The position numbers and the translations under genes were made by a program. Below the pieces are notes generated by a model, which saw only the letters and a list, made by a program, of their open reading frames with translations, had not been told where the DNA came from and ran no database searches. A stretch of DNA of 64,000 bases from Lachnospiraceae bacterium (lineage in GTDB: Bacteria > Bacillota > Clostridia > Lachnospirales > Lachnospiraceae), in the NCBI GenBank assembly GCA_017617545.1, contig JAFZVZ010000017.1, positions 124,001 to 188,000 on the forward strand, written 5' to 3'. Positions 1 to 64,000 of this stretch are shown one piece after another. Positions within the stretch are counted from its first letter, which is position 1, and every line of letters starts with the position of its first letter.

Positions 1-3000
1 GGTGGTATTACTGTGGAAGTTTCTCCTGCGGAAGGTGGTACAGTAGAACTTGCGGCACATTCGATGTTGGGTATTTATTTTTTTTCTGCTGTTCCCAATG
101 AGGATTATGTTTTTGTGGGTTGGACAGTAAGTAATGGTTCTGTGGTGGAATACTTCGATGCTGAAACAAATCCTTTACCATGGTCCAATAGTTCAGTTAC
201 TATTACCGCGCGTTTTCAAAAGAAGTATATCATTTATAATGCGCTTACTAATTCCGAAAAAGGCAGACTGGAAGCAACAGCTTCTCAAAGCGGTGATTCT
301 TTTCTCCCCGGAACGCAGATCTCACTTAAAGCAATACCGAACAACGGATACAGAGTAGTAAGAATTCAGTATGCATTAGATAATGGTGCTGACTATTTCT
401 CTGATTTAGAGTGGATTACTCTTTCGGAAACTGACACTGCAACATTTACGATGCCTGAAAATGATGTTTGGGTCTGGGCTGAGTTTTATTCGACTTCGCC
501 TCATACGCTTACATTGAATAGTGTTGGCGAAGGAACAATTACTTATAACGGTAAAACGTCCGCTCAGGTTTATGCCGGCGAAAGTGTAACACTTACAGTT
601 ACCCCTAAAAACAAAGGGTATCAATTACAGTCGCTTTCCGGTGTTACTGCGAATTATGACGCGTCTACGCATACATTTATAATGCCTGACCGAGATGTGA
701 ATATTTCTGGCGAATTTATATGGGCTCCGCCTTATTCTGTTCATGCTATTGTGAATGATGCAACATTAGGACAGATAGCTTCCGGTGTCGATCAAGAAAC
801 GTTTACTTATGTTTTCGGAGCAGTACCTAATAACAAAACCGTATATATGGATGGCTGGTATGATGGAAAAACAGGCAAACAGATAACCAAAGAGGCGATT
901 TATACCATTTCCCCCGAATCGGATATTGATATTGAATGTAGGTTTATTCAAGGATATATAGTCGAGTTGGCTTCCAATATAAAGAACGGAAGTCTGGAAT
1001 ACACTCCTTACAGATCTCTGGACACACAATATCCTGAAAATACATGTTATAAACCGGGTGAGACAATAAAACTATTGGGAACTCCTGACGAAGGTTATCT
1101 GCTTGAAGGTTACTATTATGCATATCTTTATATTAATGATAATGGTACCATGACCCATGGTGAGACAATAAGACTTGATGGCGATACACTCACCATGGAC
1201 CATAGCTATGTAATACTTGCAAATTTTGTAAAGGCATACGATGTTTCTGTTTCATCAGACGATACAAATGCAGGAACCGTAGTAGGAAACGGTCAGTATG
1301 CTATTGATGATTATGCTCAGGTAACAGCAACTGCCCAAACGGGATATGAGTTTGTTGCATGGACGGACACAAGCGGAAACACGGTAAGTACAGAAGCAAG
1401 TTATAGATTCAAAGTAACAGGTAACACAACGCTTATTGCTAAATTCCGTCGGGTATACACGGTTACTGTCGGTATTGACTCTTTTTCCTTTGATGGTACA
1501 GATGCAACACTTACAGGTGCCGGAACGTATCACTACAGAGATACTGTTACTGTTAAGGCAATCCCCGCAGATGGAAGTGGAGTGCTCTGCTGGTATAACA
1601 CGAAAAATAATACACTTGTAAGTGAAAAACCGGAATATACGTTTACCATTTATGAGGATACCGCATTAGAAGTAATGTTATGGAAGGTCGTAACGATTAA
1701 CGTTGCTTCGTGCAATGAATCATATGGCACTGTTTCTGGAGGCGGAAAATATTTTTATGGTAATCCTTTTACCATTACGGCACAACCGAAGAAAAACTGT
1801 GAATTCGTAAAATGGGTAGACAGCAGCGGAAATACAATAAGCACTTCCGAAAGTTTTTCTTCTTACTCAGATTACGTGCTGGAAAATGAAACGTTTACTG
1901 CAATTTTTCAGGTTAAACCCGGAACCGTGAATTTTGTATCGAATGGTCAGAGCCTGAATACAATTACTGCATCTTCAATTACTGCGAGTGATTTTCCTGA
2001 AGATCCGGTATCGTCGGACGGTTATGAATTTACCGGATGGGATAAGACACTTACGGAGATCAACAATGTCCTCGCGTCCGGAGACACCATTACGGTAACT
2101 GCACAGTGGAAGGATACCGTAATGTTCCTCCCGACAATCAACATGGCGGACTATACAGGTATTTTCATATATGTACATATTCCGGATGGCGAGGATGCTT
2201 CTAAGTATACAGTAGAGACGACTCCGCATAATTCGGTTCTGACTGCCATCGGACCGAAAAATAAGGTCCTCAGTAAGTTGCCTTCGAAGAACAGAACGGT
2301 CGGTGAAAGAGATGTATTATGCTACCGTATTGATGCAACTCATCTGGCATCCAGTGAACTGACGGATACCGTCGACGTCGTTCTTAAAAAGAACGGTGTA
2401 GTTGTTAAATCGGCAACCTATTCTGTCGCAAGCATAGCTGCGGAAAGAATTGCTTCCGGTACGTTAGACGAGGTAGCTGTACGTCTGCATAAAGTGTTGA
2501 TTCAATATGGTTACTATGCTCAGATTCAGTTCCAGCACAATCTGGATAAGTTGCCTACATTGTTTCCTGAGACGCCGACATTGACAGAGATTCCTGAAGC
2601 GTATGCACCTAACGGAGACCCGACTGATTTCAGCAACTATATTACAGCATTTGAATCAAAAGTCGACTGTTCGGAAGCGGTTTCCATTAATATCTATCTG
2701 ACACCTGCAGCAGGATACAAGCGCAAAGATTTTGTAATCTCAGTGATAGACAAGGATGGTAATGAATACACGAATTTTACCGACCCGATTTCTACGAAGG
2801 GAAAAATATATTTCAAGATCAATGGCATCGCTTCGAACAAGTTAGATAGTGAATTCCAAATCGTAGTGAAGCTGAAGAACAATCCGAACGTGTCAGCAAC
2901 CTGGACAAGGTCAGTGCTCACGGCCGCGTATGAGATCTATCAGATAGCAAATGCCGCAGAAAAAGAAGAGACGAAGAACATGGTAATGGCATTGTATCAA

Positions 3001-3048
3001 TATTTCCAGTCATCGAGAGATCAGTTCTCTCCGGTTCCTGCAAACTAG
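1..3048 (+). CDS. Secreted/surface protein with tandem InlB-B-type repeats (5' end missing)
   Basis: The frame is open from the first base, so the N-terminus, including any signal peptide, lies outside the window; at least 1015 residues are present. About eight divergent modules of 70-90 residues run through the first ~630 residues, each with small beta-strand blocks and a G-Y-x-F/V-x-x-W core (for example GYEFVAWTD) and ending in a short A-x-F segment. They match the divergent InlB B-repeat / bacterial repeat family. A ninth module (near residues 640-705, ending TAQWKD) is closer to the Listeria-Bacteroides repeat. The last ~310 residues form a different domain that I do not recognise. There is no LPxTG-like signal or C-terminal hydrophobic anchor (it ends SPVPAN), so it is not an obvious sortase substrate. 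It is visibly more A+T-rich than the genes that follow. Likely exported and involved in surface or adhesive functions; this is inference. Confidence 0.75.
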   Translation, partial: GGITVEVSPAEGGTVELAAHSMLGIYFFSAVPNEDYVFVGWTVSNGSVVEYFDAETNPLPWSNSSVTITARFQKKYIIYNALTNSEKGRLEATASQSGDSFLPGTQISLKAIPNNGYRVVRIQYALDNGADYFSDLEWITLSETDTATFTMPENDVWVWAEFYSTSPHTLTLNSVGEGTITYNGKTSAQVYAGESVTLTVTPKNKGYQLQSLSGVTANYDASTHTFIMPDRDVNISGEFIWAPPYSVHAIVNDATLGQIASGVDQETFTYVFGAVPNNKTVYMDGWYDGKTGKQITKEAIYTISPESDIDIECRFIQGYIVELASNIKNGSLEYTPYRSLDTQYPENTCYKPGETIKLLGTPDEGYLLEGYYYAYLYINDNGTMTHGETIRLDGDTLTMDHSYVILANFVKAYDVSVSSDDTNAGTVVGNGQYAIDDYAQVTATAQTGYEFVAWTDTSGNTVSTEASYRFKVTGNTTLIAKFRRVYTVTVGIDSFSFDGTDATLTGAGTYHYRDTVTVKAIPADGSGVLCWYNTKNNTLVSEKPEYTFTIYEDTALEVMLWKVVTINVASCNESYGTVSGGGKYFYGNPFTITAQPKKNCEFVKWVDSSGNTISTSESFSSYSDYVLENETFTAIFQVKPGTVNFVSNGQSLNTITASSITASDFPEDPVSSDGYEFTGWDKTLTEINNVLASGDTITVTAQWKDTVMFLPTINMADYTGIFIYVHIPDGEDASKYTVETTPHNSVLTAIGPKNKVLSKLPSKNRTVGERDVLCYRIDATHLASSELTDTVDVVLKKNGVVVKSATYSVASIAAERIASGTLDEVAVRLHKVLIQYGYYAQIQFQHNLDKLPTLFPETPTLTEIPEAYAPNGDPTDFSNYITAFESKVDCSEAVSINIYLTPAAGYKRKDFVISVIDKDGNEYTNFTDPISTKGKIYFKINGIASNKLDSEFQIVVKLKNNPNVSATWTRSVLTAAYEIYQIANAAEKEETKNMVMALYQYFQSSRDQFSPVPAN

Positions 3049-3104
3049 ATTGGAAGAATTTAATATTTCGACAGTATAATAATAACAAGTAAGTAAGAAA
3101 CAAA

Positions 3105-3137
3105 GAAGGAGCTGTACTTTCAAAGTACAGCTCCTTC
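3105..3137 (-). terminator. Terminator of the ABC-F gene
   Basis: Perfect 16-bp inverted repeat (3105-3120 with 3122-3137) starting directly after the ABC-F stop codon. Read on the minus strand it is followed by a T-rich tract (3104 downward). The plus-strand side has only a short T stretch, so it may also weakly terminate the repeat-protein gene. Confidence 0.85.
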
Positions 3138-3138
3138 T

Positions 3139-5106
3139 TCAGGTTAATCCTTCCCATTCCGTCATTGCTTCAAACAACTTTTCTTCTGTTTCACTGCGTT
3201 CCGCTGTGAGTTCGTTCAACTTGAATGAATTCGTGCAAACTTCCGGAGAGGACATCAACTCATCGATTTCGGCAATGCGTGTTTCACATTCCTCTATCGT
3301 CTTCTCCAGCGCTGCGATACGGTTTTGCCTCTTGCGTTCCTGTGCCTGAGCTTCCTTTTGTTCCTTCCAGTCGAGCTTGCTCTCTGTAGGAGAGGGAGAT
3401 GAGGCCGAATTGCCGGGTGTGGCTCCGCTCGACGTATTGCCCTTAGAAGTTGCACCGGAAGCACCGGTATATGCGGCCTGCCCGAACGCGACTGCTTCCT
3501 TACGTTCCTTGAAATTCAGGTAATCGTCGTAGTTTCCGTCGTAGGAGAGGATCCTGCTCCGTGTGAGCTCCAGAACGCGAGTGGCGGTGCGGTTGACGAA
3601 GTAACGGTCGTGTGATACGTAAAATACAGTGCCTTTATAGGCGCGGATCGCGTCCTCAAGGATCTCGCGTCCGATGATATCCAGGTGGTTTGTAGGCTCG
3701 TCAAGAAGCAGAAAATTGGCTTCGCTCAACATCAGCTTTGCGAGTGAGAGACGGCCTCGCTCACCGCCGCTTAAGGAGGAGATCTGCTGATAGACGTCAT
3801 CCCCGATAAAGCAAAACGCAGCAAGTGTATTTCGGATTTCGGTATTGCTCATGGCCGGGTATGCATCGGAAATCTCGTCGAAGAGAGTATTTTCTTCGTT
3901 GAAATTCTGCTGCTCCTGGTCATAGTAACCGACGCATACCTTGGCGCCGAAACGTATGGTACCTTTATCCGGTTCAACGAGACCGCGCACGATCTTGAGC
4001 AGTGTAGTTTTACCGGTACCGTTATCGCCCAGCAGAGCGACTTTCTCCCCCTTACGGATCAGAAGATCAAGACCGCTGAACAGATCCTGCGAGCCGTAGG
4101 ATTTTGCGAGGTCGGAGAGTATCAATACATCGTTGCCGCTCTCCATTCGGGGAGTAAGATGAAGATACATGCCTCGTTCCTCCTCTGCGGGGCGTTCGAG
4201 GCGATCCATCTTCTCCAGCATCTTGACACGGCTTTCGGCGCGCTTGATCTGCTTTTCACGGCCGAAGGAACGAAGTTTCGCGATGACTTCCTCCTGATGC
4301 TTGATCTCTGCCTGCTGCTTTTCATACGCTTTTCGCTCCGCATCGCGGATCATCGCCTTCTTAGCGGCAAACTCATCGTAGTTTCCTTCGAAGACCATTG
4401 ATTTCGTATGATCAATCTCTACAACCTTCGAGACGATCTTGTTCAAGAAGTACCGGTCATGCGAGACGATCAAAACAGCTCCGCGATAATTGGCAAGGAA
4501 TGTCTCCAGCCAAGCCACGCTGTTCAGGTCAAGGTGGTTTGTAGGTTCGTCAAGAAGAAGGATATCCGGAGATTCCAGCAGCAGTTTGGCAAGCGCAACC
4601 CGTGTCTTCTGGCCTCCGGAGAGAACGTTTACCTTCTTGTCCCAGTCGTTCTCGTCAAATCCAAGTCCTCGCATAACGCCCAAAACCTCGGATTCGGCAG
4701 CATAGCCGTTGGCCTGTTCGTAAGCATGCGAAACAGACCCGTATTCGCGGTACATGGCGTCGAGTTCATCGCCGGATGCGTGCTTCATAGCCTCCTCAAG
4801 ATCGCGCATGCGGGTTTCCATGGCCCATACATGCGATTTTACGGCACGCACTTCCTCGAAGATGCTGAGTTCGCCGGAGAGTTCCTGATGCTGCGCCAGA
4901 TACCCGATGCGGGTGTCCTTCGCAAGAGTGCAGGTTCCTTCGTCAGCGGACATCTCGCCCATGATGATGCGGAACAGGGTCGTTTTACCGGCACCGTTTC
5001 GCCCGATCAGAGCAACCTTTTCATGATCGTTTATCAGAAAGGTGACATCGGAGAGAACGGTGTTGTCGCCGAATGCTTTCGTAATGTGAGAAACGTTGAG
5101 TATCAT
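3139..5106 (-). CDS. ABC-F family ATP-binding protein
   Basis: About 655 residues with two ABC ATPase domains in tandem and no membrane segments, which is the ABC-F architecture (translation factors and ribosome-protection proteins). Domain 1 has Walker A GRNGAGKTT, signature LSGGQ and Walker B LLLDEPTNHLD. Domain 2 has GDNGTGKTT, LSGGERGR and LLLDEPTNHLD. A charged interdomain linker with an RAESR-type segment and a coiled-coil C-terminal tail (about residues 560-655) are as in the YdiF/Uup branch. The start is taken at the ATG at 5106 (MILNVSHITKAF); an ATG two codons upstream is the alternative, and the longer open frame has no ribosome binding site. Known ABC-F proteins act at the ribosomal E site; whether this one is housekeeping or protects against antibiotics cannot be told. 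Divergent from nnr. Confidence 0.9.
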   Translation of the reverse strand: MILNVSHITKAFGDNTVLSDVTFLINDHEKVALIGRNGAGKTTLFRIIMGEMSADEGTCTLAKDTRIGYLAQHQELSGELSIFEEVRAVKSHVWAMETRMRDLEEAMKHASGDELDAMYREYGSVSHAYEQANGYAAESEVLGVMRGLGFDENDWDKKVNVLSGGQKTRVALAKLLLESPDILLLDEPTNHLDLNSVAWLETFLANYRGAVLIVSHDRYFLNKIVSKVVEIDHTKSMVFEGNYDEFAAKKAMIRDAERKAYEKQQAEIKHQEEVIAKLRSFGREKQIKRAESRVKMLEKMDRLERPAEEERGMYLHLTPRMESGNDVLILSDLAKSYGSQDLFSGLDLLIRKGEKVALLGDNGTGKTTLLKIVRGLVEPDKGTIRFGAKVCVGYYDQEQQNFNEENTLFDEISDAYPAMSNTEIRNTLAAFCFIGDDVYQQISSLSGGERGRLSLAKLMLSEANFLLLDEPTNHLDIIGREILEDAIRAYKGTVFYVSHDRYFVNRTATRVLELTRSRILSYDGNYDDYLNFKERKEAVAFGQAAYTGASGATSKGNTSSGATPGNSASSPSPTESKLDWKEQKEAQAQERKRQNRIAALEKTIEECETRIAEIDELMSSPEVCTNSFKLNELTAERSETEEKLFEAMTEWEGLT

Positions 5107-5113
5107 GCCCATA

Positions 5114-5142
5114 ACTATACTATGATTATGCGGAAAATGCAA
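5114..5142 (-). promoter_or_regulatory. Putative promoter of the ABC-F gene
   Basis: On the minus strand TTGCAT (5142-5137), a 17-base spacer and TATAGT (5119-5114). The octamer ATTTTCCG (5138-5131) overlaps the end of the -35 box. The -10 box ends only 7 bases before the ATG at 5106 and no Shine-Dalgarno is visible, so the transcript could be leaderless. Confidence 0.5.
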
Positions 5143-5174
5143 CCAGCGCCCACGTAAAATGCTCCCCGCCATCG

Positions 5175-5203
5175 TTGACACGGAACGAACGTTAGAGTAT
5201 AAT
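5175..5203 (+). promoter_or_regulatory. Consensus SigA promoter of nnr
   Basis: TTGACA (5175-5180), 17-base spacer, TATAAT (5198-5203): a full match to the vegetative consensus, 50 bases before the nnr start. Probably also drives the downstream CBS-domain and rlmH genes. Confidence 0.85.
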
Positions 5204-5253
5204 AATTCTGTGTGTGTATCAGTGAACAGCACCTTGTATGAAGGAGCAAAACT

Positions 5254-6837
5254 ATGGCTCTTGTAACCGATCGAATTCTTATTGCCGGTCAGATCCGGAA
5301 TGCTGAATGGGGCCTGATCAACAATGATATCGTCTCCAACGAAGAGTTGATCGAGACGGCGGCCGGCGCTGTTGCAATGACAGTCGTTGCGATCGGAGAA
5401 AAACTTAAGGTTGCCGCTTTGGTCGGACCCGGCAATAATGGTGCGGATGCGTTGGCTGCGTCGCGAATGCTTGCCGCTCAGGGATACACGGTTGATGTGT
5501 GGGAGAAACCTATGCCTTTCAATGCATTGTCCCCGCAGAGAGTAAAGCTGGTCGAATCCGGGTTGCCGGTTTCCATCGGTTCAATGTATGAGACAATCGA
5601 GTGGGCTTCTTACGATGTTGTTATGGACGGTCTCTTCGGGATCGGGATCAACCGGGAGATTACCGAAGAAGATTCAAAAGTTATAGACTCCCTGAACAGA
5701 GCACACGAAGCCTCGGATCACTTAACGGTGATCGCAATCGATATCCCTTCCGGTGTTAACGCGGATAACGGCCTTTTGTTCGGAAATGCAGTACAAGCGG
5801 ATATGACAGTGACATTTTCCGCGATAAAGCCCGGATTGATCCTGTATCCGGGAAGAGCGTATGCGGGTGAGGTCATTATAGCTGATGCAGGTGTTTTGGA
5901 GGATGCTCTGCCGGAAAGCGAATTCATAAGGCTTACGTGCGTGCCTGAACTGCCGGAGCGTGATCCCGCGGGGCACAAGGGGACGTTCGGACGCATATTG
6001 ATCGTGGCGGGAAGTGATACCGGCCCCGGAGCAGCGCTGCTTGCAACGAAGGCATGTTACCGAAGCGGCGCGGGACTTTGCAAGCTTGTTACGCCGGAAG
6101 CGATCCTTCCTGAGGTACTTCACACCGTGCCGGAGGCAGTGTTTTGCGGAAGAAAACGCTTCCTGGAGAATCCCGCTGAGGAGATGAAAGGCTGCTCCGT
6201 CATCCTGATCGGTCCCGGCCTCGGAACGGATGCGGAAGCAGAGAGACTTTTGGACAGCGTTTTGGCTGTCGCGGAGGAGTGGAACAATCCGGAGGATCTG
6301 AAGCATGTGATCGTTTTGGATGCGGATGCTCTCAATATCATATCCAAACGACTTACGGGTACAACGCCGCAGAAAAGAATGCGCGAACTGCGAAGATTGT
6401 TGCCGAAGAACTGTATTTATACACCACACATTGCGGAACTGGGACGACTTCTAGACATCAATGTGTCTGACATTCCGAGAAGAAGGCTTGATATCGCAAA
6501 AATGTGGAATTATGAGACGGATCATGTATTGATCATGAAAGACGCGTGTACGCTTGTCGTCGGGGAAGGAACCGTATGGTTCAATGAAACCGGCAACGAC
6601 GGCATGGGAACCGCGGGAAGCGGCGATGTATTGGCGGGTATCACTGCGGCACTTGCCATGGAATGCCTGCACGGCACGATGAGCCTTTCGGAGTGTGCCG
6701 CTGCAGCAGTTGCGGTACACGGTACCGCAGGCGATCTCGCGGCGGCAGATATAGGACGCAGAAGCCTGATGGCAGGAGACCTTGTAAGGTACCTTCCGAA
6801 GGCATATGGCGCACCGTGCGCTGCGGAAGAGGAATAG
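5254..6837 (+). CDS. nnr: Bifunctional NAD(P)H-hydrate epimerase / ADP-dependent dehydratase
   Basis: A 527-residue fusion that repairs hydrated NAD(P)H. The N-terminal YjeF_N epimerase domain (about 1-215) interconverts the R and S hydrates and shows the GPGNNGADAL motif and an aspartate in VVMDGLFGIG. The C-terminal ribokinase-like NnrD domain (about 220-527) dehydrates the S form using ADP and carries GPGLGTD and the ADP-binding loop GMGTAGSGDVLAG. Length is normal for the fused form. The ATG follows AAGGAG at a good distance and a consensus promoter. The next gene begins 33 bases downstream, suggesting co-transcription. Confidence 0.93.
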   Translation: MALVTDRILIAGQIRNAEWGLINNDIVSNEELIETAAGAVAMTVVAIGEKLKVAALVGPGNNGADALAASRMLAAQGYTVDVWEKPMPFNALSPQRVKLVESGLPVSIGSMYETIEWASYDVVMDGLFGIGINREITEEDSKVIDSLNRAHEASDHLTVIAIDIPSGVNADNGLLFGNAVQADMTVTFSAIKPGLILYPGRAYAGEVIIADAGVLEDALPESEFIRLTCVPELPERDPAGHKGTFGRILIVAGSDTGPGAALLATKACYRSGAGLCKLVTPEAILPEVLHTVPEAVFCGRKRFLENPAEEMKGCSVILIGPGLGTDAEAERLLDSVLAVAEEWNNPEDLKHVIVLDADALNIISKRLTGTTPQKRMRELRRLLPKNCIYTPHIAELGRLLDINVSDIPRRRLDIAKMWNYETDHVLIMKDACTLVVGEGTVWFNETGNDGMGTAGSGDVLAGITAALAMECLHGTMSLSECAAAAVAVHGTAGDLAAADIGRRSLMAGDLVRYLPKAYGAPCAAEEE

Positions 6838-6870
6838 TTTGTTTCATTGGAAAGGAACGGAAGATCTGAA

Positions 6871-7749
6871 ATGGGGGAACCCGGCAAACGCGGCCTCGCC
6901 GGACTGCTTCGCAGCTGGTGGGGTAAGAAAAATGAAGAGGATTACGACGAAGAACTGATGTCTCTGGTCAACGACTACAAGGACCAGGGCGCGATCGAGG
7001 AAGATGAGGCGGAGATGATCTCCAACATCATGGAATTTTCCGAGACGCAGGCCAAAGATATCATGACCAACCGGACGAAGATCGAGGCATTTTCCGTAGA
7101 TGACACTCTTGAGGACGTGATCCACAGCATGCTGCATTCGAATTTCTCAAGATACCCTCTCTATGAGGAAAACCTTGACAACATCGTCGGCATTCTGTAC
7201 TTAAAGGACGTTATCCTGGAGTTCCTCGAAGGCGACAAGAACGCGCCGCTTAAGAAAGTTGCAAGGGAGCCGTTCAATGTTCCCGAGACGATGCCGATCG
7301 ATGCTTTGTTCGGCGAGATGCAGTCGAAGAAGATCCACATGGCGATCGTCATCGATGAGTACGGTCAGACGGCCGGCATTGTTGCGATGGAGGATATCCT
7401 TGAGGAGATCGTCGGTGACATCCTTGATGAGTACGACGAGGAGGATGAGGAAGCGACACGTTCGGGCGATGAGCTGATCGTGAGCGGGAGCATCCCCGTG
7501 GAGGAACTCAAGGAACTGATCGATATTGAATTTTCCGAGGAGGACGAGGAAAATTTCGAGACGCTGAACGGTATTTTAGTCGCGCGTCTTGGGCACATAC
7601 CCGAGGACGGGGAGAACGGCGAGATCCGTTACGGGGACTGGATTTTCCGTATACTGAACTGTGAAAACCGCAGGATCGAGAGCGTTGCTGTGAAGAAGGC
7701 TGATGATGAGGACGCGACCGAGAACAGTACGGAAACGGACGAACAGTAA
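6871..7749 (+). CDS. CBS-domain protein with CorC/HlyC domain (hemolysin C family)
   Basis: About 292 residues. The order is a short basic N-terminus, an acidic linker, a pair of CBS motifs (about 60-185, including the FSRYPLYEE and IDEYGQTAGIV blocks typical of the family) and a transporter-associated CorC_HlyC domain (about 205-280). The N-terminal DUF21/CNNM membrane domain of larger relatives is absent, so it resembles the soluble CorC form. Relatives are linked to Mg/Co efflux; the name hemolysin is historical. The ATG at 6871 follows an AAAGGAACGG stretch; the frame extends to a TTG at 6847, which I consider less likely. A very acidic patch (DEYDEEDEE) links the CBS pair to the C-terminal domain. 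Confidence 0.85.
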   Translation: MGEPGKRGLAGLLRSWWGKKNEEDYDEELMSLVNDYKDQGAIEEDEAEMISNIMEFSETQAKDIMTNRTKIEAFSVDDTLEDVIHSMLHSNFSRYPLYEENLDNIVGILYLKDVILEFLEGDKNAPLKKVAREPFNVPETMPIDALFGEMQSKKIHMAIVIDEYGQTAGIVAMEDILEEIVGDILDEYDEEDEEATRSGDELIVSGSIPVEELKELIDIEFSEEDEENFETLNGILVARLGHIPEDGENGEIRYGDWIFRILNCENRRIESVAVKKADDEDATENSTETDEQ

Positions 7750-7774
7750 ACTGCAGTAAGGAAACCGTGCACCG

Positions 7775-8254
7775 ATGAAGATCACGATTTTATGTGTAGG
7801 GAAAATCAAAGAGACATACCTGCGTGACGCGGTCGCGGAGTACAGCAAGCGTCTCACAAGGTACACCGACCTGCAGATCGTCGAGGTCGCCGATGAGAAG
7901 ACGCCGGACGGCGCTTCCGCGGCGGAGGAGGCGAAGATCCGCAGGACGGAGGGGGAACGGCTTCTTAAGGCGATGAAGCAGGACGCGTACACTATCGCGC
8001 TTGCCATTGACGGGAAGAACCTTTCTTCCGAAGAACTCTCCGGGAAGATCGACGAGCTCTGCGTCGGGGGAGTGAGTCATATCTGTTTTATAATCGGAGG
8101 TTCGCTTGGGCTTTCTGAGGAAGTGCTGAAGGAATGCGATTACCGCCTCAGCTTTTCAAGAATGACATTTCCGCACCAGCTGATGCGGGTGATCCTTCTC
8201 GAGCAGATTTACAGAGCGTTTAAGATACGGGCAGGGGAACCGTATCACAAGTGA
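7775..8254 (+). CDS. rlmH: 23S rRNA (pseudouridine1915-N3)-methyltransferase RlmH
   Basis: A 159-residue SPOUT methyltransferase that methylates the pseudouridine at position 1915 in helix 69 of 23S rRNA, on assembled 70S ribosomes. It begins MKITILCVGKIKE and has the family blocks FIIGGSLGLSEEV (knot region binding S-adenosylmethionine), FPHQLMR and the C-terminal YRAFKIRAGEPYHK. Length is exactly typical. It starts 25 bases after the CBS-domain gene and is followed 36 bases later by the hisA-like gene. Confidence 0.96.
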   Translation: MKITILCVGKIKETYLRDAVAEYSKRLTRYTDLQIVEVADEKTPDGASAAEEAKIRRTEGERLLKAMKQDAYTIALAIDGKNLSSEELSGKIDELCVGGVSHICFIIGGSLGLSEEVLKECDYRLSFSRMTFPHQLMRVILLEQIYRAFKIRAGEPYHK

Positions 8255-8290
8255 GTGTGATTTCGCTACGGCAGCGAAAAGGAGATTGCA

Positions 8291-9064
8291 ATGAGGTTTC
8301 GACCGTGTATTGACATTCACAACGGCAAGGTCAAGCAGATCGTTGGGGGAAGCCTGCAGGACACCGGGAATAAGGCTGATGAGAACTACGTGTCCGAGCG
8401 TCCCGCGTCGTACTATGCCGGTCTTTACCGCGATGACGGACTTACCGGCGGACATGTGATCCTGCTGAACAAGAAGGACAGCCCGTATTACGAGGCGACA
8501 CTTGCTCAGGGCCTGGATGCTCTTGCGGCATATCCGGGCGGGCTGCAGATCGGCGGAGGCATTACGGCGAAAAATGCGTCCCTGTTCCTCGAGAAGGGCG
8601 CGTCCCATGTCATTGTGACCACCTACCTGTTCCACGAGGGAGAATTTTCCGTGGAACGGTTGTTCAAGCTTGCCGATACCGTCGGCAAAGAGCACATCGT
8701 CATAGACCTCAGCTGCCGCAGACAGTTTGACAATTACACCGTGGTCACAGATCGCTGGCAGCATTTTACGAAGCTTGCCGTGACACCGGATCTTCTGAAG
8801 ATGCTAGAACCGTTCTGCGCGGAGTTTTTGATCCACGGCGTGGATTCGGAGGGCAAGAGAAACGGCATGGAGGAGGACCTCGTGGCCATGCTTGCGGATT
8901 ACGACGGAAATCCCGTAACGTACGCGGGAGGGATCCACAGTAAGAAAGCAATCGAGCTGTTCCGCGAGGTGAGCAAGGGAAAGCTCGATTTTACGGTGGG
9001 AAGCGCGCTTGATCTGTTCGGGGGAAAATTGTCATATCAAGAGTTGGCGCGTGTTGCGAAATAA
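8291..9064 (+). CDS. hisA: Eukaryotic-type ProFAR isomerase (HisA/HIS6 type)
   Basis: 257 residues. It catalyses the Amadori-type isomerisation of ProFAR to PRFAR in histidine synthesis. The sequence follows the fungal/plant HIS6 pattern rather than the usual bacterial HisA. Blocks include PCIDIHNGKVKQIVGGSL at the start, an SYYA..YRDD region, GGGI, IDLSCRR, EFLIHGVDSEG and VTYAGGI, and the end TVGSALDLFGG. A (beta-alpha)8 barrel is expected, with the early aspartate (D8 region) as a catalytic candidate. It stands alone among rlmH and unrelated genes, not in a his operon. RBS AAAAGGAGA precedes the ATG. The assignment rests on remembered family motifs. Confidence 0.87.
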   Translation: MRFRPCIDIHNGKVKQIVGGSLQDTGNKADENYVSERPASYYAGLYRDDGLTGGHVILLNKKDSPYYEATLAQGLDALAAYPGGLQIGGGITAKNASLFLEKGASHVIVTTYLFHEGEFSVERLFKLADTVGKEHIVIDLSCRRQFDNYTVVTDRWQHFTKLAVTPDLLKMLEPFCAEFLIHGVDSEGKRNGMEEDLVAMLADYDGNPVTYAGGIHSKKAIELFREVSKGKLDFTVGSALDLFGGKLSYQELARVAK

Positions 9065-9082
9065 CGAGAAGTATTGTATAAT
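9054..9082 (+). promoter_or_regulatory. Promoter overlapping the end of hisA
   Basis: TTGCGA (9054-9059), 17-base spacer, TATAAT (9077-9082), about 30 bases before the GTG start at 9113. The -35 box lies inside the last codons of the hisA-like gene. Confidence 0.7.
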
Positions 9083-9112
9083 TAGTCGACAAAAGTCGCT
9101 TTGGAGGTTGTT

Positions 9113-10189
9113 GTGGGATCAGTAATCGGAATCATTATTTTCTTTGCGATTCTGTCATCGGTACTGAAACGAACCGGGGCGCGCGATCATATGAGGGAAC
9201 GTAACATCAGCATCGGAAAGATCATCGGTCTTATCGCACTTTCCGCATGCGGACTGTTACCGTTCTTCCTGATCATCTGGGCAATTAACGCGAGTTCAAA
9301 ATCCGATAAGAATACAAACGGGCAGGTAAATCGAAACATGTATACGAACGGAATGCCAAACGCATACCGCAGCGCGGACAATATCGGCGGAACCTCAGGG
9401 ACTTCGCCGTACGGTTCGACTGTAAATAATTACCGCACGAACGGTATGAGCCCGAATGGCGCAACGAATTATTCCCGTCCCGGCGGGTACAATCCGGCGC
9501 AGCCCGGCGCATACTATACCGGCTACGTGACACGGCCGGCTGCGGGTACAACGTCGCCTTCCTATCAGGACCAGGCGCGCAACATGACGAACGCGTACAA
9601 CAACGCGATCAACTATTCCGGAATTTACAATAATCAGAAGCCGAACTCCTACGGACTTCCGTCCGCGGAGAAGAAGCGTACGAAGATCGTCAAGAAGTTC
9701 AGCGAAAAATACAATCTCTTCCTCACCGACCGTGAGATCAAACGCATCGTCGATGCCTCGTATCTCTCGTCCGGATGGGCTCGTGAGATCTGTTATATGA
9801 ACCAGAAGTACGACACCGTGTACGCGTGGTATGCGTCCATGAACCCCTGGTTGAAGGTTTACCTGTACGCGTTCCAGCAGCAGAACATCTCTTCGGATTT
9901 CGCGATGCAGGAGAGAATCGTGTACGACGCGTTCAACACCGTATTTTCCGATGTGTGCAGCGACGGCGATCTCACGATCGACCAGGCGATCCGCCGCATC
10001 AATGAGAAGTACCTGACGAACTTCGACGAGACGACGTTCATGATCGCTTACCGCTACATGGAATCGAAGGGCAAGAAGTATTCCTTCGCGTTCAGCCAGG
10101 TGTTGAATACGCAGGAGGACATCGACGAGCTTCTGAGCAAGTACGAGGGCGCCGAGGGTGGCACACCGATGGGAACGCCGATGCAGTAA
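9113..10189 (+). CDS. Unknown membrane-anchored protein with N/G/Y/P-rich linker
   Basis: About 358 residues; I do not recognise a family. The start is placed at the GTG at 9113 because GGAGG (9103-9107) sits 5 bases upstream; the same frame could start at TTG 9101. Two hydrophobic helices occupy roughly residues 3-20 and 38-62. They are followed by a low-complexity linker rich in Asn, Gly, Tyr, Thr and Pro (about 65-185) and a helical, charged C-terminal domain (about 190-340, beginning KKRTKIVKKFSEKY) ending in a Gly/Thr/Met tail. A membrane anchor with a flexible linker carrying a soluble domain is the simplest reading. It has its own promoter and lies upstream of serS. No catalytic motif is visible. 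Confidence 0.7.
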   Translation: MGSVIGIIIFFAILSSVLKRTGARDHMRERNISIGKIIGLIALSACGLLPFFLIIWAINASSKSDKNTNGQVNRNMYTNGMPNAYRSADNIGGTSGTSPYGSTVNNYRTNGMSPNGATNYSRPGGYNPAQPGAYYTGYVTRPAAGTTSPSYQDQARNMTNAYNNAINYSGIYNNQKPNSYGLPSAEKKRTKIVKKFSEKYNLFLTDREIKRIVDASYLSSGWAREICYMNQKYDTVYAWYASMNPWLKVYLYAFQQQNISSDFAMQERIVYDAFNTVFSDVCSDGDLTIDQAIRRINEKYLTNFDETTFMIAYRYMESKGKKYSFAFSQVLNTQEDIDELLSKYEGAEGGTPMGTPMQ

Positions 10190-10197
10190 CTGCGGGG

Positions 10198-10225
10198 TTT
10201 ACATTTTACGAAATGATTATATAAA
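10198..10225 (+). promoter_or_regulatory. Putative serS promoter containing the ATTTTACG octamer
   Basis: TTTACA (10198-10203), 16-base spacer, TATAAA (10220-10225). The octamer ATTTTACG (10203-10210) begins on the last base of the -35 box. The leader is too short for a T-box. Confidence 0.5.
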
Positions 10226-10255
10226 GCGTGTAATAACGCGGAAAGAAGGCATTGA

Positions 10256-11536
10256 ATGCTTGATCTTAAGTTTGTACGGGAGAATCCCGAGATCGTAAAG
10301 CAGAATATTCGCAACAAGTTCCAGGACCAGAAGCTTCCTCTTGTTGACGAGGTGATCGAGCTTGACGCGAAGAGCCGCGCCGCTAAGCAGGAGGCAGATG
10401 ACCTTCGTAACAAGCGAAACACCATCAGCAAGCAGATCGGAGGTCTGATGGCGAAGGGCCAGCGCGAGGAGGCCGAGGCACTCAAGAAGCAGGTGACGGA
10501 ATTTTCCGAGCATCTCGCAGAGCTTGAGGCGCAGGAGACGGAGCTCTCGGAGGAGATCCGCAAGCGCATGATGGTCATCCCGAACATCATCGACGCGTCG
10601 GTGCCGATCGGTAAGGATGATTCTGAAAATGTGGAGCTCGAGCGGTTCGGAGATCCCGTCGTTCCGGATTTCGAGATCCCGTATCATACGGATATTATGG
10701 AGCGTCTGAACGGTATCGACCTTGACGCAGCGAGAAAGGTTGCCGGCAACGGTTTCTACTATCTGAAGGGCGACATCGCGCGCCTGCACAGCGCTGTATT
10801 GTCGTACGCGCGTGATTTCATGATCGGCCGCGGTTTCACGTACTATGTACCGCCGTTTATGATCCGCAGCGACGTTGTGACCGGTGTCATGAGCTTCGCT
10901 GAGATGGACAGCATGATGTACAAGATCGAGGGTGAGGACCTGTACCTGATCGGTACGAGCGAGCACTCGATGATCGGCAGCTTTATCGATACGATCCTTC
11001 AGGAGGATGATCTGCCGTATACGCTGACGAGCTATTCCCCTTGCTTCCGCAAGGAGAAGGGCGCTCACGGTATCGAGGAACGAGGTGTGTATCGTATCCA
11101 TCAGTTTGAGAAGCAGGAGATGATCGTTGTCTGCAAGCCTGAGGACAGCATGAAGTGGTACGATAAGCTGTGGCAGAATACGGTTGATTTCTTCCGCACC
11201 CTTGATATTCCCGTACGTACGCTTGAGTGCTGCTCGGGTGACCTGGCAGACCTTAAGGTTAAGAGCTGTGACGTAGAGGCATGGTCTCCTCGTCAGAAGA
11301 AGTATTTCGAGGTCGGCAGCTGCTCGAACCTCGGAGATGCGCAGGCAAGACGCCTGAAGATCCGTGTAAACGGAGAGAACGGCAACAAGTATTTTGCGCA
11401 TACATTGAATAACACCGTGGTCGCGCCTCCGCGTATGCTGATCGCGTTCCTTGAGAACAATCTGCAGGAGGACGGTTCCATTCGCATCCCTGTGGCTTTG
11501 CGGCCTTACATGGGCGGACAGGAGACGATCCGGTAA
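10256..11536 (+). CDS. serS: Seryl-tRNA synthetase
   Basis: 426 residues. Charges tRNA-Ser (and tRNA-Sec) with serine using ATP. The N-terminal coiled-coil arm that recognises the long variable arm covers about 25-110 and is highly charged. The class II catalytic core follows: motif 2 FRKEKGAHGIEERGVYRIHQF, followed by the PEDS segment, and motif 3 near the end (LNNTVVAPPRMLIAFLEN). Length is normal. ATG after GAAAGAAGG. Followed by a hairpin terminator, so it is probably monocistronic. A tRNA-Ser gene lies elsewhere in the window. Confidence 0.97.
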   Translation: MLDLKFVRENPEIVKQNIRNKFQDQKLPLVDEVIELDAKSRAAKQEADDLRNKRNTISKQIGGLMAKGQREEAEALKKQVTEFSEHLAELEAQETELSEEIRKRMMVIPNIIDASVPIGKDDSENVELERFGDPVVPDFEIPYHTDIMERLNGIDLDAARKVAGNGFYYLKGDIARLHSAVLSYARDFMIGRGFTYYVPPFMIRSDVVTGVMSFAEMDSMMYKIEGEDLYLIGTSEHSMIGSFIDTILQEDDLPYTLTSYSPCFRKEKGAHGIEERGVYRIHQFEKQEMIVVCKPEDSMKWYDKLWQNTVDFFRTLDIPVRTLECCSGDLADLKVKSCDVEAWSPRQKKYFEVGSCSNLGDAQARRLKIRVNGENGNKYFAHTLNNTVVAPPRMLIAFLENNLQEDGSIRIPVALRPYMGGQETIR

Positions 11537-11550
11537 TAAATTGATAATCA

Positions 11551-11582
11551 CGCGCCGCAGGATTCTCTGGGGCGCGCGTTTT
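11551..11582 (+). terminator. serS terminator
   Basis: CGCGCC (11551-11556) pairs with GGCGCG (11571-11576), with an additional inner CAG/CTG pairing, followed by CGTTTTATAA. Confidence 0.65.
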
Positions 11583-11649
11583 ATAAAGTGCTGAAATGTA
11601 ACGTTCGTTGAACATATCAGCACACATAACTTAACGGAGGATAATTTAT

Positions 11650-12330
11650 ATGGACATTACGATCAAAGCTTTGTATGAGGCTCCTTACGCTACGCTTGCA
11701 AAGGAGATGCTTGAGGGTTGCACGTATCCGTGGGAGGCTCTCGACAAGATTAAGGACACGATCCTTGAGATTGGCGCGACTCTTTCACTTGATGAGTATG
11801 ATCATCCTGAGGAGGATGTGTGGATCGCGAAGGATGCCAAGGTGTATCCTACCGCGTACATCGCAGGTCCCTGCATCATCGGAAAGGGCACGGAGGTCCG
11901 CCCCGGAGCGTTCATCCGCGGTAACGCACTCGTCGGTGACGGCGCTGTCGTAGGAAACTCGACGGAGCTTAAGAATGTCATTTTGTTTGATAAGGTGCAG
12001 GTGCCGCACTACAACTACGTAGGCGACTCCATCCTCGGCTACAAGGCACATATGGGAGCGCAGGCGCTCACCTCGAACGTTCGCTCGGACAAGAAGCTTG
12101 TCGTGATCAAGAACGAGGGCGAAGCTGTTGAAACCGGACGCAAGAAAGTCGGAGCGTTCCTCGGTTCCCGCGTTGAAGTTGGTTGCAGCACCGTCCTGAA
12201 CCCCGGAACCATTATCGGTCACGATACGAACGTGTACCCTGAGAGCAGTGTACGCGGCGTTGTACCTGCGGAGAGCATCTATAAGTCCAAGTATTTTGTT
12301 GAGATCGTAACGAAGAAGAACGATGACTGA
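11650..12330 (+). CDS. Left-handed beta-helix acyl/nucleotidyltransferase-like protein
   Basis: 226 residues. The first ~60 are an alpha-helical extension; the rest consists of hexapeptide repeats (VYPTAYIAGPCIIGKGTEVR, then GDGAVVGNST), which fold as a left-handed beta-helix. The block HYNYVGDSILGYKAHMGAQAL resembles the acetyltransferase half of GlmU, but the GlmU pyrophosphorylase domain is absent. Relatives are often annotated as UDP-N-acetylglucosamine pyrophosphorylase-like; a sugar-nucleotide or cell-wall acyltransferase is possible but the substrate cannot be read from the sequence. RBS ACGGAGG precedes the ATG. A small membrane-protein gene follows 35 bases later. Confidence 0.75.
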   Translation: MDITIKALYEAPYATLAKEMLEGCTYPWEALDKIKDTILEIGATLSLDEYDHPEEDVWIAKDAKVYPTAYIAGPCIIGKGTEVRPGAFIRGNALVGDGAVVGNSTELKNVILFDKVQVPHYNYVGDSILGYKAHMGAQALTSNVRSDKKLVVIKNEGEAVETGRKKVGAFLGSRVEVGCSTVLNPGTIIGHDTNVYPESSVRGVVPAESIYKSKYFVEIVTKKNDD

Positions 12331-12365
12331 CTCCAGTTGCGGAATGCAGGCCTTGTTAGAACGAA

Positions 12366-12797
12366 ATGATACGGAAGATACATGAGCGGGAAGAAAAATC
12401 GATATCCTGTTTTGTCGCGACGGCATTGCTGATCGTTGCAGGAGCAGGGCTGCTTCTGCTTTACGAGACATATCATTCGGACAGCATCGGCAAGGGTCCG
12501 GAGTGGATGGGGTATCTTTCGCTTTTCCTGTTCGCGGCAGCCTCGATTTCGTTTATCTTCGGTATGTGGTTTGCGTTTCACAATAAGAAGGCTACGATTT
12601 TTCTGTGTGTATCGTTCGCGTTTGCTGTAGTAGTGTTCTTCGTGATCTGTATAACGATGCTTTTCTCATCATCATTCAGTAGCTTTATTGACAATATAAT
12701 CTTTATCATTATATGTGCGTTTGCGAGCTTTATCTGTTTCCTGATCGGTATCGGAATTGCGATCGGTGATTACCGCAGAGGAGACCAAGCAAAGTGA
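12366..12797 (+). CDS. Small four-helix membrane protein, unknown
   Basis: 143 residues. A charged N-terminus (MIRKIHEREEKS) is followed by four hydrophobic segments at about 13-33, 47-70, 75-97 and 104-128 and a short charged tail. No family recognised and no conserved catalytic residues stand out. No strong ribosome binding site precedes the ATG, so the start is uncertain. It probably shares a transcript with the beta-helix gene 35 bases upstream and ends before a strong terminator at 12837. Confidence 0.6.
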   Translation: MIRKIHEREEKSISCFVATALLIVAGAGLLLLYETYHSDSIGKGPEWMGYLSLFLFAAASISFIFGMWFAFHNKKATIFLCVSFAFAVVVFFVICITMLFSSSFSSFIDNIIFIIICAFASFICFLIGIGIAIGDYRRGDQAK

Positions 12798-12836
12798 GCA
12801 GGTGCGAATGAAGTATCACATTGAGAACATGTAAAA

Positions 12837-12868
12837 GGAGCGTCGGCATTGTGCCGGCGCTCCGATTT
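12837..12868 (+). terminator. Rho-independent terminator
   Basis: 12-bp stem (12837-12848 with 12852-12863; a single G.T pair), 3-base loop, then GATTTTA. Ends the plus-strand cluster; the convergent GGGtGRT gene on the minus strand ends at 12920. Confidence 0.8.
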
Positions 12869-12919
12869 TACTCTTCAGAAATTATACATCTCTGCAATGC
12901 AGAACTACCTTACAAATGA

Positions 12920-13930
12920 TCAGAAGTTTCCTGCGGTAGCAGCTTCCTCGATAGCAACTGCAACGGCAACCGTTGCACCGACCATCGGGTTGTTGCCCAT
13001 ACCGATCAGACCCATCATCTCTACGTGAGCCGGAACGGAAGAGGAGCCTGCGAACTGAGCGTCACTGTGCATACGGCCAAGCGTATCGGTGAAACCGTAG
13101 GAAGCAGGACCTGCAGCCATGTTGTCCGGGTGAAGGGTACGTCCGGTACCGCCGCCCGATGCTACGGAGAAGTACTTCTTACCTGCCTCGGTGCGCTCCT
13201 TCTTGTAGGTGCCTGCAACCGGATGCTGGAAACGGGTCGGGTTGGTCGAGTTACCGGTGATGGAAACGTCGACATTTTCCTTCCACATGATCGCAACGCC
13301 TTCCGGAACGGAGTCAGCGCCGTAGCAGTTAACCTTAGCGCGAAGACCGTCGGAGTAGCTGTGACGACCGATCTCCTTAACCGTGTTGGTGTAAGGATCG
13401 TACTCGGTCTCTACATGGGTGAAACCGTTGATACGGGAGATGATCTTGGCAGCGTCCTTGCCGAGACCGTTGAGGATAACACGGAGAGGCTTCTTGCGAA
13501 CCTTGTTCGCCTTCTCTGCGATACCGATCGCGCCCTCAGCAGCCGCGAACGACTCGTGACCTGCGAGGAATGCGAAGCAGTCCGTCTCCTCCTCGAGGAG
13601 CATCTTGCCGAGGTTACCATGGCCAAGGCCTACCTTACGGGTGTCGGCAACGGAGCCGGGGATACAGAAAGCCTGAAGGCCCTCGCCGATCGCTGCAGCA
13701 GCGTCAGCAGCCTTGCGGCAACCCTTCTTGATCGCGATAGCAGCGCCTACAGTGTAAGCCCAGCAAGCGTTCTCAAAGCAGATCGGCTGAATCTTCTTAA
13801 CCTGATCGTATACGTTTAGGCCGGCGTCCTTCGTGATCTTCTCCGCCTCTTCGATGGAGGAGATGCCATAGCTGTTCAATACGGAATTGATCTTGTCAAT
13901 TCTTCTTTCGTACGATTCAAATAATGCCAT
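12920..13930 (-). CDS. GGGtGRT protein
   Basis: 336 residues. It contains the motif that names the family: SGGGTGRTLHPDN at about residues 258-270. Other glycine-rich blocks include GLGHGNLGKMLLEEETDCFAF (about 101-121), ITGNSTNPTRFQHPVAG and the alanine/glycine-rich C-terminal tail GMGNNPMVGATVAVAVA. No transmembrane segment is clear. The biochemical role of the family is, to my knowledge, not established; it is found with a NifU/IscU-like scaffold gene in anaerobic Firmicutes. Here that partner lies directly upstream on the same strand, 16 bases away, suggesting an operon and a role in metal-cluster or redox cofactor handling (inference). RBS GGAGG precedes the ATG at 13930. Confidence 0.88.
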   Translation of the reverse strand: MALFESYERRIDKINSVLNSYGISSIEEAEKITKDAGLNVYDQVKKIQPICFENACWAYTVGAAIAIKKGCRKAADAAAAIGEGLQAFCIPGSVADTRKVGLGHGNLGKMLLEEETDCFAFLAGHESFAAAEGAIGIAEKANKVRKKPLRVILNGLGKDAAKIISRINGFTHVETEYDPYTNTVKEIGRHSYSDGLRAKVNCYGADSVPEGVAIMWKENVDVSITGNSTNPTRFQHPVAGTYKKERTEAGKKYFSVASGGGTGRTLHPDNMAAGPASYGFTDTLGRMHSDAQFAGSSSVPAHVEMMGLIGMGNNPMVGATVAVAVAIEEAATAGNF

Positions 13931-13946
13931 TGTCGTTTCCTCCTGA

Positions 13947-14654
13947 TTATTTCTCTAACTCTTTGTCGGTTCTCGGATCGATGATCTTGACAGCATCAGC
14001 GACACGACCGTACTGACCGCAAGCCTTCTCGTAAGCGGTGTTAGGATCGTCACCCTTCTTGATGAAGTCGGTCATCTTGCCGAGAGATACGAACTTGTAA
14101 CCGATAATCTGGTTGTCAGCGTCAAGTGCGATACCGGTTACATAGCCCTCAGCCATCTCAAGATAGCGGGGACCCTTCTTCAGAGTACCGTACATCGTAC
14201 CGACCTGGGAACGGAGACCCTTGCCGAGGTCCTCAAGACCTGCGCCGACCGGAAGACCGTCCTCGGAAAATGCGCTCTGCGAACGGCCGTAAACAATCTG
14301 AAGGAACAGCTCGCGCATAGCGGTGTTGATAGCGTCACATACGAGGTCCGTATTCAGAGCCTCGAGTACAGTAAGACCGGGAAGAATCTCCGAAGCCATA
14401 GCTGCGGAGTGGGTCATACCCGAGCAGCCGATGGTCTCAACCAATGCTTCCTGGATGATACCTTCCTTGATGTTCAGAGAGAGCTTGCAGGCACCCTGCT
14501 GAGGTGCGCACCAGCCGACACCGTGGGTGAAACCGGAGATGTCCTTGACTTCCTTCGCCTGAACCCACTTGGCTTCCTCAGGAATCGGAGCACAGCCGTG
14601 ATGCACGCCCTGTGCAACGGTACACATGTTTTCTACTTCGTGAGAATAAATCAT
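13947..14654 (-). CDS. NifU/IscU-like iron-sulfur scaffold-type protein
   Basis: About 235 residues. The region GWCAPQQGACKLSLNIKEG followed by ETIGCSGMTHSAAMASEI aligns by pattern with the first two cysteine sites of IscU/NifU (C-x-x-x-L-x-I and GC-x(5)-AS). The third canonical cysteine (the K-C-S-x-L-x-x region) is not seen: the corresponding stretch reads SQSAFSEDGLP. Extra cysteines occur near the N-terminus (CTVAQGVHHGC). The start is placed at the ATG at 14654 because AAGGAG precedes it; the open frame is longer without an RBS. Paired with the GGGtGRT gene. A scaffold role is inferred from the fold; cluster binding would need different ligands. Confidence 0.82.
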   Translation of the reverse strand: MIYSHEVENMCTVAQGVHHGCAPIPEEAKWVQAKEVKDISGFTHGVGWCAPQQGACKLSLNIKEGIIQEALVETIGCSGMTHSAAMASEILPGLTVLEALNTDLVCDAINTAMRELFLQIVYGRSQSAFSEDGLPVGAGLEDLGKGLRSQVGTMYGTLKKGPRYLEMAEGYVTGIALDADNQIIGYKFVSLGKMTDFIKKGDDPNTAYEKACGQYGRVADAVKIIDPRTDKELEK

Positions 14655-14705
14655 ACGATGAAAAACTCCTTTCGTTTGATGTGGAAAATACACCGAAAGC
14701 ATTGT

Positions 14706-14734
14706 ACCATATTGCTTCGGAAAATACTACACAA
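14706..14734 (-). promoter_or_regulatory. Putative promoter of the scaffold/GGGtGRT operon
   Basis: Minus strand: TTGTGT (14734-14729), 17-base spacer containing ATTTTCCG (14725-14718), TATGGT (14711-14706). An overlapping extended -10 reading, TGGTACAAT, ends at 14701. Confidence 0.45.
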
Positions 14735-14832
14735 AAAACACGACAAAGCATTGAATTTTCCGTGAAAATCAGTGCAGAACAGTCCGCAAAACACGATATA
14801 TAGAAAAATGCAGTGGAATCATACGCGGTTTT

Positions 14833-14842
14833 GTGGTACAAT
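14833..14842 (+). promoter_or_regulatory. Extended -10 promoter element of the sortase gene
   Basis: TGGTACAAT (14834-14842) has the TGn-TATAAT-type extended -10; no good -35 box is seen 17 bases upstream. About 30 bases before the sortase start. Confidence 0.45.
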
Positions 14843-14872
14843 ATGTAGTTAGAAACAGGAAAGGAGGGTGCC

Positions 14873-15874
14873 ATGGACGAACATCTCAGCCTGAGTGAGA
14901 AGAAGGAAGTGCGACGCAAGGCGCAGGAGATCGCGCGCGCGGATGTGCTTGCGCGAAGAGAAGCGATCCTTCAGGAATCGGAAGAGGCGGCGCGTAAACA
15001 GACGTTGTCGAGACGCAGCTCGAACGGGATCATGAACATTGTTCTACTGATCTCATCGATGGTTTTCGTCGTGTGCGTCCTCGAGATCACCTGGTATTAT
15101 TACAAGGGATATCAATACAGCAAGCAGCAGGACGAGATCGTCTCGAACATGGACGGCGGTATCGCGTCCAATCTCGATCTGTCTCAGCTTGAAGACCCCG
15201 GATTTGTCCTCGGGTATTCCTTCCCGGATGAGGGCGATTACCAGATCGTCTCCACTGCCAAGAAGAGATTTTCCACAGTCGTTTCGGACCGCTGGAAGGA
15301 GCAGTATCGCTATCTTTCCTCCGCGAATCCCGACTGTTTCGGTTATATCGAGATCCCGGATACGAGGATCAGTCTGCCCGTAATGTTCACGCCCAAGAAT
15401 ATCGAGTACTATCTGTACCGCAACTTCAGCGGCAGCTATGAAACGCGTGGTACGCCGTTCCTCGATAAGCAGACGAAGCTCGGAGAGAGCCAGAATTACA
15501 TCATTTACGCTCACAACATGCACGACGGAAGCGCCTTCGGTACGCTGCCGGAGTACATGCATGAAGATTACTATAACGAACACAAGTACATATACTTCAA
15601 CACCGCGATCAGCGAGGGAGTATATGAGATCTTCGCCGTCTGCAAGACGCAGATCTACAGCGTTTCGAGCGGTCATTTCCGGTATCATACGTACGGCGGC
15701 GTCCTGACCAAGGATGAGTTTGAGCTCTACGTGAAAGAGATCAGGAAAATGTCCCGCTACAAGTCTGATCTCGAGGTTGTATGGGGTGACGAGCTGATCA
15801 CGCTTTCCACCTGCTACCACGATCAGCCGAATGACGACGGTCGATTGATCATTGTGGCAAAACGGATCAAGTAG
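14873..15874 (+). CDS. Class B sortase
   Basis: 333 residues; membrane transpeptidase that cleaves a sorting motif and attaches the protein to cell wall or pilus. A highly charged cytoplasmic N-terminus (1-50), one transmembrane helix (about 54-76) and the sortase domain (about 140-333). The predicted catalytic triad is complete: His214 in YAHN, Cys314 in TLSTC and Arg324 in DGRLIIV. The IEIPDTRISLPV start of the domain is typical for class B. GGAGG precedes the ATG. The phosphoesterase-like gene follows 6 bases later. No substrate with a sorting signal is visible in the window. Confidence 0.92.
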   Translation: MDEHLSLSEKKEVRRKAQEIARADVLARREAILQESEEAARKQTLSRRSSNGIMNIVLLISSMVFVVCVLEITWYYYKGYQYSKQQDEIVSNMDGGIASNLDLSQLEDPGFVLGYSFPDEGDYQIVSTAKKRFSTVVSDRWKEQYRYLSSANPDCFGYIEIPDTRISLPVMFTPKNIEYYLYRNFSGSYETRGTPFLDKQTKLGESQNYIIYAHNMHDGSAFGTLPEYMHEDYYNEHKYIYFNTAISEGVYEIFAVCKTQIYSVSSGHFRYHTYGGVLTKDEFELYVKEIRKMSRYKSDLEVVWGDELITLSTCYHDQPNDDGRLIIVAKRIK

Positions 15875-15880
15875 GAAACT

Positions 15881-16960
15881 ATGGCAATACAGATTTTTCA
15901 ACCCAAACTGGATAACAAACGAAGGATCATCGTAGTAAGCGATATCCTCGGTAATTACGATGCGTTCACGCGTCTTCTGGAAAAGGTTCATTACACGAGG
16001 GAGGATTATCTGATCCTTCTCGGAAACCTTGTGGAGCGTGGTCCCGAGAGTCTTCGGACACTTCGGTATATCATGGAACTTTCGGCGAGCAGAAGAGTGT
16101 TTGCCGTGACCGGTGACATGGATCTTCTTAGCCGTGAGGTATTCCGCGCGGATCGCAACCATGAGCTTCTTCAGTATGTTCTCAGAAACCGTTCCATCGT
16201 GCGTGATATGTGCGCTGAGTTAGGTATCCGCCTGGCTCCGGATGTCAATATGCACTCGATCAAGCTTGAGCTACGAGAAGTGTACGCTGCAGAGCTTGAG
16301 TTTCTCCAGAGCCTTCCGCATGTGATCGAGACACCGAATTTTGTGTTTGCGCACGCACAGATACTGCCTGGCGACCTCAACGAGATGGAGCCGAGAGATG
16401 TATATCGTGCGGACGCGTTCTTAAGCAAGGGCTTTTCCTTTGACCGTTATGTCGTTGTCGGACACTGGCCGACACTTCGGTACAAGGAATACAAGCGTTG
16501 CGCGAACCCGATCATACAGCGCTCACGCAAGATCATCTGCGTCGACGGCGGCATGACCGTTCTGCGTGACGGACAGATGAACGCGCTTGTAATTCCAAAC
16601 TGTGAATCGGAGGATTTCTCGTTTGTAAGCGTTGATGATTTTCCAAAGAAGAAGGCTTTGAACAGCCAGAACGCAGGACTGGAGCGGCATCTGATCCAGG
16701 AGCCGGACAACCGTGTCAAGGTTTTACAAACTTCCGGCGACATGTGTTACTGCCGACAGGAGAAGACAGAGAAGAACTATTGGATCCCGAAGGTCTTCCT
16801 CAAGAAGGGAGCGGATGGGTTCCTCTACACGGAGGACTATACCGATTATCAGCTCAGGGTGACGTTCGAGGACGAAGTATCCGTTGTGCTTGAAACATCG
16901 CGCGGTACGCTGATCAAGAGAGACGGCGTGACCGGCTGGTACTACGGAATGCTGGAATAA
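15881..16960 (+). CDS. PPP-type metallophosphoesterase-like protein with altered metal motifs
   Basis: 359 residues. The first ~225 follow the calcineurin-like phosphoesterase order but with changed ligands: VVSDILGNY replaces GDxHG (His to Leu), LLGNLVERGPESL replaces GDxxDRG (Asp to Asn) and VTGDMDLL replaces GNHE (Asn to Asp). VVGHWPT and CVDGGM still look like the later histidine and glycine sites. The C-terminal ~130 residues are an additional domain I do not recognise. It lies 6 bases after the sortase gene, so the two are co-transcribed. It may be a weakened or repurposed phosphatase; alternatively it may use shifted ligands. Confidence 0.75.
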   Translation: MAIQIFQPKLDNKRRIIVVSDILGNYDAFTRLLEKVHYTREDYLILLGNLVERGPESLRTLRYIMELSASRRVFAVTGDMDLLSREVFRADRNHELLQYVLRNRSIVRDMCAELGIRLAPDVNMHSIKLELREVYAAELEFLQSLPHVIETPNFVFAHAQILPGDLNEMEPRDVYRADAFLSKGFSFDRYVVVGHWPTLRYKEYKRCANPIIQRSRKIICVDGGMTVLRDGQMNALVIPNCESEDFSFVSVDDFPKKKALNSQNAGLERHLIQEPDNRVKVLQTSGDMCYCRQEKTEKNYWIPKVFLKKGADGFLYTEDYTDYQLRVTFEDEVSVVLETSRGTLIKRDGVTGWYYGMLE

Positions 16961-16994
16961 TATAAAAACCAACTCCATTGGGATACATAAAAAG

Positions 16995-17030
16995 ACTGCT
17001 TCACGGTGAATACCACTGTGAAGCAGTTTT
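16995..17030. terminator. Bidirectional terminator between convergent genes
   Basis: ACTGCTTCAC (16995-17004) pairs with GTGAAGCAGT (17018-17027). A T run follows on the plus side (17027-17030) and A-rich sequence precedes it (T-rich on the minus side), so it can serve both the phosphoesterase and the large minus-strand gene. Confidence 0.85.
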
Positions 17031-17039
17031 AAGTTTAGA

Positions 17040-20000
17040 TCAGGCCTTGGTGTTTGATTCTTTGGCTGCCAGACGCTTCTGTGCAGTGGAGAGCATCAGC
17101 TTGATACGGTTCAACTGGTTAACCTCGCTCGCGCCGGGATCGTAGTCTACCGCTACAATGTTGGACTCCGGATGGCGGAGACGAAGCTCCTTGATAACAC
17201 CCTTGCCTACGATGTGGTTCGGAAGACATGCGAAAGGCTGCGTACATACGATGTTCGGCGCATCCTCCTCGATGAGCTCGAGCATCTCAGCGGTGAGGAA
17301 CCAGCCCTCGCCGGTCATATTGCCGACGGAGACGATCGGTTCTGCCTTCTTTGCAAGATCTGCGATATCGGAAGGCGCGCTGAAGCGCTTGCTTGCGCGG
17401 AGAGCCTTCTTCGCGGGCTTGCGGAACCATTCGATCAAGCGGATCGCAAGATTGTTGAGTCTTGCTTCCTTCTTACTCTTGCCAAGGTACTCTGACTTGA
17501 AGTTGCAGTCGTAGCAGCAGTAGAGGAAGAAGTCGAGAAGATCGGGACATACGGCTTCGGCGCCTTCCTGCTCAAGCAACTCCACCAGATGGTTGTTGGC
17601 AGTAGGAAGGAACTTGACAAGGATCTCGCCGACAACACCTACACGAGGCTTCTTCAGGCCTTCAACCAGAGGAAGTTCATCGAATTCCTTGATGATGTCA
17701 CGGCAGTTCTTCTTAAATTTGTGAAGCTTGCCTTTGACAACATCCTTCTCGCATATCGCGTTCCATTTTTCGTAGAGAGCGTTCGCAGAGCCCGGAATAA
17801 GCTCGTACGGGCGGGTGCGGTACAGAACTCTCATGAAGATATCACCGTAGATCAGAGCCTCGAGAGCACTCATCAGAAGCTTCGGCGTATACTCAAGTCC
17901 GGGGTTTTTCTCAATGCCGCTTGTGCTGATGGAGATAACCGGAATGTGACCCATGCCTGCCTTCGCCAAAGCGCGACGGATAAATCCGATATAGTTGGTC
18001 GCACGGCAGCCGCCGCCGGTCTGTGAGATCATGACGGCAACCTTGTTGAGATCATACCGTCCTGACTGCAGGGCGCTCATGATCTGTCCGACAACGATCA
18101 GAGACGGGTAGCAGGCGTCGTTGTTTACATACTGAAGACCTACGTCAATCGCTTCACGGTTGTCATTGGTGTCAAGCACTTCAATATTGTAGCCGTGAGC
18201 TCTGAGAGCCGGCTCGATCAGCCGAAAATGGATCGGCGACATCTGCGGGGCAAGCAGCGTATAGTTCTTGCGCATGTCCTCCGTGAAGATCACACGGTTG
18301 TGAGCGGAAGAGTAAACAGGCGCGGATACGTGCTTCTTGGTACGCTCGCGCACCGCGGACAGAAGAGAACGAACACGGATGCGGGCAGCACCGAGGTTGT
18401 TGACCTCGTCGATCTTCAAAACGGTGTATATCTTGCCGGCGCTTGTCAGAATATCGCTTACACCGTCGGTCGTAACCGCGTCGAGACCGCAGCCGAAGGA
18501 GTTGAGCTGGATCAGCTCGAGATTGTCCTGCGTGCGCACGAAAGCGGCAGCGTTGTAAAGTCTTGTGTGGTACATCCACTGGTCGACGACGATCATAGGA
18601 CGGTCGACGCAGCCGAGATGTGACACGGAATCCTCCGTGAGAACGGCAACGCCGTAGGAGCAGATCATATCCGGGATTCCGTGATGGATCTCAGGGTCGA
18701 TGTGGTACGGGCGACCGGCTAGAACGATACCCATTCGACCGGTTTCCTTCAAATATTCGAGAGTTTCCTCGCCCTTACGGCGGATATCCTCCTTGATGGC
18801 CATCTGTTCAGCCCATGCGGCATGTGCGGCTTCCTTGATCTCCTGCTTGGAGATGCCCTTTGTCGTAAAATGTCTCACAAGTCCTTCGGTAATGATCGCC
18901 TCGGTCTCAAACGAGAAGAACGGGTTCTCATAGACAATGTCGGAAGTCTTGAGCTCGTCCACGTTATTTTTGATATTTTCCCCGTAGGAGGTGACGATCG
19001 GGCAGTTGTAGTGGTTGCCGGCGTTCTCGTCCTCCTTGTGCTCGTAAGGAATGCACGGATAGAAGATATACGGAACCTTCTGATTGATCAGCCAGCTGAT
19101 GTGACCGTGCGCAAGCTTGGCCGGGTAGCACTCGGACTCGGACGGGATCGACTCGATGCCGAGTTCGTAGATTTTGCGGTTCGAAGCCGGCGATACGATG
19201 ACACGGTAGCCGAGTTTTGTGAAAAATGTAAACCAGAACGGATAGTTTTCGTACATGTTGAGGACACGCGGAATACCGACGATGCCGCGCGGAGCCTGCG
19301 TGATCGTGAGAGGCTCATAATTGAACGTTCTCTTGAGCTTGTACTCGAAGAGGTTCGGGATGCCCTCCTTGTTCTTCTCCTTGCCGATGCCGCGTTCGCA
19401 ACGGTTGCCGGATACGAACTGGCGTCCGCCGGAGAAACGGTTGATGGTCAGAAGACATGCGTTCGTACAGCCCTTGCAGCGAGCCATCGAGGTCTCGAAA
19501 CGGAGATCGTTCAGATCCTCGCGGGAGATCATCGTGGTCGCCTTGCCCTCATAGTGATCGCGAGCGATCAGGGCAGCACCGAACGCGCCCATGATACCTG
19601 CGATATCGGGGCGGATCACCTCACAGTCGGCGATGCGCTCGAGGCTTCGGAGAACGGCGTCATTGTAGAACGTACCGCCCTGGACAACGATCTTGGAACC
19701 GAGTTCCTTGGCAGACGTGACCTTGATAACTTTATAAAGGGCGTTCTTGATGACGGAGTACGCAAGACCCGCGGAGATGTCCGCAACGGTCGCGCCTTCC
19801 TTCTGCGCCTGCTTCACCTTCGAGTTCATGAAGACGGTACAGCGGGAGCCGAGATCGATCGGATTTTCCGCGAAAAGAGCAATTTTGGCGAAGTCAGCAA
19901 CTTCATAGTCGAGGCTCTTCGCGAACGTCTCGATGAAGGAACCGCAGCCCGAGGAGCAAGCCTCGTTGAGCTGAACCTTGTCAACGGTTCCGTTCTTGAT

Positions 20001-21287
20001 CTGGATGCACTTCATGTCCTGACCGCCGATATCGAGTATGCAATCGACGTCGGGGTTGAAAAATGCTGCAGCGTGATAGTGGGCAACCGTCTCAACCTCA
20101 CCCTCATCGAGCATGAGGGCAGCCTTAACCAGCAATTCGCCGTAACCGGTTGAGCAGGTACGCACGATGCGCGCACTGTCAGGCAACAGCGAATAAACCT
20201 CTTTGAGAGCCTTGATGGTCGTCTTCAAGAGGCTGCCGTTATTGTTGCTGTAGAAGGAATACAGAAGAGAGCCGTCCTCGCCGACAAGCGCAAGCTTCGT
20301 CGTTGTGGAACCGGCGTCGATACCCAAAAAGCAGTCGCCCTCGTACGATGCAAGGTCACCCTTGCCTACCGTGTGGACACTGTGGCGCTTTACGAATGCG
20401 TCATACTCCTCGTTGGAGGAGAACAGAGGCTCCATACGGTTGACCTCAAATGCCATCTCGATACCGTTCTCAAGACGGTCGTGAAGCTCCGAGAGAAGCA
20501 CCGGGTTGTCCATCGAGGAGGACATTGCGGAACCTATGGCCGCGAACAGATGGGAATGATCGGGAGCGTAAACCTGCTCGTCCGTAAGCTTCAACGTGCG
20601 GATGAACGCGGCGCGAAGCTCCGTCAGGAAATGAAGCGGGCCGCCGAGGAAAGCGACATTGCCGCGGATCGGCTTACCGCAGGCGAGACCGCTGATGGTC
20701 TGGTTGACAACAGCCTGGAAAATAGAAGCCGCGAGGTCAGGCTTGGTCGCGCCTTCATTGATCAACGGCTGGATATCGGTCTTGGCGAACACACCGCAGC
20801 GTGCCGCGATCGGGTAGATTGCCTGATAGGATTTGGCGTACTCATTGAGACCGGAGGCATCGGTCTTCAGAAGACTTGCCATCTGGTCGATGAACGAGCC
20901 CGTACCGCCGGCGCAGATACCGTTCATACGCTGGTCGATACCGTTCGTAAAATATATGATCTTAGCGTCTTCACCGCCGAGCTCGATAGCTACGTCGGTC
21001 TTGGGAGAATAGTACTCGAGCGCGTTGGATACCGCGACAACCTCCTGAAGGAAGGGAACATCAAGGTGCTTGGAGATCGTGAGACCGCCGGAACCCGTGA
21101 TCACAGGGCATACGGTTTGGTCGCCGAGTTTCTCCATTCCGCGGGCGATCAGCGTAGCCAGCGTCTGCTGGATATTGGCGTAGTGTCGCTCGTAATCGGA
21201 GAACAGAACCTCCCCATCGTTGTTACGGATCGCAATTTTGACTGTGGTGGAACCAATGTCCACACCCATGGATAAATAATCGCTCAT
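17040..21287 (-). CDS. Fused activase-dehydratase protein (2-hydroxyacyl-CoA dehydratase type)
   Basis: 1415 residues. Two BcrAD/HgdC-type activase ATPase domains come first (about 1-260, beginning [11 protein letters not shown]; and about 316-590, beginning [13 protein letters not shown], with DIGGQDMK near 416 and ACSSGCGSF near 444). A cysteine cluster CKGCTNAC lies near 600. A DUF2229-like region (about 660-900, with [11 protein letters not shown] near 721) and a 2-hydroxyglutaryl-CoA dehydratase D-like region (about 1000-1400, with DACYPS near 1056 and [12 protein letters not shown] near 1091) follow. Classic activases feed low-potential electrons into a dehydratase using ATP; this single-chain fusion is common in Clostridia but its substrate is unknown. 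RBS GAGGT precedes the ATG. No CoA-transferase or dehydratase subunit genes are nearby, which argues against a simple amino-acid fermentation operon. Confidence 0.88.
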
Positions 21288-21381
21288 GATAACCTCTCAT
21301 TTGTAATTGTGCGCCAGTAAATCCCCACATCACAATAAAATCAATAATCATACAACTTTGCAAAGCGCACATACGGTGTTC

Positions 21382-21410
21382 ATTATACTTGATACTTCGG
21401 AAAATGGCAA
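21382..21410 (-). promoter_or_regulatory. Promoter of the activase-dehydratase gene
   Basis: Minus strand: TTGCCA (21410-21405), 17-base spacer, TATAAT (21387-21382). The octamer ATTTTCCG (21405-21398) starts on the last base of the -35 box. The leader to the ATG is about 90 bases. Confidence 0.7.
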
Positions 21411-21441
21411 CAGTTTGACCGAAATTCGAACTTTTACGTTC

Positions 21442-21471
21442 TTGCGTAAACGGGGTAGGATATGGTAGAAT
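21442..21471 (+). promoter_or_regulatory. pyrK promoter
   Basis: TTGCGT (21442-21447), 18-base spacer, TAGAAT (21466-21471) with TGG before it. About 65 bases before the pyrK ATG. The leader starts with GTTACGG, which can pair with CCGTAAC just before the ribosome binding site. Confidence 0.6.
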
Positions 21472-21536
21472 GTTACGGGCGAAGAGGAGAGCATTTTCCG
21501 AGGAAAACGACTCGACGACGCCGTAACGGAGGAAGC

Positions 21537-22343
21537 ATGAAACGCTATGAATCCCTGACGATCCTTGAGAGCAGCTGTCTGCAGGAAGGGATATATTCCA
21601 TGACTTTAGATGCCCGTGCGATCGCGCAGGAAGCGGAGCCCGGGCAGTTTGTTTGTCTGTACACGGATGACCTGAGCAGGCTGTTGCCGCGTCCGATCAG
21701 CATTTGCGATGTTGACAAGGAGACAGGCACGCTTCGTCTTGTGTACCGCACGGTCGGCTTCGGCACGAAAGAATTTTCCGGGAAATCTGCCGGAGACACG
21801 ATCACGGTACTCGGACCGATCGGAACCGGATACTCGAAGGTTGCCGAAGGGGCGGAAGCTCCGAAACGCATCCTGGTCGGCGGAGGCATCGGAATCCCTC
21901 CGATGCTGTTGCTCGCGAAGGAGTGGAAACAGGCAGGATACGAGGTTATCGCAGTGCTTGGATACCGCACGAAGGATACGTTTCTTCTTGATGATATGGA
22001 GAAGTACGCAACATGCTATGTGGCAACGGACGATGGCAGCCTCGGAACTTACGGAACCGTGATCGACGCGATCCGGGAGAACAATCTGATCCCTAATGGC
22101 GCGGAAAATGAAACAGTGATCGCGGCATGCGGTCCGATGCCGATGCTTCGCGGACTCGCCGGACTTGCCGCGGAACGCAATGTTTCAACGTATGTGTCTC
22201 TTGAGGAGCGCATGGCTTGCGGCGTCGGAGCGTGCCTTGGGTGCATCACGAAGACGAAGTCCGTAGACGCGCATTCACATGTTCACAACGCGAGGATCTG
22301 CACCGAGGGGCCAGTGTTCGATGTGAAAGAGCTGTGCTTCTGA
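21537..22343 (+). CDS. pyrK: Dihydroorotate dehydrogenase B, electron transfer subunit
   Basis: About 268 residues. Flavin and [2Fe-2S] subunit that passes electrons from dihydroorotate oxidation to NAD+ together with PyrD. A ferredoxin-reductase-like FAD domain (RPISICDVD about 56-64), an NAD domain (GGGIGIPPM) and a C-terminal cysteine set (ACGVGACLGC and a later RICTEG) that ligates the cluster. The ATG at 21537 follows CGGAGGAAGC; the open frame reads further upstream but through the leader hairpin. First gene of the pyrK-pyrD-pyrE-queA cluster, 62 bases before pyrD. Confidence 0.94.
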   Translation: MKRYESLTILESSCLQEGIYSMTLDARAIAQEAEPGQFVCLYTDDLSRLLPRPISICDVDKETGTLRLVYRTVGFGTKEFSGKSAGDTITVLGPIGTGYSKVAEGAEAPKRILVGGGIGIPPMLLLAKEWKQAGYEVIAVLGYRTKDTFLLDDMEKYATCYVATDDGSLGTYGTVIDAIRENNLIPNGAENETVIAACGPMPMLRGLAGLAAERNVSTYVSLEERMACGVGACLGCITKTKSVDAHSHVHNARICTEGPVFDVKELCF

Positions 22344-22405
22344 GAAAGCGCTGATCAGACTGCGTTACAGTGACCATTTTTCGAAGACATATTGGAGAAT
22401 TTTCT

Positions 22406-23308
22406 ATGAATACAAGCGTAAATCTCGCCGGAGTAATCCTGAAGAACCCTGTACTTACGGCATCAGGCACCTTCGGCTCGGGCATCGAATACAGCGAGTT
22501 TGTTGACCTGAGCAAACTCGGCGGCGTTGTCACCAAGGGCGTCGCGATCACACCGTGGGAAGGAAATCCCACACCGAGAGTTGCGGAAACAACCGGCGGC
22601 ATGCTCAACGCGATCGGACTGCAGAACCCCGGACTTGATGTGTTCTGCGAGCGCGATCTGCCGTTTCTTTCAAAATTTGACACTGCGATCGTCGTCAATG
22701 TCTGCGGTCATTCCGAGGAGGAGTACGTGAAGGCGGTGGAGCGTCTTGCCGAGACGAACGCGGACCTTCTCGAGATCAACATCAGCTGCCCGAATGTAAA
22801 GGAAGGCGGCATCGCTTTCGGGACGAACGCAGCGAAGATCGAGGAGATCACGAGAGCTGTCAAAAAGGTTGCGAGACAGCCGATCATCATGAAATTGAGC
22901 CCGAATGTGACTGATATCACGGAGATGGCGCTGGCAGCGCAGAACGGCGGAGCGGATGCGGTCAGCCTGATCAACACGATCACGGGCATGAAGATTGACA
23001 TCAACCGACGCACATTTGCCCTTGCGAACAAGACGGGCGGACTTTCGGGTCCTGCGATCAAACCGGTTGCTGTACGTATGGTCTACCAGGTTGCGCAGAA
23101 GGTATCTATCCCGATCCTCGGAATGGGCGGCATTGCGTGCGCTGAGGATGCGCTTGAATTCCTGATGGCCGGCGCAACCGCCGTGAGTGTCGGAACCGCG
23201 AACTTCCACAACCCGAAGGTTACCGAGGAGATCGTGGAGGGAATTGAAGCATACATGAAGCGCAACAGGATCGAGGATATCAACGAGTTGATCGGATGCG
23301 TAAAATGA
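22406..23308 (+). CDS. pyrD: Dihydroorotate dehydrogenase B, catalytic subunit
   Basis: About 300 residues, class 1B FMN enzyme converting dihydroorotate to orotate in the cytoplasm. It begins with NLAGVILKNPVLTASGTFG and carries the catalytic cysteine (about C128) in INISCPNVKEGG, the class 1 base. FMN-binding blocks PIIMKLSPNVTDI and MGGI follow. The ATG at 22406 has TTGGAG upstream; the longer frame has none. Works with PyrK just upstream, and orotate is consumed by PyrE downstream. Confidence 0.96.
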   Translation: MNTSVNLAGVILKNPVLTASGTFGSGIEYSEFVDLSKLGGVVTKGVAITPWEGNPTPRVAETTGGMLNAIGLQNPGLDVFCERDLPFLSKFDTAIVVNVCGHSEEEYVKAVERLAETNADLLEINISCPNVKEGGIAFGTNAAKIEEITRAVKKVARQPIIMKLSPNVTDITEMALAAQNGGADAVSLINTITGMKIDINRRTFALANKTGGLSGPAIKPVAVRMVYQVAQKVSIPILGMGGIACAEDALEFLMAGATAVSVGTANFHNPKVTEEIVEGIEAYMKRNRIEDINELIGCVK

Positions 23309-23395
23309 TCCTGCATACGGATATCACTGCGGGATCAATGTTACAAGATTTCGGAAACAATGAATTCAAATAAAACATACACACGGAGGGAACCT

Positions 23396-24067
23396 ATGGA
23401 AGCTTACAAGAAGGAGTTTATCGAGTTCATGCTGGACTGCGGTGTACTTCGCTTCGGCGAGTTCACCTTAAAGAGCGGTCGCAAGTCACCGTTCTTCATG
23501 AATGCGGGATTGTACGTAACGGGAACGCAGCTCATGAAACTTGGAGAATATTATGCGAAGGCAATTCACGACCGCTACGGCGATGATTTTGATGTCGTGT
23601 TCGGACCTGCATACAAGGGCATTCCGATCTCTGTCGCAACCGCGATCGCATATGCGAAGCTGTACGGCAAGGAGGTTCGGTACTGCTCGAACCGCAAGGA
23701 AGTCAAGGACCACGGCGATGTCGGCATTTTACTCGGAAGTCCGTTGAAGGACGGCGACCGCATCGTTGTTGTCGAGGACGTTACGACCTCCGGCAAATCC
23801 ATGGACGAGACGCTTCCGATCGTAAAGGCCGCTGCCGACGTAAAACTTGTCGGACTGATGGTTTCCCTGAACCGCTGCGAGCGCGGCAAGGGTGACAAGG
23901 GCGCTTTGGATGAGATCCGCGAGAACTACGGTCTTGAGACTGCTGCCATCGTATCGATGAAGGAAGTCATTGAGTACCTGAACGGACGCGAGGTGAACGG
24001 ACAGGTGTTCATCGACGATGAGATGCGCGCGAAGCTGGATGCGTACTACGCAGAGTATGGAGTTTGA
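23396..24067 (+). CDS. pyrE: Orotate phosphoribosyltransferase
   Basis: About 223 residues. Joins orotate and PRPP to give OMP. The PRPP-binding motif VVVEDVTTSGKSMDE is intact (about 119-133). KSGRKSPFFMNAGLY near the N-terminus and FGPAYKGIPI are typical of the longer bacterial form. ATG at 23396 after GGAGGG; in-frame upstream ATG codons lack an RBS. Follows pyrD by 87 bases; queA starts 17 bases after it. Confidence 0.95.
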   Translation: MEAYKKEFIEFMLDCGVLRFGEFTLKSGRKSPFFMNAGLYVTGTQLMKLGEYYAKAIHDRYGDDFDVVFGPAYKGIPISVATAIAYAKLYGKEVRYCSNRKEVKDHGDVGILLGSPLKDGDRIVVVEDVTTSGKSMDETLPIVKAAADVKLVGLMVSLNRCERGKGDKGALDEIRENYGLETAAIVSMKEVIEYLNGREVNGQVFIDDEMRAKLDAYYAEYGV

Positions 24068-24084
24068 CCCGGTAAGGATTGTTT

Positions 24085-25173
24085 ATGAGTGAAACTTTAA
24101 AAACAAGTGATTTCAAATATCATCTGCCGAAGGAGCTAATCGCGCAGGATCCGCTCACGGACCGCGCTTCCTCACGCCTGATGGTTGTCGATAAGAAGAC
24201 GGGTGAAGTGACGCACACGGTGTTCCGTGAGATCGGACAGTATCTCAATCCCGGCGATTGCCTTGTCATCAATGACACCAAGGTGATCCCCGCGAGACTG
24301 ATCGGCGAACGCCTTCCGAGACAGGTTCCCGGCGGAAAATGTATTGAGGGTTCCGAAGAGAATCCCCACGTCGGCGCTCGGATGGAGCTTCTTCTGCTCA
24401 AACGCCTCGGAGATCGCTCCTGGGAGACGTTGGCAAAACCGGGCAAACGTGCGAAGGAAGGAGACAGGATTTCCTTCGGTGACGGATCGCTGATCGCAAC
24501 AGTCACTGAGGTGAAGGATGACGGAAACCGAATCGTACGGTTTGATTACGACGGCATATTTGAGGAGATCCTCGACCGGCTCGGACAGATGCCGCTGCCG
24601 CCGTACATCCGCCATAAGCTTCTGGACCGCAACCGTTACCAGACGGTGTACGCAAAGTATGAGGGATCGGCTGCCGCACCTACGGCAGGACTTCATTTTA
24701 CGAAAGAACTGCTCGCGGAGATTGAGGCATCCGGTGTGTCGATCGCACATGTGACGCTTCACGTAGGACTTGGAACGTTCCGTCCTGTCAAGGAGGAAAA
24801 TGTTCTCGATCACAAGATGCATACGGAGTCTTACCGCGTGCTTCCTGCGGACGCCGAGAAGATCAACGAGGCGCACCGCAACGGACACCGCGTGATCTGT
24901 GTCGGAACAACGAGCTGCCGCACGATCGAGACGGTCGCTGCTGAAGACGGTACCGTGAAGGCGTGCGAGGGAGATACGAGCATCTTCATCTACCCGGGGT
25001 ATAAGTTCAAGTGCATGGACGCGCTGATCACGAATTTCCATCTGCCGGAGTCGACGCTTCTGATGCTTGTTTCCGCATTTGCAGGAAAGGAGCATGTGAT
25101 GAATGCTTATCAGGAGGCAGTGAAAGAGAAGTACCGGTTCTTCAGCTTCGGGGACGCGTGCCTGTTCGTGTGA
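24085..25173 (+). CDS. queA: S-adenosylmethionine:tRNA ribosyltransferase-isomerase
   Basis: About 362 residues. Adds the ribosyl part of S-adenosylmethionine to preQ1 in tRNA, making epoxyqueuosine. Blocks [36 protein letters not shown] and [17 protein letters not shown] are family hallmarks. ATG at 24085 preferred over the TTG at 24079 (both near GTAAGGA). Likely the last gene of the pyr cluster transcript, closed by a shared terminator at 25200. No other queuosine gene is in view. Confidence 0.95.
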
Positions 25174-25199
25174 CAAAATAAGATTTGCAGAGAATAGAA

Positions 25200-25240
25200 A
25201 ACGGCTGACTGAGATTACCTCGGTCAGCCGTTATTATTTT
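25200..25240. terminator. Bidirectional terminator between queA and argH
   Basis: AACGGCTGAC (25200-25209) pairs with GTCAGCCGTT (25223-25232), with inner TGAG/CTCG-like pairing, followed by ATTATTTTAATT on the plus side and preceded by an A-rich run that gives Ts on the minus side. Confidence 0.85.
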
Positions 25241-25262
25241 AATTGTTTAATAGGAACAGGGA

Positions 25263-26657
25263 TTAATACTCAACAAACGCTCCGATGGACTTGAGAAACG
25301 CCTCGTCACCGTCAATCTCACGCTTGAGAGCATCGGGGCCGGGAGCACCGATCGTGTTTCTCTTGGCGACGCATGTCTTCAGGCTGATCGCGTCGTAGAT
25401 GTCCTCCCCGAACGCGGGGCAGATGGTCTGGTAGTCATACAGCGGAAGAGTGTCGAGCGTGCAACCTTTCTCCTCGCAGGCGAGAACCAGCTGTCCGATG
25501 ATGCCATGAGCGTCACGGAACGGAACGCCGTGCTTGACAAGGTAGTCGGCTGCGTCGGTTGCATTGGTAAAACCGCCGGCAGTGCTTTTCTCCATGGTAT
25601 CCTTATGGAACTGCGTCGTTGCGAGCATGTTCGTGAAGAGAGTGAGGCAACCCTTAACCGTGTCAATCGCGTCGAAGGTGAGCTCCTTGTCCTCCTGCAT
25701 ATCCTTGTTGTACGCGAGAGGCAGTCCCTTCATCGTCGTGAGCATCGAGGTGAGCGCGCCGTATACGCGGCCGGTCTTGCCGCGGATCAGCTCCGCGATG
25801 TCGGGATTTTTCTTCTGAGGCATGATGGAGCTGCCGGTGGAATACGAATCATCAACTGAGATGAAGCGGTACTCATTGGTGTTCCATACGATATATTCCT
25901 CGCAGAAACGGCTTAAGTGCATCATAACGATCGCGCAAGCGTCGAGATATTCGATGACGTAATCCCGGTCGGAAACGGAGTCCATGCTGTTTGCGGTCGG
26001 ACCGTCAAAACCGAGCAGCTTTGCTGTGTACTCGCGGTCAAGATCATAGGTGGTTCCGGCAAGAGCACCTGCGCCGAGAGGGCAGTAATTCATGCGTGCA
26101 CGTACATCGGCAAGTCGGGAGTAATCGCGCTTGAACATCTCCATATACGCGCCGAGATGATGTGCGAGAGTAACAGGCTGTGCTTTCTGAAGATGCGTGA
26201 AACCGGGCATGATCGTATCAATGTGCTCCTTCATTAGGCGATGGATCACCTTGAGGAGCTCCGTGATGCGTCGCATCGTCTCGTCAATCTCATCGCGGAC
26301 GTAAAGCTTCATATCAAGAGCAACCTGGTCGTTGCGGGAGCGACCCGTGTGCAGCTTCTTGCCGGCATCGCCGATGCGCTCCGTAAGTGTTGCCTCGATA
26401 AAGCTGTGGATGTCCTCGGCTTCCTCGTCGAACGCAAGCGTACCACGGTCGAGTTCCGCTAAGATCTTGGAGAGACCGTCACAGATCAGCTTGCACTCAT
26501 CCTCAGTGAGAATGCCCTGCTTGCCGAGCATGGTAGCGTGAGCGATACTTCCGCGAATGTCCTGACGGTAAAATCTGCGGTCAAACCGAAGCGAAGCGTT
26601 GAAATCGTTGACAAGCGCATTTTCCTCTTTTGTAAAACGTCCTCCCCAAAGCTTCAT
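25263..26657 (-). CDS. argH: Argininosuccinate lyase
   Basis: 464 residues. Splits argininosuccinate into arginine and fumarate, the last step of arginine synthesis. Starts MKLWGGRFTKEEN, has HTGRSRNDQVALD, FTHLQKAQPVTLAHH and the fumarase/aspartase superfamily signature GSSIMPQKKNPD around residue 280. Length normal. AGGAGG-like sequence is weak, but GGGAGGC precedes the ATG on the minus strand. It stands apart from argG and the argCJBD genes and has its own promoter. Confidence 0.97.
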   Translation of the reverse strand: MKLWGGRFTKEENALVNDFNASLRFDRRFYRQDIRGSIAHATMLGKQGILTEDECKLICDGLSKILAELDRGTLAFDEEAEDIHSFIEATLTERIGDAGKKLHTGRSRNDQVALDMKLYVRDEIDETMRRITELLKVIHRLMKEHIDTIMPGFTHLQKAQPVTLAHHLGAYMEMFKRDYSRLADVRARMNYCPLGAGALAGTTYDLDREYTAKLLGFDGPTANSMDSVSDRDYVIEYLDACAIVMMHLSRFCEEYIVWNTNEYRFISVDDSYSTGSSIMPQKKNPDIAELIRGKTGRVYGALTSMLTTMKGLPLAYNKDMQEDKELTFDAIDTVKGCLTLFTNMLATTQFHKDTMEKSTAGGFTNATDAADYLVKHGVPFRDAHGIIGQLVLACEEKGCTLDTLPLYDYQTICPAFGEDIYDAISLKTCVAKRNTIGAPGPDALKREIDGDEAFLKSIGAFVEY

Positions 26658-26709
26658 GGAAAGCCTCCCAAATCAATCGAAATCGCGGGTTTTTCGCCCG
26701 ACGCAGTAA

Positions 26710-26738
26710 CTTTACCATTATTTCAGACTTTCGTCAAA
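26710..26738 (-). promoter_or_regulatory. Putative argH promoter
   Basis: On the minus strand TTGACG, 17 bases, TAAAGT, lying in about 26709-26738 and giving a leader of about 45 bases. An ATTTTCCG octamer (26761-26754 on the minus strand) lies upstream of the -35 box. Confidence 0.5.
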
Positions 26739-26787
26739 TGTAATTAAATAATACGGAAAATAATTGAGCGACAGAGCGTAAACAAAA

Positions 26788-26816
26788 TTGACATTTTCCG
26801 TAAAATAATATATAAT
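26788..26816 (+). promoter_or_regulatory. Consensus SigA promoter with the octamer in its spacer
   Basis: TTGACA (26788-26793), 17 bases, TATAAT (26811-26816). ATTTTCCG (26793-26800) begins on the last base of the -35 box and is followed by CGTAAAAT (26799-26806), so the two form a near-palindrome inside the spacer. Confidence 0.85.
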
Positions 26817-26897
26817 CCTTGGAAAAGATCGGGCCGTTTCAGGAAGCTTACGGCTTTCGTAAACGGTATGATAAAAGTTACGTGTGGGGGATTGCAA

Positions 26898-28202
26898 ATG
26901 AAAGAACTATATGCGGAGTACCGAAAGAAAAACCGGTTCCGTTTCGGATGGTTGTTGCTGTTTCTGTGCGCGCTTATCTGGGTGATCGAGGGCGGGTACT
27001 GGTTGATTGCAGCGGCTGCGGCTGTTTTCTTCGGAACGATCGAGCGCGCAAGAGCGTATACGTATGTTCCTATGCCAAAGGCATGTACGAGGGAAAGCGG
27101 TCTCATGGATCTCTGTGAGTGGCGGCGTCAGATGAAGGGCAACGCCTCATTCGGGGAGACGTTGAGAGATAAGCAATTCTCTGTGTGGGAGTACTTTTGG
27201 AGAATATATATCGGGATGGTTCCGGCAATCCTTTTAAACATGGCTCTGTTCGGAGCCGTTGCCTGGCGGATCCTTCTCCCCTGGAAAGCGATCATCCTCG
27301 GGATTGCCGTTTTTGATGTTATGCCTGTTCTTGCGTTGGCACTCTTTGCATGCAGTGTTATCGTCAGAATGCGCAGCGGAAAATGCGGCAGAAGCATCAT
27401 CGAAGTGATCGATCGCATTGTCGCAAGATGCTGTTCGATCGCTATATTGATCATTTTCGCCGTCCGTGCAAGCAAAACCGAAATTCCTCTCAATGTACGG
27501 CTGGCTTTGGGATGGTATAATGTTCGTGAGAAGGCAGTTGTAGCGCTGCAATCGGAGTGGGATGTTCTGTTTTTTGAACGCGGATGGACCATTTTCCTGA
27601 TTTCCGTAATTGCCATATTACTTTTCTCCGCGAAAAGGTTTCAGATATGGAAGACGGTTTTGTATTTCGCATTGATCGTATACATGGTGTATCCGTTTAG
27701 GTTTTGCACTTACGCGACGCTTTCGGAAGAGCGGTTGTTTGTTCGCGAAGGCTACTTTGATCTTGTCGGAACCGAGATTGATTACGCGAAGGATGTGTCT
27801 TCGTACAAGGTTTACCTGTCGCAAAATGAACAGTTTAAACATCCGGGATTTGGTTTCGTGTTTCAATTGACAGACGGGTCGTATATGCAGCTTGAATGGT
27901 ATGACTACCGTGATTTTCCGCTGTTTATTTCAAGACCTGCGCAGTTTTACTGGGGTAAGGACCAAAACAGTGAAATTGAGCGCATATTCCAAATAAACTT
28001 CGGATATGACTATGCAACTGACGCGTGGGCAGATGTGTATGAGAACTGCTATGTTTTTACCGAAAAACTCGTGGATAAACTGTCATCGCTCGGTATTGAA
28101 GGGAAATTGTATAAAGAAGATGATACGGTTGTTCAGAATATGAGCGCGGCAGAACTCGAACTCTACAAAAAGCTCTCCGAAAAGCTCGGTCTTATCGAAT
28201 GA
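26898..28202 (+). CDS. Multi-pass membrane protein, unknown
   Basis: About 434 residues. The start at ATG 26898 follows GGGGGATTG. A charged N-terminus (MKELYAEYRKKNRFRFG) precedes hydrophobic segments near 17-50, 100-165 (two or three helices), 185-200, 232-250 and 255-275. The C-terminal ~160 residues are soluble and rich in Tyr and Phe (for example GFVFQLTDGSYMQLEWYDY), with a beta-rich look reminiscent of PH-like domains, but I cannot assign a family. It is read from a near-perfect promoter and stands alone between argH and iorA. Confidence 0.7.
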   Translation: MKELYAEYRKKNRFRFGWLLLFLCALIWVIEGGYWLIAAAAAVFFGTIERARAYTYVPMPKACTRESGLMDLCEWRRQMKGNASFGETLRDKQFSVWEYFWRIYIGMVPAILLNMALFGAVAWRILLPWKAIILGIAVFDVMPVLALALFACSVIVRMRSGKCGRSIIEVIDRIVARCCSIAILIIFAVRASKTEIPLNVRLALGWYNVREKAVVALQSEWDVLFFERGWTIFLISVIAILLFSAKRFQIWKTVLYFALIVYMVYPFRFCTYATLSEERLFVREGYFDLVGTEIDYAKDVSSYKVYLSQNEQFKHPGFGFVFQLTDGSYMQLEWYDYRDFPLFISRPAQFYWGKDQNSEIERIFQINFGYDYATDAWADVYENCYVFTEKLVDKLSSLGIEGKLYKEDDTVVQNMSAAELELYKKLSEKLGLIE

Positions 28203-28207
28203 AAAAA

Positions 28208-28236
28208 TTGACATCTACATAAACTTGTCCTATAAT
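28208..28236 (+). promoter_or_regulatory. Consensus SigA promoter of iorA
   Basis: TTGACA (28208-28213), 17-base spacer, TATAAT (28231-28236). It lies 5 bases after the stop codon of the membrane protein gene and gives a leader of about 120 bases. Confidence 0.85.
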
Positions 28237-28255
28237 CTAGGATTAGTGACGGCAG

Positions 28256-28279
28256 ACCGCTGCGCACCCGCGCGGCGGT
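28256..28279 (+). promoter_or_regulatory. Hairpin in the iorA 5' leader
   Basis: 10-bp stem ACCGCTGCGC (28256-28265) with GCGCGGCGGT (28270-28279), 4-base loop, followed by TTCTCGTT. Further down, a GCGGAA/TTCCGC palindrome lies near 28336-28347, just before the ribosome binding site. The short T tract makes attenuation possible but unproven. Confidence 0.5.
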
Positions 28280-28364
28280 TTCTCGTTGAAGGTGTTTCGG
28301 CGGAAAATGCCGGAATGACGGCTTATGAATTCAGCGGAAATTCCGCGACAGTAACGGAGGATCT

Positions 28365-30104
28365 ATGGCAGAGAAGAAAATCATGCTCGGTAACGAGGCG
28401 ATCGCGCGCGGCGCGTGGGAAGCCGGAGTTACGGTGAGTGCAGCGTACCCGGGAACACCGAGTACCGAGATCAGTGAATCGATCGTCAAATACGAAGAAG
28501 TGTATGCTGAGTGGTCGCCGAATGAGAAGGTTGCGATGGAAGTTGCCATCGGAGCATCCATGGCAGGCGCGAGAGCGCTCGCTTCCATGAAGCATGTCGG
28601 TGTCAACGTGGCATCCGATCCTCTTTACACGGTGTCCTACATCGGTGTAAACGGTGGACTTGTGCTTGTCGCTGCCGATGATCCCGGCCTTTACTCAAGC
28701 CAGAACGAGCAGGACAGCCGTGCGGTTGCCCGTGCTTCGAAGGTGCCTGTGATCGAGCCCTCGGACAGCGGTGAGGCGAAGGAGTTCATCAAGTTCGCTT
28801 ACGAGTTGAGCGAGAAGTACGACACTCCCGTTATGCTTCGCACGACGACACGTCTTTCTCACTCCCAGGGCCTTGTCAATCTCGAGGACCGTGTGGAGCT
28901 TGAGCCGAAGCCGTACGTAAAGAATTTCCGTAAAAACGTTATGATGCCCGGCAATGCGAAATTCCGTCATCTTCATGTGGAAGAGCGTGAGAAGAAGATG
29001 GCTGAGGATGCGTATGATTTCCCGATCAACCGCGTGGAGATGCGCGATACGAAGGTCGGTGTGATCACCTCCGGTATTCCTTATCAATATGTACGTGAGG
29101 CGATGCCTGACGCGTCTGTTCTCAAACTCGGTCTTGTGAACCCGCTTCCGAAGAAGCTGATCCTTGATTTTGCCGCTAAGGTAGACACGCTCTACATCGT
29201 TGAGGAGCTGGATCCGATCATTGAGGAGCAGGTGAAGTCCTGGGGCATTGCATGCAAGGGCAAGGAGCTCCTTACGGTTCAGGGCGAGTACAGCGCAAAC
29301 ATGCTTCGTGAGAAGATCCTCGGCCAGACGCTGGAGCTTGAAGCTCCCGCAGAGGCTCCGCAGAGACCTCCGATCCTGTGCCCGGGCTGCCCGCATCGCT
29401 CGACGTTCTACACGCTGCAGAAGCTCGGCCTTCACGCAGCCGGCGACATCGGATGCTACACGCTCGGCGCGGTTGCTCCTCTTTCCGTCGTCGACACGAC
29501 CGTGTGCATGGGCTCGAGCATCAGCACGCTCCACGGTATGGAGAAGGCTCGCGGCAAGGAGTATGTGAAGGATTGGGTTGCGACGATCGGTGATTCGACA
29601 TTCATGCACACAGGCGTCAACTCCCTTATGAATATGGTTTACAACCAGGCTACCGGTACGGTCCTGATCCTCGACAACTCGACGACGGGTATGACCGGTC
29701 ACCAGGATCACGCAGGTACCGGTAAGACACTCAAGGGCGATATCGTTAACGCGATCAGCGTTCCGAAGCTCTGTGAGGCGATCGGTGTTCCGAACGTAAA
29801 GACCGTCAACGCGTTCGACGTGAAGGAACTCACGAAGACGATCCGTGAGGAAGTCGCAAAGGATGAGCTTTCCGTTATCATCGTGAAGGCTCCGTGCGCG
29901 CTCCTCAACAAGGCGAAGATCACGACTCAGTACAAGGTTAACCCCGACACCTGCCGTGCATGCGGTTCCTGCATGAAGCCCGGATGCCCTGCGATGACCA
30001 GAGGCGAAGGCGGCAAGGTAGTGATCAACGATACGATGTGCAACGGTTGCGGACTTTGCGCTCAGCTTTGCCCGTTCGGCGCGATCGAGAAAGTCGAGGT
30101 GTAA
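28365..30104 (+). CDS. iorA: Indolepyruvate:ferredoxin oxidoreductase, alpha subunit
   Basis: 579 residues. Thiamine-diphosphate enzyme that oxidatively decarboxylates aryl pyruvates to aryl-acetyl-CoA with ferredoxin as acceptor, used in anaerobic aromatic amino acid catabolism or, in reverse, synthesis. The N-terminal domain begins NEAIARGAWEAGV; CPGCPHRSTF near residue 340 and GDIGCYTLG belong to the TPP-binding half; LILDNSTTGMTGHQDH is family-typical. The C-terminus carries a two-[4Fe-4S] ferredoxin domain (CRACGSCMKPGC and CNGCGLCAQLCPFGA). GGAGG precedes the ATG. iorB follows after one base. Confidence 0.96.
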   Translation: MAEKKIMLGNEAIARGAWEAGVTVSAAYPGTPSTEISESIVKYEEVYAEWSPNEKVAMEVAIGASMAGARALASMKHVGVNVASDPLYTVSYIGVNGGLVLVAADDPGLYSSQNEQDSRAVARASKVPVIEPSDSGEAKEFIKFAYELSEKYDTPVMLRTTTRLSHSQGLVNLEDRVELEPKPYVKNFRKNVMMPGNAKFRHLHVEEREKKMAEDAYDFPINRVEMRDTKVGVITSGIPYQYVREAMPDASVLKLGLVNPLPKKLILDFAAKVDTLYIVEELDPIIEEQVKSWGIACKGKELLTVQGEYSANMLREKILGQTLELEAPAEAPQRPPILCPGCPHRSTFYTLQKLGLHAAGDIGCYTLGAVAPLSVVDTTVCMGSSISTLHGMEKARGKEYVKDWVATIGDSTFMHTGVNSLMNMVYNQATGTVLILDNSTTGMTGHQDHAGTGKTLKGDIVNAISVPKLCEAIGVPNVKTVNAFDVKELTKTIREEVAKDELSVIIVKAPCALLNKAKITTQYKVNPDTCRACGSCMKPGCPAMTRGEGGKVVINDTMCNGCGLCAQLCPFGAIEKVEV

Positions 30105-30105
30105 T

Positions 30106-30675
30106 ATGGCTACGAAAAATATTATGATCGTCGGTGTCGGCGGTCAGGGAACATTGCTTACGTCCCGTATTCTCGGCGGTATCGCCCGTGAGGCAGGATA
30201 TGATGTAAAGCTCTCCGAGGTGCACGGCATGGCACAGCGCGGCGGAAGCGTTGTCACGTTTGTCCGCTACGGTGAGAGTGTCGCAGAGCCGATCGTAGAG
30301 GAAGGCTGCGCTGACGTGTTGATCGCGTTTGAGCGGCTTGAGGCTCTTCGCTATGCGCACTTCCTGAAGAAGGACGGCGTTTTGATCGCGAACGACCAGC
30401 GCATCGACCCGATGCCTGTCGTGATCGGCGCTGCAGAGTATCCGGATAATATTCTTGAGAACCTTGAGAAGAAGTACAAGGTGCTCAAGATCGATGCGAT
30501 GAGCGAGGCGAAGAAGCTCGGCAACGCGAGAGCGTTCAACACGATCGTGCTCGGCATGGCTGCGAAGCATATGGATTTTCCGAAGGAAGCATGGCTTGAC
30601 GTGATCGCAAAGACCGTTCCGCCGAAGACGATCGAGCTGAACACGAAGGCATTTCTTGTAGGATACGAACTGTAA
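30106..30675 (+). CDS. iorB: Indolepyruvate:ferredoxin oxidoreductase, beta subunit
   Basis: 189 residues, the gamma-type pyruvate-ferredoxin oxidoreductase domain. The start KNIMIVGVGGQGTLLTSRILG and the SEVHGMAQRGGSVVTFVRYG block are diagnostic. It completes the IorA/IorB heterodimer. The ATG is one base after the iorA stop with AGGTG upstream, so the two are translationally close. A PHP-domain gene follows 16 bases later with its own AAGGAG. Confidence 0.95.
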   Translation: MATKNIMIVGVGGQGTLLTSRILGGIAREAGYDVKLSEVHGMAQRGGSVVTFVRYGESVAEPIVEEGCADVLIAFERLEALRYAHFLKKDGVLIANDQRIDPMPVVIGAAEYPDNILENLEKKYKVLKIDAMSEAKKLGNARAFNTIVLGMAAKHMDFPKEAWLDVIAKTVPPKTIELNTKAFLVGYEL

Positions 30676-30691
30676 GGAGTTTTTCGTTTTT

Positions 30692-31489
30692 ATGTCGCAG
30701 TACAAGATAGAGACACACCTGCACACCGCGGAAGGCAGCAAATGCGGCTGGGCGACCGGATGTGAGCAGGCGGAAGCGCGGTTTATGGAAGGGTACAGCA
30801 CGATCATCGTGACGGACCATTTCTTCCGTGGCAACACAAGACCGGACAGAAGCCTCCCCTGGGAGGAGTATATCGAGCAGTTTTGTTCCGGCTACGAGCA
30901 CGCGAAAGCGCGCGGTGACGAGATCGGTCTGACGGTTCTGTTCGGACTGGAGGATAACTATCAGGGCTCGGAGTTTCTGATCTACGGTCTTGACAAGGAC
31001 TGGCTTCTGAAGCACCCGGACATGCGCACATGGACGCCCTGGGAGGAGTACGAGCAAGTGCACGGAGACGGCGGCTACATGGTCCAGGCGCATCCGTTCC
31101 GCGAGGCATCGTATCTTCGCGGCTTCGGGCTTTACCCGATGTATACAGACGCTGTCGAGGGTATTAATGCCGCGCAGACGAAGGCGATGAACGAGCGCGC
31201 GATCTGGTATGCGAAGCAGTTCGACAAGCCGATGACGGCAGGCTCGGACATTCACGGGATTGATCATGTCGGCGGCGGCATTTTAGCTCCGCATCCGATC
31301 AATACGATCGAGGATTACATCAATATGATCCGCAACCGCGAACCGTATGAGCTGATCGAGATCCATCATCCGGAGAAGAAGAAAAACGTTCCGCCCGGAC
31401 CGGAGTTCTTCCGGATGATCGAGCAGCAGAAGGCGGAGATGAAAGCATTCGCGGATGCGGCAGCGAAGAGACTTCGCGAGGGGAAATAA
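30692..31489 (+). CDS. PHP-domain phosphoesterase-like protein
   Basis: 265 residues. Metal ligands of the PHP fold are all visible: HLHT near residue 9, VTDH, the glutamate in FGLEDNY, QAHPF near 132 and GSDIH near 190. This is the fold of histidinol-phosphatase HisK, the DNA polymerase PHP exonuclease and nucleotide phosphatases. The exact substrate cannot be read. It follows iorB by 16 bases, and the aromatic/histidine context is only suggestive. RBS AAGGAG. Confidence 0.82.
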   Translation: MSQYKIETHLHTAEGSKCGWATGCEQAEARFMEGYSTIIVTDHFFRGNTRPDRSLPWEEYIEQFCSGYEHAKARGDEIGLTVLFGLEDNYQGSEFLIYGLDKDWLLKHPDMRTWTPWEEYEQVHGDGGYMVQAHPFREASYLRGFGLYPMYTDAVEGINAAQTKAMNERAIWYAKQFDKPMTAGSDIHGIDHVGGGILAPHPINTIEDYINMIRNREPYELIEIHHPEKKKNVPPGPEFFRMIEQQKAEMKAFADAAAKRLREGK

Positions 31490-31570
31490 CATTTTCCGAA
31501 TAAGAAACGGCGTCGGAGACGCAAGTCCGGGCGCATGGCAAAGGATAGACAGCAACGTCGGGAGCAGAGT

Positions 31571-33052
31571 ATGAACAGGTATATCGACAACATCAATAAC
31601 GGGCGCGAGGTTCGGGAGAGCCTTGCGTCCCTTTGCGGGCTTCTGCGTACGAAGGGAGAGACTGCGTTCTCTTCGGATGATGCGGAAGCTCTTGTTGTAC
31701 TTGCGTGCAACAATTTAAAATCAGCAGATCCGAAAGTTCGGAAAAACGCGTCCAAGCTGCTCGGCCTTATGAACGGCACGGGTGAGGAAGCAGTGGATCA
31801 GCTTGTAGAAGCGTACCGCAACGAACAGACGCGGTTCGTGAAAAGCACGTATCTGGAAGCGTTAGCCGGGAAGGATTTTGCGAAGCATCTTCCCTACCTG
31901 AAGCAGTGCCTGGAAGAACTTAGAAACACCTCGGTGAACGAGGAAAACAGAAAGCACATTAACGAGGAGATCGCGGCGCTTTCAAAGCTTCCGGGTTTGA
32001 CTGAGGACAGTGAGAAGTCGCATCGTTTTGCCGGTTACAATGAAGACAATACCGTTTTGTTCGTGACGAACCCGTATTATCGGGAAATGTTCACGGACAG
32101 CCTCGGCGCGATCCGCAAAAAGGTTGTCAACGGCGGTGTTGTCGTGCGCACGGCAGAACTATCGAAGATACTGTCAAACCGCATATGGCGCGAGGCTGTG
32201 TTCCGCGTTCCGGAAGTGCTTACAGTACCTGAAGATCCGTATGAGGCCGCTGCAATTCTTGCTGGAGAGGCAGTAGGTGATTATATGGCAAAACGAATCA
32301 AAGGTGACGGGGCACTTCGTTACCGCGTCGATTTCCGTTGCCACGACGAGGAGCTCAAGAAGCGGTTTGTAAAGCGTATCTCACAGGAGACGGACCGGCT
32401 CTCCGGCGGAAAACTTTTGAATGATCCCGGGGATTATGAGATCACATTTCGTATTTCGGAGACAAGCCTGAAGACATATCGCCTCGGCATCCTTTTCGCA
32501 GGCATGCGCGATGACCGATTTACCTACCGTAAGGAAACCGTTGCGGGAAGCATCCACCCGACGGACGCCGCTGCCGCTATGGATTTTGCTAAGCCGTATC
32601 TGACTGTGGACGCACAGGTGCTGGATCCGTTTTGCGGCGCGGGAACCATGATCGCCGAACGGATCAAAGCAGGAAAGATCCGTACCGCTTTCGGCGTAGA
32701 TACCTTCGGCACGGCGATCGAGAAGGCTCGTATTAACGTGACTGCCAGCAATGTATGGTTTGTCCACCGCGACTTCTACGATTACCGTCAGGATCATATG
32801 TTTGACGAGATCATCACGAACATGCCGTTCCGCGAGGAAGGCGGAAGTGATGAGATTGCTTTGCTGTACCGCCGGTTCTTCCGCAAACTGCCGGAGCATC
32901 TCAGAAGAAACGGAACGCTTGTGATGGTGTCGCATGATCCGAAGCTTGCGGAAACGTCGATCCCTTCGGACATGACGATCGTTAAAAAGCTTCCGATGCG
33001 CGATCGCGGGGAAATGGCTGCGTATATCATCCGTTTCCGTGAGCTCGCGTAA
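31571..33052 (+). CDS. Class I methyltransferase with HEAT-like N-terminus (RNA methylase type)
   Basis: About 493 residues; start at ATG 31571, which has CGGGAG 6 bases upstream. An in-frame ATG at 31535 would add 12 residues but lacks a close RBS. Residues ~1-150 are helical repeats resembling HEAT/ARM (LKSADPKVRKNASKLLGLM). Residues ~150-320 have an alpha/beta character consistent with a THUMP-like domain (YRVDFR, ITFRISETSLKTYRLGI). Residues ~330-490 form a UPF0020-type methyltransferase: IHPTDAAAAM, VLDPFCGAGTMIAE and ITNMPF in place of the NPP[YF] motif. Related enzymes (Trm14, RlmL, TrmN) make N2-methylguanine in RNA; the substrate here is unknown. Confidence 0.78.
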   Translation: MNRYIDNINNGREVRESLASLCGLLRTKGETAFSSDDAEALVVLACNNLKSADPKVRKNASKLLGLMNGTGEEAVDQLVEAYRNEQTRFVKSTYLEALAGKDFAKHLPYLKQCLEELRNTSVNEENRKHINEEIAALSKLPGLTEDSEKSHRFAGYNEDNTVLFVTNPYYREMFTDSLGAIRKKVVNGGVVVRTAELSKILSNRIWREAVFRVPEVLTVPEDPYEAAAILAGEAVGDYMAKRIKGDGALRYRVDFRCHDEELKKRFVKRISQETDRLSGGKLLNDPGDYEITFRISETSLKTYRLGILFAGMRDDRFTYRKETVAGSIHPTDAAAAMDFAKPYLTVDAQVLDPFCGAGTMIAERIKAGKIRTAFGVDTFGTAIEKARINVTASNVWFVHRDFYDYRQDHMFDEIITNMPFREEGGSDEIALLYRRFFRKLPEHLRRNGTLVMVSHDPKLAETSIPSDMTIVKKLPMRDRGEMAAYIIRFRELA

Positions 33053-33151
33053 GTTTAGATCTTTGAAAGACTATGTAAACAGGTGTATTGCTGAGAGTTT
33101 TTCTCGGAATAAACATGTAATAGCGGCAATCTGCCGCGGAAAGAGGATAGT

Positions 33152-34057
33152 ATGCTTGGTTCCCATGTCGGATTGAGTGGCAAGGATCAATTCTTAGGCT
33201 CCGTGAAGGAAGCGCTTTCTTATGGTGCAGACACCTTCATGGTGTACACCGGAGCTCCGCAGAATACGATCCGTAAAAGTCTCAGTGATATGAAAATCCC
33301 CGAGGCTAAGGCGCTGATGGCGGAGAGCGGGATCAAGGAGTTTGTCGTACATGCTCCTTATATCATCAATCTCGGCAACACCGTAAAACCGGAAAGTTTT
33401 CAATTTTCCGTAGAATTCCTTCGAGAGGAGCTGCGGAGAACGTCGGAGATGGGAAGCCGCACACTTGTGCTTCATCCCGGCGCGCATGTCGGTGAGGGTG
33501 AGGACGCAGGTATCACGCAGATCATCCGAGGCATCAACGAGACGCTCGATCCCGACACGGAAACGCACATCGCGCTTGAGACGATGGCCGGAAAGGGAAG
33601 CGAGCTCGGCAAGACATTCGAGCAGCTGGCGCGCATCTATGACGGAGTCATTCATAACAACAAGCTTCGCCTGTGCATTGATACCTGCCATCTGAACGAT
33701 GCGGGATACAATGTAAAGGGCGATTTTGAGGGGGTTCTCGCGGAGCTGGAACGATATTTTCCGATCAATCAGATCGCGTGTATCCATCTCAACGATTCGA
33801 AAAATGAGCAGGGTGCCGCCAAGGACCGTCATGAGAATATCGGCTTTGGCAGTATCGGGTTTGACCGATTGTGCGCGATCACGCGAATGAAGGAATTCGC
33901 TGACACGCCGATCATACTTGAGACACCGTACATGAGCGCGGAGGAAGGCGGCAAGGATCGCACATACCCGCCGTACCGCGAGGAGATTGCGATGCTTCGC
34001 GCAGGTGTGTTTGATCCGGAGCTGCATAAGAAGGTCGTGGCGTATTACAAGAAATGA
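33152..34057 (+). CDS. nfo: Endonuclease IV
   Basis: 301 residues; apurinic/apyrimidinic endonuclease of base excision repair, a tri-zinc TIM barrel. Metal ligands are visible in order: VVHAPYI (His), LVLHPGAHVG (His), IALETMAG (Glu), CIDTCHLNDAG (Asp and His), CIHLNDS (His), KDRHENIGFG (Asp and His) and ILETPY (Glu). Length normal. RBS AAAGAGGA; a small GCGGCA/TGCCGC hairpin lies just upstream (about 33123-33138). Monocistronic-looking, although a membrane protein gene follows 31 bases later. Confidence 0.95.
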   Translation: MLGSHVGLSGKDQFLGSVKEALSYGADTFMVYTGAPQNTIRKSLSDMKIPEAKALMAESGIKEFVVHAPYIINLGNTVKPESFQFSVEFLREELRRTSEMGSRTLVLHPGAHVGEGEDAGITQIIRGINETLDPDTETHIALETMAGKGSELGKTFEQLARIYDGVIHNNKLRLCIDTCHLNDAGYNVKGDFEGVLAELERYFPINQIACIHLNDSKNEQGAAKDRHENIGFGSIGFDRLCAITRMKEFADTPIILETPYMSAEEGGKDRTYPPYREEIAMLRAGVFDPELHKKVVAYYKK

Positions 34058-34088
34058 TATAAAAGTACGAATTTGTGGGGATAAGATC

Positions 34089-35000
34089 ATGGAAGAGAAG
34101 AAAAAGGGCGGATACATTACGATTACGAAGAAGGACCTGCTTTGGGTGGCGGGATTTGTCATTGTAGCGATCCTTGCGTTTGCCGGCATTTTGATCGCGC
34201 GCCACGTGAACTATAGAAAGGCGGTACAGCTTTTCGAGGACGGTCAATATGACAAGGCGTATGAAGCATTTTTGAAACTGAATGACTACAGAGATTGTCC
34301 CGAGAAGCTTATCGAAGTAAAACATGCGATGCTGATCAACGCGAAACCGGGAGATAGGATTTATTTCGGCAACTACTATACCGGCGACAAAAAGGACGAT
34401 AAGAAAGAATATGATATTGCATGGGTGGTTCTTGAGGTCAATGACGGAAAGGCATTGCTGATCAGCGAGCAAAACATTGATTATTTTCGTTGGCAGGTGG
34501 ACAATTACAACTATGAGTTGAAGAGCTGGGAGGACAGCGCACTTCGTTCATACTTGAACTATAACTTTTTGAACGGTGCATTTTCCGAAGAAGAAAAAGC
34601 GAAGATACTCGATACTGTCGTTGTTCCTGACAAGGATACGCACGAAGATCGATTTGCGGATGCACTTGATCTTCATGATCGCGTCAAGGAAAATGAGACT
34701 GTAGACAAGGTTTTTGTGTTGTCTGTTTCGGAAGCAATGAAATATTTTTCGACAGACGAAAGCCGTAAGAGTGATCCGACAATATATACGACCAGAACGA
34801 ATAAATATATGGAACCGACGCTCTTTCATACGGCAAAACTGGTTTATGACGAAACACATTCCTGGTGGCTGCGCACAAGAATTGATACCAGAGCCAATGA
34901 ACACTATGTTTGCTATGTCGAGGAGAGCGGACGTATTGTACGCGGTGATTGCTACAACAATCATGCCATTCGTCCGGTCATCCGGGTTTCCATGGAGTAA
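34089..35000 (+). CDS. Membrane-anchored DUF6273-type protein
   Basis: About 303 residues. A charged cytoplasmic start (MEEKKKGGYITITKKD), one transmembrane helix (about 18-40), then a short TPR-like helix pair (about 43-85: LFEDGQYDKAYEAFLKL) and an extracellular domain (about 88-303) with the marks of DUF6273: IAWVVLEV, SALRSYLN, HSWWLRTR and a final AIRPVIRV. DUF6273 proteins are usually secreted or lipid-anchored in Clostridia and their function is not known to me. ATG at 34089 after GGGGAT. Followed 12 bases later by a phosphopantetheinyl transferase gene. Confidence 0.72.
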   Translation: MEEKKKGGYITITKKDLLWVAGFVIVAILAFAGILIARHVNYRKAVQLFEDGQYDKAYEAFLKLNDYRDCPEKLIEVKHAMLINAKPGDRIYFGNYYTGDKKDDKKEYDIAWVVLEVNDGKALLISEQNIDYFRWQVDNYNYELKSWEDSALRSYLNYNFLNGAFSEEEKAKILDTVVVPDKDTHEDRFADALDLHDRVKENETVDKVFVLSVSEAMKYFSTDESRKSDPTIYTTRTNKYMEPTLFHTAKLVYDETHSWWLRTRIDTRANEHYVCYVEESGRIVRGDCYNNHAIRPVIRVSME

Positions 35001-35012
35001 AGAGGAATTTCG

Positions 35013-35615
35013 ATGAAGCTGTATGTTCGGAAAATCGAAGATTACTCGGATGCCGGCACGGAATTCCTTGAGGAGGCGCGCCGTACGAGGCTTAAGCGGA
35101 TTAAAAACCCAAAGGTTCGCTCGGAGTGTATCGCTGCGGGGATGCTCCTTCGCGAGGCGCTTGCCGATTACGGATATCCGGTGGGAGAGGAACCGCTGGA
35201 GCTTGCGTACGGACCGGAAGGAAAGCCTGAACTTAAGAGAATTGAGAACAGCAATAGATCAACGCCTTATTTCTGCCTTTCCCACAGTGAAAACATCGTA
35301 GTATGCGCGGTCGATGATGTACCTGTCGGAGTAGATGTTGAGGATGTGAAGAAGGTTTCGTCCCTGCTTCCGAAGAGAGTTTTGTCGGACAATGAATACG
35401 ACGAGTATTGCAGAATATCGGAATCCAAGTCGGCTGATGCCGCATACAGATACTTTACGGTATGCTGGACGGAGAAAGAAAGTATTTCGAAATTAGTCGG
35501 TAAGGGCATCGGAATGGATTTCCGCACGATCAAGAAGGAAGATTTCATGCTGCATACGTTAATGAGAACAATCGGTGATGTGGAATATGTGATCACGATT
35601 GCTCAGTACAAATAA
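35013..35615 (+). CDS. 4'-phosphopantetheinyl transferase (Sfp type)
   Basis: 200 residues. Transfers 4'-phosphopantetheine from CoA to a carrier-protein serine. The two signature sites are present: VGVDVEDVKK (about 106-115; Mg and substrate binding) and CWTEKESISKLVGKGI (about 150-165). It is shorter than Sfp (224) but within range. No carrier protein or NRPS/PKS gene is nearby, so the target may be a housekeeping carrier. AGAGGA precedes the ATG. Confidence 0.88.
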   Translation: MKLYVRKIEDYSDAGTEFLEEARRTRLKRIKNPKVRSECIAAGMLLREALADYGYPVGEEPLELAYGPEGKPELKRIENSNRSTPYFCLSHSENIVVCAVDDVPVGVDVEDVKKVSSLLPKRVLSDNEYDEYCRISESKSADAAYRYFTVCWTEKESISKLVGKGIGMDFRTIKKEDFMLHTLMRTIGDVEYVITIAQYK

Positions 35616-35626
35616 ACTGAAATAAA

Positions 35627-35658
35627 AAATCCCTGTCGTTATAAGCGACAGGGATTTT
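35627..35658. terminator. Bidirectional terminator
   Basis: 12-bp stem, 35627-35638 with 35646-35657, flanked by an A run on the left and a T run on the right. Serves both the phosphopantetheinyl transferase (plus) and argG (minus). Confidence 0.88.
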
Positions 35659-35677
35659 CAATTCATCAATTGTCGGA

Positions 35678-36898
35678 TTAGTTCTTCTTGTCCAGCTCAG
35701 CCTGCTTCATGGCGCGAACCTTGAGGGACAGACCGAAGAGGTTGATGAAGCCCTCGGCATCCTTGTGGTTGTAAAGGTCGCCGGTCGTGAAGGAAGCGAT
35801 GCTCTCGTTGTAGAGGCTGTACGGAGACGTCGTTCCCTGCTTGATGATGTTGCCCTTGTAGAGCTTGAGCTTAACTTCACCGGTAACGTACTCCTGGGAT
35901 TTCTCGATGAACGCCTGAAGGCACTCACGGAGAGGAGTGAACCATTTTCCTTCGTATACAAGATCAGCGAAACGGTTGCTGATGTTCTTCTTGAATGCCA
36001 TCATATCGCGGTCCGCGATGAGTTCCTCAAGCTGCTGATGAGCTTCCATGAGGATCGTTCCGCCGGGCGTCTCATAGACACCGCGGGACTTCATACCTAC
36101 GACACGGTTCTCAACGATATCGATGATACCAACGCCGTGCTTGCCGCCGAGCTTGTTGAGGTCGCGGATGATGTCGGCAACCTTCTTCTTCTCGCCGTTG
36201 ATCGCAACCGGAACACCCTTCTCGAAGGAGAGAGAGACAACCTCGCCCTCTTCAGGAGCCTTCTCAGGGGAAACACCGAGCACAAGAAGATGATCGTAGT
36301 TCGGAGCGTTCGCAGGATCCTCAAGCTCAAGACCCTCGTGGCTGATATGCCACAGGTTGCGGTCGCGGGAGTAGGAGTTGTCAGCGCTGAACGGAAGATC
36401 AATGCCGTGCTGCTTGCAGTACTCGATCTCTTCCTCGCGGGAGTTCATGGTCCAGTAAGGGCTTCTCCATGCCGCGATGATCTTGAGATCGGGAGCGAGA
36501 GCCTTGATACCGAGCTCGAAACGAACCTGGTCGTTGCCCTTGCCGGTTGCGCCGTGGCAGATTGCGGTAGCGCCTTCCTTGCGAGCAATCTCAACGAGCT
36601 TCTTCGCGATCAGCGGACGAGCCATCGAGGTACCGAGAAGGTACTTGTTCTCATATACGGTGTTCGCCTGCACGCAGGGTACGATGTAATCCTCGGCAAA
36701 TTCATCATTTACATCAAGGATGTATAATTTCTCTGCGCCGCAATACTTCGCGCGCTCCTCGAGACCGTCGAGTTCGCTTTCCTGACCGCAGTCGATGCAG
36801 CAGCAGATAACTTCATAATCATAATTTTCCTTGAGCCACGGGATGATCGCTGTGGTATCAAGACCGCCGGAGTAGGCGAGAATGACTTTTTCTTTCAT
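35678..36898 (-). CDS. argG: Argininosuccinate synthase
   Basis: About 406 residues. Condenses citrulline and aspartate with ATP. Begins MKEKVILAYSGGLDTTAIIPWL, with the SGGLDT P-loop of the N-type ATP pyrophosphatases; CHGATGKGNDQVRFE and SADNSYSRDRNLWHISHEG are family marks. The ATG at 36898 has GGAGG upstream; an in-frame ATG seven codons earlier is less likely. Divergent from maf and the arginine cluster across a 315-base intergenic region, so both directions could share control. Confidence 0.96.
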   Translation of the reverse strand: MKEKVILAYSGGLDTTAIIPWLKENYDYEVICCCIDCGQESELDGLEERAKYCGAEKLYILDVNDEFAEDYIVPCVQANTVYENKYLLGTSMARPLIAKKLVEIARKEGATAICHGATGKGNDQVRFELGIKALAPDLKIIAAWRSPYWTMNSREEEIEYCKQHGIDLPFSADNSYSRDRNLWHISHEGLELEDPANAPNYDHLLVLGVSPEKAPEEGEVVSLSFEKGVPVAINGEKKKVADIIRDLNKLGGKHGVGIIDIVENRVVGMKSRGVYETPGGTILMEAHQQLEELIADRDMMAFKKNISNRFADLVYEGKWFTPLRECLQAFIEKSQEYVTGEVKLKLYKGNIIKQGTTSPYSLYNESIASFTTGDLYNHKDAEGFINLFGLSLKVRAMKQAELDKKN

Positions 36899-37213
36899 GG
36901 ATAGTTCCTCCGAATTCAATTATTGGCGGAAATCGGCGTTGATCTTGTGTATTATGTGACAATCATGAAAAAATATGCATGACCGGAAATGCCGTTCCGT
37001 CGCTGACAATAAGGTACATCAAACATAAAAGAATTGCAAGTGTTTTTTGTGTTGTACAACAGTTTTCAACGAAATGCACACACGCGGTCGGTTTACAGGT
37101 GAAAAATGCATAGTTTTGCATAAAATTACACAAATTCGTAAAATAATGGTTGCAAAATCGATATAGCGGGTATAGAATAGCAACATCATTCATCGGGAAG
37201 GGGGAAGTATACC
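36899..37213. other. Intergenic region between argG and maf, A+T-rich, candidate arginine control region
   Basis: No gene is visible in these 315 bases. On the plus side there is a maf promoter: TTGCAA (37150-37155), 17 bases, TAGAAT (37173-37178), about 36 bases before the TTG start. TGCATAAAATTACA (37117-37130) resembles the ARG box of Firmicutes (TGAATwwwwATTCA) at about 11 of 14 positions; this is weak. ATTTTACG on the minus strand covers 37144-37137. I could not place an argG promoter with confidence. Confidence 0.4.
37150..37178 (+). promoter_or_regulatory. maf promoter
   Basis: TTGCAA (37150-37155), 17-base spacer, TAGAAT (37173-37178). It may also carry argC, which starts 29 bases after maf. 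Confidence 0.6.
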
Positions 37214-37810
37214 TTGAAGCAGACGGTACCGATCTATCTCGCCAGCGCTTCACCGAGACGACGCGAGATCCTTGCGATGCTTGGGCTTTCATTTTCCGTA
37301 GAAGTATCTGAGGCTGACGAAACAATCGAATCCACCGTTCCCGAGGATATCGTTTCTACGCTTGCTTCCCGAAAGGCGATGGCAGTTGCGAAGCATCATA
37401 TTAAAGAAGATTGCCTCGTGATCGGAAGCGACACGATCGTGTGGAAGGACGGTAAGGCGTTAGGTAAGCCGGAAAATGATGCGGAAGCAAAATGCATGCT
37501 TCACAGCCTTCAAGGTGAAGTGCATACCGTATACACAGGCGTATGTCTTGCCCGATGCCGAAACGGTGTAGTAACAGAAACACGTTTTGCGGATGCCGCG
37601 GATGTTGAGTTCGCGCCGATGTCCGATGAGGAGATCGACTGGTACGTATCCACCGGTGAATCGAGAGACAAGGCAGGATCATATGCGATCCAGGGTTTAG
37701 GCGCAAGGTTTGTGAAAGCGATCCGAGGAGATTTTTATACGGTGATGGGACTGCCGATGTGCAGCCTGTACGAAAAGCTTCGCGAGATCGGCGCGATCAC
37801 GATTGAATAA
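37214..37810 (+). CDS. maf: Maf-type nucleoside triphosphate pyrophosphatase
   Basis: 198 residues. House-cleaning pyrophosphatase acting on dTTP/UTP and modified nucleotides; older name septum formation inhibitor Maf. Family motifs: LASASPRRREIL at the start, SEADETI, GSDTIV near 75, GSYAIQGLGA and the end GLPMCSLYEKL. The start codon is TTG, backed by GGGGGAAG 6 bases upstream. It shares a likely transcript with argC. Confidence 0.92.
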   Translation: MKQTVPIYLASASPRRREILAMLGLSFSVEVSEADETIESTVPEDIVSTLASRKAMAVAKHHIKEDCLVIGSDTIVWKDGKALGKPENDAEAKCMLHSLQGEVHTVYTGVCLARCRNGVVTETRFADAADVEFAPMSDEEIDWYVSTGESRDKAGSYAIQGLGARFVKAIRGDFYTVMGLPMCSLYEKLREIGAITIE

Positions 37811-37839
37811 CAGTCGTATCACAAGTGAGGTAGATATAT

Positions 37840-38784
37840 ATGAAGACTAAAGTATTTATCGACGGAAGCGAAGGAACTACCGGACTTCGGATCTTCGAGC
37901 GATTTGAGGGAAGAGATGACGTTGAACTGTTGAAGATCCCGACGGAGCTTCGTAAAGATCCGGCAACGATCAAACAGTATATTAACGAATCGGACATTAC
38001 ATTCTTGTGTCTTCCCGATGCAGCAGCCATCGAAGCAGCTGAAATGGCGAAAGATGATGTAGTGATCATCGACACGTCAACCGCTCACAGAACCGTGGAC
38101 GGCTGGGCATACGGCTTCCCGGAGCTTTCGGCAGAACATAGAAGCGCAGTGAAAAACAGTAAGCGTATCGCCGTACCCGGATGTTATGCTTCCGGCTTCA
38201 TCGGGATCGGATACCCGCTTGTAACGATGGGAATTCTCCCTGCGGACTATCCGGTGTCCATATTCGCGGTTTCCGGATACAGCGGCGGCGGTAAGAAGTT
38301 GATCGCGGCGTATGAAGAGGAAGGTCGAGATAAGAAATTCGACTCCGCCAGAATGTATGCATGGGGACAGAGCCATAAGCATCTCAAGGAAATGAAGAAG
38401 ATCACCGGACTTGCTGCAGAGCCGTTGTTCTGCCCGATGACAACGAATTACCACAGCGGAATGATCGTCCAGGTACCTTTGTTCGTAGACAGACTTGCTA
38501 AAAAGGTGACACCGGAAGAGCTGCGAGATCTCTTCGCGGAGTATTATAAAGGCGAAAAATTCATCCGTGTTCTTCCTTTCGGAGCCGACGTTGAAGCAGG
38601 CGGAGCATTATTTTCCGACGCATGCGCGGGCTGGGACGGCATGGAGATCCTCGTAACCGGAAACGACGAGAGAATTGTCGTTGCCACACGGTTCGACAAC
38701 CTCGGCAAGGGTGCTTCCGGCGCCGCCATTCAGTGTATGAATATTGTGCTCGGATGTGACGAGGCCAAGGGACTTCAGCTGTAA
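37840..38784 (+). CDS. argC: N-acetyl-gamma-glutamyl-phosphate reductase (short, type 2)
   Basis: 314 residues. NADPH-dependent reduction of N-acetylglutamyl phosphate to the semialdehyde. The start VFIDGSEGTTGLRIFERF and the short length fit the type 2 family rather than the ~345-residue type 1. The catalytic cysteine is in VPGCYASGF. GHxxxHxKEM-like histidine-rich segments are seen near SHKHLKEM. GAGGTAG precedes the ATG. The next arginine gene has its own promoter, so this one is read with maf. Confidence 0.93.
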   Translation: MKTKVFIDGSEGTTGLRIFERFEGRDDVELLKIPTELRKDPATIKQYINESDITFLCLPDAAAIEAAEMAKDDVVIIDTSTAHRTVDGWAYGFPELSAEHRSAVKNSKRIAVPGCYASGFIGIGYPLVTMGILPADYPVSIFAVSGYSGGGKKLIAAYEEEGRDKKFDSARMYAWGQSHKHLKEMKKITGLAAEPLFCPMTTNYHSGMIVQVPLFVDRLAKKVTPEELRDLFAEYYKGEKFIRVLPFGADVEAGGALFSDACAGWDGMEILVTGNDERIVVATRFDNLGKGASGAAIQCMNIVLGCDEAKGLQL

Positions 38785-38791
38785 CGCGGTG

Positions 38792-38820
38792 TTGAAGTTT
38801 CAATACGGTCGGAGTATAAT
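38792..38820 (+). promoter_or_regulatory. argJ promoter
   Basis: TTGAAG (38792-38797), 17-base spacer, TATAAT (38815-38820), giving a leader of about 100 bases before argJ. Probably drives argJ-argB-argD. Confidence 0.7.
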
Positions 38821-38926
38821 AATAGTCCGAATATCGGTTGTTCAAACGAACCGACAGTATACGAAGATATTTTTCGCATTGAAAGAAAAGTTAAAATGTC
38901 AAACATAATTGATTGAGGTGATATTC

Positions 38927-40153
38927 ATGAGAAAATTCAAAGGAAACGTGACGACACCGAAAGGATTTTCCGCGGCAGGCGTGATGGCTGGGATCCGCAA
39001 GAAATTGAAGAAGGACATCGCTCTGGTATACAGCGCAACGCCTTGTGTTGCAGGAGCAACCTTTACGACGAACAAGGTAAAGGCAGCACCTGTTACGTGG
39101 GATATGGAGATTTTGAAGAACGGAAAGCCGAAGCATGCGGTTGTTCTGAACTCCGGAATTGCCAATGCATGCATGGGCAAGCAGGGCGTAGATGACAATT
39201 ACGAGATGGCTTCCGCTGCGGCACTTGCGCTTGCCTGCCATCCGGATCAGGTATTTACCGCATCAACCGGCGTGATCGGACAGCCGATGCCGATGGATGT
39301 CATCGTTCCCGGTATCGAGGATGCCGCAAAGCGTCTCGGATGCACGGAGCGCGACGGTCAGGAAGCCGCGGAAGCGATCATGACGACGGATACGATCTCG
39401 AAGACGGTTGCCTGCCAGTTCACGGCGGAGGATGACATTGAGATCCTTCTCGGCGGCATGAGCAAGGGCTCCGGAATGATCCATCCGAATATGGCCACGA
39501 TGCTTTCGGTTGTAACAACTGACATCAACATCGACGAGGAGCTTCTACAGGAGGCTGTGTCAACGGTTGTTGCCGACACGTTCAACATGATCTCGGTTGA
39601 CCGCGACACCTCGACGAACGATACATTTATCGTGCTTGCCAACGGTATGGCAGGCAACGAGAAGGTCACGAAGAAAAACAAAGTGTACGACGATTTCGTT
39701 CTTGCCCTGTACATCGTGTGCAAGGATCTCGCGATGAAGATGGCGGGAGACGGCGAGGGCGCTACGAAGCTTCTGGAAGTTAAGGTACGTCACGCACGTA
39801 CGCACGAGGATGCTGTCAAGATTGCGAAGGCTGTCATTTCCTCGAACCTTGTGAAGGCAGCATTTTACGGAAGCGACGCCAACTGGGGACGTGTCATGTG
39901 CGCGATGGGGTACTCCGGCGGCGAGTTCGATCCCGACAAGGTGGATATCTATCTGCAGGAGGGCGATGACCGCTACCTGCTTGTCAAAGGCGGCATGGCG
40001 ATCGACTATTCCGAAAAGAAAGCGACGGAGCTTCTCTCGAAGCCGATGATGACGTTCCGCATCAACTGCAACGACGGGTATGAGAAGGCGACGGCATGGG
40101 GCTGCGACCTGACGTACGATTATGTGAAGATCAACGGGGACTATCGTTCCTGA
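38927..40153 (+). CDS. argJ: Bifunctional glutamate N-acetyltransferase / amino-acid acetyltransferase
   Basis: About 408 residues. Recycles the acetyl group from N-acetylornithine to glutamate and can also start the cycle from acetyl-CoA. The autoprocessing site is KGSGMIHPNMA/TML with the nucleophilic threonine near residue 191; cleavage gives alpha and beta chains. FYGSDANWGRVM is another hallmark. Presence of ArgJ explains why no argA or argE is needed. ATG 38927 has GAGGTG upstream. Confidence 0.96.
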   Translation: MRKFKGNVTTPKGFSAAGVMAGIRKKLKKDIALVYSATPCVAGATFTTNKVKAAPVTWDMEILKNGKPKHAVVLNSGIANACMGKQGVDDNYEMASAAALALACHPDQVFTASTGVIGQPMPMDVIVPGIEDAAKRLGCTERDGQEAAEAIMTTDTISKTVACQFTAEDDIEILLGGMSKGSGMIHPNMATMLSVVTTDINIDEELLQEAVSTVVADTFNMISVDRDTSTNDTFIVLANGMAGNEKVTKKNKVYDDFVLALYIVCKDLAMKMAGDGEGATKLLEVKVRHARTHEDAVKIAKAVISSNLVKAAFYGSDANWGRVMCAMGYSGGEFDPDKVDIYLQEGDDRYLLVKGGMAIDYSEKKATELLSKPMMTFRINCNDGYEKATAWGCDLTYDYVKINGDYRS

Positions 40154-40174
40154 TAATATGCATTCGGAGGCTTT

Positions 40175-41074
40175 ATGGAAAATATTAATGACATGATGGA
40201 CAAGGCTCAAACCCTCATCGAGGCACTTCCCTATATCCGCGAGTTCAGCAACAAGACCGTCGTCGTCAAATACGGCGGCAGCGCGATGCTCGACGAAGAT
40301 CTCAAGAAGAAGGTGAGCCAGGATATTGCGCTTCTCAAGCTTGTCGGCATGCACCCCGTGATCGTTCACGGCGGCGGCAAGGAGATCAGCAAATGGGTCG
40401 GTCTGATGGGCAAGGAGCCGCAGTTCGTGAGCGGTTTGCGTGTCACGGACGCCGACACGATGGAAGTTGCCGAGATGGTACTGAACAAGGTGAACAAGAG
40501 CCTTGTTCAGCTTCTCGAGTCGAACGGTGTGAAGGCTGCAGGTATCAGCGGCAAGGACGGTAATATGCTGACGGTGCGCCGCAAGACGGTCGACGGTCAG
40601 GATATCGGTTTTGTCGGCGAGATCAAGGGCGTCAACGCGAACCTGATCAACACGCTCGTCAAGAACGGCTATGTCCCGGTCATCGCGCCGATCGGTATGG
40701 ATGACGATTTCCAGACCTACAACATCAACGCCGATGACGCGGCATGCGCGATCGCAGAAGCGCTCGGTGCGGAGAAACTTGCGTTCCTCACCGATATCGA
40801 GGGAGTTTACAAGGATCCGAAGGATCCGTCGACGCTCATGTCCGTGCTTACCCTTACGGATGCGGAGAAACTGATCGCGGACGGATATATCGGCGGCGGA
40901 ATGCTTCCGAAGCTCAAGAACTGCATCGATGCCGTGAACTGCGGCGTATCCCGTGTTCATATCCTTGACGGTCGCAGACCTCATTGCCTGCTGCTGGAGT
41001 TCTTCACGGAGCGAGGCGTCGGAACGGCGATCATCGATGATGTCCGTGAAGGCTGGCAGAGCGATATGGAGTGA
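40175..41074 (+). CDS. argB: Acetylglutamate kinase
   Basis: 299 residues. Phosphorylates N-acetylglutamate. Blocks [10 protein letters not shown] (glycine-rich ATP loop), [17 protein letters not shown] and GGGMLPK are diagnostic. The extended N-terminal helix (about 1-25) resembles the arginine-inhibited hexameric form, which would allow feedback control (inference). 21 bases after argJ; CGGAGG precedes the ATG. Confidence 0.96.
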
Positions 41075-41076
41075 TC

Positions 41077-41111
41077 CGTATTCATAACGACCGTGTACTG
41101 TTATGAATACG
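41077..41111 (+). repeat. 12-bp inverted repeat between argB and argD
   Basis: CGTATTCATAAC (41077-41088) and GTTATGAATACG (41100-41111), 11-base loop, perfect pairing. There is no T tract, so it is not an ordinary terminator. Could be an mRNA stability/processing hairpin or an operator; CGGAAAAT (41110-41117) overlaps the right arm. Confidence 0.75.
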
Positions 41112-41146
41112 GAAAATAATGAGAGACGCAGATCGGAGGAACACTT

Positions 41147-42358
41147 ATGACTAAGGAAAATGTGATCGAGCAGGCCGAAGGCCTCCTGATGCACACATAT
41201 AACCGTTTCCCGATGGTATTGGACCATGGTGAGGGCATGTACCTCTACGAGACGGACGGAACGAAGTATCTCGATTTCGGTTCCGGTATCGGCGTATATG
41301 CGCTCGGGTACGGCAACAAAGAGTACAACGAAGCTCTGAAGGGGCAGATTGACAAGCTTCTTCATACATCCAACCTGTTTTATAACGAGCCGGCGCTCGA
41401 AGCCGCAAAATGTGTCTGTGAAGCGACCGGAATGGACCGTGTTTTCTTCACGAACAGCGGCGCGGAAGCTGTGGAAGGCGCAATTAAGATCGCAAGAAAA
41501 TACTACTATAACACCCGCGGCAAAGCCGACAGCACGATCATCGCAATGAATCATTCGTTCCACGGCCGTACTTTAGGTGCTGTTTCCGTGACCGGCAAAG
41601 CAGCGTACCGCGAGCCGTTTGAGCCTTTGATCGGCGGCGTAAAATTCGCGGAGTTCAATGACCTTGCTTCTGTTGAAGCACTGTTTGATGATACGACGGC
41701 TGCCATTATTATGGAGACGCTTCAGGGCGAGGGAGGAATTTTTCCGGCAGATCCCGAGTTCATCAAGGGTGTGAGAAAGCTTTGCGATGAGCATGATGCG
41801 CTGTTGATCCTCGATGAGATCCAGTGCGGCATGGGCAGAAGCGGAGAGATGTTTACGTATCAGAAGTACGGTGTTACTCCGGATGTCGTTACGCTTGCCA
41901 AAGCGCTCGGATGCGGCGTTCCGGTCGGCGCATTTGCCGCTAAGGGACGCGCTGCGGAAGCACTGGTTCCAGGTGATCACGGTTCCACATACGGCGGAAA
42001 TCCGTTCGTATGCACTGCAGCGAAGGCTGTGTTTGATCAGTTTGAAAAGCTTCAGCTTACAAAGCATGTCAATGAAGTTGCTCCGTATCTCTGGGATACG
42101 CTCGAGACGATCAAGAGTGAGTTCCCGTGCGTGACCTGTCACCGCGGCATCGGTCTTATGCAGGGTCTGCAGTTTACGTTTGCTCCCGGAGATATCGTAA
42201 AGGCAGCACTCAAGAGAGGTCTGATCCTGATCGCGGCTGCTTCCAATGTGATCCGTTTCCTTCCTCCGTTGATCGTTGACAAGGAACAGATCGAAGAGAT
42301 GGCAGCGATCCTTCGCGAATCGATCGCGGAAGTCGCGACCGCGCAGCAGAACGCATAA
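41147..42358 (+). CDS. argD: Acetylornithine aminotransferase
   Basis: 403 residues; class III PLP aminotransferase converting N-acetylglutamate semialdehyde to N-acetylornithine. Seen: FTNSGAEAVEGAIK (PLP phosphate binding), NHSFHGRTLGAVSVTG, LDEIQCGMGRSG and the lysine region ALGCGVPVGAFAA-K (the usual TLAKALGCG Lys). GGAGGAACA precedes the ATG. Last gene of the argJBD run, closed by the terminator at 42383. Confidence 0.95.
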   Translation: MTKENVIEQAEGLLMHTYNRFPMVLDHGEGMYLYETDGTKYLDFGSGIGVYALGYGNKEYNEALKGQIDKLLHTSNLFYNEPALEAAKCVCEATGMDRVFFTNSGAEAVEGAIKIARKYYYNTRGKADSTIIAMNHSFHGRTLGAVSVTGKAAYREPFEPLIGGVKFAEFNDLASVEALFDDTTAAIIMETLQGEGGIFPADPEFIKGVRKLCDEHDALLILDEIQCGMGRSGEMFTYQKYGVTPDVVTLAKALGCGVPVGAFAAKGRAAEALVPGDHGSTYGGNPFVCTAAKAVFDQFEKLQLTKHVNEVAPYLWDTLETIKSEFPCVTCHRGIGLMQGLQFTFAPGDIVKAALKRGLILIAAASNVIRFLPPLIVDKEQIEEMAAILRESIAEVATAQQNA

Positions 42359-42382
42359 CCGCATGATGAATATGTAGAAAAT

Positions 42383-42420
42383 AAAGCACGGAATTTGTTG
42401 CATTTTCCGTGCTTTTTCTT
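42383..42420 (+). terminator. argD terminator built from the octamer
   Basis: AAAGCACGGAA (42383-42393) pairs with TTCCGTGCTTT (42405-42415), 11-base loop, followed by TTCTT. The right arm overlaps an ATTTTCCG octamer (42402-42409). Confidence 0.85.
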
Positions 42421-42421
42421 G

Positions 42422-42450
42422 TTGTCTAAGCAGCATTTTTCGGATATAAT
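42422..42450 (+). promoter_or_regulatory. comEA promoter
   Basis: TTGTCT (42422-42427), 17-base spacer, TATAAT (42445-42450), directly after the argD terminator and about 40 bases before comEA. Confidence 0.7.
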
Positions 42451-42490
42451 GAAACTGCTGTGTGGAGCGCGTCGGAAAGGACTGTTGCTT

Positions 42491-43159
42491 ATGTTGCGCA
42501 AATGGATTCCGATCGCGTTGATCGCGCTTGCGGTGATTGCCGCGGGCACAGTATATATGTTTCAGTACGGGAAGGAGGATGACCTTGTTTTCAAAGAAAG
42601 AACAGAAGGAAAAGAAGAAAGTCTCCCTGCCCGTGAGGATCTTCCGACTGATCTTAAAAGCTATCCGGGCGGTAGTGAAACTGTTCCTGCTGATACTGAA
42701 AGTTCTTCCGTTTGCGTCCATGTGTGCGGATCGGTTCGGGAAGAAGGAATCTACCTCCTGAGCGCTGATGCGAGGATCGCAGATGCAGTGGAAGCTGCAG
42801 GAGGGTTTACGGAGGACGCTTCTACGACATACTTAAACCTTGCGTCGAAGCTTACCGACGGGATGAAGGTGTATGTGCCGTCCTTAGAGGAAGTCGACGA
42901 CGTAAGCTTACCGGGCGGAGTCGGCGGTACGATCGCTGATGCGGGACAGGCTGCCGTGACAGGCGGGAAGATCAATATTAATACGGCGAGCCTTGAACAG
43001 CTCATGACGCTGCCGGGGATCGGAGCTTCCAGGGCAGGCGATATCATCGCCTGGCGGGAACAGCACGGAGGATTTTCCGAGATCTCTGACATCATGAAGG
43101 TGAGCGGGATCAAGGATGCCGTGTTTGAAAAGTTAAAAGACCGGATCTGTGTCCGGTAA
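42491..43159 (+). CDS. comEA: ComEA-type helix-hairpin-helix DNA-binding protein
   Basis: About 222 residues. An N-terminal membrane anchor (about 5-23), an SLBB domain (about 70-130: VHVCGSVREEGIYLL) and two helix-hairpin-helix motifs at the C-terminus (about 155-222: INTASLEQLMTLPGIGASRAGDIIAWRE). ComEA binds incoming double-stranded DNA at the outside of the membrane during transformation. The start is placed at ATG 42491, downstream of the predicted promoter, with GGAAAGG upstream; the longer open frame would begin before the promoter. The two-component genes follow 15 bases later. Confidence 0.92.
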   Translation: MLRKWIPIALIALAVIAAGTVYMFQYGKEDDLVFKERTEGKEESLPAREDLPTDLKSYPGGSETVPADTESSSVCVHVCGSVREEGIYLLSADARIADAVEAAGGFTEDASTTYLNLASKLTDGMKVYVPSLEEVDDVSLPGGVGGTIADAGQAAVTGGKININTASLEQLMTLPGIGASRAGDIIAWREQHGGFSEISDIMKVSGIKDAVFEKLKDRICVR

Positions 43160-43174
43160 ATCGGGGGTAACACA

Positions 43175-43876
43175 ATGGGCAAGCGTATCCTCGTCGTGGA
43201 TGACGAGAAACTGATCGTAAAGGGAATTAAATTCAGTCTTGAGGCGGAAGGCTTTACCGTTGATTGCGCGTACGACGGAGAGGAAGCTGTTGCGAAGGTA
43301 TCGGAGTCGCATTTCGACCTGATCCTTCTCGATGTGATGCTTCCGAAGCTGAACGGCTATGAAGTCTGTACGAGAGTGCGTGAATTTTCCTCGGTACCGA
43401 TCATCATGCTGACGGCCAAGGGCGATGATATGGATAAGATCCTCGGCCTTGAGTACGGTGCTGACGATTATATTACGAAGCCTTTCAACATTCTGGAGGT
43501 GAAGGCGAGGATCAAGGCGATCTTCCGCAGAAGTGAGTCGAATCCTGCGGAGCCGATGAAGCCGATGACACGTGAGATCCGTTTCAAGGGATTGCGTCTC
43601 GTTCCCGAAAGCCGCCAGGTTTTTGTCAACGACCATGAGATCCGTCTGACCGTAAAGGAATATGACGTTCTCGAGCTGTTGCTTACACACCCGAACAAGG
43701 TATATTCCCGCGAGAGTCTGATGAACATCGTGTGGGGTTATGACTATCTGAAGGATGCCCGGACCGTTGACGTCCACGTGCGTCGTCTGCGTGAGAAGAT
43801 CGAGCCCGATGCGGGTGAACCGATCTATGTACAGACTAAATGGGGCGTAGGATATTTCTTCTCGGATCATGAGTAA
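43175..43876 (+). CDS. OmpR/PhoB-family response regulator
   Basis: 233 residues. Receiver domain with the acidic pair DD (9-10), phosphoacceptor Asp53 (LILLDVMLPK), Thr80 and Lys102. The C-terminal winged-helix DNA-binding domain (about 130-230) shows TVKEYDVLELLLTHPNKVYSRE and ARTVDVHVRRLR. GGGGG precedes the ATG. It overlaps the kinase gene by 8 bases. Targets unknown; placement between comEA and comEC makes a link to competence or envelope state worth testing. Confidence 0.95.
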   Translation: MGKRILVVDDEKLIVKGIKFSLEAEGFTVDCAYDGEEAVAKVSESHFDLILLDVMLPKLNGYEVCTRVREFSSVPIIMLTAKGDDMDKILGLEYGADDYITKPFNILEVKARIKAIFRRSESNPAEPMKPMTREIRFKGLRLVPESRQVFVNDHEIRLTVKEYDVLELLLTHPNKVYSRESLMNIVWGYDYLKDARTVDVHVRRLREKIEPDAGEPIYVQTKWGVGYFFSDHE

Positions 43877-45299
43877 ACTGAAGAGTAAAATCAGCATGTC
43901 TTTTACACTGTTCCTCGGAATTGCATTCTGCGGAATGGTTTCGTGTGCCGTTCTTTCGTATATCCTGATCTCTTATAATTCGCGTCATCTCTTTGACGCG
44001 AGCAAAACCCGTATTGCAGACTTTGTAAGTGGCTTTTCATACGATATCGAACGTACCGGTTTCCCTTACGGTACCGACGAATCCGTCTCGGAAGAGCTTT
44101 ATCTGCTTGCGGAAAATTATCACGGTCGTGTTCTTGTTCTCGACAACACGCTTCGCGTCGTGTTTGATTCGTTCCGCACGAAAAATGATAAGACCGTAGT
44201 TGCGCCTGAGCTGCTGGACGCAGCCGCAAACAAGACACATTTTTCGTATGACGAGGACAACAAAACCGCAACATACGCGTGTCTGATCAGTTCTAAAACA
44301 TCTAAAGATCCGGTCTATTTCTATCTCAGATATGACGTGACGAACGAGTTGAACCGGTATCACACGAGTCGACGCTTCATCACCATGATCTCACTTTGCC
44401 TTTGCATTATCATATTCACGGTCGCGATAGCGCTTTCCGTAGCCTTTACACGTCCGCTCAGGCGGATTAACAATGAGCTCACGGTCATCGGCAACGGTAA
44501 GTTTGACGAGCGCGTCCAGGTGAGGAGCAACCGACAGGTGGCGGACATCACGGATTCGGTCAACCGGATCCTGGAGCGCACACACGAGATGGAGGAGAAC
44601 CGTCAGAACTTTGTGTCGGACGTGTCGCATGAGCTGAAGACGCCCATGACATCGATGAAGATCCTGTCCGATGCGTTGTTGATGTCAGGTGAGGAGCTTC
44701 CGGATACGGTGCGTGAGTTCCTGACAGATATCAATTCCGAGATCGATCGCGAAAATAATATCATTTCCGACCTTCTTGCTCTGGCCAGAATGGATCGAAA
44801 GACCGATACCATTCACTATGAGCGCGCTCATATCAACGATACACTTGATATCATCTTAAACCGTGTAGCCCCGCTAGCAGAGTCAAAATCGATCGAGGTT
44901 GTATGCGAGAGCTACCGCGATATCTATGCGGATGTTGACGAGCCGAAGATCATCACAGCGATCACAAACATCGTGGAAAACGCGATCAAGTACAACCGTC
45001 CGAACGGCAGCGTCTATGTCACCTTAAATGCAAACATGACGTATTTCTTTGTGACCGTGAGAGACACCGGCTTCGGTATTGCCGAATCCGAGATCGGACA
45101 CATTTTCGACCGTTTCTACCGCGTGGATAAGGATCGTTCGCGCGAGACCGGCGGCACCGGCTTAGGCCTTGCTATCACGAAGGAGATCATCAATGCTCAC
45201 GGCGGAATGATCAAGGTTTATTCAAAAATCAACGAAGGCACGACTTTCAGCGTACGGTTACCGCTCGCGAAGCCCGTGAAGAGCGGAGGTAAAGCATGA
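43869..45299 (+). CDS. Membrane sensor histidine kinase
   Basis: 476 residues. Two transmembrane helices (about 12-35 and 170-195) bracket an extracytoplasmic sensor (about 36-168); a HAMP linker (about 196-245), phosphoacceptor His254 in VSHELKTPM, and the ATPase domain with IVENAIKYN (N box), DTGFGIAE (G1) and GGTGLGLAI (G2). The partner of the regulator immediately upstream. The sensor has no family I recognise. Overlaps the next lipoprotein gene by 4 bases, suggesting a functional unit. Confidence 0.95.
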   Translation: MSKLKSKISMSFTLFLGIAFCGMVSCAVLSYILISYNSRHLFDASKTRIADFVSGFSYDIERTGFPYGTDESVSEELYLLAENYHGRVLVLDNTLRVVFDSFRTKNDKTVVAPELLDAAANKTHFSYDEDNKTATYACLISSKTSKDPVYFYLRYDVTNELNRYHTSRRFITMISLCLCIIIFTVAIALSVAFTRPLRRINNELTVIGNGKFDERVQVRSNRQVADITDSVNRILERTHEMEENRQNFVSDVSHELKTPMTSMKILSDALLMSGEELPDTVREFLTDINSEIDRENNIISDLLALARMDRKTDTIHYERAHINDTLDIILNRVAPLAESKSIEVVCESYRDIYADVDEPKIITAITNIVENAIKYNRPNGSVYVTLNANMTYFFVTVRDTGFGIAESEIGHIFDRFYRVDKDRSRETGGTGLGLAITKEIINAHGGMIKVYSKINEGTTFSVRLPLAKPVKSGGKA

Positions 45300-46279
45300 A
45301 AGTTAACGGATATACAACGAAACGAAACAGGGTCACCGTCGTTTGCCTGCTTTTTGTAATACTCACATTGCTTTTAAGCGGATGTACTCAGGCGACGGCT
45401 CCGACACCTGGAGAGGATGAATCGTATCCCGTTTATTGTTATGTTTTGAATGAGGATGCGACCAATATGTACAAGGTCGAGTACCGCTTCCAGTCGCTCA
45501 CAACGGATGCGAAGATCGCAGAGTTACTGCAACAGCTCAATGAGACCGACGAGGATAAAGACAGATATGCTGTCATCCCGAAGTCGCTGCGAGTGGAGGA
45601 GTGGGTTCTTTCCGATGCCGGCGAGCTGAATATTTCATTTAACGGCGAATACAAGGAGCTTTCCGCTGTGCGAGAGGCTGTTTTGCGCACAGGTGTTGTT
45701 CTGACGCTCACACAGCTTATGGATGTGCGAAGCGTTTCCTTTACGGTCAACGGAGAGCCGCTTAAAAACCGCCAGGATGAGCCTGTGGGGCCGATGACTG
45801 CAGCCATGTATGCAAACAGGATCGGCGAGCCTACCGAGGTTATTGATGTAAAGCTATGTTTTGTCAACGGGTCCAAGACCAATCTGACTACAGTCAATCG
45901 AAGAGTTTTTCCGGACGACTATGAGCCGATGGAGAAGTACCTTATCGAGTTTCTGATCGGTGGTCCGACAGATGAGGAAGTTGACAGCTACGACAAGAGT
46001 GAACAGAAGCCGATCGCTGCGCTTCCGAAAGACACGCGGATTCTTCATGTTATCACCAAGAATTCCATCTGTTACGTTGATTTTTCCTCGGAGTTTATGA
46101 ATTGCGATAAGAGCATTTCGCCGATCGCATTGCTTCATTCCGTGGCAGATACGTTGATCCGAAACAGTTCCGCCGTAGACACTGTAGTTATCACTGTAGA
46201 GGGGAAGACGCTGAGCACGTATCGAAATATCGATGTACCGACGATCTTCCGAACATCGGATCTGTTGATCACCGAATAA
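45296..46279 (+). CDS. Lipoprotein with two GerMN domains
   Basis: 327 residues. Signal peptide with lipobox LLSGC (Cys30), so it is probably a membrane-attached lipoprotein outside the cell. Two GerMN-like domains (about 50-170 and 180-325), the fold of the sporulation germination protein GerM; the second contains DTRILHVITKNSICYVDFSSEF. The start overlaps the kinase stop by 4 bases, so it may feed the sensor (as in other kinase-lipoprotein pairs); this is inference. comEC follows 14 bases later. Confidence 0.85.
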   Translation: MKVNGYTTKRNRVTVVCLLFVILTLLLSGCTQATAPTPGEDESYPVYCYVLNEDATNMYKVEYRFQSLTTDAKIAELLQQLNETDEDKDRYAVIPKSLRVEEWVLSDAGELNISFNGEYKELSAVREAVLRTGVVLTLTQLMDVRSVSFTVNGEPLKNRQDEPVGPMTAAMYANRIGEPTEVIDVKLCFVNGSKTNLTTVNRRVFPDDYEPMEKYLIEFLIGGPTDEEVDSYDKSEQKPIAALPKDTRILHVITKNSICYVDFSSEFMNCDKSISPIALLHSVADTLIRNSSAVDTVVITVEGKTLSTYRNIDVPTIFRTSDLLITE

Positions 46280-46293
46280 TACGGAGTAATCTT

Positions 46294-48540
46294 ATGAAAC
46301 GCCCTTTGTTCTGGGCGTCTCTATGCACGATTGCCGGCATACTGTGCGCATTTTCCGGGTTAGATGCGATCACTGTTGCGGCGGTCGTGCTTTCCCTTAT
46401 TGCGGGAGGAGTGATCATTTTCTCCCGCGCAGTTCCCCGAATCGCAATCGCATTACCGATCGGAGCTTTGCTTGGATTGATCATCTGCCATGTTTATCTA
46501 TCTCATGAAAGCAGGTGCACCGAAGCTATATTTTCCATGCAATCCGTTACGTGTGTCGTAAAGGGGGTAAAAGAAACTTCGTTTACTGCTGAGCCGGTCG
46601 ACAGGATGCTTCGAAACAAGCGACTTCTCGTGTATGAGAAGGATGTGTCGCCGTTCGTAGGAGATGTCGTCACGGTATTCGGTCCGTTCAGTGTGTTTCC
46701 GGTTGCAAGAAATGAAGGGGAATGGGACGCAACAACATATTATCGTTCTAACGAATATCTCGGATTCGCAACCTCCTGGGAAGCGACAGGGAAACGCAGG
46801 AACACGCTGAAATACCGTATCGCTCGGTTCCGAGAGAAAGTCTCCGCGCGTATCGAGCAGTTGTATCCTGAAGATACGGCATCCATGGTAAAGGCTGTCC
46901 TGTATTGTGAGAAAAGTGATCTGGACAGTGAGCTTACCATGCGTTTCCGCCGACTGGGGATCGCGCATATTCTTGCCGTAAGCGGACTGCATGTATCGGT
47001 GTTCGGCGGCTTTCTGACCGCTTTCTTTCTTCAGTTTCTACGGCGGGGCAGGGCTGAGGCGGCAGCATCGGTTGTCTTACTTGCGTACGGTGTGCTGACA
47101 GGATTTCCTGTTTCCTGTGCAAGGGCTGTGTTTACGGCAATTCTGTCAGCCGTCGGGAGGGTGTTCGGTCGAACGCCGGACCGGTTGACGGAAACGATGT
47201 TCTGCGCCGCGCTGTTTCTTCTGTTAAAGCCGGTGCTGATCCTTCAACAGGGCTTCTGGCTTTCATTCTATTGCGCGTTTGTCTTGCTGCGTCTGTCCAA
47301 TGGAAGGAATTTTCATACCGTAATTCAAAACAGTATCAGACTTTCGTTATATTTGTTGCCGCTTCAGGCTACATTCTTTTACACGGTCTCGCCGTTATCA
47401 CCGTTCCTCAACGCAATCATCCTTTCCTTTATGAGCCTTCTGCTTCCCGCTGCTGCTTTAGCAGTGGCTGTTTCCGTACCTTTCTATGCTGTCGGGAAGT
47501 TTTTGTGCGGCTTTTCCCATTACGGCTTTTGGTTGATCGATGTGATCAGCAAACTGTTGTGTAAGGTTTCATTTTCCGTGATCATATGCGGATGTCCTTC
47601 GGTATGGAATTACGTTGCTTACGCTGTGGTACTCTTATGTATCGTGTTTCTTCACAAGAAGCAGCAGAGAAAGGCGATAATAATTTCTGCGTTTGCTTTT
47701 CTGTGCTTTTTGCCGATACGGTCAAAGGATATGTGCATATACAATCTTTCCGTAGGGCAGGGGGATTGCAGTGTGATCATACGAGGAAGCAAATGTATCG
47801 TGATTGACTGCGGAGCTCAGGGGAAGACCAACGTGGGAGAGAAGATACTTGTTCCGTTTCTTATGTATCACGGCTTTGAGAAGCCTGACCTGGTGGTCAT
47901 ATCGCATACGGATGAGGATCATGTGAATGGATTGACAGAGCTTTTGAGCGATGAATGGAAGAATACCGTTGTCTTGCTTCCGATCAATGAACAGGATGGC
48001 GTTTATGGTAACAGTATTGGGAATCAGGATAGACTGCGATATTTGGCAAAGGGTGATACGCTTCGCATCTCGTGCGGGCTTTTGTACGGAAAGCTGAGGA
48101 TTGAGGCATTGTCACCGATGACAGACAATTATTATATCGCAAATGCCGCAACGTCGGATACAAACGATAACAGCCTTGTTGTGGTTGTTTCCGACGGGAA
48201 GTACGATGCTTTATTTACCGGAGACTGCGGTAGGGAACCGCTGCATGACATTGCCGGAAACTATCCGAAGACGATCGGTATGTGTGACTATCTGAAAGTG
48301 CCGCACCACGGGTCAGTGAATTCTGCGGAGGAAGCATTTTACGAAGTATTACATCCAAGCGTGGCTGTAGTTTCCTGCGGTGTGAACAGCTACGGGCATC
48401 CTTCTGACGTGATCCTTGAAATGCTGCAGGAGACCGGAGCGACTGCATATGTGACAAAACAATGCGGACAGACCACGGTCAGATTTACATCGGAGGGTAT
48501 CACTGTGAGGACTTTTTTGATTGATTTTTCGGAGGAATAA
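46294..48540 (+). CDS. comEC: ComEC/Rec2-type DNA uptake channel protein
   Basis: 748 residues. N-terminal hydrophobic helices and a DUF4131-like segment (about 1-160), the multi-pass competence domain (about 190-460; LAVSGLHVSVFGG is family-typical), and a C-terminal metallo-beta-lactamase-like domain (about 480-748) with SHTDEDHVNG near 537 and PHHGSVNSAEE near 670. This lactamase-like domain is thought to degrade the non-transported strand. ATG after GGAGTAATC. Complete length and intact motifs suggest a working protein. Two ATTTTCCG copies lie inside this gene (46350 and 47571). Confidence 0.95.
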   Translation: MKRPLFWASLCTIAGILCAFSGLDAITVAAVVLSLIAGGVIIFSRAVPRIAIALPIGALLGLIICHVYLSHESRCTEAIFSMQSVTCVVKGVKETSFTAEPVDRMLRNKRLLVYEKDVSPFVGDVVTVFGPFSVFPVARNEGEWDATTYYRSNEYLGFATSWEATGKRRNTLKYRIARFREKVSARIEQLYPEDTASMVKAVLYCEKSDLDSELTMRFRRLGIAHILAVSGLHVSVFGGFLTAFFLQFLRRGRAEAAASVVLLAYGVLTGFPVSCARAVFTAILSAVGRVFGRTPDRLTETMFCAALFLLLKPVLILQQGFWLSFYCAFVLLRLSNGRNFHTVIQNSIRLSLYLLPLQATFFYTVSPLSPFLNAIILSFMSLLLPAAALAVAVSVPFYAVGKFLCGFSHYGFWLIDVISKLLCKVSFSVIICGCPSVWNYVAYAVVLLCIVFLHKKQQRKAIIISAFAFLCFLPIRSKDMCIYNLSVGQGDCSVIIRGSKCIVIDCGAQGKTNVGEKILVPFLMYHGFEKPDLVVISHTDEDHVNGLTELLSDEWKNTVVLLPINEQDGVYGNSIGNQDRLRYLAKGDTLRISCGLLYGKLRIEALSPMTDNYYIANAATSDTNDNSLVVVVSDGKYDALFTGDCGREPLHDIAGNYPKTIGMCDYLKVPHHGSVNSAEEAFYEVLHPSVAVVSCGVNSYGHPSDVILEMLQETGATAYVTKQCGQTTVRFTSEGITVRTFLIDFSEE

Positions 48541-48585
48541 TGATAAAATTGTGAACAGATTTGATATTGTAAAGGTTGGATTGGA

Positions 48586-49248
48586 ATGAAAGAAAAACGC
48601 TTTGTCGGGTTTTATAACCCTTCCGTAATTTTAACCTACTGCGGTTTGGCGTGTGCCTTCGTAAGCATGTATCTTGCATGGAACGCAGAAGGATACAATT
48701 TCCGCTGGTCGATCTTTTTCCTGATGCTTGCGGGCTTGTGCGATATGTTCGACGGAACTGTCGCAAGAAGAGTAAAGCGCACGGAGCAGGAGAAAAAATT
48801 CGGTATCCAGCTCGATTCCCTCTGTGACATTGTCTGCTTCGGCATCACTCCGGCAACGATCGCATACATGATCTATGACGGAGCAAGCCTTCGCATCTTC
48901 GGCCTTGTTTCCGGATTTATCCTTACACTTTGCGGTCTTATCCGTCTTGCGTACTTCAACGTGACGGAGGAGGAGCGCCAGGCACAGACGAACGAGCGCA
49001 GAGATTACTATCAGGGCATGCCGATCACGGCTTCCGCAATCGGTGTTCCGGTCGCGTACATTGTTGGAAGTCTGCTTGCGCTTTTGTTCAACGAGAACAT
49101 GGTCCTCCCTGTATTCTTCAGCGCATTCATGCTTTTTGTCTCGTTCTTGTACATTTTCAATTTTCCGGTGCGTAAGCCTCATAAGAAGGGCATGATCATC
49201 ATGATCGTAAGTTGCCTTGCATTATTCGCGGGAGTGCTGCTTGTATGA
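48586..49248 (+). CDS. pssA: CDP-diacylglycerol-serine O-phosphatidyltransferase
   Basis: 220 residues, integral membrane enzyme making phosphatidylserine. The CDP-alcohol phosphatidyltransferase motif is present: DMFDGTVARR with downstream G and two Asp in FGIQLDSLCD. About seven hydrophobic helices. It is followed by psd in a 4-base overlap, so serine lipid is made and decarboxylated in one unit. GGATTGGA precedes the ATG. Confidence 0.94.
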   Translation: MKEKRFVGFYNPSVILTYCGLACAFVSMYLAWNAEGYNFRWSIFFLMLAGLCDMFDGTVARRVKRTEQEKKFGIQLDSLCDIVCFGITPATIAYMIYDGASLRIFGLVSGFILTLCGLIRLAYFNVTEEERQAQTNERRDYYQGMPITASAIGVPVAYIVGSLLALLFNENMVLPVFFSAFMLFVSFLYIFNFPVRKPHKKGMIIMIVSCLALFAGVLLV

Positions 49249-50189
49249 CAAAGCTTTGTAACAAAGACATAAGTGAACAATACTATATTGACCGGGATGG
49301 CAATCAGGTGCCCATCCCGGTTTCCAATAATGCGCTGATTGAGAAGATGTTTTCTCACACGATCACCAGGGCATTGATGACATTTGTTTCCGCTCCCTGG
49401 TACGCGAATCTTCAGAGGGCAGTGATGAGCTCATTCATCTCCTCGTTCTGGATCACCGGCTTTGTGCGCAAAAACGGTATCCGTCTCAATGAGTACAAGA
49501 AAAAGAAATACACGTCGTTTCATGATTTCTTCAAGCGTGAGATCAAGCCGGAGAGTCGTCCTTTCACGGTAGATGAACGTGCGTTGCTTTCGCCATGTGA
49601 CTGCAAGGCAAGCGTCTATAAGATCGAGGACGATTCCTGCTTCGCGATCAAAGGAGTTCCTTACACGGCTGAGGAGCTGTTCGGTGTTGCTTCGTCACGG
49701 GAGTCCGAACTGAATCTCGATGAGTATAATGATCGAATGAAGCTGGCGGAGTGTTATCGCAACGGTTATCTGTTCCTGCTTCGCTTGAGTCTCGATGATT
49801 ATCATCATTATATGTATCCCGTAACCGGAGAGAAGACCGCGGACACCGTGATCGACGGCAAGTTATACACGGTACATCCGCTGATCCATAAGTATTGCGC
49901 TGTATATCGGGAAAATGCCCGCCAGTATTGCACAGTTACGACTGACGCGGGGCATAAGGTAACGGTTATGCAAGTAGGCGCGCTCGGTGTAGGAAAGATC
50001 GTCAATGACAACCTCGAAGCGGCATCGGTCAAGCAGGGCGAGGAACAGGGTCACTTTGAATTCGGCGGTTCCACGATCCTTGTGCTTGCACCCGGTGGAA
50101 GCTACCGACCTGAGCAGAGTCTCCTGGACAATACTGCTAACGGCTTTGAAACGATTGTAAAGATGGGAGAGCGCATCGGAGGGATCTGA
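49245..50189 (+). CDS. psd: Phosphatidylserine decarboxylase proenzyme
   Basis: About 314 residues; pyruvoyl enzyme producing phosphatidylethanolamine. The cleavage site FGGST (about 281-285, the LGST equivalent) forms the pyruvoyl group from its serine. The DYHHYMYPV histidine block is family-typical, and SRPFTVDERALLSPCD fits. The start ATG overlaps the pssA stop (ATGA), typical translational coupling. The longer open frame upstream overlaps pssA and is not used. Confidence 0.94.
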   Translation: MTKLCNKDISEQYYIDRDGNQVPIPVSNNALIEKMFSHTITRALMTFVSAPWYANLQRAVMSSFISSFWITGFVRKNGIRLNEYKKKKYTSFHDFFKREIKPESRPFTVDERALLSPCDCKASVYKIEDDSCFAIKGVPYTAEELFGVASSRESELNLDEYNDRMKLAECYRNGYLFLLRLSLDDYHHYMYPVTGEKTADTVIDGKLYTVHPLIHKYCAVYRENARQYCTVTTDAGHKVTVMQVGALGVGKIVNDNLEAASVKQGEEQGHFEFGGSTILVLAPGGSYRPEQSLLDNTANGFETIVKMGERIGGI

Positions 50190-50192
50190 TCC

Positions 50193-51173
50193 ATGAACAC
50201 GATACGAAACGATCTCAAAACCGGTAACCTGCGCAGATTTTATGCGCTGACCGGCACCGAGGATTATCTGAGAAGGCTGTATCTGAACAAACTTTCACAG
50301 GCAATCATCCCGGATGAGAGTTCCATGAACCGCACGATATTTGACGGCAACAGAACCGATCCGATCGAGGTGATCGATGCTGCGATGTCGCCACCGTTTC
50401 TTGCGGACCGACGCCTGATCATCCTTTCTGACACAGGCTTTTTAAAGTCTTCGAGCATTCTTGCCGATCGCATGCCTGAGTTCCCTGAGACGACTTATAT
50501 GTTGTTCTTTGAAAAGGACTGTGACCAGCGAAACAAGCTGTACAAGTATATAGAGAAGGAAGGCCACGTAGCTGTCTTTGAGACAATGCGTGACGCGGAT
50601 ACGGTTAGCTTTATCGCGAACCGTCTGCAGCGCTACGGCCTGCGGATCACGGAAGCCAACGCGAAGGTTCTTCTTGAGCAGTGTGGCAATGACCTTACAG
50701 GCCTTGCCAACGAGATTGACAAGATCGCATCCTATTGTGACGGAAGAGACGAGGTTACCGCTACGGATATCCGCACGATGACCTCGGTGCTTTCCCAGGG
50801 GCAGATGTTCCGCATGATCGACGCAATCGTATCCGGCAACAAAAAGCAGGCGATGTCACTGTATCGAGAGCTGTTGCTCGACCAGACCGCTCCGGTAGCG
50901 ATCCTTCGCAATCTGATCAACAACTTCTATAATTTTTCGATGGTGATGCGTCTAAGCCGCAAAGGGATCTCGGCGTTTGAGATCGGACAGCAGGCCAAAC
51001 TTCCTTCAGGTGCGGTATCGCGTTTTCTGAAGGCAGCGAAAAATGCTTCGATTGACCGTGTGACCGAGGCGGTAGAGCGCGGAAGAAACCTTGAAGCCAA
51101 GGTAAAAAACGGTGATCTGCCGGACCGCGTAGCCGTTGAATTGTATCTGACACAGCTTTTTTCCGTACAATAA
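50193..51173 (+). CDS. holA: DNA polymerase III subunit delta
   Basis: 326 residues. Clamp loader subunit that opens the sliding clamp. The degraded AAA+ fold has the typical start FYALTGTEDYLRRLYLNKL and the EIDKIASYC helix; the C-terminal collar helical domain ends VELYLTQLF. GGAGGGATC precedes the ATG, 3 bases after psd. Very often followed by rpsT, as here. Confidence 0.9.
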   Translation: MNTIRNDLKTGNLRRFYALTGTEDYLRRLYLNKLSQAIIPDESSMNRTIFDGNRTDPIEVIDAAMSPPFLADRRLIILSDTGFLKSSSILADRMPEFPETTYMLFFEKDCDQRNKLYKYIEKEGHVAVFETMRDADTVSFIANRLQRYGLRITEANAKVLLEQCGNDLTGLANEIDKIASYCDGRDEVTATDIRTMTSVLSQGQMFRMIDAIVSGNKKQAMSLYRELLLDQTAPVAILRNLINNFYNFSMVMRLSRKGISAFEIGQQAKLPSGAVSRFLKAAKNASIDRVTEAVERGRNLEAKVKNGDLPDRVAVELYLTQLFSVQ

Positions 51174-51193
51174 GTACTTTTTGAATTTTCCTA

Positions 51194-51222
51194 TTGACAG
51201 AGACTGAATTGTGTAATAAAAT
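51194..51222 (+). promoter_or_regulatory. rpsT promoter
   Basis: TTGACA (51194-51199), 17 bases, TAAAAT (51217-51222), followed by a leader of about 80 bases to rpsT, which may carry S20 autogenous control; I see no clear structure in it. Confidence 0.75.
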
Positions 51223-51306
51223 CTCCTCGTATGTGTTCAGAGCGTCCGTGTCCGGATCTGAGCGCAATTTCATGCGAAAACCAGATTTTATACGGGAGGT
51301 GTGAAG

Positions 51307-51570
51307 ATGGCTAATATCAAGTCCGCAAAGAAGAGAATTCTTGTGATTGAGACGAAAACCTTGCGCAACAGGATCATCAAGTCGAAAGTCAAGACTTTGA
51401 CGAAGAAAGTGGATGCTGCCGTGGCTGCCGGCGATAAGACACTTGCTCAGAACAATCTTACGACTGCGATCGTTGCGATCGACAAGGCTGCTGCTAAGGG
51501 CATTTTCCATAAAAACAATGCTGCGAGAAAAGTCTCCAGACTTCAGCGTGCAGTCAACAAGATGGCTTAA
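51307..51570 (+). CDS. rpsT: Ribosomal protein S20
   Basis: About 87 residues, small-subunit assembly protein that binds 16S rRNA near its 5' domain. It begins MANIKSAKKRI, has a highly basic helical body and ends RKVSRLQRAVNKMA. Start at ATG 51307 after GGGAGGT; an upstream in-frame GTG (51301) lies inside that ribosome-binding region. Terminated at 51586. Confidence 0.96.
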   Translation: MANIKSAKKRILVIETKTLRNRIIKSKVKTLTKKVDAAVAAGDKTLAQNNLTTAIVAIDKAAAKGIFHKNNAARKVSRLQRAVNKMA

Positions 51571-51585
51571 GGTTGAAATCTTACG

Positions 51586-51618
51586 GCGGGACAGAGCAAT
51601 CTGGCCCGCTTGTTTTTT
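51586..51618 (+). terminator. rpsT terminator
   Basis: GCGGG (51586-51590) pairs with CCCGC (51605-51609), inner CAGA/TCTG, then TTGTTTTTT (51610-51618). Confidence 0.85.
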
Positions 51619-51664
51619 ACACTAAGCGAGTGTTACTTTGCTCGCGAGGTATGCCCCTAACCAA

Positions 51665-51691
51665 CAAAAAACGCGACGCCTAAGCGCCGCG
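51665..51691 (-). terminator. tRNA-Ser terminator
   Basis: On the minus strand CGCGGCGC (51691-51684) pairs with GCGTCGCG (51679-51672), then a run of Ts (51671-51666), just beyond the tRNA 3' end. Confidence 0.8.
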
Positions 51692-51702
51692 CATATTTTT
51701 AC

Positions 51703-51790
51703 GGAGGAGAAGGGATTTGAACCCTTGCGCCGGTGTTACCGACCTACTGGTGTTCGAAGCCAGACCCTTCAGCCACTTGGGTACTCCTCC
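51703..51790 (-). tRNA. tRNA-Ser (anticodon CGA)
   Basis: 88 nt on the minus strand. Acceptor GGAGGAG (51790-51784) pairs with CTCCTCC (51709-51703). D arm CCC/GGG, long class II variable arm (GGTCGGTAACACCGG) and a T arm AAGGG-TTCAAAT-CCCTT. The anticodon loop reads TTCGAAC, with CGA at 51756-51754 when read on the minus strand. The anticodon stem CTGGC/ACCAG has one C.A mismatch at the loop end (31-39). No CCA is encoded. The long variable arm and the anticodon together support serine. Confidence 0.87.
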
Positions 51791-51804
51791 AAAGCAACGG
51801 TTGC

Positions 51805-51833
51805 ATTATACTATAACAGCTCCGATTTGACAA
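51805..51833 (-). promoter_or_regulatory. tRNA-Ser promoter
   Basis: Minus strand: TTGTCA (51833-51828), 17 bases, TATAAT (51810-51805), about 15 bases before the tRNA. The -35 box overlaps TTGACA (51827-51832) on the other strand, which could serve lepA (18 bases, TGTATT at 51851). Confidence 0.8.
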
Positions 51834-51874
51834 GGGGTAACTTTGGAAAATGTATTTGAGAAGGAAACCGACTG

Positions 51875-53692
51875 ATGGCAAACACTGACCAGAGTAAAAT
51901 CAGAAATTTCTGCATTATCGCACACATCGACCACGGCAAATCAACGCTGGCGGACCGGATCATCGAGAAAACCGGTCTGCTTACGCAGCGTGAAATGCAG
52001 GAACAGGTGCTTGACAATATGGATCTTGAGCGGGAGAGAGGCATCACGATCAAGGCACAGACGATCCGTACCGTATACAAGGCCAAGGACGGCGAGGAGT
52101 ATATATTCAACCTGATCGATACTCCCGGCCACGTGGACTTTAACTATGAGGTTTCGAGATCGCTGGCTGCCTGCGAAGGCGCGATCCTCGTTGTTGACGC
52201 GGCGCAGGGCATTGAGGCCCAGACGCTTGCCAACGTTTATCTTGCTCTTGATCATAACCTTGAGATCATGCCTGTCATCAACAAGATCGACCTTCCGAGC
52301 GCAGAGCCGGAGCGCGTGATCCATGAGATTGAGGATGTGATCGGCCTTGAGGCACAGGATGCTCCGTTGATCTCCGCAAAGATGGGAATCAACATTGAGG
52401 AGGTTCTCGAGCAGATCACAACGAAGATCCCTGCTCCCAAGGGTGACCCGAACGGTCCTCTTCAGGCGTTGATCTTTGATTCCGTGTACGATTCCTACAA
52501 AGGTGTTATCATTTTCTGCCGGATCAAAGAAGGCACGATCCGCAAGGATATGCGAATTCGAATGATGGCAACAGGCGCTGAGGCGGATATCGTCGAGATC
52601 GGTACGCTCGGTCCCGGAAAATTCATCCCCTGCGATGAGCTTTCCGCAGGAATGGTTGGATATATCACCGCGAGCCTTAAGAATGTGAAGGAAACCCGTG
52701 TCGGCGACACCGTTACCGACGCAAACCGTCCCGCGGAGCAGGCGCTTCCGGGTTACAAGAAGGTCAACCCGATGGTGTACTGCGGAATGTATCCCGCGGA
52801 CGGCGCAAAATATCCCGATCTCCGCGATGCTTTGGAGAAGCTTCAGCTGAACGACGCGTCTCTTCAGTTTGAGCCGGAGACCTCGATCGCTCTCGGATTT
52901 GGCTTCCGCTGCGGTTTCTTGGGTTTGCTTCATCTTGAGATCATCCAGGAGAGACTGGAGCGTGAGTACAACCTCGACCTCGTGACAACGGCGCCGAGTG
53001 TTATCTATAAAGTATATAAGACGGACGGTACCGTTCTCGATATCAGCAACCCTGCCAACCTTCCGGATCCTTCGGAGATCGATCATATGGAGGAGCCGTT
53101 TGTGAAGGCGGAGATCATGGTCACGACAGAATTTGTCGGCGCGATCATGAAGCTTTGCCAGGACCGCCGCGGTATCTATCTCGGAATGGAGTACCTCGAA
53201 CAGACGCGCGCGCTTCTCAAGTATGACCTGCCGCTCAACGAGATCATTTACGATTTCTTCGACGCTCTCAAGTCGCGCTCGAAGGGATACGCCTCGTTTG
53301 ACTATGAGTTCAAGGAATATGTTCCCTCGAAGCTCGCGAAGCTGGATATCCTCGTCAACCACGAGGAAGTCGACGCTCTGTCCTTCATCGTCCATGAGGC
53401 AACCGCCTACGAGCGCGGACGCCGCATGTGCGAGAAGCTGAAGGAGGAGATCCCGAGACAGCTCTTCGAGATCCCGATCCAGGCCGCGGTCGGAAGCAAG
53501 ATCATCGCCCGTGAGACCGTTCGCGCGATGCGCAAGGACGTGCTTGCCAAGTGCTACGGCGGTGATATCACGCGTAAGAAGAAGCTTCTCGAGAAGCAGA
53601 AGGAAGGCAAGAAGCGCATGCGCCAGGTCGGTAACGTAGAGATCCCGCAGTCAGCGTTCATGAGCGTGCTGAAACTTGATGACGATGGTTGA
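51875..53692 (+). CDS. lepA: Elongation factor 4 (LepA GTPase)
   Basis: 605 residues. GTPase that acts on stalled or back-translocated ribosomes. G motifs AHIDHGKST (P loop), GITIKAQT (switch I), DTPGHVDF (switch II) and NKIDLP (NKxD) are intact; [15 protein letters not shown] and the C-terminal LepA-specific domain (ending [16 protein letters not shown]) identify it. Length exactly typical. ATG after AGAAGGAAAC. Followed by a 10-bp hairpin and hemW. Confidence 0.97.
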
Positions 53693-53699
53693 TTTACGA

Positions 53700-53728
53700 A
53701 ACGCTGCAGTTGTTATGTCTGCAGCGTT
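53700..53728 (+). repeat. Hairpin between lepA and hemW
   Basis: AACGCTGCAG (53700-53709) pairs perfectly with CTGCAGCGTT (53719-53728), 9-base loop. No T tract follows, so termination is doubtful; it may set the relative level of hemW. Confidence 0.6.
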
Positions 53729-53748
53729 CGTCATATGAAGGTGTTGCG

Positions 53749-54864
53749 ATGGAACTGTACATTCACATTCCGTTTTGCGTGAGAAAATGTAACTACTGCG
53801 ATTTTCTTTCCTTCGCCGGCAAGGAAAACTGCTTTGCAAAATATGGTGAAGCTCTTATTCGCGATGTCTGCAGTCACGGTGAGTTGGTTCTTAAGGATAC
53901 GACAGTGACTTCGGTCTTTATCGGCGGAGGTACGCCTTCGCTGATGCCGGAAGGATTTTACGAAACGCTTCTTTCTGAGATCAAGAAAAGCTTCATAGTA
54001 CAGCAGGATGCCGAGATTTCCATCGAATGCAACCCCGGAACGGTGACGGAAAGAAAGCTTACGGAGTACCGCAACGCCGGGATCGACCGGATCAGTTTCG
54101 GAACACAGTCGGCCGATGACAAAGAGCTGCGAATGCTCGGAAGGATCCACACGTGGAAGGATTGCGTGGAATCATTTGCTATGGCACGCATGGCAGGGTT
54201 TGACAACATCAACCTTGATCTGATGATGAACCTTCCCGGACAGACGAAGGAGACATTTTCCGAAACTCTTAAGAAAGCGATTGCACTTTCCCCTGAACAT
54301 ATCTCGGCATACAGCCTGATCCTCGAGGAGGGCACACCGTTCTACGAGCGCTATGCGGAGCATCCGGAGCTTCTTCCGAGTGACGAAGCAGCTGCCGAAA
54401 CGTATGAAACTGCTGTTCAAATACTTGCGGATGCAGGATACTTACAGTATGAGATCTCGAACTTCGCAAAATCAGGACGTGAGTGCAGGCACAACGTCGG
54501 ATACTGGAAGCGGGAAGAGTATCTTGGAATTGGGATCGGCGCGGCAAGCCTGATCGGAGACTGCAGGTACCGCGTTGAAGCAGATCTTGCGAAATACTTG
54601 GACGGTCTTTCTTATGAACCTACAGAAGAACTTACCGACAAAGACCTGAGAAATGAGACGATCATGCTCGGGCTTCGCATGAACGAAGGGGTGAGCATGT
54701 ACGATCTGACGGAGCGGTTCGGCAGCGTGTATGCGCATTCATTTTCCGACAAAATGAAACGGTACGTTGCACAGGAACTTGCGTATGAGAAGGACGGACG
54801 ATACGGATTGACAGTCCGCGGAATGTTAGTCAGCAACATGATCATCGCTGACCTTATGGAGTAG
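53749..54864 (+). CDS. hemW: HemW-type radical SAM heme chaperone
   Basis: About 371 residues; related to oxygen-independent coproporphyrinogen oxidase. The radical SAM cluster CxxxCxxC is at Cys10, Cys14 and Cys17 (FCVRKCNYCDF), with GGGTPS at about 60. The HemW-type C-terminal domain follows. Lacks the extra N-terminal cysteine/Arg features of true HemN as far as I can tell, but this is not decisive. ATG 53749 after GAAGGTG; the longer frame in the lepA end has no RBS. Often adjacent to lepA and hrcA in Firmicutes. Confidence 0.9.
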   Translation: MELYIHIPFCVRKCNYCDFLSFAGKENCFAKYGEALIRDVCSHGELVLKDTTVTSVFIGGGTPSLMPEGFYETLLSEIKKSFIVQQDAEISIECNPGTVTERKLTEYRNAGIDRISFGTQSADDKELRMLGRIHTWKDCVESFAMARMAGFDNINLDLMMNLPGQTKETFSETLKKAIALSPEHISAYSLILEEGTPFYERYAEHPELLPSDEAAAETYETAVQILADAGYLQYEISNFAKSGRECRHNVGYWKREEYLGIGIGAASLIGDCRYRVEADLAKYLDGLSYEPTEELTDKDLRNETIMLGLRMNEGVSMYDLTERFGSVYAHSFSDKMKRYVAQELAYEKDGRYGLTVRGMLVSNMIIADLME

Positions 54865-54878
54865 AAAAGATAGAAAGG

Positions 54879-54905
54879 AAACGCCGTTAACGCGGCGTTT
54901 TTCTT
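54879..54905 (+). terminator. hemW terminator
   Basis: AAACGCCG (54879-54886) pairs with CGGCGTTT (54893-54900) followed by TTCTTT. Separates lepA-hemW from the heat-shock operon. Confidence 0.8.
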
Positions 54906-54963
54906 TATGCTTCGGGGAAACCGGCAGCACCGAACAAATCTTCGAAAACTTCATATAAAAGTA

Positions 54964-54992
54964 TTGACAAATGACGTTGCTCGGTGTATTCT
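54964..54992 (+). promoter_or_regulatory. Heat-shock operon promoter
   Basis: TTGACA (54964-54969), 17-base spacer, TATTCT (54987-54992). The predicted start site lies just before the CIRCE element, so HrcA bound there would block initiation. Confidence 0.75.
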
Positions 54993-55003
54993 TAGGTAGG
55001 ATG

Positions 55004-55030
55004 TTAGCACTCATATTGTTTGAGTGCTAA
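55004..55030 (+). promoter_or_regulatory. CIRCE operator for HrcA
   Basis: TTAGCACTC (55004-55012), 9 bases, GAGTGCTAA (55022-55030): an exact match to the CIRCE consensus. It lies in the leader of hrcA and predicts HrcA autoregulation of the operon. Confidence 0.97.
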
Positions 55031-55056
55031 TAATATGTAGAAAGGCGGGAACAAAC

Positions 55057-56082
55057 GTGGAATTGGACGAACGAAAATTGACAATTCTGCGGGCCATCAT
55101 TCAGAACTACCTGGAAACAGGCGAACCGGTCGGTTCCCGTACGATTTCCAAGTATACGGACCTGAATTTGAGCTCCGCAACCATCCGCAATGAGATGTCG
55201 GATCTCGAGGAGATGGGATACATCATTCAGCCGCACACGTCGGCCGGACGTATTCCCACGGACAAAGGATATCGACTTTACGTAGATATGCTGATGCAGG
55301 ACAAGCAGGCGGAGATGGACAACCTGCGGATCGAGCTGAACGCGAAATCCGAGAAGCTCGACAGTATCCTCAAGGAAGCCGCCAAGGTCATCGCAGTCAA
55401 CACAAACTACGCATCAATGATCACGGCGCCGCGGTATCGCAAACACCGCATCAAGTTCCTGCAGCTTACTCAGGTGGATCCCGAGAGCCTGCTCACGGTT
55501 ATCATTCTTGACGGCAATATCGTCAAGAACAATCTGATCCACGTCGAGGAGGACCTCACGCAGGAGACGCTTCTGAAGCTCAACCTGATGCTGAACACGT
55601 TCCTTCAGGGACTTGACCTTCAGGAGATCAACGCGAGCGTCATTCAGAAGATCCGGACCGAATCCGGCGGATATTCCTCGCTGATCTCGGAAATCCTCGA
55701 TGTGATCGCGACGAGCATGGAGAGTGAGGAGGTTGAGGCGTATACAAGCGGTTCGACCAACATTTTCAAATATCCCGAGCTGAACGACTCCGAGAGAGCA
55801 AGCGGACTGCTCAATGCTTTGGAAGAGAAGAAACAGCTGACGGAGCTGATGTACCAGGAAGGCGATTCCGATCGAGGCATTCAGGTTTACATCGGTGATG
55901 AATCACCTCTCGAGGCGACGAAGGAATGTTCCGTGGTGACCGCCACATACCATATTGAGGAAGGCGTCTACGGCAAGATCGGTATCATCGGTCCGCGCCG
56001 TATGGATTATGAGAAGGTCGTCGGAACGCTCAAGAGACTGATGTCGGAGCTCGACCAGATTTTCAAGAAAGATAAGCAGTAA
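55057..56082 (+). CDS. hrcA: Heat-inducible transcription repressor HrcA
   Basis: About 341 residues. Winged-helix N-terminus (about 1-90: RKLTILRAIIQNYLETGEPVGSRTIS, LSSATIRNEMSDLEEMGYI), central GAF-like region, and dimerisation segment. Binds CIRCE and represses hrcA-grpE-dnaK-dnaJ, its activity depending on GroEL in related bacteria. The start is GTG at 55057 with AAAGGCGGG upstream; the longer frame would run through CIRCE. grpE follows 14 bases later. Confidence 0.96.
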   Translation: MELDERKLTILRAIIQNYLETGEPVGSRTISKYTDLNLSSATIRNEMSDLEEMGYIIQPHTSAGRIPTDKGYRLYVDMLMQDKQAEMDNLRIELNAKSEKLDSILKEAAKVIAVNTNYASMITAPRYRKHRIKFLQLTQVDPESLLTVIILDGNIVKNNLIHVEEDLTQETLLKLNLMLNTFLQGLDLQEINASVIQKIRTESGGYSSLISEILDVIATSMESEEVEAYTSGSTNIFKYPELNDSERASGLLNALEEKKQLTELMYQEGDSDRGIQVYIGDESPLEATKECSVVTATYHIEEGVYGKIGIIGPRRMDYEKVVGTLKRLMSELDQIFKKDKQ

Positions 56083-56096
56083 GTTCGGAGGCAATC

Positions 56097-56827
56097 ATGG
56101 CAAAATTTGACAAGCGCAAACAGAACGCCGGAAAGAATGCTGATACGTCCGGTGAGACCGTAAATCTGTTTCGCGAGGAAGAAGTGAGCGCGGAGGAGGA
56201 AACGACAGACGCTGCGGCATCCTCGGAAGTCAGCGAGGAGATCGGTGCGGACAATGCATCCGATACCGAAGCAAACGTGACATCCGGGGAGAACAACGAG
56301 ACCGCGGAGGAAGCAGCTGCTGAAGCTGAAGTGACTGAGGGTTCCGAAGCCGAAGCGAAAGAAGAAGCCGGCAAGAAAAAGGAAGCGAAGAAGGACAAGC
56401 GTGACGAGAAGATCGCCGAACTGAACGACAAGGTTCTTCGTCAGCAGGCCGAGTTCATTAACTTCCGTAACCGCACCGAAAAGGAAAAGGCTCAGATGTT
56501 TGAAGTTGGCGCCAAGAGCGCATTTGAGAAGATCCTTCCGGTGATCGACAACTTCGAGCGAGGACTTGCGACACTCTCCGAAGAGGAGAAGGAACAGCCG
56601 TTTGCGAGCGGGATTGACAAGACGTACCGCCAGCTGTTAACCGCACTCGCGGAAGCGGGCGTGACACCGATCGAAGCGGTAGGACAGATGTTTGATCCCG
56701 AGCTACACAACGCGGTGATGCACGTCGAGGATGACACGGTCGGGGAAAACATCGTAGTCGAGGAGTTCCAGAAGGGCTACAAGTACCGCGACAGCGTGCT
56801 TCGGCACAGCATGGTCAAGGTTGCAAA

Positions 56828-56831
<4 letters not shown>
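56097..56831 (+). CDS. grpE: Nucleotide exchange factor GrpE
   Basis: 244 residues, long for the family because of an acidic, alanine/glutamate-rich N-terminus (about 1-95). The conserved part (about 95-244) has a long helix (LNDKVLRQQAEFINFRNRTEKE) and the C-terminal beta domain (MFDPELHNAVMHVED, with GYKYRDSVLRHSMVKVAN at the end). Releases ADP from DnaK. GGAGGCAATC precedes the ATG. Confidence 0.95.
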
Positions 56832-58841
<2,010 letters not shown>

Positions 58842-58859
58842 TCAGTATTGGAGCTGTAT

Positions 58860-59990
58860 ATGGCTGATAAGAGAGATTATTACGAGGTGCTCGGTGTCTC
58901 CAAAACCGCTTCGGAGGAGGAGATCAAGAAAGCGTACCGCGGCCTTGCAAAAAAATATCACCCCGATGTCAATCCGGGCGACAAGGAAGCCGAAGCCAAG
59001 TTCAAAGAGGCAAGTGAGGCGTATTCCGTGTTGAGCGATTCGGAAAAAAGAGCTCAGTACGACCGCTTCGGTCATGCCGCATTTGAACAGGGCGGTGGCG
59101 GCGGATATGATTTCACGGGCGATTTCAGCGACATTTTCGACATGTTCGGATTCGGCGATATGTTCGGAGGCGGACGTCGTTCTCAGAGCCGCGGCAATTC
59201 GGCACGGAACGGCGCAAGCGTCCGCGCCACGATCCGCATCACGTTCGAGGAGGCCGTGTTCGGCTGCGAGAAGGAGCTTGAGCTGAGCTTCAAAGACACC
59301 TGCAAGACCTGCAACGGTTCGGGCGCGAAGCCCGGCACCAGCGCGGAAACCTGCAGCAAATGTAAAGGCTCCGGTTCCATCATTTACACGCAGCAGACGA
59401 TCCTCGGTGTGATCCAGAACCAGAAGACATGTCCTGATTGCAAGGGTACCGGCAGAGTGATCCGCGACAAATGCAAGGATTGCTACGGAACCGGTTATAT
59501 TGCGACGCGCAAGAACATCAAGGTCGTGATCCCGGCAGGTATCGATGAGGGACAGAGCATTCGCATGCGTGACCTCGGCGAACCCGGCGTGAACGGCGGC
59601 GAGCGCGGTAGCCTTCTTGTCGATGTACAGATCTCGCGTCATCCGATCTTCCAGAGAGACAATTTCGATCTGTATTCGACGATGCCGATCTCTTACGCGC
59701 AGGCAGCACTCGGCGGAGACATCCGGATCCATACGATCGACGGCGATGTGCTCTACGATTTAAAGCCCGGAACGCAGACCGACACAAAGGTCCGACTTCG
59801 CGGCAAGGGTGTTCCTTACCTGCATCATGAGAGCCAGCGAGGCGATCACTATGTAACCCTGATCGTTCAGGTGCCGACGAAGCTGACAAGCCAGCAGAAG
59901 GAACTTCTGAAGGCATTTGACGACTCCTTAAACGGCAAGCCTCCGGCAGGAGACGAGGGCAAGAAGAAAAGTAAATTTTTCGGCAAATAA
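58860..59990 (+). CDS. dnaJ: Chaperone DnaJ
   Basis: About 376 residues. J domain with the HPD triad ([11 protein letters not shown], about 32-42), a G/F-rich linker (about 75-110), four CxxCxGxG zinc repeats ([32 protein letters not shown]) and the C-terminal beta-sheet domains. Stimulates DnaK ATPase. ATG 58860 after TTGGAG; an in-frame TTG four codons earlier is unlikely. Confidence 0.97.
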
Positions 59991-59998
59991 GCATTTGC

Positions 59999-60045
59999 GT
60001 GTGTGCCGCGGTTCCCGTTACGGTGAGCTTCGGCACACACTTTTT
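59999..60045 (+). terminator. dnaJ terminator
   Basis: GTGTGTGCCG (59999-60008) pairs with CGGCACACAC (60031-60040), a 22-base loop, followed by TTTTT (60041-60045). Separates the CIRCE operon from prmA. Confidence 0.85.
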
Positions 60046-60047
60046 GC

Positions 60048-60076
60048 TTGTGAACAAAGGCGGTTTGTGGTATTGT
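60048..60076 (+). promoter_or_regulatory. prmA promoter
   Basis: TTGTGA (60048-60053), 17 bases, TATTGT (60071-60076), just past the dnaJ terminator and about 50 bases before prmA. Confidence 0.55.
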
Positions 60077-60126
60077 ATGTGATGTTGATTGCGTAACAAA
60101 GAATGGGATCGAGGTAGTGCGTAACC

Positions 60127-61134
60127 ATGAAATGGACAGTCTTTACAATTACAACAACGGTGGACGCCGAGGATTACGTGTGTGCCGCGCTCGCAGAGCT
60201 CGGCTACGACGGCGTTGAGATCATCGACAACATGCCTCTCAGCAAGGAGGATGTTGCCGCGCAGTTTATCGACATACCGCTTGTCACGGACGAGAGCGAC
60301 CGTACCTCGAAGATCCGCTGCTATGCTGAGATCGATGAAGATAGTTCATCGGAAAATGACACGGAAAGCAGGATCGCCGAGATCCGCGATGCGATCGAAA
60401 TCTACCGCGATATCGTGCCGCTCGGAGACCTTGCGATCGAGACAACAGTGACGGAAGACCTCGACTGGATCAATAACTGGAAGCAGTATTTTCATTCGTT
60501 CCGGATCGGCGAGGACATCCTGATCAAACCGACCTGGGAGGAGAACACGGAAGTCCGTGAGGGTGATCTCGTGATCGAGATCGATCCCGGCACAGCGTTC
60601 GGCACAGGTTCCCATGAGACAACATGGCTCTGTATCGAGGCGATCCGCGCTCATGTCAAGGAAGGCGACGTCGTGCTCGACATCGGCTGCGGAAGCGGAA
60701 TTCTCGCGATCATCGCGAAGAAGCTCGGCGCGGGAAGCTGCATCGGTATCGATATTGACCCGATCGCCGTGGATGTCGCTAAGGAAAATGCGGAGCAGAA
60801 CAACCTGACGGTAGTTGAACCGGAGAACCCCGAGATCGTAGACGGAGCAGTATCCTTCTACGCGGGCGATGTCATTACGGACCGTGAGTTTGCAGCTTCC
60901 TGTGTACTTACAAAGTATCCTGTCGTAGTTGCCAATATTCTTGCCGATGTGATCAAGCCGATGATGCCTGTCGTAAAGGATTTTCTGGCGGATGGCGGCT
61001 GCTTCATCACTTCGGGAATTCTTCGCGAGCGCGAAGAGGAAATGGTTGCTGAGTTTGAACGAAACGGTTACCGCGTAACCGAGCGCAGATATAAGAACGA
61101 CTGGGTCAGCCTCACCGCAGAGCTTGCCCGGTAA
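60127..61134 (+). CDS. prmA: Ribosomal protein L11 methyltransferase
   Basis: 335 residues. Trimethylates L11 lysines. The S-adenosylmethionine site GTAFGTGSHETTWL and VLDIGCGSGILAIIAKKLGA (about 180-205) and the NILADVI (NPPx-like) block are all present. Slightly longer than E. coli PrmA (293) through an acidic insertion (about 65-90: DEDSSSENDTE). GAGGTAG lies upstream. Commonly next to dnaJ and rsmE in Firmicutes. Confidence 0.94.
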   Translation: MKWTVFTITTTVDAEDYVCAALAELGYDGVEIIDNMPLSKEDVAAQFIDIPLVTDESDRTSKIRCYAEIDEDSSSENDTESRIAEIRDAIEIYRDIVPLGDLAIETTVTEDLDWINNWKQYFHSFRIGEDILIKPTWEENTEVREGDLVIEIDPGTAFGTGSHETTWLCIEAIRAHVKEGDVVLDIGCGSGILAIIAKKLGAGSCIGIDIDPIAVDVAKENAEQNNLTVVEPENPEIVDGAVSFYAGDVITDREFAASCVLTKYPVVVANILADVIKPMMPVVKDFLADGGCFITSGILREREEEMVAEFERNGYRVTERRYKNDWVSLTAELAR

Positions 61135-61154
61135 CGTACAGGGAAGGAACCACT

Positions 61155-61916
61155 ATGCCAAGGTTTTTTGTAAGCCCCGAGAGTGTGAACGGCGATACGA
61201 TCACCGTGACCGAGGGCGATTACAATCACATACGCAACGTGCTTCGGATGCACATCGGTGAATCGATCACGGTCTGCGACGGACAGGGCGCGGATTACCG
61301 GTGCGAGATCGCTGAGTACACCGACGGATCGTGCCTTCTCGCGATCAAGGAGCGCATTCCCTCCACAGTGGAGCTTGCCATCGAGATCACGTTGTACCAG
61401 GGTCTTCCGAAGAAGGATAAGATGGAGCTGATCATCCAGAAGGCTGTGGAACTCGGCGCCGCAAGGATCATGCCGGTTCTGTGCGAACGGACGATCGTGA
61501 AGCTTGAGGACCCGAAGAAGGAACAGCGAAAAATGGAGCGTCTTCGCGCGATCTCCGAAAGCGCCGCCAAACAGAGCGGACGAGGGATCCTGCCCGAGAT
61601 CGCTGACCCGAAGAAGTTTGCGGACGCGATCAAAGACGCTAAGGACAGAGGATGCGTCATCCTTGTTCCGTACGAGAATGCTTTAGGCATGAAAGCGACT
61701 GCGGAAGCATTTTCCGAAGGAATGAAAGCGGAGAAGATTGCGGTGTTCATCGGTCCGGAGGGCGGCTTTTCCCGCGAGGAGATTGCCGTTGCCGAGCAGA
61801 ACGGAGCACGCATCATAAGCCTCGGCAGACGCATATTGCGGACGGAAACCGCAGGTATCGCTGTGCTTTCGGCACTGATGCTCATGGCCGAGGAGAACAG
61901 CGAACTTCAGGAATAA
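61155..61916 (+). CDS. rsmE: 16S rRNA (uracil1498-N3)-methyltransferase
   Basis: 253 residues, SPOUT class. N-terminal PUA-like domain begins MPRFFVSPES; the C-terminal knot contains GPEGGFSREEIAVAEQNG and RILRTETAGIAVLSALM. Methylates U1498 in helix 44 of the small subunit. GGAAGGAACC precedes the ATG, 20 bases after prmA. Confidence 0.95.
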   Translation: MPRFFVSPESVNGDTITVTEGDYNHIRNVLRMHIGESITVCDGQGADYRCEIAEYTDGSCLLAIKERIPSTVELAIEITLYQGLPKKDKMELIIQKAVELGAARIMPVLCERTIVKLEDPKKEQRKMERLRAISESAAKQSGRGILPEIADPKKFADAIKDAKDRGCVILVPYENALGMKATAEAFSEGMKAEKIAVFIGPEGGFSREEIAVAEQNGARIISLGRRILRTETAGIAVLSALMLMAEENSELQE

Positions 61917-61949
61917 ATTAGAACCCACCCGTTCACGGAGACGATATCA

Positions 61950-63158
61950 ATGACTGACAAGGATCAGAAGATGCAGGAGATATACCTTGACAATGCCGCA
62001 ACAACGCGCGTATTGCCTTCCACGGCTGCGTATGTCGCGGATATCATGTGTAATTCGTACGGAAATCCTTCCTCTTTGCATCACAAGGGCTTTGAGGCGG
62101 AGCAGCTGATCAAGACAGCTACGCGCAACATCGCTGACAGTTTGAAGGTAGCTGAGGACACGATCGTATTTACGTCCGGCGGCACGGAATCGAACAATAT
62201 GGCACTGTTGTGCGGCGCGGAAGCGAGAAAACGCCGAGGAAACCATATTATTACCACAAGAATTGAACATGCGTCGGTATACCAGCCGATCCTCAGGCTC
62301 GAAGAGCTCGGATATAGGGTGACGTTTCTTCCTGTGGACAACAACGGTATCGTTCATCCCAACACGCTTCGCGAGGCACTCACGGACGACACGATCCTTG
62401 TTTCGATCATGGCTGTCAACAACGAGATTGGAGCCGTAGAGCCGATCTCGGAGCTTGCGGATATCGTTCATAAGCATAATCCCGACACGTTATTTCACAC
62501 GGACGCGATCCAGGCGTACGGAAAGATCCCAATCTTCCCAAAACGCATGGGCATCGATCTTATGTCAGTGAGCGGTCATAAGCTGCACGCGCCCAAGGGT
62601 ACCGGCTTTTTGTATGTACGCGAGAAGCTTGCGCTTCATCCCCTGATCTACGGAGGCGGGCAGCAGAAGGACAGGCGCTCCGGTACGGAAAATGTACCGG
62701 GCATCGCGGGTCTTGGGTTCGCCGTAAAAGAATGGTTCGCTCACGCAGATGAGTACCGCAGCCGCATGTATTCATTAAAAGAGCGTTTTGTAAGCGCAAT
62801 GAGCGAGGTTTCCGGTGCAACCGTGAACGGAGTATTTTCCGAAGAAACCGGTTCGTTACACGAGAATATATGGAAAACGGCACCGCACATCGTTAGCGTG
62901 AGTTTCCAGGGCGTTCGAAGCGAAGTATTGCTTCACACGCTGGAAGAGAAGGGCATCTATGTTTCCTCCGGTTCGGCGTGCTCGTCCAATCATCCGGCGA
63001 TCAGCGGAACGCTCAAGGCGATCGGCGTAAAGGAGAACCTTCTCGATTCGACGCTTCGTTTCAGCTTCTCTGAGGAGACAACAGAAGAGGAGATCGAAGC
63101 AACGGCGGGTGTTCTGAAAGAAGTAGTACCGGTTCTCAGCCGCTACAGAAGAAGTTAG
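61950..63158 (+). CDS. Cysteine desulfurase (NifS/IscS family)
   Basis: 402 residues, PLP enzyme that mobilises sulfur from cysteine. It begins with IYLDNAATTRV, the PLP lysine is near K211 (SVSGHKLHAPKG) and the active-site cysteine near C344 in SSGSACSSNHP. Directly upstream of thiI, which uses persulfide sulfur, so tRNA thiolation and thiamine sulfur are the likely destination. CGGAG precedes the ATG. Confidence 0.92.
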   Translation: MTDKDQKMQEIYLDNAATTRVLPSTAAYVADIMCNSYGNPSSLHHKGFEAEQLIKTATRNIADSLKVAEDTIVFTSGGTESNNMALLCGAEARKRRGNHIITTRIEHASVYQPILRLEELGYRVTFLPVDNNGIVHPNTLREALTDDTILVSIMAVNNEIGAVEPISELADIVHKHNPDTLFHTDAIQAYGKIPIFPKRMGIDLMSVSGHKLHAPKGTGFLYVREKLALHPLIYGGGQQKDRRSGTENVPGIAGLGFAVKEWFAHADEYRSRMYSLKERFVSAMSEVSGATVNGVFSEETGSLHENIWKTAPHIVSVSFQGVRSEVLLHTLEEKGIYVSSGSACSSNHPAISGTLKAIGVKENLLDSTLRFSFSEETTEEEIEATAGVLKEVVPVLSRYRRS

Positions 63159-63189
63159 AAAACGCATTATATAGTATGTTATATAAATA

Positions 63190-63218
63190 TTGATATGAAT
63201 TTTACGAAATAATATTCA
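63190..63218 (+). promoter_or_regulatory. Putative thiI promoter with ATTTTACG in the spacer
   Basis: TTGATA (63190-63195), 17-base spacer, TATTCA (63213-63218). The ATTTTACG octamer (63199-63206) lies in the spacer. About 35 bases before thiI. Confidence 0.45.
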
Positions 63219-63251
63219 AAATTACAGCAAAATACATTTATGAGGTTAGCT

Positions 63252-64000
63252 ATGTATCAGGCTTTTTTGATCAAATACGCAGAGATCGGATTGAAAGGAA
63301 ATAACCGTTCCTATTTCGAGGATTGTCTCGTAAAGCAGATCCGATACAGTCTGCGACTTGTCGGCGACAGTTATCAGGTGCGCAAGGAACCCGGCCGCAT
63401 CTTCATCGAATGTCCGGAAGGATACGATTACGATGACACGGTTGAGGCGATCTCGCGCGTGTTCGGTGTCGCAGAGTATTGTCCCGTCGAGATCTGCAAG
63501 AGCACGGAATGGGAAGATATCCTTGAGGCTTGCAAGTCGTATGTCGAGCGCAATGTGACGGACCGCAATACAACGTTTAAGGTATTCTGTAAGAGAGGCG
63601 ACAAGAATTATCCGAAGGAATCGCCGGAAATCTGCGCGGATGTCGGAGAATACCTGTTGCAGTGCTTCCCTGAGCTCAAGGTCGATGTTGTCAACCCGAA
63701 GCTTCGCTTTACGGTGGAAGTGCGCGGACGTGTTTACATTTATACGGACAGCTATCCGGGTCCCGGCGGCATGCCTGTAGGCTGCAACGGCAAGGCGATG
63801 TTGCTTCTCTCGGGTGGTATTGACAGCCCTGTCGCGGGATATATGATCTCCAAGAGAGGCGTATACATCGACGCGACGTATTTTCACGCGCCGCCGTACA
63901 CGAGCGAGAGAGCTCTGCAGAAGGTGATCGATCTTGCGCGCATCATTTCGAAATACACCGGCCCGATCCATCTGAATATCGTGAATTTTACGGAGATCCA
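63252..64000 (+). CDS. thiI: tRNA 4-thiouridine/thiamine sulfurtransferase ThiI (3' end missing)
   Basis: The frame from ATG 63252 is open to the window end; about 249 residues are visible of a usual ~390-480. Starts MYQAFLIKYAEIGLKGNNR, a THUMP domain covers about 60-165, and the PP-loop ATPase motif LLLSGGIDSPVAGYM lies near 185. ThiI uses ATP and a persulfide to make 4-thiouridine at tRNA position 8. GAGGTTAGC precedes the ATG. Follows the cysteine desulfurase, its usual sulfur donor. Confidence 0.94.
   Translation, partial: MYQAFLIKYAEIGLKGNNRSYFEDCLVKQIRYSLRLVGDSYQVRKEPGRIFIECPEGYDYDDTVEAISRVFGVAEYCPVEICKSTEWEDILEACKSYVERNVTDRNTTFKVFCKRGDKNYPKESPEICADVGEYLLQCFPELKVDVVNPKLRFTVEVRGRVYIYTDSYPGPGGMPVGCNGKAMLLLSGGIDSPVAGYMISKRGVYIDATYFHAPPYTSERALQKVIDLARIISKYTGPIHLNIVNFTEI

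Follow-up and report, generated by a model that had tools for sequence, protein, structure and literature searches.

The question raised by this locus is whether an octamer, ATTTTCCG, that recurs within and between the genes of a Lachnospiraceae bacterium is a by-product of coding and composition or a signal carried by the DNA itself, and, in the latter case, what kind of protein would read it. The window, that is, the whole stretch of 64,000 nt under analysis (GCA_017617545.1, JAFZVZ010000017.1:124,001-188,000, forward strand), holds 31 forward and 17 reverse copies, against a zero-order expectation of 1.8. The original prediction had put chance at about 2 and listed 48 positions; all 48 of these were found again, with the sole adjustment that a reverse copy placed at 44111 really begins at 44110. 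Its further figures shift: ATTTTACG has 20 copies rather than about 17, the words that extend ATTTTCC by A, C or T add up to 27 rather than about 24, and the intergenic copies of ATTTTCCG do exist, at eight rather than about 11, the other 40 being genic. Over the 2.73 Mb genome the word occurs 1,797 times (658 per Mb), compared with 17 occurrences of the same word written backwards as a control, so that the octamer observation was not only correct but understated.

The copies are scattered across the window. On the forward strand, besides those discussed below with the com genes and the non-coding DNA, they lie at 5814..5821, 7035..7042, 7089..7096, 7530..7537, 7642..7649, 8644..8651, 9943..9950, 10501..10508, 19863..19870, 21493..21500, 21773..21780, 27913..27920, 30575..30582, 33403..33410, 33756..33763, 34580..34587, 37291..37298, 38610..38617, 38965..38972, 49160..49167, 54255..54262, 54741..54748, 61709..61716 and 62834..62841; on the reverse strand they lie at 1743..1750, 5131..5138, 14264..14271, 22102..22109, 24333..24340, 27377..27384, 35028..35035, 37470..37477, 44110..44117, 52615..52622, 60350..60357 and 62686..62693.

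Codon usage is the first explanation to be weighed, and it is ruled out as the cause of the excess by two null models. When synonymous codons were shuffled within genes, which leaves every protein unchanged, the 752 genic copies observed over 1.50 Mb compared with a mean of 81.2 (sd 8.5, maximum 96; 30 shuffles), and a stricter null that kept both codons and junction trinucleotides gave 133 (sd 11.8, maximum 153; 12 shuffles) against 585 observed over 1.17 Mb; these shortfalls bear out the earlier claim that codon bias alone is insufficient. Non-coding DNA holds 233 copies where order-1 and order-2 Markov simulations (20 each) yielded 11.3 and 24.5, respectively, the main genic and non-coding figures being based on the first-pass gene set plus 106 added ORFs. 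The excess recurred in a further 332 kb of the genome that had previously been unused (135 versus 15) and in a second species, G011 (66 versus 9.2). Among all octamers ATTTTCCG has the highest z under the within-gene codon shuffle and ranks second under the strict null, behind its own one-base shift CATTTTCC. Taken with the genome-wide count, the genic and non-coding figures strongly support the proposal of a genome-wide signal at the level of DNA. Octamers made up of purines or pyrimidines only are, according to the part of PMC2843746 available to us, listed as common to most bacteria.

Which letters matter can be judged from the counts of substituted words. Alternative letters at positions 1-4 occur at 0.5-2.1 times the strict null and those at position 7 at 1.0-2.3 times, whereas position 6 and position 8 tolerate change, with alternatives enriched 3.9-7.6 and 4.1-5.7 times, respectively; at position 5 only the change to G is enriched (T5G, 5.1 times). 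The flank profile adds a preceding C, and the resulting consensus, C-ATTT-[T/g]-[C/A/T/g]-C-[G>n] with an A-rich downstream side, combines a strict short core with tolerant positions; the substitution profile is thus recognition-like, and that of G011 is similar, albeit with small counts. The word is not palindromic, its complement being CGGAAAAT. If the excess were instead a by-product of mutation or composition, for instance of a mutation bias that depends on context, with no recognition involved, its effect would likewise be felt inside and outside genes and in either orientation, and the mild enrichment of CGGAAAGC and other words in congeners would sit well with it; yet the excess survives the strict null, near-exact letters are needed at positions 1-4 and 7, and the inverted pairing described below would be unexpected, so that we consider this explanation highly improbable.

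The arrangement of the copies along the genome narrows the choice further. Sense and antisense copies number 362 and 358 (first-pass genes), and the G-rich and C-rich strands, assigned from the GC skew of 20-kb pieces, carry 502 and 469 (p = 0.30), which leaves no strand polarity. Spacing is near-Poisson (CV 1.02), and across 59 pieces, none longer than 20 kb, from unordered contigs the count has a mean of 13.2 and a variance of 15.0, indicating little regional clustering; these strand and spread counts cover 55% of the genome, in draft contigs. Chi sites work in a single orientation and favour the leading strand. A Chi-like site regulating an AddAB or RecBCD recombination nuclease would be expected to share that polarity, which is lacking here, and the enrichment of ATTTTCCG in non-coding DNA and in inverted pairs are not traits of Chi to our knowledge. 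Chi itself forms a recognised class of over-represented oligomers (PMC4390886, in its accessible part), and that likeness still leaves such a role very unlikely. The Chi or segregation signal offered originally is accordingly disfavoured, because polarity is absent and counts per 20 kb are close to Poisson; KOPS and matS are disfavoured with it, as neither polarity nor regional clustering appeared in the 59 pieces of unordered contigs, in which a slow gradient could go unseen. Three 20-kb pieces are low in copies (3, 5 and 6). Mobile islands do not seem to lie behind the copy-poor regions, since the five longest gaps listed hold, by eye, housekeeping-, transport- or surface-protein-like genes; the genome has one match to PF00589.

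Non-coding DNA is about three times denser in the word than genes are (1.59 versus 0.56 copies per kb with the added ORFs; a separate set of class densities, by first-pass genes, took in only gaps of 20-600 bp). In the window the non-coding copies include two inverted pairs, one formed by 14718..14725 (reverse) and 14755..14762 (forward) and the other by 26754..26761 (reverse) and 26793..26800 (forward), together with reverse copies at 21398..21405, 28301..28308 and 41110..41117 and a forward copy at 31491..31498. Close pairs in 22 genomes are inverted in 288 cases and in the same orientation in 80, with G007 as an exception (3 inverted versus 6). In G000, the genome under study, 48 close inverted pairs comprise 22 genic, 22 intergenic and 4 mixed ones; pair location, like the flank profile and the sense and antisense counts, rests on first-pass genes, which lacked comEA, comEC and other genes. 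No fixed spacing was found within close pairs.

Within the genus, 10 of 22 species carry ATTTTCCG at 480-707 per Mb, and in 6 further species ATTTGCCG is the commoner word; G007 has 909 copies of ATTTGCCG and 767 of ATTTTCCG, and several congeners hold the two words at similar counts. Two species, G006 and G017, have few copies of ATTTTCCG though they encode pilus ATPases. The 10-mer CATTTTCCGA reaches a maximum of 125 across 248 other genera, against 454 here. A sample of 15 other genera left 11 for analysis (G026, G029, G030 and G032 gave nothing usable), and in pieces of 1.4-20 kb from these no octamer rose above z 5.1, at low power, given that similar lengths of the copy-rich G011 and G005 also failed to rank ATTTTCCG first; pieces of G118 (13 kb) and G134 (5.7 kb) were uninformative. 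Orthologous sites of ATTTTCCG turn over but are retained more often than their flanks: in copy-rich and named near relatives 39 of 80 sites are kept, compared with 133 of 454 octamers beside them (p = 0.001), the corresponding figures in copy-poor relatives being 8 of 57 and 35 of 319. Such retention, like the occurrence of related words, would be compatible with any protein able to read the octamer.

One such protein might be a nucleoid-associated, chromosome-organising or replication protein whose site is needed about every 1.5 kb. The even, strand-neutral and near-Poisson distribution, the sharp profile of the word and the retention of its sites above their flanks all speak for this possibility, and close inverted pairs would suit a dimer; conversely, spacing within pairs is not fixed, and the favoured word varies within the genus, a pace of change that looks fast if the site is essential to the chromosome. 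We know of no nucleoid protein that binds a site of this kind, and we regard this reading, with a repair signal beside it, as unlikely though conceivable. Somewhat less probable still is a methylation-linked repeat like the cyanobacterial HIP1, made or kept by methylase-coupled repair. The accessible text of PMC4390886 describes HIP words as dense octamers, lying within and between genes, that are replaced in some strains and paired with matching methylases, and G000 does carry a full-length PF01555 domain. HIP1 is, however, a GC-rich palindrome and denser (1,000-2,000 per Mb for HIPs in the same text, versus 658 for the non-palindromic ATTTTCCG here), and in a survey of the PF01555 family a near-complete domain appeared in only 3 of 10 copy-rich species (G000, G011 and G005). 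G020 has a C-terminal piece of the domain, and there is nothing beyond short or sub-cutoff matches in G002, G009, G014, G019, G003 and G010, the last two being less complete genomes. The methylation target suggested earlier is weakened by this patchy occurrence; ATTTTCCG is not tied to one PF01555 methylase, and a shared one is disfavoured. The original label of a HIP1-like repeat may still apply in the looser sense of an abundant word whose role is not known, though this word is no palindrome.

Of the four hypotheses originally offered, an uptake signal fits best. In our view the most probable role of ATTTTCCG is that of a self tag shared by a group of species and read during DNA uptake, a functional analogue of the DNA uptake sequence (DUS) and the uptake signal sequence (USS) that would have evolved separately in one genus, probably of Lachnospiraceae; we place roughly even confidence in this view. 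Pilus ATPases, ComEA and ComEC are encoded in the genus, as is DprA in most cases. As claimed, the window contains comEA (42395..43159, forward; SLBB and HHH_3 domains), a candidate part of the uptake machine with forward copies at 42402..42409 and 43072..43079, and comEC (46294..48540, forward; Competence and metallo-beta-lactamase domains), the candidate DNA channel, with forward copies at 46350..46357 and 47571..47578. A dprA gene is present in the genome, as is a pilus locus whose five N_methyl pilins (Pfam) are candidates for a receptor of the ComP kind. These genes do not discriminate, since they are widespread in the order and occur in genomes that lack the signal as well: some T2SSE ATPase occurs in 46 of 46 genomes and DprA in 42 of 46, and the copy-rich G009 (95% completeness) has no DprA match. 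A DNA-binding pilus has reportedly been described in S. pneumoniae (PMC3694846). PilJ and PilW, two pilins of C. difficile, are DNA-binding, and the species is reported to lack competence in vitro (PMC9556784, available part).

Under the uptake hypothesis, either ComEA or some type IV pilus subunit that binds DNA would prefer DNA bearing the word, the pilus would draw this DNA in, ComEC would let one strand through, and DprA and RecA would recombine the incoming strand. Because fragments with the word would be taken up more often, word-bearing alleles would spread through biased gene conversion, and the word would build up wherever the sequence tolerates it; we infer both the recognition of ATTTTCCG by the machinery and the uptake bias that builds up its copies. 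The A-rich downstream side resembles the tracts that flank the USS. Like the USS of Pasteurellaceae, which spans about nine bases in hundreds to thousands of copies (PMC5031613, accessible part), ATTTTCCG is short and abundant, yet its sequence and lineage are unrelated, and it is known here from genome sequence. With the DUS of Neisseriaceae, non-palindromic short words at some two to three thousand per genome, ATTTTCCG has in common a short core that is strict, a place in permissive and intergenic DNA, an inverted arrangement of pairs and variant words in relatives (PMC3630211, as far as its available text goes), with pilus and Com genes also encoded here, as judged from genes and word counts. 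The differences are another sequence, another phylum, 1,797 exact copies, and several congeners in which two words are about equally numerous.

Uptake or transformation data for this genus were not found, and in the literature searched (no preprints, few subscription papers) no title dealt with this octamer or with uptake tags from Lachnospiraceae or, more broadly, from Clostridia or Firmicutes, and no paper contained the octamer as a word. Neither PMC13020248 nor PMC3388099, in the parts available, is a prior report of such a tag. Self-recognition uptake tags are named in two families, Pasteurellaceae and Neisseriaceae, in the accessible portions of PMC5031613 and PMC13020248 (2026); that ATTTTCCG represents a third, independent origin of sequence-tagged uptake, the first in Firmicutes according to those portions, with word divergence among congeners acting as a partial exchange barrier, is a proposal to which we give slightly less than an even chance. 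If the word is a tag, natural transformation would have to be frequent in a gut lineage represented here chiefly by metagenome-assembled genomes, and the tag would offer a culture-free genomic sign of competence and a fresh example of how tags of this sort arise and diverge; even with another reader protein, the density of the word would mark a genome-wide DNA-protein system concentrated in one genus and undescribed in the literature searched. Across 21 species, word use correlates with the similarity of ComEA to that of G000 (rho 0.70 and 0.78).

The octamer ATTTTCCG, read on the opposite strand as CGGAAAAT, had been singled out in the window as a candidate genome-wide signal, and all 48 of the positions proposed for it are real copies, one of them shifted by one base; the related word ATTTTACG, put at about 17 copies, occurs 20 times. 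In the entire genome that contains the window (G000; 2.73 Mb in 45 contigs) we count 928 forward and 869 reverse copies, against 17 of the backwards-read control word. Null-model tests were run on subsets of this genome, 1.17 Mb first and 1.50 Mb later. Exchanging synonymous codons within each gene, which preserves proteins and codon use, leaves 55 genic copies where 577 are observed (s.d. 7.3, maximum 72 in 60 shuffles; first-pass genes) and 81 where 752 are observed (s.d. 8.5, maximum 96 in 30 shuffles; corrected gene set). A stricter shuffle, which keeps genome-wide codon use plus the two bases flanking every exchanged codon on either side, retains part of the signal itself and is therefore conservative; it gives 133 copies (maximum 153 in 12 shuffles) against 585 observed, and in the resulting ranking of octamers CATTTTCC, a one-base shift of the same word, comes first and ATTTTCCG second. 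Non-coding DNA holds 233 copies against 11.3 or 24.5 under Markov models of order 1 or 2 (twenty simulations each), so that the excess asserted by the original prediction survives a codon-preserving shuffle and is present in intergenic DNA. Its genome-wide reach is borne out both by the 1,797 copies overall and by a fresh 332 kb of the genome lying outside the earlier tests (135 copies versus 15), and the word is likewise enriched in 140 kb of a second species, G011 (66 versus 9.2).

The letters of the word are not equally constrained. Judged by strict-shuffle counts, one-letter alternatives at positions 1-4 reach 0.5-2.1 times the null; position 5 tolerates G (5.1 times, with A at 2.3 and C at 1.0), position 6 tolerates every base (3.9-7.6) and position 7 requires C (1.0-2.3 for the alternatives). 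Position 8 prefers G, as already proposed, and still tolerates the other letters (4.1-5.7 times the null). On these counts, a strict core combined with tolerant positions suggests a recognised site. The profile of G011 follows the same pattern on small counts, with some deviation (C at position 8, 6 versus 4.0; T at position 7, 13 versus 4.4). The preceding base is C in 69% of first-pass intergenic and 50% of genic copies, and A is favoured downstream of the intergenic ones at +9, +10, +12, +13 and +16; no A-rich trend was found upstream of intergenic copies.

Placement is permissive. Copies are divided neutrally between the GC-skew strands (502 versus 469, p = 0.30) and between sense and antisense orientation in genes (362 and 358), they are spaced almost as a Poisson process would place them (mean 1,379 bp, CV 1.02), and non-coding DNA is richer in them than genic DNA (1.59 versus 0.56 per kb). 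Strand balance and evenness argue against both a Chi site and a polar segregation signal, a pair of readings that the original prediction had entertained. Another of its suggestions, a HIP1-like repeat, is disfavoured because the word is not palindromic and, in part, by the distribution of methylases; a near-complete PF01555 domain occurs in three of the ten species with high copy density, and a C-terminal piece in one more. The longest copy-free stretch analysed, 12.8 kb at G000:C31:30903-43745, carries genes that look glycolytic by eye, and codon constraint is a possible reason for it.

At short range the copies do pair. There are 53 pairs less than 60 bp apart against 32 expected, and 48 of these are inverted, as are 56 of the 84 pairs at 60-300 bp. 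When all 22 genomes of the genus are taken together, at gaps of 1-30 bases, 288 pairs of the form CGGAAAAT..ATTTTCCG stand against 80 in the same orientation, a comparison for which random orientation would predict one to two; the ten copy-rich genomes show the excess (241 versus 63), as do the remaining twelve (47 versus 17), and it is absent from G007 (3 versus 6) and from G006, G015 and G017 (0 versus 1 each). The close inverted pairs of G000 include both inverted arrangements and show no fixed spacing; 22 lie in genes, 22 between genes and 4 are mixed. Hairpin-templated copying is one guess as to why they are inverted. A 14-bp palindrome, ATTTTCCGGAAAAT, consists of two overlapping inverted words and has five copies in 1.17 Mb of G000, at C11:39663 and at single places on contigs C6, C16, C23 and C26; it may resemble the Noc-binding site.

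Across the genus, densities computed from rounded genome sizes are 480-707 copies per Mb in ten species and 135-307 in twelve. In six of these twelve (G004, G007, G013, G015, G016 and G018) the variant ATTTGCCG outnumbers ATTTTCCG, as in G007 (909 versus 767) and G013 (712 versus 451), and G008 is near parity (619 and 623). The divergent congener G006 favours GCTTTTGC (42 versus 8.9 in the genes of a small, 120-kb sample; loci L077 and L092-L096), which is possibly its own word; no clear related word emerged from a small 32-kb sample of G017. The first-pass intergenic DNA in 120 kb of G004 (L075, L097-L101) amounts to 18 kb and contains 14 copies of AGTACCAC, perhaps an interspersed repeat, whose neighbours include TTTTAGTA. 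Orthologous sites of G000 are retained in copy-rich and named near relatives more often than flanking octamers (39 of 80 versus 133 of 454), with a p-value of 0.001 that is optimistic because one site is countable against several relatives; in copy-poor relatives the figures are 8 of 57 and 35 of 319 (p = 0.50).

The window encodes ComEA, with SLBB and HHH_3 domains, and ComEC, both genes being named in the original prediction. Contig C7 of G000 carries a type IV pilus locus with PilB-, PilT- and PilC-like proteins, five N_methyl pilins (Pfam), a prepilin peptidase-like protein and PilM/PilN-like proteins, the Pil names being assigned by eye for proteins without a profile scan, and such a locus is also found in G006, G009 and G011 over the stretches compared. 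Among 46 genomes of the genus, family and order, all have a T2SSE ATPase of some kind and 42 have DprA, copy-rich G009 being one of the four without a match; a PilT-like T2SSE match at G012:C126:30015-30848 contains two internal stop codons and may be broken or misassembled. ComEA is present in all 22 genomes of the genus, and over 21 species its similarity to that of G000 is correlated both with the density of copies (rho 0.70) and with T-word share (rho 0.78), correlations that may reflect phylogeny alone.

One source divides the known dense words into Chi sites, uptake tags and repeats of the HIP type (PMC4390886). Of these classes the uptake tag, also among the original proposals, matches best: such a tag would be expected to have a strict core and tolerant positions, to occur on both strands and in permissive places, to form inverted pairs, to turn over and yet be retained, to change its wording between relatives and to come with genes for the machinery, and all this is observed. 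We nevertheless give this reading an even chance, because a protein that binds the chromosome and reads the word predicts much the same pattern. According to a 2016 review, sequence-tagged uptake belongs to Pasteurellaceae and Neisseriaceae (PMC5031613), the families from which a 2026 terminator-word survey of thousands of genomes also reports tags (PMC13020248); for Neisseriaceae, eight dialects, 2,245-3,603 copies in the genomes cited and inverted pairs at terminators are described (PMC3630211). A literature search covering neither preprints nor most subscription papers returned no earlier report of the present word.

Beyond the genus, counts of the 10-mer CATTTTCCGA cover 250 genomes, which represent 249 genera of the family. 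The two from this genus hold 454 (G000) and 174 (G002) copies; among the remaining 248 the largest numbers are those of G118 (125), G134 (89) and G253 (59), where related signals are possible, and no further one was seen with at least 50. Several copy-poor congeners fall below G118, and the limits of the signal are therefore not exactly those of the genus. The named loci closest to the ComEC of G000 belong to metagenome-assembled genomes that bear the labels Lachnospiraceae, Lachnoclostridium or, weakly, Acetatifactor, with two record titles naming yak rumen and goat omasum; these labels suggest that G000 too belongs to Lachnospiraceae. In the window itself, TGATCG, CGATCG and other GATC-containing words occur at about four times the zero-order expectation, and an open reading frame at 13-3048, with six InlB B-repeat-like (Flg_new_2) stretches, likely encodes a surface protein.
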